A stretch of DNA of 20,300 nt from a virus. Below, piece by piece: positions 1 through 20,300 of the stretch. Under the pieces are notes generated by a model. It was not told the origin of the DNA. It worked only from the letters and a program-made list of their open reading frames with translations, and did no database searches. The translations under genes and the position numbers were made by a program. The stretch's first letter is position 1, and the number at the start of each line of letters is the position of its first letter. The stretch is taken from the IMG/VR virus record IMGVR_UViG_3300032083_000294, positions 1-20,300 of that record. One strand, given 5' to 3'.

Positions 1-498
1 ACAAGCACAGCTTCTATATTATTATTAAAAGAATATAATATTTTTTATCTATGGGAAGAGGGATACTTATCTTTTTATTATGATGTAAAACAAAATCGTT
101 TAGTGTTTCCTATAGAAAAAGATAACAAGTATGTTAATGCAATTGGCAGGTCATTGGGAAAAGAAAAACCTAAGTGGTATATTTATGGCAATGAAACCCA
201 CCCCTTTGTTGTAGGCAACTATGATACAGCAGTCATTGTAGAGGATTGTATATCTGCTTGTCGTTTACATTCTATTAACATGACTGGGGTTGCTATCCTT
301 GGAACTAGTCTTAAACAAAGTTACATTCCCACGATGAGAAAGTTTAAAAAATTATATGTGTGTCTTGATAAGGATGCAACAAGCAAGGCTTTTGACATTG
401 CCAATGAACTCATGTATTATGTAGATACAGAAGTTAAGATACTAGATGATGATATTAAGTATTTAAATCAAGAAGAACTGAAGGAGCTTTTTCAATGA
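1..498 (+). CDS. DNA primase, C-terminal (TOPRIM) part, 5'-truncated by window edge
   Basis: The frame is open from base 1, so this is the 3' end of a longer gene (165 codons seen). A GTG at 103 falls mid-domain and is not a credible start. The visible part begins with a stretch typical of gp4-type primases just before TOPRIM (VFPIEKDN...NAIGRSLG...PKWYIYG). The TOPRIM fold follows: VIVEDCISACRL holds the catalytic-Glu strand, AILGTSL the next strand, and LDKDATSKA the Asp-x-Asp metal-binding strand. Such primases make RNA primers at the fork. In T7 this activity is fused to the helicase, but here the gene ends alone and the helicase is a separate gene about 1.2 kb downstream. The stop overlaps the next start (ATGA at 495-498), so translation is probably coupled. 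The TOPRIM call is strong; the zinc-binding N-terminus cannot be seen. Confidence 0.85.
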   Translation, partial: TSTASILLLKEYNIFYLWEEGYLSFYYDVKQNRLVFPIEKDNKYVNAIGRSLGKEKPKWYIYGNETHPFVVGNYDTAVIVEDCISACRLHSINMTGVAILGTSLKQSYIPTMRKFKKLYVCLDKDATSKAFDIANELMYYVDTEVKILDDDIKYLNQEELKELFQ

Positions 499-995
499 CA
501 GACTTTACTAAGTATGAATTTTATAAGGGGTCTCATGTTGTATCAGAGATAAAATTATTTGGCGTTTCATCTCTTGTCTACACAGAAGTATCATGGATGG
601 ATGAGATATGGGATGAACGGCGTTACCAATTGCATCATCAATTTATAAATAAAAAATTAGCAGATGTATCAAGAATATATGGAGACGAGTCTAAAGAGTA
701 CGAAGAGTGTGATGAAATTACCGATGAGGATGGTATTACAACTTACAAAAAGAAAAAAGAATATAGACTTCCTATGTCCCCAACAGGGTTTAGGTCTTCC
801 TTTACAAACTACTATCTCATACAAGACCCTAGAAAATGGGACACAAAGAAATGGTGGGAGAGTATTAAAAAAGAATGTCTTTATCAATTGTTTGGAGAAG
901 ACTTTGAAGACAAGGCTAAAAACTTTGAGAAGATTGGACTAATACCTTTTATCCCAGTGGGAATAACTATCAATAAGAATGTGGAAGCTAATTAA
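495..995 (+). CDS. Hypothetical protein, 166 aa
   Basis: I do not recognise this soluble protein. It is rich in Trp, Tyr, Lys and Glu, with a charged middle (around residues 55-90, EYEECDEITDEDG then KKKKEY). There is no signal peptide or membrane segment. The start ATG overlaps the primase stop by four bases, which supports it as a real gene in the replication operon. Its 3' end carries one copy of the TCCCAGTGGGA palindrome at 952-962, encoding Ile-Pro-Val-Gly. Its place between primase and helicase hints at a role at the replication fork, but nothing in the sequence shows one. Shorter ORFs inside it in other frames look like shadows. Confidence 0.75.
   Translation: MTDFTKYEFYKGSHVVSEIKLFGVSSLVYTEVSWMDEIWDERRYQLHHQFINKKLADVSRIYGDESKEYEECDEITDEDGITTYKKKKEYRLPMSPTGFRSSFTNYYLIQDPRKWDTKKWWESIKKECLYQLFGEDFEDKAKNFEKIGLIPFIPVGITINKNVEAN
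952..962. repeat. Palindrome TCCCAGTGGGA, copy 1
   Basis: Exact copy: 5-bp arms around one central base. It lies in the 166-aa gene and encodes Ile-Pro-Val-Gly. Confidence 0.85.
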
Positions 996-1320
996 TTGTG
1001 GCACATATTTCTGGTATATTAGGACTGATAGGAAGTATCATCATTGCTATAAGCCATACGGAAATAAATCAATTAAGATTAAAATTGGCCGAGCAAGTCC
1101 AACAGTGCTACAAAGATTTGATATTAATTATTTGCACACTTGGTTACGTTCTAGTGATGACGGAAAAACTACATTGGAATGTTACTTACCTAGAATGACA
1201 ATGAAGAATAGAAAAAAAGAAATAGAGAGACTACAAGAAAACACATTAACAAAAAAAGTAAGAGCAATAATAGAGACCATAAAGAAAACGAGGAGATATG
1301 AAAAAGATAGTAAGAGTTAG
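979..1320 (+). CDS. Hypothetical basic protein, 113 aa
   Basis: Unrecognised. The N-terminus is aromatic and Cys/His-containing (CGTYFWYIRTDRKYHHCYKP), and the C-terminal third is a Lys/Arg/Glu-rich probable helix. Two Cys and two His fall close together in the first 25 residues and could bind a metal, though no known finger pattern fits. It overlaps the 166-aa gene by 17 bases and the next gene by 23. No good Shine-Dalgarno lies ahead of 979. A 66-aa ORF in another frame (998-1198, GTG start) competes for the same DNA. I favour this frame because it fills the gap exactly and its codon choice resembles the neighbours. Confidence 0.6.
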   Translation: MWKLINCGTYFWYIRTDRKYHHCYKPYGNKSIKIKIGRASPTVLQRFDINYLHTWLRSSDDGKTTLECYLPRMTMKNRKKEIERLQENTLTKKVRAIIETIKKTRRYEKDSKS

Positions 1321-1624
1321 AAAACTAAACGACATTGATGAGTTTGATTGGGAGATAACATTTGAAGACAGCACAATAATTAATCACAAGCATGAACATT
1401 TTTTTAGTTTAATAGAGAAGGGTCTCAGTGATACTTCTAAACCAGAGCATAAGATAGAGGATAACCCAGAGCATCCTCACTTCTTTGTTAAAGACCCAGA
1501 GGTAGAGGCCCTGGATATAAAGAACCCACGCAATAAAGAATTGATAAAGCAATTCAGAGAGGATGCAAGAACAATGAGAGTAAGTGAATTTAATGACAAG
1601 TACCCATCAAAAAAAGTTAGATAA
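1298..1624 (+). CDS. Hypothetical acidic protein, 108 aa
   Basis: The start is well supported: AGGAG at 1290-1294 precedes the ATG at short spacing, and the start lies inside the end of the previous gene. The protein is unrecognised, soluble and charged. The middle is rich in His, Glu and Pro (around residues 48-68, PEHKIEDNPEHPHFF). The C-terminal half, from about residue 75, looks helical (NKELIKQFREDARTMRVSEF). There is no signal peptide or membrane segment. It lies in the primase-helicase interval, so a replication-related accessory role is possible but not shown. Confidence 0.75.
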   Translation: MKKIVRVRKLNDIDEFDWEITFEDSTIINHKHEHFFSLIEKGLSDTSKPEHKIEDNPEHPHFFVKDPEVEALDIKNPRNKELIKQFREDARTMRVSEFNDKYPSKKVR

Positions 1625-1778
1625 CTATATTAAATTGATACAGTTGGCAGACACTTTTCAAGACAGCAATATGAAACTTAAAATACTAAACAATATAGAG
1701 GCGGATGTTAGAGCGAAAACTATTAAAACTTCTGATGAGCAAAGAGTTTTATCAGAGGACAAAAAACAAAATAAATAA
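1593..1778 (+). CDS. Small hypothetical protein, 61 aa, overlapping helicase start
   Basis: This is a short helical, polar ORF (MTSTHQKKLDNYIKLIQLAD...). I take the ATG at 1593; an in-frame GTG at 1584 would add three residues. It starts inside the 108-aa gene and ends 74 bases inside the helicase ORF if the helicase begins at 1705. If the helicase instead starts at the in-frame ATG at 1735, the overlap falls to 44 bases. The composition looks like a real protein and a gene here would keep the operon tight. The long overlap leaves its status open. Confidence 0.5.
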   Translation: MTSTHQKKLDNYIKLIQLADTFQDSNMKLKILNNIEADVRAKTIKTSDEQRVLSEDKKQNK

Positions 1779-2922
1779 AAATACTTTTACTAATGGTTCT
1801 TTTGAACTGTATAAAACATTAGCAAAAGCATATGAAGAATATCCAGAGATAGAATCTGTAGATACAGATACGTTACGCACATTACATTTTGATAAATACA
1901 ATCCCATGATTACTACTGCCAACAAAAGAAACATGGAAGACTTGATAGGAATAATTAGTAGCCAAGATATTCCCAGTGGGAGTGCAATTGAGGACACATT
2001 AAATAGAATTTATATTAGAGAAAAAGCCAAGGATTTAGCCAATTTAGCCACAGATGTGTTCAATGGTAAGACACATAATTTACACAGTATTCGCACATAC
2101 TTAAATGATATAGAGAACATAAAAGAAAAAGAAATACAGCCAGTGTCTACGCAGATAGAAGACATCATGCAAGGCGTTGATACATCTAATCATTATCATT
2201 TTAATATTAGAGAACTACAAGATAGAATAGGCGGCATAGGTAAAGGTAATTTTGGAATAATATTTGCAAGACCAGAGACAGGGAAGACAGCTTTCTGGGT
2301 TTCATTAGTTGCAAATGAGAACGGATTTGCCCATCAAGATATAAATGTACACGCATTTGTTAATGAAGAGCCTGCAATTCGTACACAGATGAGACTAATT
2401 ACTGCGTGTTGTGGTATGTCAAGGGAGCAAATTGCCTCAGATATTGAGTTAGCTAAAGAAAAATGGTCTCAGATTAGTACCAATATTAAGCTATATGATA
2501 CTGTTGATTGGGATATGTCAGACTACGATGCCCACTGCGAACAATACAATCCAGACTTACTTATCATTGACCAGTTAGATAAAGTAAATGTTGGGGGTAT
2601 GTATAACAGACAAGATGAAAAGCTAAGAGAGATTTATAAACAAGCTAGAGAATTATGTAAGCGTAGAAATTGTTGTGTGATAGGTGTATCCCAGGCAAGT
2701 GCTGATGCTCATGATAGAGAGAGGATAGGATTTGATATGATGGAGAACTCAAAGACAGGTAAAGCCGCAGAGGCTGACTTGATTATAGGTATAGGTAAGA
2801 AGGATGATTTAGAACAAACATCTATTGAAAGACATTTATCTATTAGTAAAAACAAAATGTCTGGTTGGCATGGTGTAGTAACTACACAGCTACAGGTAGA
2901 ACTATCTAGGTTTGTAGACTAA
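1705..2922 (+). CDS. Replicative DNA helicase, DnaB/gp4 helicase-domain family
   Basis: This is a 405-aa hexameric helicase that should unwind the fork 5' to 3' with ATP. An N-terminal DnaB-like helical part (about 1-140) is followed by a RecA-type motor. Walker A is ARPETGKT (188-195, Lys194). The catalytic Glu is in FVNEEP (Glu221). Walker B is DLLIIDQLD (Asp289). The H4/sensor strand is CVIGVSQAS (Gln330), and a C-terminal basic segment, SKNKMSGWHG (381-390), precedes the last strand. A Glu occupies Walker A position 191, where Gly, Ser or Asn is more usual. No TOPRIM or zinc domain is fused, consistent with the separate primase upstream. The start is ATG 1705 (ATG 1735 also possible). The stop TAA shares a base with the next ATG. 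A palindrome copy lies at 1971-1981. Confidence 0.92.
   Translation: MLERKLLKLLMSKEFYQRTKNKINKNTFTNGSFELYKTLAKAYEEYPEIESVDTDTLRTLHFDKYNPMITTANKRNMEDLIGIISSQDIPSGSAIEDTLNRIYIREKAKDLANLATDVFNGKTHNLHSIRTYLNDIENIKEKEIQPVSTQIEDIMQGVDTSNHYHFNIRELQDRIGGIGKGNFGIIFARPETGKTAFWVSLVANENGFAHQDINVHAFVNEEPAIRTQMRLITACCGMSREQIASDIELAKEKWSQISTNIKLYDTVDWDMSDYDAHCEQYNPDLLIIDQLDKVNVGGMYNRQDEKLREIYKQARELCKRRNCCVIGVSQASADAHDRERIGFDMMENSKTGKAAEADLIIGIGKKDDLEQTSIERHLSISKNKMSGWHGVVTTQLQVELSRFVD
1971..1981. repeat. Palindrome TCCCAGTGGGA, copy 2
   Basis: Exact copy in the helicase gene, in frame as Pro-Ser-Gly. Confidence 0.85.
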
Positions 2923-3032
2923 TGGCAGTAGAGTTTTGGCAATGGTGGTTATTAATTATGGTAACAACAAACACAGTAGTAAATTTAATTGTATTCTTTG
3001 TAGGAAGAAAATTTAGAAAGCCAAAAAAATGA
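2922..3032 (+). CDS. Small single-pass membrane protein, 36 aa
   Basis: The reading is MAVEFWQWWLLIMVTTNTVV... ending RKFRKPKK. An aromatic N-terminus leads into one hydrophobic segment (about residues 5-28) and a strongly basic tail, a topology that would leave the C-terminus in the cytoplasm. The start overlaps the helicase stop (TAATG) and the stop overlaps the next start (ATGA at 3029-3032), so it fills the gap exactly, a strong sign of a translated gene. The function is unknown. The next gene also encodes a secreted-type peptide, so the two may act together at the inner membrane. Confidence 0.7.
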   Translation: MAVEFWQWWLLIMVTTNTVVNLIVFFVGRKFRKPKK

Positions 3033-3247
3033 GAGTGATATTATTTTTATTTATTATTTTATTTTGTAGTAACTGTGCTTTGATAGTAGCAAAAGAAACA
3101 GCAAAAGCAATTGATGTTATTTTAGAAGATAGTCCTAACCCAGAAAAGAAAAAGAAAATATTAGAAAAGAAAAAGTTAAAACAAGATAAAGCTAAAGAGT
3201 TTTATTGTAGTAAAGTAAAAGATGAGGAGAAGTGTGGCAGTGAATAA
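3029..3247 (+). CDS. Small exported or lipoprotein-like protein, 72 aa
   Basis: The N-terminus (MRVILFLFIILFCSNCALI) is a classic signal-peptide shape: one Arg, then a hydrophobic core of about 12 residues. Cys13 and Cys16 are lipidation candidates, but neither sits in a canonical lipobox because the residue before Cys16 is Asn. The rest is very rich in Lys and Glu (about 35-60), followed by a Cys pair (EFYCSKVKDEEKCGSE). Two Cys in a periplasmic tail suggest a disulfide. The start overlaps the 36-aa gene by four bases. The function is unknown. Spanin or superinfection-exclusion lipoproteins are possible comparisons, but the position in the replication operon does not favour lysis. Confidence 0.65.
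   Translation: MRVILFLFIILFCSNCALIVAKETAKAIDVILEDSPNPEKKKKILEKKKLKQDKAKEFYCSKVKDEEKCGSE
3221..3237 (+). repeat. Direct repeat, gene-junction type, copy A
   Basis: GATGAGGAGAAGTGTGG matches 3471-3487 at 15 of 17 bases. It encodes the DEEKCG near the end of the upstream gene and also carries the next gene's Shine-Dalgarno and start. Confidence 0.7.
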
Positions 3248-3491
3248 ATATGAAATAAAAGAACCAGTATGGAAAGATAATAGTATTGGTATTGCAGAAT
3301 TTAGATTAAATACTAATTTGTTAGTTGATATAACTTATAAAAATAAAAATAATGAACGTGTTTTTCCAAATACGTATATTATAAAAAATCCTAATTTGAC
3401 AAACAGAAGTTATCAAAATATATATGGTAAAAAAATATATAAATTTTTAATTAGTGAGTTAGAGGTGTATGATGAGGAGAAATGCGGATGA
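3234..3491 (+). CDS. Hypothetical protein, 85 aa
   Basis: Unrecognised soluble protein rich in Asn, Lys and Tyr, probably mixed alpha/beta. An ATG at 3222 is in frame, but the Shine-Dalgarno AGGAG at 3225-3229 lies after it. It would serve the GTG at 3234 (4-base spacer) or the GTG at 3240 (10 bases), so I use 3234. The last residues, YDEEKCG, repeat the DEEKCG near the end of the upstream gene. Both are encoded by near-identical DNA that also carries the Shine-Dalgarno of the following gene. Coding is supported by the tight overlaps on both sides. Confidence 0.65.
   Translation: MAVNKYEIKEPVWKDNSIGIAEFRLNTNLLVDITYKNKNNERVFPNTYIIKNPNLTNRSYQNIYGKKIYKFLISELEVYDEEKCG
3471..3487 (+). repeat. Direct repeat, gene-junction type, copy B
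   Basis: GATGAGGAGAAATGCGG, the partner of 3221-3237, 250 bases downstream. It encodes DEEKCG at the end of the 85-aa gene and holds the polymerase's Shine-Dalgarno. Confidence 0.7.
3475..3479 (+). promoter_or_regulatory. Shine-Dalgarno deciding the polymerase start
   Basis: AGGAG lies 8 bases before ATG 3488 but only 2 bases before the in-frame ATG 3482. The downstream ATG is therefore the better start for the polymerase. Confidence 0.6.
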
Positions 3492-5512
3492 TAACAACAG
3501 TAGATATAGAGACAACTTACGATAATAACTTTAATCCTTCTCCCTTTGTTCCAGAAAATAAACTAATCTCAGTGGGAATAAACGATAAGTATTATTTTTT
3601 TTATCACACAGAATTTAACGGAGACACTTCTAAAAATTTTAAAGAGGTGCAAGACTTACTAGACAATACTACTTTACTTGTTGGACATAATATAAAATTT
3701 GATTTGATGTGGATGTTAGAGGCAGGATTTAAATACAGTGGTGCCGTTTATGACACAATGATTACTGAGTATGTTTTACTACGAGGTACAAAACAATCAT
3801 TAAAATTATCAGAGTGTTGTAAGCGAAGACACTTAGGAAAGAAACTTGGAGATACAATTGATAAGTACATTGAAGGTGGCAAAGATTATAGTTACATTCC
3901 TATAGATATTTTAGAAGAGTACGGAAGAAAAGATGTAGAGATAACAAGAGAGTTATATGATTCTCAGCAACACAACTTACGAGAGGCAACACACCTACAA
4001 AAAAGTATTACCATGATGAATCAATTTCTTTTAGTCTTAATAGAAATGGAACGCAATGGTATTTATATTGAAACTGATTTACTTGATAAGGTAGAGAAAG
4101 AATTTACTGCGGAGTATCATCAAGTACACAACAAAATAAAAACTATAATTCAACGAGTTATGGGAGATACTCCAATTAATTTATCAAGCCCAGAACAATT
4201 ATCATGGATGGTCTATAGTAAAAAAGTTGTAGATAAAAAAGTTTGGACTGAAACATTTAACATTGGCATTGATAAAAACACAGGAAGACAAAAGAAAAGA
4301 ACACGACATTCTGATAGAGACTTTCAAGGTATTGTAAATAAATGGACAGAGCCAGTGTATAAAACTTCTGCAATGCAGTGTGAGACTTGTCAAGGCGTAG
4401 GCTACATACAAAAATTTAAAGTTGATGGTAACCCTTACAAAAATATGTCTAAGTGTTCTCCTTGTAATGGAGAAGGTGTAAAGTACATAGAGAGAGAACA
4501 GATAGCAGGATTTCAAATACCAACTAAGTTTGCTAACGATGTTTCTGATGGTGGATTTAAAACAGATAAAGAAACTTTAAAAAAGATTGCATCGTATAAC
4601 TCTGGTTTAATTAGAGAGTTTGTTGAATTAGTTACAAGGTATGGTGCATTAGAAGTATGGCTAAGTACATTTGTTAGAGGAATAAAAGATGCACTGCTTG
4701 GTAATTTTTTACACCCTGCTTTTATGCAATGCATTACAGCTACTGGAAGATTGTCTAGTAGAAACCCTAACTTTCAAAATCAACCAAGAGCAAAAACATT
4801 TCCTATACGACAAGTAATTAGGTCTAGGTTTGAAGGTGGTAAGATTATGGAAATAGATTATGCACAATTAGAATTTAGAGCCGCAGTATTTTTAGCTCAA
4901 GACAGGCAAGGTATAGAGGATATTGTTAATGGTGTAGACGTTCATCAATACACTGCAAATATTATTGGTTGTTCTAGACAAGAAGCAAAGCCACATACAT
5001 TTAAACCTTTGTATGGAGGTAAGTCTGGAACAGAGAATGAAAGAAAATACTACAAAGCATTTTTAAATAAGTACAAAGACATATCTAAATGGCATACTGA
5101 ATTAGAGAACAAAGCAATAAAAACAAAGATGGTTACTCTTCCCACTGGGAGGCAGTATTGTTTTCCATACATAAGAAGAATGTCTTGGGGGGCATCTAAC
5201 TATCCAACACAAGTAAAGAATTATCCAGTGCAAGGATTTGCAACAGCAGATGTTGTACCTCTTGCGTGTATTAACATACACAAACTGATGAAAGAACATG
5301 GGTGTAAGAGCCTATTAATAAACACTGTTCACGACTCGATAGTAGTCGATGTGTACCCGACTGAAGTAGAAGTTCTAAGTAAAATACTAAAACAAGGATG
5401 TCTTGATGTTAAGCAGGAACTAAAGTCTAGATACGATATAGATTTTAATGTGCCTCTTGATGTAGACGTAAAGATGGGAATAGATTGGCTTAACTTAGAA
5501 GAAATTGATTGA
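3488..5512 (+). CDS. DNA polymerase, family A, with 3'-5' exonuclease domain and zinc-finger-like insertion
   Basis: This is the 674-aa phage replicative polymerase. Exonuclease motifs: VDIETT (Asp6, Glu8), GHNIKFD (66-72) and YGRKD (145-149). Polymerase motifs: TGRLSSRNPNFQNQ; motif A, DYAQLEFR (Asp457); motif B, AKPHTFKPLYG (Lys501, Phe505, Tyr509); motif C, VHDS (His615, Asp616). All catalytic residues are present. Phe505 aligns with E. coli Phe762. There is no 5'-3' exonuclease domain, as in T7 gp5. Between exonuclease and palm, CETCQGVGY (Cys298, Cys301) and CSPCNGEG (Cys323, Cys326) form a DnaJ-like CxxCxGxG pair. This lies in the thumb region, where T7 polymerase has its thioredoxin-binding loop. 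The start is ATG 3488, chosen by the Shine-Dalgarno. A TCCCACTGGGA copy (5140-5150) encodes the LPTGR turn. Confidence 0.95.
   Translation: MITTVDIETTYDNNFNPSPFVPENKLISVGINDKYYFFYHTEFNGDTSKNFKEVQDLLDNTTLLVGHNIKFDLMWMLEAGFKYSGAVYDTMITEYVLLRGTKQSLKLSECCKRRHLGKKLGDTIDKYIEGGKDYSYIPIDILEEYGRKDVEITRELYDSQQHNLREATHLQKSITMMNQFLLVLIEMERNGIYIETDLLDKVEKEFTAEYHQVHNKIKTIIQRVMGDTPINLSSPEQLSWMVYSKKVVDKKVWTETFNIGIDKNTGRQKKRTRHSDRDFQGIVNKWTEPVYKTSAMQCETCQGVGYIQKFKVDGNPYKNMSKCSPCNGEGVKYIEREQIAGFQIPTKFANDVSDGGFKTDKETLKKIASYNSGLIREFVELVTRYGALEVWLSTFVRGIKDALLGNFLHPAFMQCITATGRLSSRNPNFQNQPRAKTFPIRQVIRSRFEGGKIMEIDYAQLEFRAAVFLAQDRQGIEDIVNGVDVHQYTANIIGCSRQEAKPHTFKPLYGGKSGTENERKYYKAFLNKYKDISKWHTELENKAIKTKMVTLPTGRQYCFPYIRRMSWGASNYPTQVKNYPVQGFATADVVPLACINIHKLMKEHGCKSLLINTVHDSIVVDVYPTEVEVLSKILKQGCLDVKQELKSRYDIDFNVPLDVDVKMGIDWLNLEEID
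3567..3577. repeat. Palindrome near-copy TCTCAGTGGGA
   Basis: One mismatch, in the polymerase exonuclease domain. Encodes Ser-Val-Gly instead of the usual Pro-x-Gly. Confidence 0.6.
5140..5150. repeat. Palindrome TCCCACTGGGA, copy 3
   Basis: Exact copy with C at the centre, in the polymerase at the LPTGR turn before motif C. Confidence 0.85.
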
Positions 5513-5536
5513 CAAGTTCTTTTAATAATCTAATCT
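5509..5536 (+). promoter_or_regulatory. Candidate sigma70-type promoter ahead of the SSB-like gene
   Basis: A perfect TTGACA (5509-5514) overlaps the polymerase stop. It is followed after 16 bases by TAATCT (5531-5536), a weak -10 box. The 58-base gap 5513-5570 is the largest in the left arm and precedes the strongest ribosome binding site, which fits an extra internal promoter. The weak -10 box makes this tentative. Confidence 0.35.
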
Positions 5537-5556
5537 TAAATTTTTAATGTTACCTT

Positions 5557-5565
5557 AAAGGAGGT
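5557..5565 (+). promoter_or_regulatory. Near-perfect Shine-Dalgarno AAAGGAGGT
   Basis: AAAGGAGGT ends 5 bases before ATG 5571. It is the best anti-SD match seen in the window and suggests high expression of the 272-aa protein, as expected for a stoichiometric ssDNA-binding protein. Confidence 0.7.
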
Positions 5566-5570
5566 ATTTT

Positions 5571-6389
5571 ATGAATGAATTATCAAACATAGACAACATG
5601 TCTAATGCTGATATTATGGCGGCCATTGGCCAGTCAAAAGGCACTAACCTTCCTCTTCTTCCCAAGCTATCTATTAATAGAGAAGCTACAGATGATGAGG
5701 GAAATCAACTCCCAGTGGGAGTATTTAGAACTTACGATACTGTAAGTGAACAAAGCGTGTTTGGAAAGCCAGTTAAGATAAGGCCTTTTATTAATGCGTT
5801 TCAATGGATGAAGTACGATGAAGAGGCTCAAGCATATTCTAATCGCTCTATAATCTTTACTGATTGGGATGCCCACCAGTATGATATACAAGGCACAGAA
5901 AAATGTGGTAGAGTTAACAGAAAAGAATGGGACAATCTTACACCAGATAAATTAGTAGAACAAAAAAAGGTTAGAGCATATCGCCTAGTCTATGGTTTAC
6001 TAACTATGAAAGGTAAGACAGCTTCTAAAGATGATGTAACTCTTGAGGATTATCCTGTTCTGTATCGTGTCTCTGGATTGAATTACAACCCTATTGGACT
6101 AGCCATTGAAAGTCTTGGTAGACAAAATAAGATTATGTTTAGACATAATATATCTTTGGATACTGAAAGAAAAAAGACAGGCTCTAATGTTTTCTATGTA
6201 GCTAAGACATCTATTGAAAATACACAGATTGATTTTTCTGCAAAAGATAATCAGACTATGGATATATTCAAAGCTGTTATGGAAAAAGAAAATGCTAGTG
6301 TAATGGATAGTTACAACGAGGCTATCAAAAGTAAAACTAATACCCAAGATATTGCAGACGCAAAAATCTTAGAAAAGGTATCAGCATAA
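5571..6389 (+). CDS. Candidate single-stranded DNA-binding protein, 272 aa
   Basis: No catalytic motif is visible and I do not recognise the family with certainty. The SSB call rests on four things: position directly after the polymerase and before the recombination nucleases; a very strong ribosome binding site; a core (about 50-230) rich in aromatic and basic residues and short strands, as in OB-fold proteins; and a polar, disordered-looking C-terminus. The tail (SKTNTQDIADAKILEKVSA) lacks the acidic-aromatic tip typical of SSB and T7 gp2.5, which counts against the call. Residues 1-40 look flexible. A palindrome copy (5710-5720) encodes LPVG. Alternatives are a recombination mediator or another abundant DNA-binding protein. 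Confidence 0.5.
   Translation: MNELSNIDNMSNADIMAAIGQSKGTNLPLLPKLSINREATDDEGNQLPVGVFRTYDTVSEQSVFGKPVKIRPFINAFQWMKYDEEAQAYSNRSIIFTDWDAHQYDIQGTEKCGRVNRKEWDNLTPDKLVEQKKVRAYRLVYGLLTMKGKTASKDDVTLEDYPVLYRVSGLNYNPIGLAIESLGRQNKIMFRHNISLDTERKKTGSNVFYVAKTSIENTQIDFSAKDNQTMDIFKAVMEKENASVMDSYNEAIKSKTNTQDIADAKILEKVSA
5710..5720. repeat. Palindrome TCCCAGTGGGA, copy 4
   Basis: Exact copy in the SSB-candidate gene, encoding Leu-Pro-Val-Gly. Confidence 0.85.
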
Positions 6390-6390
6390 C

Positions 6391-7293
6391 ATGTCCAATG
6401 TAGTTGAAACACTACAGAACTTTTTGGCACAGGCTTGTAAAGAGCCTGTGTCTGTATCATCAGAGATTATTGATGAGTTTGGAGAGTTGTGTAAAGAAGC
6501 ATTTAAAAAACAATTTACACAGGAGAGAGAGAAAAAATTTAGAATTAGAATGTCTAACATTGGTAGGCCCATATGCCAATTGCAAATGGAAAAAGAAAAT
6601 AAGGGTGCTGACATTGAAGAGCAACCTTATAATTCTAAACTAAGAAATATGTTTGGGGACATTATAGAAGTAATAACATATGCTATGATGAAAGCATCTA
6701 ATGTAAATATAGAAAGCTACCAAAAGAAAGTAAAGTATAAAATACATGACGAGCTAGAAATGTCTGGTAGCACTGATGTAGAAATAGATGGTAAAGTTTA
6801 TGATATTAAATCAGCTAGCCCTTTTTCTTATGATAAAAAATTTGGAAAAGATGGTGGAGGATTTACTAAAGTTGCAGAAGAAGATGTGTTTGGATACTTA
6901 TCCCAGGGTTATCTATACGCAGAGTCTCTTGGTAAACCTTTTGGTGGATGGATTGTAATTAATAAATCAACAGGAGAGATACAACTTACTGCTCCTCCCA
7001 CTGATGATAGTAAATATAAAGACCAAGCAATAGGTTTAGCTAAACGTAATGCTGAACATATACTTAATGGTAAAGAGTTTAAGAGATGCTTTACTGATGA
7101 GGAGGAAACATTTAGACAAGTAAAAACTGGTAACAGAAAACTTGGAACTATCTGTTCTTTCTGTTCTTACAAGAAACCTTGTTGGGGTGACAAGATAAAG
7201 TTCCTACCACAGCAACAATCAAAGGCCCGTAATCCGAGATGGTTTTGGTATACGGAAGTTAATCAACCTAGAGAGGATAACAATGTCGGATGA
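6391..7293 (+). CDS. Cas4/AddB-like PD-(D/E)XK exonuclease with probable Fe-S cluster
   Basis: This 300-aa RecB-family nuclease has Glu93 (GDIIEV), Asp129 (GSTDVEIDG) and Asp138-x-Lys140 (VYDIKSAS) as the metal-binding and catalytic set. The QxxxY-type motif is QGYLY (172-176). The iron-sulfur pattern of Cas4 and AddB is present: a lone Cys62 (GRPICQLQ) near the N-terminus plus C-x2-C-x5-C at the C-terminus (CSFCSYKKPC, 255, 258, 264). Family knowledge says such enzymes are DNA exonucleases. Here it probably degrades host DNA and resects ends for recombination, the role of T7 gp6. No cas1 or cas2 is nearby, so a CRISPR role is not suggested. It starts one base after the previous stop, and its own stop overlaps the next gene by 11 bases. 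Confidence 0.85.
   Translation: MSNVVETLQNFLAQACKEPVSVSSEIIDEFGELCKEAFKKQFTQEREKKFRIRMSNIGRPICQLQMEKENKGADIEEQPYNSKLRNMFGDIIEVITYAMMKASNVNIESYQKKVKYKIHDELEMSGSTDVEIDGKVYDIKSASPFSYDKKFGKDGGGFTKVAEEDVFGYLSQGYLYAESLGKPFGGWIVINKSTGEIQLTAPPTDDSKYKDQAIGLAKRNAEHILNGKEFKRCFTDEEETFRQVKTGNRKLGTICSFCSYKKPCWGDKIKFLPQQQSKARNPRWFWYTEVNQPREDNNVG
6428..6450 (+). repeat. Hairpin CACAGGCT / AGCCTGTG
   Basis: A perfect 8-bp, GC-rich stem with a 7-base loop (TGTAAAG), about 40 bases after the exonuclease start codon. There is no T run after it, so it is not a terminator. It could slow early translation. Confidence 0.4.
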
Positions 7294-7609
7294 TAAGGCC
7301 AATGGCAAAGATAAATATAATTTTGGGGAAGGTATAACTATAGTTATATCTCCTCAATCTCCTAGCACATTTGCTTGTGGGATAGATAAAGGTTACGAAG
7401 ATGATACCGCAGAGAAGACTGCAGTAAAGACTATAGCATTAGGTCTTTGTGAATTAGCATTACATCAACCAGACATGGTGTTTGAAGTAGGGTTAAAAGT
7501 TAGGTCACAGATGGAAGCAAACCTTTATGATGCTGACATAGATGAAAATAACAACATAGTGGACATAGAAGAATGGCTAAAAAAATTCAAAAAACCAACC
7601 CTAAACTAA
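7283..7609 (+). CDS. Hypothetical acidic protein, 108 aa
   Basis: Unrecognised, acidic and soluble. After a charged N-terminus comes a strand-rich part (GITIVISPQSP) and then an amphipathic helix region (about 45-80, AEKTAVKTIALGLCELALHQPDMV). The end is acidic, then basic. The start ATG 7283 has GAGAGGA at 7271-7277 as ribosome binding site and lies inside the end of the exonuclease gene. Its 3' end overlaps the next gene by 37 bases. Position between two nucleases suggests a DNA-related accessory role. It also contains a perfect 16-bp palindrome at 7333-7348. Confidence 0.75.
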   Translation: MSDDKANGKDKYNFGEGITIVISPQSPSTFACGIDKGYEDDTAEKTAVKTIALGLCELALHQPDMVFEVGLKVRSQMEANLYDADIDENNNIVDIEEWLKKFKKPTLN

Positions 7610-7980
7610 ATACTAATAACAAGTTTGACCTTGATTTAAAGTATGGACAGATGCGTGAGAAACAAGTTCACAATATGTTTTACAATAAAAAGATTGAAGT
7701 TAAAACAGAACGAGACTGGTGGGCAAAGACAGGTAACATAGCTATTGAAGTAGCCTGTAATGGTAAACCCAGTGGGATTAGCGTTACTAAATGTGACTAC
7801 TGGATACATGTACTAGCCATTGGTAAAAAAGATTACTGTAAATTAGTATTTCCTATTGACAGAATAAAAAAATTAACTAAAAAATATAAGGATAAATCAA
7901 GAATGTTAGGAGATAGAAACGCATCTAAATGTATCCTAATACCACTAAAAGAATTATTTAATAAGGAGAATATAGCTTAA
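7573..7980 (+). CDS. PD-(D/E)XK nuclease, candidate Holliday-junction resolvase
   Basis: This 135-aa basic protein carries a restriction-fold signature: FDLDLKYGQ (18-25), KKIEVKTERDWW (39-50, Glu42 and Lys44 as E-x-K) and TGNIAIEV (53-60). It resembles small phage-encoded endonucleases I remember with the EVKTE...TGN.AIE pattern, which are often annotated as resolvase or MvaI-like. In T7 the endonuclease gp3 fills this role by trimming branched DNA before packaging. Here the neighbouring Cas4-like exonuclease would complete the recombination set. The family is fairly clear; the exact substrate is not. A near-copy of the palindrome (7767-7777) encodes KPSG in the core. Confidence 0.7.
   Translation: MAKKIQKTNPKLNTNNKFDLDLKYGQMREKQVHNMFYNKKIEVKTERDWWAKTGNIAIEVACNGKPSGISVTKCDYWIHVLAIGKKDYCKLVFPIDRIKKLTKKYKDKSRMLGDRNASKCILIPLKELFNKENIA
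7767..7777. repeat. Palindrome near-copy ACCCAGTGGGA
   Basis: One mismatch at the outer base, in the resolvase candidate, encoding Lys-Pro-Ser-Gly. Confidence 0.7.
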
Positions 7981-8255
7981 TGAAAAGCGTAGATATTTTA
8001 AAGAAAGCAGTTAGTTATGTAGGAGATAGCAGAGAAAAAGAGTATGGTAATAAATTAAAGAACCATGATAACATTGCAAAGTTGTGGTCTGCCTACAAAG
8101 ACACAGAGTTTACAGCTAGAGATGTAGCTGTAATGATGGCCTTACTTAAAGTTGCTCGAACAAAGCAAGGTAAAGTATCAGAGGATACCTTTATAGATGG
8201 GGCCGCATACATGGCAATAGCAGGAGATATACACGATGAACTTCATAATAAATAG
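7980..8255 (+). CDS. DUF6378-like phage protein, 91 aa
   Basis: The pattern REKEYGN...NHDNIAKLWSAY...TARDVAVMMALLKVARTK...DTFIDGAAYMAIAGDI matches the small all-helical phage family annotated DUF6378. Its order of Glu, His and Asp residues on helices recalls MazG/dUTPase-like all-alpha pyrophosphatases. Nucleotide clean-up is therefore a possible role, but it is inference. Full length for the family. The start TAATG overlaps the previous stop, with AAGGAG at 7963-7968. The end overlaps the next small gene by 20 bases. Confidence 0.8.
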   Translation: MKSVDILKKAVSYVGDSREKEYGNKLKNHDNIAKLWSAYKDTEFTARDVAVMMALLKVARTKQGKVSEDTFIDGAAYMAIAGDIHDELHNK

Positions 8256-8412
8256 AGAACAAGTTGAGAAACTTATAAACTATCTATTTACCAGACCTTA
8301 TAAAGAAGTGTTTGGTCTAATAGAAATGTTATCTAAAAATCTAAAAACTTTGGATGAGAATATCAATCCAGATTTTGTTAAGAAAAATGACGACCCTTCC
8401 AAAAAAAAATAG
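8236..8412 (+). CDS. Small conserved-looking phage protein, 58 aa
   Basis: The reading is MNFIINREQVEKLINYLFTR... followed by PYKEVFGLIEMLSKNLK. It is helical and has a good ribosome binding site (AGGAG at 8222-8226, 9 bases before the ATG). It overlaps the DUF6378-like gene by 20 bases and the next gene by 26. Short proteins with the INREQ...LINYL.TRPY.EVF pattern are familiar to me from marine phage genomes, where they are unnamed. The function is unknown. Confidence 0.75.
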   Translation: MNFIINREQVEKLINYLFTRPYKEVFGLIEMLSKNLKTLDENINPDFVKKNDDPSKKK

Positions 8413-8626
8413 TTCCACTCTAATTAACCTCGAAGTGAAGTTAAATAAAGATGGAACTATTAGTTTTGATTATGACTATGTTAGCCCAGATACGTTTGTG
8501 TCTGAGGTTAACAGGGTCAACCCAGACTTCCCTCACACCCACACCATTGCGGCTATGATTAGAAATACTGTAAGTGAATTAGATTATATTGGTGCGGAAA
8601 TGCAAAAATTATTAAAGGCTATCTAG
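8387..8626 (+). CDS. Hypothetical protein, 79 aa, last gene of the + operon
   Basis: Unrecognised. I choose ATG 8387 (MTTLPKKNSS...) over the in-frame ATG 8354, because the longer form would sit deep in the previous gene. A basic, Ser-rich start is followed by strands (INLEVKLNKDGTISFDYDYV) and a C-terminal helix (AAMIRNTVSELDYIGAEMQKLL). It closes the replication operon and overlaps the end of the opposing hydrolase gene by 8 bases. A 9-bp inverted repeat (8408-8416 with 8453-8461) spans its first codons. Confidence 0.65.
   Translation: MTTLPKKNSSTLINLEVKLNKDGTISFDYDYVSPDTFVSEVNRVNPDFPHTHTIAAMIRNTVSELDYIGAEMQKLLKAI
8408..8461 (+). repeat. Inverted repeat AATAGTTCC / GGAACTATT
   Basis: A perfect 9-bp stem (8408-8416 with 8453-8461) encloses 36 bases that themselves hold a 5-bp stem (TTAAC/GTTAA). 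It covers the stop of the 58-aa gene and early codons of the 79-aa gene. A transcript could fold here and influence translation of the last gene. Confidence 0.4.
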
Positions 8627-9434
8627 CTTTATATGGGTCTATATAAAAGTAGTGTTCTCCATATTTTTTACCGTTCGACATTGGGTCTTGATTAAAATAC
8701 AAAGCACCCCCAGTATTATCTTTTAATTTACCTGCTAGTAAATCTCTAGCTATGTTAAAGGCTTTTATATACTTCTCTTCATGCGTTTTTCTAGGATTAT
8801 TAAACCTGTCTTCAAATTCTGTGACCCCTAAGAAGTCTCCGCTTCTAATTAATTTTTCTATTCTAGTTTCTCCTTTTCCAATACTAAACCCTGTCTTTTT
8901 ATTTGCTCTGTTAACTACAACGTTTGCCATAGCTAACATCTCTTCTTCGTTTAAATTCTTATCACCTGCTTCCGTGACAATCATTTTAGCAATTAAGTCT
9001 GCATCATACATAAATTTAATTTCATCTGGCTTTTCTTTTGAAACTATAGGCGTTTCTACCTTTTCAACTTTAACATCCCCAGTGGGAACATTATCTTTAT
9101 CAAATTGTTGCCCAGGCCTAGCTTCAATTATTTGTTTTTCTTTTTCTTTCCCATAGCCAAGCAAACTTTGAACTCGTTCTTTCATGTAAGATATAAATCC
9201 ATCTCTATCATTACTTAAATCTTCTACAACTATATCATTGTAATCTACTTTGTTCATACCATACTTAGATTCTTGATACTCTTGTTTAATTACATCCATA
9301 GCCTCTTTGTCATTTATGTATGGAGATACATAGCTTTCTTCAAAGCCTTTACCAAGAACTACTGTCTGCCCTTCTATTTCTTTTGTTTGTAATCTTTCTG
9401 TTTGTTGATTTAACGCATCACTTGTTTCTGTCAT
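8619..9434 (-). CDS. SleB-type cell-wall hydrolase (endolysin or virion lysin), 271 aa
   Basis: The C-terminal half is a Hydrolase_2/SleB domain: IVTEAGDKN with the catalytic-type Glu, MLAMANVVVNRA, ...FEDRF..., FNIARDLLAG, DNTGGALYFNQ and GEHYFY at the end. Such enzymes cleave peptidoglycan glycan strands. The first 150 or so residues are polar and charged with no recognised domain and no signal peptide, so export would need a holin, or the enzyme is carried in the virion. I start at ATG 9434 (MTETSDALNQ). An upstream in-frame start at 9491 would run through the previous gene's end. No clear Shine-Dalgarno is seen. It is the last gene of the - operon, after a run of small membrane proteins, which suits a lysis cassette. 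A palindrome near-copy (9077-9087) encodes VPTG. Confidence 0.8.
   Translation of the reverse strand: MTETSDALNQQTERLQTKEIEGQTVVLGKGFEESYVSPYINDKEAMDVIKQEYQESKYGMNKVDYNDIVVEDLSNDRDGFISYMKERVQSLLGYGKEKEKQIIEARPGQQFDKDNVPTGDVKVEKVETPIVSKEKPDEIKFMYDADLIAKMIVTEAGDKNLNEEEMLAMANVVVNRANKKTGFSIGKGETRIEKLIRSGDFLGVTEFEDRFNNPRKTHEEKYIKAFNIARDLLAGKLKDNTGGALYFNQDPMSNGKKYGEHYFYIDPYKAR
8628..8647. terminator. Weak AT-only hairpin at the convergent junction
   Basis: TTTATAT (8628-8634), loop GGGTCT, ATATAAA (8641-8647) begins one base after the + operon's last stop. No run of T follows on either strand, and it lies inside the hydrolase frame, so termination is doubtful. It is the only candidate found at the junction. 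Confidence 0.2.
9077..9087. repeat. Palindrome near-copy CCCCAGTGGGA
   Basis: One mismatch at the outer base, in the hydrolase gene (minus strand), encoding Val-Pro-Thr-Gly. Confidence 0.7.
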
Positions 9435-9453
9435 AAATACTACTATTATTAAA

Positions 9454-9891
9454 CTATTTTTTAACCAAGCTACCACCAAAGTACAATCCAATAATTGCTG
9501 ACATTAGATGGGTATCCAGAGGTGTAATTACTACGCCAAAGAACTCTTTATCCATAGTTATTTCTTTTTGTTCTACTAAGAATAAAAATCCTCTAGAAAA
9601 TTCTGTCCAAGTTAAATACACACTTGTATCAAAAAATACAGGTGCTAATTTAGGCCAAGCAATAATAAAAAATACAGCAGTTAAAGCTATAATTCTTCTA
9701 GTAAATTGAAAACCTTTGTTCTCATATGTTCTAGCTTTATCAATATGTTTCATTTGATTATCAGCTCTAGCTAATAACATTTTTTGCTCGTCTTGTTTTG
9801 CTTTGATACTCTGTGACCAAATGGACATAACTCCACCTAGCACACTAGAGCCTAGCATTGTAATCATTTCTACTGGTAACCCACCTAACAT
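9454..9891 (-). CDS. Membrane protein, 145 aa, holin candidate
   Basis: Hydrophobic segments lie at about 8-25 (EMITMLGSSVLGGVMSIW), 66-86 (RIIALTAVFFIIAWPKLAPVF) and 128-142 (HLMSAIIGLYFGGSL). Between the first two is a charged helix (28-60), and between the last two a 40-residue soluble loop. Size, topology and position just upstream of the cell-wall hydrolase suggest a holin, though I cannot assign a known holin family. Proteins with the ITPLDTH...AIIGLYFGGS ending are familiar from marine phages as hypotheticals. AGGAG sits ahead of the ATG (minus-strand reading TAAGGAGAAATAAATG). The stop is 19 bases before the hydrolase start. Confidence 0.75.
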   Translation of the reverse strand: MLGGLPVEMITMLGSSVLGGVMSIWSQSIKAKQDEQKMLLARADNQMKHIDKARTYENKGFQFTRRIIALTAVFFIIAWPKLAPVFFDTSVYLTWTEFSRGFLFLVEQKEITMDKEFFGVVITPLDTHLMSAIIGLYFGGSLVKK

Positions 9892-9901
9892 TTATTTCTC
9901 C

Positions 9902-10009
9902 TTATACTATGTAACTAAATATAATTACAATTAGAATAATGCCTATAGCACTAGCAAAAATTTTGCCTTTTTTACTTAGACCATTCCACATTTCTTTTAT
10001 TTTATTCAT
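9902..10009 (-). CDS. Small single-pass membrane protein, 35 aa
   Basis: The minus strand reads MNKIKEMWNGLSKKGKIFAS... ending in a hydrophobic segment (AIGIILIVIIFSYIV). A basic amphipathic N-terminus of about 18 residues precedes one C-terminal membrane helix. A perfect AGGAGG lies just upstream of the ATG (10013-10018 on the + strand as cctcct). The gene exactly fills the gap between its neighbours. It is probably part of the lysis or membrane-protein cluster; pinholin-like or regulatory roles are possible but unproven. Confidence 0.75.
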   Translation of the reverse strand: MNKIKEMWNGLSKKGKIFASAIGIILIVIIFSYIV

Positions 10010-10017
10010 ATTTCCTC

Positions 10018-10224
10018 CTAGTTATCTCCTAACTTTTTGTTAATATTTTTAATCTCTGATTCTATAACTGCAAGTCTTACCTCCATTTTAGTAAACATAA
10101 CCAGAGCTTCTTCTATTCTGTCGATGTCATTTTCCATTGCAGATATACGTTGTGAAGTCATACCCCATGTAATACCTAAAGCTAAGACAACCCCAACAAA
10201 CCAAACTGTATCTTTTAAATTCAT
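10018..10224 (-). CDS. Membrane-anchored coiled-coil protein, 68 aa
   Basis: One N-terminal membrane segment (about 7-22, VWFVGVVLALGITWGM) is followed by a coiled-coil-like helix with regular hydrophobic spacing (RISAMENDIDRIEEALVMFTKMEVRLAVIESEIKNINKKL). The shape resembles inner-membrane spanins (Rz type), but it is short for one. It also parallels the larger 167-aa protein at 18036-18539, which has the same anchor-plus-coil plan. AGGAG lies ahead of the ATG (minus reading CTAGGAGATAACAATATG), very close to the stop of the 1419-aa gene. No outer-membrane partner gene was found beside it. Confidence 0.75.
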   Translation of the reverse strand: MNLKDTVWFVGVVLALGITWGMTSQRISAMENDIDRIEEALVMFTKMEVRLAVIESEIKNINKKLGDN

Positions 10225-10235
10225 ATTGTTATCTC

Positions 10236-13200
10236 CTAGAAAAATAAGTTCTCATCACCTTTAAATATATTAAGAGGCGGTATAGAATCTTTTGTTTCAA
10301 ATCCCATTGTTCTTTGTTTAATATAATCTCTGAGAACATCATACTCTGCTCCTTTTTTTATTAGGATTTCAGAAGAGTCATCAAATCTTTTTTTCATATG
10401 GGATTTTATAGATTTAATAAAATCATCGGGGGTTTTATCAAAATCATCTAATGCCATTATAAACATATGTTCTGGTATTTTACCAGTATGAAAATATTTA
10501 TCTGCCGCACTTCTTGCTAAATAAGAATATGAGTATTGAGTATTTCTAGCTAATATATTATATTGAAATTGAAGTTTACCAAAGTATGCTTCTTCTACAC
10601 TATATGAAGATAAGAACCTAGCAAACCAATCATCAAAATCCCTATCAATTATAGGTTTACCTTTTTTATTAAAGTAAGTTTTGTCTCCCTCTTTTTGAAA
10701 AGCTAATTCAAAAGCCGCATGAAAGGGGGTAGGCAATAGGACTTTATAAGCATCCCTTCTCTCTTCTGTGGTGTATTGAATAGTATCACTAACATTAGAA
10801 GCTAAGTCAGTAAATATAACTGGCAGTACATCAACAAATAAATCTTGAAGAATTATATCATACCCAGGAACACTTAAAATACTTTTAGGGTCAAAATTAG
10901 GTACGCCTAATGTAGACTGTAAATCTAAACCTGTTGCACTAGGAAGACCAAATAACATTTCAGAAGGTAACCCTAATTCATACAGTCGTTGACTTAATGT
11001 TCTTACATTATCTTTCATTACAGTATTATAAAATTGAATTGAACTATCTACACTTCTAATTCCTATAGTTTGAGTTACTCCTGCTACTAGTGTAGACGCA
11101 AGAAAAAACGCACCAAATCCTTTGTATTCTTTTCTTCTAACTGCGTTACTTAAATGTTCTCCAAATTGTGCGTACCAATTTTGTTGCCATGTTTTAAATA
11201 AACCTACAGGTTTAGCTAGTATACCAAGACCTCTCTCAGTAAATAAAGAAGGCCTATCAATTATATCGTATCTAACCATGTACATATCTGCCATGTTAGA
11301 CACATTTCTATACATTGCAGGATTTTCTGGAACTCCCATTTGTTTGTATAAATTTCTAAACATAAATGCGGCTTGCATCCTAGAGTATTGTTCAATTCTG
11401 CCTGTAGCATTTAACCCACTTAAATTGTACGCAATTTTTTTAGCTACCCCAACGTAATCCCCTTTCTCTAATGCGTTTTTAAATTCTGTTCTAACTTTAC
11501 CTTTTCTAAATATAGCTTCACCAAAAAACTCATTCATAAACTTTTTATTTATAGTGCCATACTTCATCATAGCATCTACAAACTCCATAGTTTTAGGCGT
11601 AACAAACATCATATCTTTAAAAGAATCTGCCCATGCTCTATGAGGGCTAATAACACCTCCTGTCTTGTCTGCTAGTGTGTGCAGTTTAGCTACAATTATT
11701 TGCGAGGGTTGTATTCCCTGTGCCGCCATGAATCTGCCGTTCCAAAAAAATAAACTTCTAAAAGCTGTGTATGCATTTAGTCTACCAAAAAAATTATCTA
11801 TATCTCTTAACATAATTCCCGTGTGCTTACTTGTAGGCTCAAAAATAAGTTTATTAATAAAGCTAGATATTCCACTTGCAGGAGTTAATCCTACCGCATC
11901 TTGATAAAGTTTATATGCTGTTGCTGTTTGATTTGGATAAGAATTAGATATAGAAAAAGTATCTTTTACAAGATGCCCATCTCTTGCTATATATTTATTA
12001 TACATTTTTGCATCGGTAATTGGTTCGTAAAAAAATTTATTAAAGAAGTTATCTAGCTCAAGCATATGTGTTTTTTTAACTGAGCCTCTTACATAACTTT
12101 CTATTACAAATTTAAAATCTTTTAAACCTTTCTTGCCTGGTGCTGTTCCCGAAAAACCTCCAACAAAATTACCTTCTCTTCTCTTTTTACCTAATGCTCC
12201 TACCTCTCCTACTAAACCAGTTCTCTTTGTTTCAAATAAAATTTTTCTAACATTATCCGGCAAGTCTTTTAGCGATTTGTAGTTTACTTGAGAATGAGCA
12301 AGTAAATTTATATCATCATCTACTCTATAAAATTTAGAGCCTGTCCTTTGATAGTTGTCATTTAGTCTAGCATTAGCTGTAAGATTAGAGTCTTCTTTTA
12401 ATATTTTATTTACTATTTCATCAGCCTTCTTTTTTGTAGGTGCATAATCTATATACAATAGTTTATCACTTTTACCACCTTCTCCCACTCTAATTAAATA
12501 TCTATCGTTCCATCTATGCGGAAAGAAGTTTGGCTGTTTATCAACTTCTATTTTTTCCTTACTAAAGTTTACTCTAGATTGTATTAAGTTATCATACACA
12601 TCATCAAGCCCGTTGCGTATTTGTAAAAACGCCGCCGCTTCTTCTGCATCTAATTTAAATTCATCTTTTAGTGCACTGTGTTTTATATTTCCATTTTGTT
12701 CAAATAGCTGAGGCTTTTTACCAGACAAGTACACTTCTTCTACTTTTATAAAAGCATCTTTAACTTTAATTTGTCTATTAGTTGATAGTTTTTCTAAATA
12801 GTAAAATATAGAGCCATGTCCCATCTTTACATCTACTAATTTAGTAGCAGGAACCATGTCTCCTTTTACTATTAATAGCTGTTCTGTCTTTTCTATTTTT
12901 GAAAATGGTTTTAGGTTATTTCCTAACTTAGTATCAAAATATGCTTTAGCTTCTTTTTCACTAAAAAATATTTTTTTTACAGGAGTTATTTTTCCTGCTT
13001 GTTCTGTTACAATTTTATATCCTTGTGTCCATTCTGGTTTTAAAAATACGCCATGTCTAGTAGGGTCATCTAATCGTAGCTCTGTATCCCTATCAATTTT
13101 AATTCTCATTAAATTAATTTTTTGATTTAATACATTAAGTATAGGAAACTTTTTAAATGCTAATTGTTTGGTTAAAATACCTCTACCAATAAAAGGGTCT

Positions 13201-14495
13201 GTGTCTTTAAACTTAGGTCTCATTATATCTTTTGACCCAGTAATCTCAAACATATCTCTTTTAATTACATTAAGAGGTCTACCATCTATTACCTCATCTC
13301 TAAATTTTTCAACAAGAGCTTTATCTTTTCTTAAAGTAAAGCCTTCTGCATCAAATTGTTTTGTTATGTTTATTTGTGCATTTAATAATTCTTGTTGCTC
13401 TCCTTGCTTTACAAGAAGCTCTTTATTGTTTTTATCTTTTTTTAATTGGGCTGTAGTTTCTTTTAAATCTTGTACTAATTTATTTTGTATATCTATTTGT
13501 TTATTAAAATTTTTTTGAGAATCTGGTATCTTGTTGTTTATCATGTTGGTATACAACTTGACCTCTTTATTCATTACCTTTGGTTTAAAATTTTTAGGGT
13601 CTTTTACAATATCATCATACAATGCCCTTTGTCTACCAACTCCAAAGAAAGCTAGGCCACCAAATAAAGACGCACTAACAACTCTGTCCTCAAAACTAGG
13701 GCCACCTAATCCAAAGCCCACAGTTCCTAGAACTGACATTCTTTGTAGTCTTGGTAATGGTGCAGTGACATCCATAATTTTACCAAGTGTATACCCAAAC
13801 GCCGCCGCTTTTGTTGCCGCTATTGGGCCTTCTTCTGATGCAAAGTATGCTTCTGTTATAGCAAATGATGGAGCCGCCTTACCTTTTGTAATTATTAAAG
13901 CAGGTATTTGTTTAGCAAATTCTATTGGTATTGTACCTACACCAAAAGCTAATTTTTCTGCTACACCACCTTCTGGCAATCCATACTCGTTTAGTATGTT
14001 TATTTTTTGTTCTCTTTCTTCATCTTTTAATCTATCATAAACTTTAAACATATAGCCAGAGATTGTTCCGTCTATTTCTTTTTTTACTTGTTCTGCTTTA
14101 TTAGCGTCTTCTGGTAACAATCCTGTTTTTGCAAACGTCTGGGTCTCATCAGATAAAAACCAAGACGCAGGAGTTGCAAATAGTTTATAGTACGCATCAG
14201 CTTCTGCAAATTTGTATCCTCCCACTGTTAAGTTTCCTAATTTTTCTAGCCTTGCAAATCCATTTGTTTTTCCTGTTTGTAAATTATCTTCATCATTAGA
14301 GTCAGTTGCAGTGAGAGTACCGCCTTCTGGTTCTTGATTTCTAATATTAGATGTAATACTTTCTGGATAAACAAAAGTTTTATTTGGGTATACTGTCTCT
14401 TCTTCTTTTGTTTCTTCTACTAAAGATTTTTCTACATCCTTTTGGATGTCTGGCTTGTCTAGTAAATTTATTTTAGGGTATGTGTATTCAACCAT
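10236..14495 (-). CDS. Large internal virion / DNA-ejection protein candidate, 1419 aa
   Basis: This is by far the longest gene. A polar, disordered-looking N-terminus (about 1-85) leads to a Gly/Ala-rich hydrophobic region (about 180-290, e.g. LGTVGFGLGG, SLFGGLAFFGVG). A coiled coil rich in Lys/Gln follows (about 320-400), then a central part with FFPHRWNDRY (near 655), and a C-terminal part with FKTWQQNWYAQF (near 1100) and a hydrophobic segment FGAFFLASTLVAGV (near 1135). The FKTW...hydrophobic ending recalls very large phage proteins thought to be internal virion or polyvalent proteins. Position among virion genes and ahead of the lysis cluster suits a T7 gp16-like role in carrying DNA across the cell envelope. 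I saw no lytic transglycosylase motif. It starts two bases after the previous stop. No TCCCAGTGGGA copy occurs in it. Confidence 0.6.
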   Translation of the reverse strand: MVEYTYPKINLLDKPDIQKDVEKSLVEETKEEETVYPNKTFVYPESITSNIRNQEPEGGTLTATDSNDEDNLQTGKTNGFARLEKLGNLTVGGYKFAEADAYYKLFATPASWFLSDETQTFAKTGLLPEDANKAEQVKKEIDGTISGYMFKVYDRLKDEEREQKINILNEYGLPEGGVAEKLAFGVGTIPIEFAKQIPALIITKGKAAPSFAITEAYFASEEGPIAATKAAAFGYTLGKIMDVTAPLPRLQRMSVLGTVGFGLGGPSFEDRVVSASLFGGLAFFGVGRQRALYDDIVKDPKNFKPKVMNKEVKLYTNMINNKIPDSQKNFNKQIDIQNKLVQDLKETTAQLKKDKNNKELLVKQGEQQELLNAQINITKQFDAEGFTLRKDKALVEKFRDEVIDGRPLNVIKRDMFEITGSKDIMRPKFKDTDPFIGRGILTKQLAFKKFPILNVLNQKINLMRIKIDRDTELRLDDPTRHGVFLKPEWTQGYKIVTEQAGKITPVKKIFFSEKEAKAYFDTKLGNNLKPFSKIEKTEQLLIVKGDMVPATKLVDVKMGHGSIFYYLEKLSTNRQIKVKDAFIKVEEVYLSGKKPQLFEQNGNIKHSALKDEFKLDAEEAAAFLQIRNGLDDVYDNLIQSRVNFSKEKIEVDKQPNFFPHRWNDRYLIRVGEGGKSDKLLYIDYAPTKKKADEIVNKILKEDSNLTANARLNDNYQRTGSKFYRVDDDINLLAHSQVNYKSLKDLPDNVRKILFETKRTGLVGEVGALGKKRREGNFVGGFSGTAPGKKGLKDFKFVIESYVRGSVKKTHMLELDNFFNKFFYEPITDAKMYNKYIARDGHLVKDTFSISNSYPNQTATAYKLYQDAVGLTPASGISSFINKLIFEPTSKHTGIMLRDIDNFFGRLNAYTAFRSLFFWNGRFMAAQGIQPSQIIVAKLHTLADKTGGVISPHRAWADSFKDMMFVTPKTMEFVDAMMKYGTINKKFMNEFFGEAIFRKGKVRTEFKNALEKGDYVGVAKKIAYNLSGLNATGRIEQYSRMQAAFMFRNLYKQMGVPENPAMYRNVSNMADMYMVRYDIIDRPSLFTERGLGILAKPVGLFKTWQQNWYAQFGEHLSNAVRRKEYKGFGAFFLASTLVAGVTQTIGIRSVDSSIQFYNTVMKDNVRTLSQRLYELGLPSEMLFGLPSATGLDLQSTLGVPNFDPKSILSVPGYDIILQDLFVDVLPVIFTDLASNVSDTIQYTTEERRDAYKVLLPTPFHAAFELAFQKEGDKTYFNKKGKPIIDRDFDDWFARFLSSYSVEEAYFGKLQFQYNILARNTQYSYSYLARSAADKYFHTGKIPEHMFIMALDDFDKTPDDFIKSIKSHMKKRFDDSSEILIKKGAEYDVLRDYIKQRTMGFETKDSIPPLNIFKGDENLFF

Positions 14496-14497
14496 TA

Positions 14498-15604
14498 CTA
14501 TTGAGATAAAGCTAAGAAAATATCTGGTTGATAGTTTCCATCTGGACTAGCTGTTGATAGTGCACTTATAGCTGTTTTTCTATCTACTTTATTTATTAAC
14601 ATAAAATCATTTATATATTTTTCTCTAATAGCAAATTTTCTATCTGGTAAAAATGCAGTAATAGAATCTGGAGACACAAGAGTATCTATCCTTTGCTCTA
14701 CTTGTGTTTTTAAATTAGCTTGATACAACTGAGTGTACTCTTGTATAACTCTAGCTACATCTCTTTCTGGATTTTCTCCTTTAGCCGCCATTAATTTATC
14801 TTGTACAAACATTGGATACTGGTCTTCTAATTGATTTAAAGTAGGTATAAAATTACCTCCACCAAATAATTTAGTAGCATCTTCAACTGATACTGCGGGT
14901 AAACCTATTCGATTCATTTCTTCTGCATCTAAAAAATTAACTTTTAAAAATTGTGCAGTTTTTATATTGTCATAAATTATTTCAGAACTTATTTGTCCAC
15001 TAGTTCCCACTGGGAAGGCTTTAACTTTAGTAAAAGTTATTTGCCTTTCATCAGTTTGTGTTGGTGCTATGACCTGTCCAGACTTTATCTTTTGAATTTG
15101 TTCATTTATTTTCTTTTCTTGTAATGCTATTGCAAAAGTATTTTCTGGAATGTTATTTGCATTTTTTAAAGATGCTTTAGTTTCTTCAAGTTTTTCTAAT
15201 AATTGTGATTGTGTGTCTGCAAGATAAGGGTTATCTGACGGAGTATATTCTCCTTGTAATACTTTATTTCTATATAGCCTAGCTTGAATATCTAAATTAT
15301 TATTTGCTTGTAAATCTTTTGTATCAGAATACAAATCAAACACTCCATCTTGTGCCATAAAATCTGCTACTTCTGGAGAAAAATCTTGAGCTATTCTATT
15401 ATATCTTTTTAAATTAGTAGTTATATTATTTACTTGTTCATTTGATTCTTTTAAAATATTTAAAGACTCATCGTACACAACGCCTGCTCTAGCCTCATCT
15501 AATTTTCTATCATCTCTAAATTTTTGATTTATTCTAGTTAGTGTACCTATAGCTACATCTCTTGGTCTTATCTCAGACATTAAACCTTTTAAATTAAATC
15601 CCAT
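14498..15604 (-). CDS. Putative internal virion protein, 368 aa
   Basis: Soluble, strongly helical and Asn/Gln/Lys-rich, with no enzymatic motif. Its helices (about 25-75 and 120-180) look coiled-coil-like, and the C-terminus (REKYINDFMLINKVDRKTAISALS) is helical. In podoviruses a medium helical protein directly before the giant ejection protein often belongs to the same internal complex (compare T7 gp14-gp15-gp16); this is inference from position only. The start shares one base with the previous stop (TAATG). A 13-bp form of the palindrome (15004-15016) encodes FPVG. Confidence 0.55.
   Translation of the reverse strand: MGFNLKGLMSEIRPRDVAIGTLTRINQKFRDDRKLDEARAGVVYDESLNILKESNEQVNNITTNLKRYNRIAQDFSPEVADFMAQDGVFDLYSDTKDLQANNNLDIQARLYRNKVLQGEYTPSDNPYLADTQSQLLEKLEETKASLKNANNIPENTFAIALQEKKINEQIQKIKSGQVIAPTQTDERQITFTKVKAFPVGTSGQISSEIIYDNIKTAQFLKVNFLDAEEMNRIGLPAVSVEDATKLFGGGNFIPTLNQLEDQYPMFVQDKLMAAKGENPERDVARVIQEYTQLYQANLKTQVEQRIDTLVSPDSITAFLPDRKFAIREKYINDFMLINKVDRKTAISALSTASPDGNYQPDIFLALSQ
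15004..15016. repeat. Palindrome TTCCCACTGGGAA, longest copy
   Basis: Arms of 6 bp. It lies in the 368-aa gene (minus strand) and encodes Phe-Pro-Val-Gly. Confidence 0.85.
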
Positions 15605-16089
15605 TATTCTTCCTCGCTTGTTCTAGACATTAGGCCTTTAACCACTTCATCATCTTCTATAACTTCTTTTTTTATTTTTGTAGAGCCATTTTTTATTTTT
15701 AACAACTCTTGAACTATACTCTTACCTTTTTTTCTGGGTAAATCTATACTTATATCTTCTATTCCACCTGCTTTTGCAATAGACACATACATTCTAGCTA
15801 CAGTAGGTGCTAATACTAGAGCTAAATCTGGGTTCCACAAACCATTAGTAAATCCACTAAATAAAGTTGTTCTTGTTAAAGACTCTATAGGAACTCCTGT
15901 TTTTATTAAAGCTAAAACTCTATTCGTATTAGGTTTTGTGTGTAATCTATTCCATATAAAAGTAGATGCTTCCATAAAATCTGTGTACTTTGGAGGATGT
16001 TCCCAAGGGTAGTTACCAGGAGTATCAGTTAATGATTGCCCAGGAATAGGAGCATCAAATGGATTTATTGTTGGTTCTTCATATTTCAT
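15604..16089 (-). CDS. Conserved marine-phage virion-associated protein, 161 aa
   Basis: The N-terminus (NPFDAPIPGQSLTDTPGNYP followed by WEHPP) is a pattern I recognise from T4-like cyanophages and other marine phages. There it occurs in unnamed proteins near virion genes. After this come helical segments (FMEASTFIWNRL, LALIKTGVPIESLTRTTLFSGF) and a hydrophobic patch (DLALVLAPTVARMYVSIAKAGG, about 88-110). The tail is Lys/Glu-rich. The proline-rich start may be an extended docking segment. It shares one base with the next gene and starts three bases after the previous stop. The role is unknown. Confidence 0.65.
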   Translation of the reverse strand: MKYEEPTINPFDAPIPGQSLTDTPGNYPWEHPPKYTDFMEASTFIWNRLHTKPNTNRVLALIKTGVPIESLTRTTLFSGFTNGLWNPDLALVLAPTVARMYVSIAKAGGIEDISIDLPRKKGKSIVQELLKIKNGSTKIKKEVIEDDEVVKGLMSRTSEEE

Positions 16090-16092
16090 ACT

Positions 16093-16359
16093 TTATCCTG
16101 TTTTTGATATTGATGCAATTTTTCTAGCTAATTGTTCATACTCGGTAAGCCTATCATCCCAAAAATTTCTATAAGCTATGTAATTAGATACCTCTGGTTG
16201 TTGCACTGTAGATGCACCCTCTGGTTTAAACATTCCCATTTCAAACTTATCAAAACTTACTGGGTCAAAGCCACTGTCTACAGGCCCTTGATTATCCCCA
16301 GAGCCACTAAGATTTTTTCCTAATATTGATAATCCTATTTTAAATATTTCACCCCACAT
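16093..16359 (-). CDS. Small virion-region protein, 88 aa
   Basis: Unrecognised. A short hydrophobic start (MWGEIFKIGLSILGKNL) precedes a Gly/Ser/Pro linker (about 18-50) and a helical C-terminus (NFWDDRLTEYEQLARKIASI). The minus strand has AGGAG upstream at a rather long spacing (about 11 bases). It sits tightly between two virion-type genes, so a structural or assembly role is likely. It is too short and plain to assign further. Confidence 0.65.
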   Translation of the reverse strand: MWGEIFKIGLSILGKNLSGSGDNQGPVDSGFDPVSFDKFEMGMFKPEGASTVQQPEVSNYIAYRNFWDDRLTEYEQLARKIASISKTG

Positions 16360-16372
16360 TATGTACTTTCTC

Positions 16373-18034
16373 CTATTCTATTCTACTGCCTACATTAATA
16401 AGTATGTCACCAATAACACCACCAATTAATTGATTGAGTTTACTTTTAGATGCTTCATCCATAAACATTAAATTAGTTTCTCTTTCTAATGCCGCCATTG
16501 TAATGTTATGATTTCTATTCTCAATGTTTTCTGATGAAGTGTTTGCCCAACTTGCTTCATCTCTCCATTGTTGCCACAGTGCAGACATTGCAAAGTTAGA
16601 TAATCCTAACAAGTTTGCCGCATCTGTTTGGTTAGCCGCATTAACTGCCGCAGTATTTGCAGTATTGATTTGTCTTCTCCATGCTACATTAGATTGGTCT
16701 ACTACTCTTTGATTCTCCACATTAAACTTTTGTCTTGAGTCAACTAGTTGTGCGTTAAACTGATTGATTGCCGCCTCTCGTTGTGCATCAGCTTCTGCTA
16801 CTTGTATTTCATTATTAGAATTAAGTGCATTTATTTTATTTGTTTCTGCTATAGAGAACTGATTCATAGCATCTGTTCTTTGTGCATTTTGCGTTTGTAT
16901 CTGTGCTTGTAAATTATCAAAGAACTCATCAGTTTGCTTTTGACTTGTTGCATTGAACTGTAAAGATGCATTATCAGCCGCTTGGTCAGACAGTAATACT
17001 TGTTGTCTATTTTGTAAGTTAGTTAAACTAGTAGCCTGTCTATTAGATAGATTAGTCATGTCAGTTTGAAAATAGGTTTGGGCATTTTGTATTGCCGCTT
17101 GTTGTCTATTATTTAAATTAGCTAATATGATTTGTCTATAGGCTTCTGCATCTGCCGCCGCAATTTGTGTGCCTGCTCTAAGCACACCTTCTGCTATAGC
17201 TTCTGCCGCAATACTAGAAGCACCAAGACCTCTCTTTGCCATTGCCGCCTCTGCCACTCGTTGTGCACCTCTTGCAAATGGAGGTAGAGGATTACCTTGT
17301 GCTAATGCATTTTCTACATCCGAAGTAATATTTGCTAGTTGTCCTCTTACTGTAGCATTAGCAGTTAGCTCTGCTTGTTGTGCTTGTACTAATTCATTTT
17401 GATTTACTGCTGTTTGCTCTGCTGTTGTTTGAGCCGCAGTCCCTATATCTGTAGGTGTATATGTTCTAAATGTTTCTTGAAATTGTGTTGGAGAGACTGG
17501 AGCCGCAGTCCCTACAGTTGCAGGAGTTATTGTTGGAGCAACAGTTGGTGCAGGAACTGCCGCAGGAGCATCACCTGTTAGTACGCCCGGTGTAGTTTGT
17601 ATTGTTCCAGGAGATACATTTTGTAATTGTAATTGTTGTCCAACACTAGTCCCAGTGGGAAGACCAGGCTGTCTAACTTGAGAGCCTACTTGACCTTGTA
17701 TAAATTGTGATGGGTCTTGAGTTCCTTGTTGTGGTGCTATTTGATTTGGAAATAGTTGAGGTCCGCCTTCTGAGCCTGGGGGCATAGGCCCGCCAGGAGA
17801 TACTTGTCGTAATCCACTATTATCTAAAGTTAATAATTGGCCTTGGCCTTTACTATTTAAATACTTTTGTAAAGCCCCAATCATTGATGACGAACCTTGA
17901 TACTCTTTTCCTTTGTAGTAATATTTTCTTACATCCGCAGTCTGTACTCCAGGAGGTACAAAATTTTGTAAAACATCGTCTTCTGCAAACGGATTTGAAG
18001 AGGGTACATTTTTTATATCATCTTTTATAGCCAT
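16373..18034 (-). CDS. Ala/Gln/Asn-rich repeat virion structural protein, 553 aa
   Basis: The first 60 residues are polar. A long Pro/Gly/Gln/Thr-rich linker (about 70-200) is followed by a long helical region with degenerate repeats around N-L-x-N-R-Q (ANLNNRQQAAIQNAQ, TNLSNRQATSLTNLQNRQQ, then Q/N/A-rich variants to about 460). The segment AMAKRGLGASSIAAEAI just before the repeats is one I recognise from virion structural proteins of marine myophages and podophages, including T4-like cyanophages. The C-terminus (KLNQLIGGVIGDILINVG) is hydrophobic. A long coiled-coil or fibrous virion component is likely; whether it is internal or tail-associated cannot be told. It starts one base after the previous gene. 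A palindrome copy (17650-17660) encodes LPTG. Confidence 0.65.
   Translation of the reverse strand: MAIKDDIKNVPSSNPFAEDDVLQNFVPPGVQTADVRKYYYKGKEYQGSSSMIGALQKYLNSKGQGQLLTLDNSGLRQVSPGGPMPPGSEGGPQLFPNQIAPQQGTQDPSQFIQGQVGSQVRQPGLPTGTSVGQQLQLQNVSPGTIQTTPGVLTGDAPAAVPAPTVAPTITPATVGTAAPVSPTQFQETFRTYTPTDIGTAAQTTAEQTAVNQNELVQAQQAELTANATVRGQLANITSDVENALAQGNPLPPFARGAQRVAEAAMAKRGLGASSIAAEAIAEGVLRAGTQIAAADAEAYRQIILANLNNRQQAAIQNAQTYFQTDMTNLSNRQATSLTNLQNRQQVLLSDQAADNASLQFNATSQKQTDEFFDNLQAQIQTQNAQRTDAMNQFSIAETNKINALNSNNEIQVAEADAQREAAINQFNAQLVDSRQKFNVENQRVVDQSNVAWRRQINTANTAAVNAANQTDAANLLGLSNFAMSALWQQWRDEASWANTSSENIENRNHNITMAALERETNLMFMDEASKSKLNQLIGGVIGDILINVGSRIE
17650..17660. repeat. Palindrome TCCCAGTGGGA, last copy
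   Basis: Exact copy in the linker of the 553-aa gene (minus strand), encoding Leu-Pro-Thr-Gly. Confidence 0.85.
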
Positions 18035-18035
18035 A

Positions 18036-18539
18036 TTATCCGCCTAATGGGTTACTGTTTTCTAGTTTGATTTCTTCAATCATAACGTCTTGTACTTCAT
18101 TCTCTTTAGATATAATTGCAACATCTGTACTTAGCTGTTCAATATCTTCTTCTAATTCCCAACCATATTCTTCTAACATCTGAAGCTGTTCAAGAATAGG
18201 CTGTAGATTAGCAGGTTCTGGTAGCATAGCTATCTGTTCTCTAATTTTACCTATCTCTTTAAATACTAAAGTTAAATCTGTAGGTTTAATTTGTTCTTCT
18301 ACTTTTGCAATTCTATCTATTAAATCTACTTTGTATTCATTAGCATATAGTAAAGCACTATCTACTTTTATATTAAGCTCTTTATCTTTTTCTTTTAGTG
18401 GTGCTAAATTAACTGGAGGTGTAGATTCTATCGCATCTAAGCGTGAGTTGAACTGGCCCCATGTGTAAAAGCCCCCACCAATTGCTCCAATAACACCTAA
18501 TAATGCGGCGTATGTGCTAAGTTTATCCATTATTTTCAT
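18036..18539 (-). CDS. Membrane-anchored coiled-coil protein, 167 aa
   Basis: After a short start there is one membrane segment (about 9-24, TYAALLGVIGAIGGGFYTWG). A long acidic coiled-coil region runs nearly to the end (RLDAIES..., LIDRIAKVEEQI, IGKIREQIAM, EQLQMLEEYGWELEEDIEQL). It probably sits in the inner membrane with the coil outside it. The ATG overlaps the stop of the exported acidic protein (ATGA at 18536-18539 on the minus strand), and GGAGG lies about 10 bases upstream. This coupling suggests the two work together. The anchor-plus-coil plan recurs in the 68-aa protein at 10018-10224. The function is unknown; spanin-like or adhesion roles are possible. Confidence 0.7.
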   Translation of the reverse strand: MKIMDKLSTYAALLGVIGAIGGGFYTWGQFNSRLDAIESTPPVNLAPLKEKDKELNIKVDSALLYANEYKVDLIDRIAKVEEQIKPTDLTLVFKEIGKIREQIAMLPEPANLQPILEQLQMLEEYGWELEEDIEQLSTDVAIISKENEVQDVMIEEIKLENSNPLGG

Positions 18540-20293
18540 TGTCTTAATGCCTCCAATTCAGCTAGTAGTTTATTTTTTTTAATGTTTATAGTTATAAGTT
18601 TTACTCTATGTACTTCTACTGGGTCGTTCTCTGCATAAGAACTTAGTGAAGTACCTACATATATCTCTCCAGAATATGAGGATAAATCTATTTGCATAAA
18701 TAATCCCATATTGGTGTTTTCATATATATCCTTTGCAGAATAAAATGCAATCTTTTTATACGCATCTAAATCATTTCCTTTAAAAAATAAATCCTCTTTT
18801 GTTAAGTTTTGAGTTGTTTCTTTTGTAGTTTTAGCTATTTGCTTTGCTATAGCTTTTAAATTCTTTTTTAATTGTGTCTCTACTTTTGCAACATCTGTAG
18901 CAATCCTGTCTTCGGTGTCCAATTCTCTGTCTTCCGATTGTATATCTTCTTGCTCTCCACCTTCTTCTGGTGGTACTTCTGATTCCTCAGTTCCTTTGCT
19001 ATCGGATTTGTCTTCGTTATTATCTTCTTGTTCTGGCTTGTCATTACTTGCTACTTCTTTTTCTACTGGTTCTGATTCAGTAGTTTCCTCCATTGTTTCT
19101 TTTTCATCTTCAATAACCTCTGGTACGCTTTCTTTCTCCGTTGCGACACTTTCCAATGGTTCCTCAAACTCGTCAAAAGATTCCTCAGTAAGTTCTTCAT
19201 TGAACTCCTCCTCAGTTATCTCTTCAAAAAACTCTTCGGCTGTTATGCCTTCTTCTTCAAGAAACTCTATGAACTCTTCTTCCATACCAGTCTCTTCTAA
19301 AAAATCTGTAAAGTCTTCTTCAAACTCCTCTGTAAATACTTCCTCCGTCATCATTGGCGGTGGCTCCATTACATATCCATCTTCAAAAAATACCTCTTCC
19401 ATTGTAGGCATTTCTTCAAAATCCATTTCTGGTAACTCTTCAAAGTCTTCAAACATAGGAGGTGGTTCAAAGGATGTTATATCCAACTCTTCCATTTCAA
19501 ATTCTTCAAAGTACATATCTTCTTCCATGGTGTACTCGTCTTCAAAATAGAAATCATCTCCCACTGAGTATTCATCAAATACTATTTCATCACTATCCCA
19601 ATCAAAATCATCTGGAATATCATTAATAATATCTATTATGTCTTCACTAATATCATCTATAATTTCTTGTGTATCCTCATTAATAGGCGGTATAGAAGTA
19701 TAAGTAACATTTAATGTGACATTATCTATATCTGGCCCCCAATGACCAGTTAAACTATTAGTGTTTTCTACTGATACTTTTATATCAAAATCTGTTTGTG
19801 TATTAGCCCCTTGTATGTGAGTATCTGTATAGTTGCTAAACTGATTACAGTTTATAGAACCACATCCAGTATCATTTATAACTCTTTGCTGTGTAGATAC
19901 TGAACCATCAGAACCAGTTATAGTTTGTTTTAACGTTGTGGTATTACTATAAGTATTCCAATACCAAATATCTGCACCAATTGTACTAGACCAACCATTT
20001 TGTATTTCTTGAGTTGTCATATTTGTTTTTTCTGACAACTTTACAGTTTGTTCTATTACAGTATTTTCTTCTGCCGCAACAGAACCTCCGGGGCCATTAC
20101 CCCCACCTGCAGACATATAATTATGGCCATGTGTATGTTCATCTATTGTCCACCCAGTAGTGTCATAAGTAGTACCAGTACCAAAAGTAGAGTTATTTAA
20201 TATATTCCCAGTGTTTATGTCAACACCAAAAGATTTATCCCATGTTAGTAAAAAACTACAAGTAAGTATTAATGCAATAACATATTTTAACAT
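18536..20293 (-). CDS. Exported, extremely acidic protein of unknown function, 585 aa
   Basis: A clear signal peptide (MLKYVIALILTCSFLL..., cleavage near SFG) leads to a Thr/Asn/Gly-rich, strand-rich domain (about 25-200) with one Cys pair (Cys144, Cys149) and conserved-looking aromatic and Gly positions, like a jelly-roll or carbohydrate-binding fold. Residues about 205-463 are dominated by Glu and Asp with Phe, Met and PPP interruptions (e.g. EFEEDFTDFLEETGMEEEF). The C-terminal 120 residues turn basic (QLKKNLKAIAKQIAKTTKE) and end in a strand-rich domain. A signal peptide on a large phage protein inside a virion operon is unusual. No Shine-Dalgarno is visible in the 7 bases left before the window ends. 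It is translationally coupled to the 167-aa membrane protein. Confidence 0.75.
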   Translation of the reverse strand: MLKYVIALILTCSFLLTWDKSFGVDINTGNILNNSTFGTGTTYDTTGWTIDEHTHGHNYMSAGGGNGPGGSVAAEENTVIEQTVKLSEKTNMTTQEIQNGWSSTIGADIWYWNTYSNTTTLKQTITGSDGSVSTQQRVINDTGCGSINCNQFSNYTDTHIQGANTQTDFDIKVSVENTNSLTGHWGPDIDNVTLNVTYTSIPPINEDTQEIIDDISEDIIDIINDIPDDFDWDSDEIVFDEYSVGDDFYFEDEYTMEEDMYFEEFEMEELDITSFEPPPMFEDFEELPEMDFEEMPTMEEVFFEDGYVMEPPPMMTEEVFTEEFEEDFTDFLEETGMEEEFIEFLEEEGITAEEFFEEITEEEFNEELTEESFDEFEEPLESVATEKESVPEVIEDEKETMEETTESEPVEKEVASNDKPEQEDNNEDKSDSKGTEESEVPPEEGGEQEDIQSEDRELDTEDRIATDVAKVETQLKKNLKAIAKQIAKTTKETTQNLTKEDLFFKGNDLDAYKKIAFYSAKDIYENTNMGLFMQIDLSSYSGEIYVGTSLSSYAENDPVEVHRVKLITINIKKNKLLAELEALRQ

Positions 20294-20300
20294 AGTAATT

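Follow-up and report, generated by a model that had tools for sequence, protein, structure and literature searches.

Selection on an 11-bp palindrome dispersed through the genes of a clade of HMO-2011-type phages

Results

The palindrome TCCCASTGGGA, in which S is C or G and two 5-bp arms flank the S centre (5-1-5), is a symmetric site under selection on the DNA itself; it is specific to one clade of HMO-2011-type phages and absent as a word from their likely hosts, and a second lineage carries a site of the same geometry. The window, i.e. the whole stretch analyzed, is a 20,300-nt fragment of such a phage (IMG/VR IMGVR_UViG_3300032083_000294, positions 1-20,300). A polymerase with two CXXCXGXG motifs is a hallmark of HMO-2011-type phages (PMC9038755), and the DNA polymerase I (polA) of the window has both (Table 1). 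Its best cultured match is HTVC033P (57%), and HTVC033P, HMO-2011, CRP-1, and CRP-345 share the genome plan of the window phage; polA relatives sought in bacterial genomes were not found. Phages of this type are among the dominant ocean viruses, with function unassigned for most of their genes. The earlier note, made from the letters of this stretch, had listed six exact copies of the palindrome, three with one mismatch, and some partial ones, all of which were found in place.

Table 1. Copies of TCCCASTGGGA and annotated genes in the 20,300-nt window
Feature	Positions	Strand	Context	Remarks
DNA primase, C-terminal part	103..498	+		full gene of relatives has a site near its 5' end
DnaB-like replicative helicase	1705..2922	+
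DNA polymerase I (polA), two CXXCXGXG motifs	3482..5512	+		CETCQGVG and CSPCNGEG, read from translation
272-aa protein	5571..6389	+		no family assigned
Cas4-domain exonuclease	6391..7293	+
Exact palindrome TCCCAGTGGGA	952..962		166-aa ORF, IPVGI, frame 1	same site in relatives G001, G002, G005
Exact palindrome	1971..1981		DnaB-like helicase gene, IPSGS, frame 2
One-mismatch copy TCTCAGTGGGA	3567..3577		close to polA start, ISVGI
Exact palindrome TCCCACTGGGA	5140..5150		polA, LPTGRQY
Exact palindrome	5710..5720		272-aa gene between polA and exonuclease, LPVGV, frame 1
One-mismatch copy ACCCAGTGGGA	7767..7777		135-aa gene, KPSGI	conserved in clade
One-mismatch copy CCCCAGTGGGA	9077..9087		minus-strand 290-aa gene (endolysin-like)
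Exact palindrome	15005..15015		minus-strand 368-aa gene, FPVGT	kept in G002
Exact palindrome	17650..17660		minus-strand 553-aa gene, LPTGT	kept in G004 (43171) and G002 (3911)
Half-site TCCCACTG	6996..7003		exonuclease gene	read directly from sequence
Half-site TCCCACTG	14220..14227		1419-aa gene
Half-site TCCCACTG	19559..19566		585-aa gene

TCCCASTGGGA is the most over-represented 11-mer in the window, with 6 exact copies against 0.003 expected from an order-2 Markov model, and matches with at most two mismatches number 12 against 1.6 in dinucleotide shuffles, in agreement with the earlier expectation that so GC-rich an 11-mer should be nearly absent by chance. In synonymous shuffles of the window (n = 300), with proteins and codon usage held fixed, exact copies averaged 0.013 with a maximum of 1, and this comparison, which the earlier note had proposed as a possible refutation, thus did not refute the site. 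Codon-preserving shuffles of relatives gave 0.02 against 12 observed in G004, 0.03 against 8 in G005, and 0.05 against 13 in G009 of clade 2. It had also been claimed that every exact copy encodes Pro-[Val/Ser/Thr]-Gly; this holds for all six in the window, but copies elsewhere in the clade encode Ser-Gln/His-Trp-Glu or Pro-Leu-Gly or lie between genes, and therefore the peptide is not the driver of the motif. The polymerase peptide LPTGRQY is near-universal, whereas its palindromic DNA spelling is confined to the TCCCASTGGGA clade. Relatives keeping the peptides without the palindrome had been named as evidence against a DNA site; distant relatives do keep LPTGRQY in this way, but they carry zero copies anywhere, showing that the motif is clade-specific. 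There is virtually no chance that random occurrence, codon usage, or a repeated Pro-x-Gly peptide produced the copies: the peptide common to 6/6 window copies speaks for this idea, but it is contradicted by the synonymous shuffles, which rule out a codon or peptide artefact, by the use of three reading frames, by the existence of intergenic copies, and by other clades that conserve the polymerase peptide without the DNA word.

Between the window and G001 on one side and G004 on the other (80% nucleotide identity), 5 of 5 sites are kept versus 18% of the remaining 11-mers, and the fourfold wobble bases are retained at 18/19 positions in sites versus 549/892 (62%) outside (Fisher p = 0.0014), which substantiates the proposal of a symmetric DNA site with kept wobble bases. 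The sole changed wobble base in the sites is a centre flip, a Thr/Ser swap that leaves the palindrome intact; centre flips preserve the palindrome while exchanging Thr and Ser in clade 1, and Gly and Ala in clade 2. TCCCNNNGGGA occurs with AST (28) or ACA/TGT (2) as its only fillings, never with an A/T centre, and on the coding strand the centre base is C in 11 and G in 7 cases in clade 1, and G in 18 and C in 14 in clade 2. As had been claimed, copies lie in various genes on both strands; they occupy all three frames and both centre orientations, at relative positions within genes of 0.03-0.91, and are occasionally intergenic. The one-mismatch copy close to the polA start (3567) is the same in G001, G002, G003, G004, and G005, and the helicase site (1971) is kept in G004 (90% amino acid identity) and missing from all other clades. 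There are ~14 exact sites (23 with one mismatch) per 47 kb, densest over early and replication genes (early-region enrichment p = 0.009 in G004 and p = 0.006 in G009), and G004 carries the motif in the divergent intergenic region ahead of the early operon. The gap described over the 1419-aa gene exists in the window; in a 47-kb relative, the early/replication stretch is enriched and late genes carry sites too.

Every contig found with a close polA (at least 83% identity) has TCCCASTGGGA, and none of the contigs with polA identity of 69% or less has it. Cultured HTVC033P (L042) has no copy, and no comparable palindrome turned up there or in G008, L033, L035, L023, CRP-207, CRP-13, and HTVC115P; TAAA-N3-TTTA, present in some sister contigs, is AT-rich with a varying core and was judged unconvincing. 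The host of the clade is probably SAR11 (Pelagibacterales), of which 16 of 297 genomes have one copy each, no more than with a reversed control pattern; owing to this near absence, TCCCASTGGGA was rejected as a HIP1-like host word. In being an iterated, mostly coding palindrome it resembles HIP1, but HIP1 belongs to cyanobacterial chromosomes, whereas TCCCASTGGGA is confined to a phage clade and scarce in the probable hosts. The chromosomal signals KOPS and Chi have an orientation, whereas TCCCASTGGGA is palindromic and free of strand skew. The parallel with HIP1 and KOPS drawn in the earlier note is not supported: both are host-chromosome words, and TCCCASTGGGA is essentially absent from the 297 SAR11 genomes and prefers neither a strand nor an orientation.

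Another, distinct clade of this phage group has TAYCGSCGRTA, with 14 copies against 0.02 expected, in the same early genes and with the same S-centred 5-1-5 geometry. In the 165-aa gene, both motifs occupy the identical aligned 11 nt, TCCCASTGGGA being there in its one-mismatch form. Four clade-2 viruses have sites in the divergent intergenic region ahead of the early operon, one such site having changed from TATCGGCGGTA to TACCGCCGATA with its symmetry kept, and clade-2 site pairs spaced 39-42 bp (~four helical turns) recur in several contigs. In alphaproteobacterial genomes the second motif did not consistently exceed the reversed control, and it was likewise rejected as a host word. Other palindromes occur in the early region of the cultured phages CRP-1 and CRP-345, which have integrases (GTCCAANNTTGGAC), early in HMO-2011, and near gene starts in clade 3 (GTAACACGTGTTAC); the text of PMC9038755, on HMO-2011-type phages, does not mention palindromes. 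A different word of the same build in a related lineage points to a virus DNA-binding protein whose specificity may be swappable. A HIP1-like word arising from mutational, repair, or methylation bias, with no site-by-site function, would also be palindromic, mostly coding, and tolerated in all frames; it is very unlikely given that the two phage clades have two different words, that TCCCASTGGGA is sharply restricted to a phage clade and not shared by SAR11 genomes, and that orthologous positions are conserved, with a concentration in early genes and operator-like intergenic places. We give scant credence to an RNA hairpin signal in the mRNA (a terminator, processing, or protein-binding stem-loop): TCCC and GGGA are able to pair and the sites lie in transcribed DNA, but the loop bases are limited to those that complete the palindrome in the DNA (ASU, GSC), centre and orientation switch freely with respect to the direction of transcription, and coding strands with TACCGCCGATA would yield an RNA with a C-A mismatch.

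Discussion

The simplest reading of a symmetric DNA-level site is one of the roles suggested in the earlier note, recognition by a dimeric protein. We tentatively consider, with somewhat less than even confidence, that TCCCASTGGGA is the binding site of a putative dimeric DNA-binding protein and forms a dispersed operator or stoperator-like network, and we infer a phage-encoded, dimeric binder with a transcriptional role. Such a two-fold symmetric, sequence-specific protein, most likely encoded by the phage, would recognize the double-stranded TCCCASTGGGA, whose copies the virus lineage would have accumulated and maintained; it may bind one or more sites where the early operon begins, as at an ordinary operator, and also the many intragenic sites, there forming a network spread through the genes that represses, blocks, or loops, with a logic like that of mycobacteriophage stoperators. 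Its specificity would diverge by lineage (TCCCASTGGGA versus TAYCGSCGRTA), the sites being rewritten to match. Several points weigh against the operator reading: classical operators lie between genes, but most of these sites lie within them; an 11-bp site with 5-bp arms is shorter than expected of a classical HTH dimer; sites are present in late genes as well; and the lineage apparently lacks lysogeny genes, which would leave less use for a repressor network.

The 13-bp stoperators of Cluster A mycobacteriophages (L5 Rep) are phage-limited and dispersed, up to ~30 per genome, with a motif that varies by lineage, a site in the regulator/early promoter intergenic region, and more in downstream genes (PMC6550527). 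Like them, TCCCASTGGGA comprises many phage-genome sites of one lineage-specific motif, but stoperators lack symmetry and mostly point one way with respect to transcription, whereas TCCCASTGGGA is palindromic without strand preference and almost entirely coding, and the scan of proteins yielded no repressor. The start-associated sequences of Cluster K mycobacteriophages are also 13-bp and phage-limited, with 11-19 copies, and are absent from the host genome (PMC3203893). They are asymmetric, oriented, and located 3-7 bp before start codons, whereas TCCCASTGGGA occurs throughout genes; the clade-3 palindrome GTAACACGTGTTAC is closer to them in this respect.

Among the clade proteins scanned, none was an HTH, ribbon-helix-helix, ParB, integrase, or methyltransferase protein, and no repressor family was matched in a set in which many ORFs have no family and the contigs are possibly incomplete. 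The 165-aa protein, which co-occurs with both motifs, at first matched motif presence but was rejected as the binder, motif-less phages having short homologues of it; its AlphaFold model (pLDDT 71) has no PDB fold match and resembles, weakly, only phage WYL/DUF2693-type small proteins. The divergent genes next to the early operon lack homology between clades, and their 299- and 340-aa products were rejected as autoregulated repressors, having no homology to each other; the 340-aa protein changes rapidly against an unchanging motif, and just two clade-1 contigs were found to have the 299-aa gene. The 135-aa protein (PHROG 13596) was rejected as well, being 30-61% identical to the window protein within clade 2, where the motif is constant.

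That a binder was not found in the phage would fit sites serving as decoys or targets for a host protein (a regulator or a factor of recombination or defence) differing between the hosts of the two clades, which could indeed be different and in which few sites would suffice; this is quite unlikely, with copies in just 16/297 SAR11 genomes, not above the reversed control, and with the early promoter placement and the exchange of motifs at one position of the 165-aa gene suggesting a phage-internal system. Self-marking by a phage methyltransferase or nuclease separating own from foreign DNA is highly improbable: such symmetric sequences suit methyltransferases, and one clade-1 relative has a GIY-YIG nuclease, but 11 bp is long for these enzymes, the clade proteins scanned included no methyltransferase, and a genome as a rule avoids its own restriction sites instead of accumulating them. 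The sites of matS, Noc, and ParB are palindromic, and matS, NBS, and parS sites are dispersed in coding DNA without strand bias. TCCCASTGGGA is dispersed like these and like KOPS and Chi, and would likewise be recognized by a protein; unlike them, its word changes by lineage and its cognate protein was not found among those scanned. An architectural or segregation site, at which a phage ParB-, Noc-, MatP-like, or nucleoid-type protein organizes, protects, segregates, or packages the genome, would suit symmetric sites spread genome-wide through coding DNA, late genes included, without strand bias, yet it is rather unlikely, because the early region is enriched, no ParB-like family was found among the proteins scanned, and sister phages of similar genome plan do without such a motif.

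Returning to a phage-encoded binder, it is possible, if somewhat doubtful, that lytic phages of this dominant marine group use a previously unrecognized short-palindrome binder with no family assigned, whose coding-embedded target word is rewritten genome-wide at conserved positions when lineage specificity changes. If true, such a system would be the symmetric counterpart, embedded in coding DNA, to stoperators, serving lytic infection or inter-phage exclusion. The carriers of TCCCASTGGGA are a family of abundant marine viruses with many intragenic copies of one short palindrome, and the motif provides a direct bait for fishing out the candidate binder, while the TCCCASTGGGA and TAYCGSCGRTA lineages offer a natural series of coordinated specificity changes. 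A selected, lineage-specific DNA word in replication genes marks a hidden regulatory or genome-organizing system, and dispersed sites, here putative protein-binding ones, can place constraints on the coding sequences of lytic phages.

Results

Each of the nine copies (six exact, three with one mismatch) of the 11-bp palindrome TCCCASTGGGA (S = C or G; word 1) reported in the earlier note was recovered at its given position in the window, where TCCCAGTGGGA ranks first among over-represented 11-mers (6 vs 0.003 expected under an order-2 Markov model), as it also does in relatives scanned without prior choice. Synonymous-codon shuffles of the window, with proteins and codon usage fixed, yielded a mean of 0.013 copies; therefore, the main refutation proposed at the outset, that such shuffles would give similar counts, fails. 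A codon-usage or peptide origin is disfavoured by these shuffles, by the use of all reading frames (11 distinct sites in frame 2, 5 in frame 1, and 2 in frame 0), and by the varied peptides: the proposed Pro-[Val/Ser/Thr]-Gly coding does occur as PVG, PSG, and PTG, but copies also encode PLG and S[QH]WE, and some are intergenic. Across the window, G004 (a 47-kb relative), and G005, TCCCNNNGGGA is filled by AST 28 times, by ACA/TGT twice, and never with an A/T centre. The centre base on the coding strand is C at 11 sites and G at 7, and this use of both orientations disfavours an RNA-hairpin signal, which would be oriented. Together, these features bear out the suggestion that word 1 is a symmetric double-stranded DNA site; it is neither a peptide nor an oriented RNA signal.

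In orthologous genes of window/G001 vs G004 (80% nucleotide identity), 5/5 word-1 sites are retained vs 18% of other 11-mers (p = 2e-4). Wobble bases are preferentially kept, as had been proposed, with fourfold-degenerate third positions identical at 18/19 within sites vs 549/892 elsewhere (Fisher p = 0.0014). One retained site differs at its centre, ACT (Thr) vs AGT (Ser), altering the protein and leaving the palindrome intact. The polymerase peptide LPTGRQY/LPSGREY is found in nearly all clades examined and is spelled TCCCACTGGGA only by clade 1, the word-1 carriers.

Word 1 is present in all contigs whose polA identity is 83% or higher (9-mer core at about 0.4–1 per kb) and in none at 69% or below, Pelagibacter phage HTVC033P (50 kb searched) among them. 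With a terminase query, contigs at 94% or above may have it, vs none of 66 at 77% or below. Word 1 occurs in 16 of 297 Pelagibacterales genomes, in single copy and no more often than a reversed control pattern; it is therefore no SAR11 word, which disfavours the HIP1-like comparison drawn earlier. The clade-1 host is inferred from HTVC033P, which is matched by the window's replication module (primase, DnaB-like helicase, DNA polymerase I, a 272-aa protein, and a Cas4-domain exonuclease) and right-arm genes.

The window covers its uncultured-virus record entirely (20.3 kb), and its polymerase has two CXXCXGXG motifs; HMO-2011-type phages are defined by a polymerase with two such motifs (PMC9038755). 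The 135-aa protein (PHROG 13596) is widespread among pelagiphages, and its sequence KIEVKTE...IAIE, read by eye, suggests a PD-(D/E)XK-like nuclease. The 1419-aa protein has no match in PHROGs or, by tblastn, in the phage collection, and its gene lacks full palindrome copies. One clade-1 relative carries an early-region GIY-YIG endonuclease gene.

An unbiased palindrome scan turned up TATCG-N-CGATA in the sister virus G009, refined to TAYCGSCGRTA (word 2; in 36 kb, 14 exact copies vs 0.02 expected, and 21 vs 0.36 with at most one mismatch). Word 2 occurs throughout its own clade (clade 2) and nowhere in clade 1. Both words have 5-bp arms and a single centre base S, and word 2 lies in the same genes as the window motif, in G009 the polymerase, helicase, 165-aa, and other early genes. 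In the 165-aa gene, the same aligned 11 nucleotides are filled by word 1 (one-mismatch form, TACCAGTGGGA) or word 2 (TATCGGCGATA). Site conservation in L191, another clade-2 virus, is 5/5 vs 8% of 11-mers, and centre flips in the polymerase and helicase exchange Gly and Ala with the palindrome intact. Word-2 pairs 39–42 bp apart (about four helical turns) recur across clade-2 contigs. The polymerase tree recovers each of the two clades as monophyletic (100/100), and they are not sister groups; clear dispersed-word clades number two, and independent lineages are few.

G004 and G009 each carry a site in the intergenic stretch that separates the early operon from a divergently oriented gene. The alignment of four clade-2 viruses here places the site just upstream of a leftward TTGACA-type promoter, with a rightward TTTACA-N17-TATAAT promoter further downstream; in one virus, asymmetric TATCGGCGGTA becomes TACCGCCGATA, the same site on the opposite strand. 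The early and replication stretch, its limits drawn by eye from gene order, is enriched in sites (G004, p = 0.009 exact and 4e-5 with one mismatch; G009, p = 0.006).

In a third lineage (L195/L197), several copies of the 14-bp palindrome GTAACACGTGTTAC lie just upstream of early-region gene starts, a promoter- or SAS-like position. In CRP-1 and CRP-345, cultured Roseobacter phages with integrases, GTCCAANNTTGGAC is confined to the first 15 kb, genic and intergenic, at conserved early-region positions that include the interior of the integrase gene; HMO-2011 has AGTCCGNNNNCGGACT. Early palindromes specific to a lineage are thus a recurring feature of this phage group, although none was detected in several members. 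Separately, TAGTGCTAA is weakly over-represented in the sister phage G008 and could be a further lineage word. The second half of the 50-kb HTVC033P stretch holds very strong CCACCACC/CTCCACC repeat words, whose appearance suggests codon repeats within structural or fibre genes.

Positions of palindromes and genes
Feature	Genome	Position (strand)	Remark
135-aa protein	window	7573-7980 (+)	
1419-aa protein	window	10236-14495 (-)	
GIY-YIG endonuclease	L048	10984-11712 (-)	
Word 2, examples	G009 (L151+L152; IMGVR_UViG_3300030380_002895)	12101, 14851, 16761, 19631, 23532	
Word-2 pair	L177	3985/4027	
Word-2 pair	L178	4941/4983	
Word-2 pair	L181	4572/4614	
Word-2 pair	L160	8960/8999	
GTAACACGTGTTAC	L195	116-7060	
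GTAACACGTGTTAC	L197	746-2430	
GTCCAANNTTGGAC	L279 (CRP-1)	429, 1059, 2228, 6868	
GTCCAANNTTGGAC	L281 (CRP-345)	384, 1043, 2132, 7079, 14469	
AGTCCGNNNNCGGACT	L278 (HMO-2011)	60, 1261, 1926	three perfect palindromes, leftmost early region
TAGTGCTAA, examples	G008 (L148+L149+L150)	1737, 3377, 10131, 18227	

Discussion

These sites are best read as a network of putative binding sites for a dimeric protein of lineage-specific specificity; architectural or segregation use, recognition by a host factor, or self-marking may also account for them. The network shares with the stoperators of Cluster A mycobacteriophages a lineage-specific word, many dispersed copies, and occurrence at the early promoter region; stoperators, however, mostly keep one orientation, a feature that these palindromic sites lack. 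Because of this, and because no repressor was found among the clade proteins scanned (a partial gene list from metagenomic contigs, some incomplete, with many ORFs of unknown family), the network is not classed as a stoperator system. As a candidate binder, the 165-aa SH3-like protein proved unconvincing. From a regulatory point of view, the network of dimer-binding sites would act in an operator- or stoperator-like manner.

Follow-up and report, generated by a model that had tools for sequence, protein, structure and literature searches.

For what purpose would a phage encode a secreted, hyper-acidic protein next to a membrane-anchored coiled-coil protein? This question is raised by two adjacent genes, here called B and C, in a stretch of viral DNA of 20,300 nucleotides (positions 1 to 20,300 of IMG/VR record IMGVR_UViG_3300032083_000294), which we refer to as the window. 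The DNA polymerase encoded in the window was closest to that of pelagiphage HTVC033P (57%), followed by those of HMO-2011 and roseophages (37–40%), and by this similarity the host is probably a SAR11 bacterium. No close relative at the DNA level was found in the phage collection. The two genes and their parts are located as follows:

18536..20293, minus strand: gene B, exported protein of 585 aa, defined by its open reading frame and its relatives
20225..20293, minus strand: signal peptide of B, residues 1–23, with a cleavage-like site between SFG and VDI, assigned by pattern and hydropathy counts
19685..20230, minus strand: head of B, residues 22–203, carbohydrate-binding-module (CBM)-type jelly roll and exchanged domain, by predicted fold and identity comparisons
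18917..19684, minus strand: acidic part of B, residues 204–459, predicted mostly disordered from composition and model
18539..18916, minus strand: C-terminal part of B, residues 460–585, predicted helical at low confidence from the model
18036..18539, minus strand: gene C, 167 aa with N-terminal membrane anchor, coil and C-terminal NPL motif, from open reading frame and hydropathy

The products of genes B and C

The original prediction, made from the letters alone, had described an exported protein of 585 residues whose gene overlaps by ATGA that of a 167-residue membrane-anchored coil. Both reading frames are present at these positions and overlap by these four bases. The predicted signal peptide is recognizable in B as a hydrophobic stretch ahead of the SFG and VDI residues, and the head, which had been described as strand-rich with one Cys pair, indeed contains one such pair when counted after the signal peptide. 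The region said to comprise about 260 residues dominated by Glu and Asp corresponds to residues 204–459, where 110 of 256 residues are Asp or Glu (43%) and the net charge is –103. The C-terminal part had been thought to be strand-rich as well; here, AlphaFold2 instead predicted helices at residues 463–494 and 558–584, at low confidence. Neither B nor C of the window had a Pfam or NCBIfam match over the curated cut-off or a PHROG match at E 0.1.

B and C as parts of a three-gene module

A tblastn search with B led to the phages Mosig EXVC030M (Kyanoviridae) and HTVC023P, in both of which B is preceded by a gene for a further exported protein, A, with four conserved Cys, and followed by C, with a 51-aa gene between B and C in HTVC023P. 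In the window, A would fall past the end of the contig. At least 600 stretches in IMG/VR match A; among the matches listed, 541 were confirmed and 80 kept, and the listed loci include 53 non-redundant ones with a complete A, 43 of them with at least 3 kb of downstream sequence. The head of B and C were found downstream of A in 43 of these 43 loci, and the tail of B was in the same open reading frame as the head in 41, B being split into two open reading frames in the other two. Conversely, A was located directly upstream of B in all 44 cases in which a B gene from loci fetched with B or C had at least 900 bases of upstream sequence. When all loci were pooled, the B head was present in 51/51, the B tail in 49/51 and C in 51/51; as the pool combines loci from searches with all three genes, the 43-locus count is the fair one. 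Judged by these sequence comparisons, the A-B-C module is real, conserved and widespread, and it is well supported that B and C represent two thirds of a phage-borne envelope module. The expectation that the pair would be conserved in related phages thus held, with the correction that the unit is larger than a pair and includes a third gene upstream.

Among GenBank phage records, A was present in ten: six pelagiphages, two roseophages, an uncultured autographivirus and a Manatee Spring podovirus, which belong to different families and have SAR11 and Roseobacter bacteria as stated hosts. Profiles at E ≤0.001 recognized the head or tail of B in six of the ten records and C in eight; in HTVC115P the C profile matched gp52, although it is gp49 that ends in NPL. 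Inspection by eye showed that in 10/10 records B is followed, either immediately or after up to three small genes, by a small protein with a membrane segment, a coil and NPL in its last eight residues. The protein at the position of B, likewise inspected by eye, has a beta-rich head and an acidic arm in HTVC115P, a Cys-rich head and a Pro/Glu/Lys arm in MW202481, and in the two roseophages is short, with a signal peptide but no acidic-type arm. Since B was unrecognized in four of the ten records in which A and the NPL protein are nevertheless present, A and C appear to be the more constant components and B the variable one. HTVC033P gp45 and B of MedDCM-OCT-S28-C10 carry the GenBank name 'putative carbohydrate binding domain containing protein', so annotators had already recorded the type of head. 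HTVC027P was not among the phage records with A, and the module genes are not named in the accessible part of a paper covering that phage (PMC12753301). The phage searches gave no confirmation of cyanophage relatives.

The model of A was of low confidence (mean pLDDT 57.8) and had no PDB match at E 0.001; three of the four A proteins scanned matched PHROG 20531, a family without assigned function. A scan of genome contigs with A yielded eight loci among 46 pattern matches. These eight loci are on contigs of metagenome-assembled genomes and on one contig taken as single-cell, and may be phage contigs. The module is not described in the literature searched, which covered pelagiphages and comparator systems and had most subscription journals outside its scope; to that extent the layout is undescribed, as the original prediction had surmised. 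The main text of a paper on the HMO-2011 group, as far as accessible, is without the words lysozyme, holin and carbohydrate (PMC9038755).

Export signals and conserved features of the relatives

Export, Cys, charge and distance counts were made on a reference set of 51 complete relative loci, excluding the window; 25 of them were also returned by the scan with A, and the remainder came from searches with B or C. A simple signal-peptidase-site pattern, which together with hydropathy counts served as evidence for export, was found in 47/51 B proteins and 50/51 A proteins. The signal peptides of both proteins change in sequence among the relatives, yet are retained. The number of Cys in B, counted from residue 41, was even in 51/51 proteins: 0, 2 or 4 in the 39 loci with head type N1 and 6 in the 12 loci with head type N2. 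In 48/51 A proteins exactly four Cys occur after residue 25, and C proteins contain zero Cys. The acidic part of B was kept in all 51 relatives, with 148–278 aa and 40–51% Asp/Glu. NPL occurs within the last nine residues of C in 51/51 proteins, and the 4-base overlap of B and C is present in 33/51 loci. Median dN/dS values over 179–217 pairs were 0.19 for A, 0.19 for the head, 0.32 for the acidic part, 0.27 for the tail and 0.20 for C.

The kept export patterns, Cys counts, NPL motif and dN/dS values fit proteins that are exported to an oxidizing compartment, and the predicted export of B to the envelope is in agreement with these patterns. The N side of the C anchor was the more positive one in 44/51 proteins, and by hydropathy and charge C has the layout of an inner-membrane anchor with a periplasmic coil, as had been proposed for the window protein. 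Sec export of A and B and membrane anchoring of C are therefore well supported at the level of sequence patterns, and the coil of C is predicted to reside in the periplasm.

The head of B: predicted fold and exchange

AlphaFold2, run with B of the window and 36 relatives, gave an overall mean pLDDT of 52.6, within which the head (residues 22–203) was fairly confident, with blocks of pLDDT 64–92, apart from a weak loop around 53–69; the acidic stretch was disordered in the same model. The best PDB fold match of the head was the sugar-binding domain of Fbs1 (Z 13.5, rmsd 3.1, 160 residues, 13% identity), and CBM16 also matched (Z 11.6, rmsd 3.7, 134 residues), as would be expected if the N-terminal domain were of a ligand-binding type, as originally predicted. 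With residues 20–198 aligned, the model falls into the jelly-roll beta-sandwich class, and lower PDB matches include tailspike domains, IBDV VP2 and CBM61. A structural match to a tail fibre family had been named as an outcome that would speak against the original prediction: the best PDB matches are sugar-binding domains, and phage tailspike and fibre domains with the same jelly roll do occur further down the PDB lists and among viral models. In sequence, B of MedDCM-OCT-S28-C10 weakly resembles CBM_4_9 (PF02018; 16.8 bits, cut-off 25.9), and B of the window had no PF02018 match at E 1. The head thus models as a CBM-type jelly roll, a fold shared with sugar-binding domains, which is not proof of sugar binding. 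Jelly rolls are common and bind proteins too.

Comparison of the window with its closest relative (L014) revealed 96–100% identity per 50 bases from 18051 to 19650, followed by a drop to about 62% over the head. Identity remained low up to the contig end, so that one edge of the exchange is visible and the upstream edge would be located beyond the contig. The head was 54% identical between these two loci, compared with 96% for the acidic part, 98% for the tail and 99% for C. With another relative (L004) the relation was reversed: the head was 96% identical, the tail 67% and C 73%. Two pairs of relatives show both flanks. In L008/L022 the dip over the head lies between mostly 85–98% identity upstream, apart from a less similar segment towards the end of A, and mostly 80–100% downstream; in L074/L082 the flanks are 66–91% and 88–98% identical. 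In 16/51 loci the nearest relative according to C bears the other head type, the heads being 23–29% identical. These comparisons give good support for recombinational exchange of the head as a cassette, with the arm, the tail, A and C staying in place.

Distances of A and of the B tail were correlated among the 51 loci (Mantel r 0.69; largest of 499 permutations 0.27) and those of A and C weakly so (r 0.42; largest permutation 0.35); as for the nearest-neighbour counts, the sequences are related and the events not independent. No co-variation beyond chance was detected for the B tail and C (r 0.21; largest permutation 0.30) or for the head and any other part of the module (r 0.07–0.17; largest permutations 0.21–0.24). 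These values suggest a joint function of A and the B tail and a counterpart of the head that varies, and contact between B and C is not supported by this test. Coupling between the head and virion genes was analyzed in 14 loci by way of the large gene that precedes the holin-like gene. This large gene, for which PHROGs indicated an internal virion protein in one of four cases, differed in 14/14 close pairs irrespective of the head (r 0.03 for 91 pairs), so nothing follows on such coupling.

A tentative model: masking of receptors from inside the infected cell

The reading that we favour tentatively, at somewhat less than even confidence, is a late, envelope-tethered lectin complex, the head of which would bind host-type-specific sugars and thereby mask receptors. 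Its well-supported starting point is the Sec-type signal peptides of A and B and the membrane anchor of C, the coil of which is predicted to be periplasmic. The C-terminal part of B probably holds B to A, perhaps also to C, and the long polyanionic, disordered arm could let the head reach across the periplasm. We infer that the complex is made late, beside the lysis and fibre genes, and that its head binds sugars of the envelope or surface, such as nascent or displayed LPS or other glycans. Receptors may thereby be masked or blocked, which would exclude rival phages and save the phage's own progeny from being lost on the dying cell and on cell debris. That heads are exchanged speaks for a target that differs from host to host or from rival to rival. 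Receptor masking is favoured because it explains both the head exchange and the position on the fibre and lysis side, as T5 Llp would do by other means.

Several points argue against this reading. LPS sugars face outwards, and no route is known to us by which B would cross the outer membrane, the CsgG pore being absent from 11 of 11 records; the late gene position fits lysis better than early exclusion; the B tail and C do not co-vary beyond chance; the head fold is a common one that also binds proteins; and the exchange of the head is not tied to another phage gene. It is conceivable, though less likely than not, that the module represents a new class of envelope apparatus, an exported three-protein complex tethered to the inner membrane with an exchangeable lectin head and a long acidic arm, in which the head would be swapped like fibre tips and aimed from inside the infected cell at the cell's own envelope sugars or at competitors.

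The genomic neighbourhood and a possible function in lysis

Three further genes of the window are relevant to the surroundings of the module:

9454..9891, minus strand: holin-like membrane protein, named from layout and neighbourhood only
10018..10224, minus strand: 68-aa protein with membrane segment and coil, close to the holin-like gene in the window and in some of the relatives
8619..9491, minus strand: cell wall hydrolase, probable endolysin, PF07486 over cut-off

No Pfam or NCBIfam family came near its cut-off for the holin-like protein of the window, which matches PHROG 38283, a family without assigned function. A relationship to the GTA_holin_3TM-type proteins of Mosig and MW202481 was rejected, the profile comparison covering 17 columns at a probability of 10%; this weak comparison and the missing Pfam match are the reason why the name is based on layout and neighbourhood only. 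B and C of the window are located upstream of a 553-aa gene, and the holin-like gene and the hydrolase lie at the opposite end of the late gene block. Among loci with at least 2 kb of sequence upstream of A, homologues of the holin-like gene were found within these 2 kb in 21/37 and were absent there in 16; among the listed loci of the A scan the count was 16/29. Directly upstream of A, Mosig has a GTA_holin_3TM match just over the cut-off (24.9 vs 24.8 bits). Fibre-type genes also occur upstream of A, with Peptidase_S74 in L006, L141 and L156 and DUF7483 in L014 and L136.

A neighbour scan (at most four genes per side and 700 aa, own-profile matches excluded) comprised 179 non-redundant neighbours, 129 of them co-directional; 116 of these were searched with Pfam, and two of the 13 omitted were scanned separately. 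The families detected among the 116 comprised five of lysozymes or transglycosylases, one of holins and several of tail type; Phage_lysozyme2 (tail lysozyme) occurred in three genes and four other lysozyme/SLT families in one each. According to the annotations, an M15 peptidase adjoins C in HTVC023P. A holin-like or endolysin gene lies beside the module in five of the ten phage records (Mosig, HTVC023P, HTVC033P, MW202481 and MedDCM-OCT-S28-C10), and none is annotated near it in HTVC202P and HTVC115P; in the two roseophages the gene annotated as lysozyme is C itself, and in Baldr the upstream side was outside the region viewed. By this evidence the module often seems to be located where lysis genes meet fibre genes.

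The lysis genes nearby form part of the case for the main alternative, that the module functions in lysis, with C as an i-spanin-like protein and with B and A reaching the outer membrane or the cell wall to disrupt the outer membrane or to time lysis. The anchor-plus-coil layout of C with its more positive N side points in the same direction, and the arm of B would be long enough to span the periplasm. Rz (PF03245) over the cut-off was found in 0/11 records, and HTVC033P has a sub-threshold PF03245 match outside the module. As 91 of 677 phages were without a spanin in the accessible part of a published survey (PMC6139136), replacement of spanins by another system is conceivable. However, the lipobox that an o-spanin needs was found within the first 45 residues of 0/51 A and 0/51 B proteins, and a hypervariable recognition head is unexpected in a spanin. 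Moreover, another anchor-plus-coil gene, similar to HTVC031P gp49, is already present within 2 kb upstream of A in 10/37 loci, only half of the phage records have a holin-like or endolysin gene beside the module, and in the window these genes are more than 8 kb away from B and C. A spanin-like function would thus explain C and the lysis neighbours, but neither the absence of a lipobox nor the exchange of the head, and we regard it as somewhat unlikely.

Further alternatives

Superinfection exclusion in the periplasm, which the original prediction had named alongside envelope remodelling as an example of a possible function, would require that the head binds ejection proteins of rival phages, its variability reflecting an arms race. 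Export signals, a membrane-anchored partner and a rapidly exchanged recognition domain are what such a system would present, but the module is positioned among late genes, the head fold resembles sugar-binding domains, and the PADLOC defence families comprised none for A or B and one marginal coil-type match for C (PbeC, E 0.009), which makes this function improbable. A location in the virion, with B as a receptor-binding or decoration protein and its signal-like N-terminus left uncleaved, would be in line with the fibre-type genes upstream of A in some loci, with the occurrence of the fold in phage tail proteins and with a head exchange resembling that of fibre tips. We consider it quite improbable, given that A and B retain export signals of changing sequence, that B has even Cys numbers and that C is a membrane protein. 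DNA mimicry, which the original prediction had considered for the acidic part and which its charge of –103 over 256 residues might suggest, is hardly credible for a stretch that is predicted to be disordered and is part of a protein whose export signal would take it away from DNA.

The chief candidates for the function are receptor masking and lysis. Should B be a lectin that is secreted and matched to the host, as the receptor-masking model proposes, these phages would alter or cover the envelope of infected cells with a part exchanged in the manner of fibre tips, and superinfection, lysis and host range in the ocean would appear in a new light. Under a role in lysis, the module could represent the outer-membrane step in marine phages in which no Rz-type spanin was detected.

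Comparison with known systems

The T5 protein Llp, a small lipoprotein targeting FhuA, may work in a similar way to the proposed complex, as it is an envelope-exported phage protein that blocks a receptor; the likeness is one of mode of action, and no sequence relation is claimed. Exported envelope proteins of SAR11 phages are known from the curli/type VIII secretion genes of pelagiphages, according to the accessible parts of the reports (PMC9599517, PMC7029224), and these genes are treated in a third paper as well, likewise accessible in part (PMC9004378). They are a different set from the A-B-C module: CsgG was found in 0/11 records (window and ten A phages), with 4/14 control genomes positive.

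With the two-component spanins Rz/Rz1 the module shares an inner-membrane anchor with coil in C, adjacent overlapping genes and, in part of the loci, a neighbourhood of lysis genes. In contrast to Rz/Rz1, it has no lipobox and hence no outer-membrane lipoprotein; it has instead a 585-aa partner with lectin-type head and acidic arm, a third gene A, and exchange of the head. C is also similar to the releasin gp25 of phage Mu (DUF2730) in being a short protein with an N-terminal membrane segment, and C of MedDCM-OCT-S28-C10 is annotated as DUF2730 in its record. No Pfam DUF2730 match was obtained for C of the window and four other proteins at the C position. DUF2730 proteins have an N-out/C-in topology according to the accessible part of PMC9239132, whereas the more positive N side of C in most relatives points to a predicted N-in orientation. 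Finally, the jelly-roll fold predicted for the head of B is common to CBM16, CBM4, CBM22, CBM61 and the Fbs1 domain; unlike these, the head of the window protein has no significant Pfam match and is carried on an exported phage protein.

Genes around the envelope module

Besides the head of B, the 585-aa protein of the envelope module, a second segment is replaced relative to L014, the closest relative of the window: the N-terminal part of the adjoining 553-aa gene (17701-18050) has 36-64% identity per 50 bases, and the flanks on both sides have 90-100%.

The holin-like family, named from layout and neighbourhood, is contained in 26 phage records. In Skadi phages, its member is annotated as peptidase M15; the Pfam domain of that name was absent from both homologues scanned (window and MedDCM-OCT-S28-C10). 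A gene of 1100-1580 aa upstream of the holin-like gene diverges strongly even among close relatives, and one of four such genes matches an internal virion protein family. In several marine phages, small Cys-containing proteins with signal-like starts repeatedly lie close to the holin-like gene.

Features in the window and other phage loci (L-numbers)
Holin-like family: window 9454-9891 (-); L188:5004-5435
Upstream gene, 1100-1580 aa: L008:730-5382; L074:1-4203; L051:1-3675
Small Cys-containing proteins, signal-like starts: L188:4092-4304; L191:6402-6617; L192:6779-6982
C protein annotated as lysozyme, two roseophages: L107:3292-3873; L108:8165-8587
Second membrane-plus-coil family, HTVC031P gp49 type: L189:5436-5801; L191:5828-6193; L055:1233-1592

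Both roseophage C sequences look like a membrane anchor and a coil with NPL at the end, and judged by sequence, lysozyme is probably a misnomer. The gp49-type family lies close to the holin-like gene, including in phages without detected A, the third module gene, and possibly represents an i-spanin.
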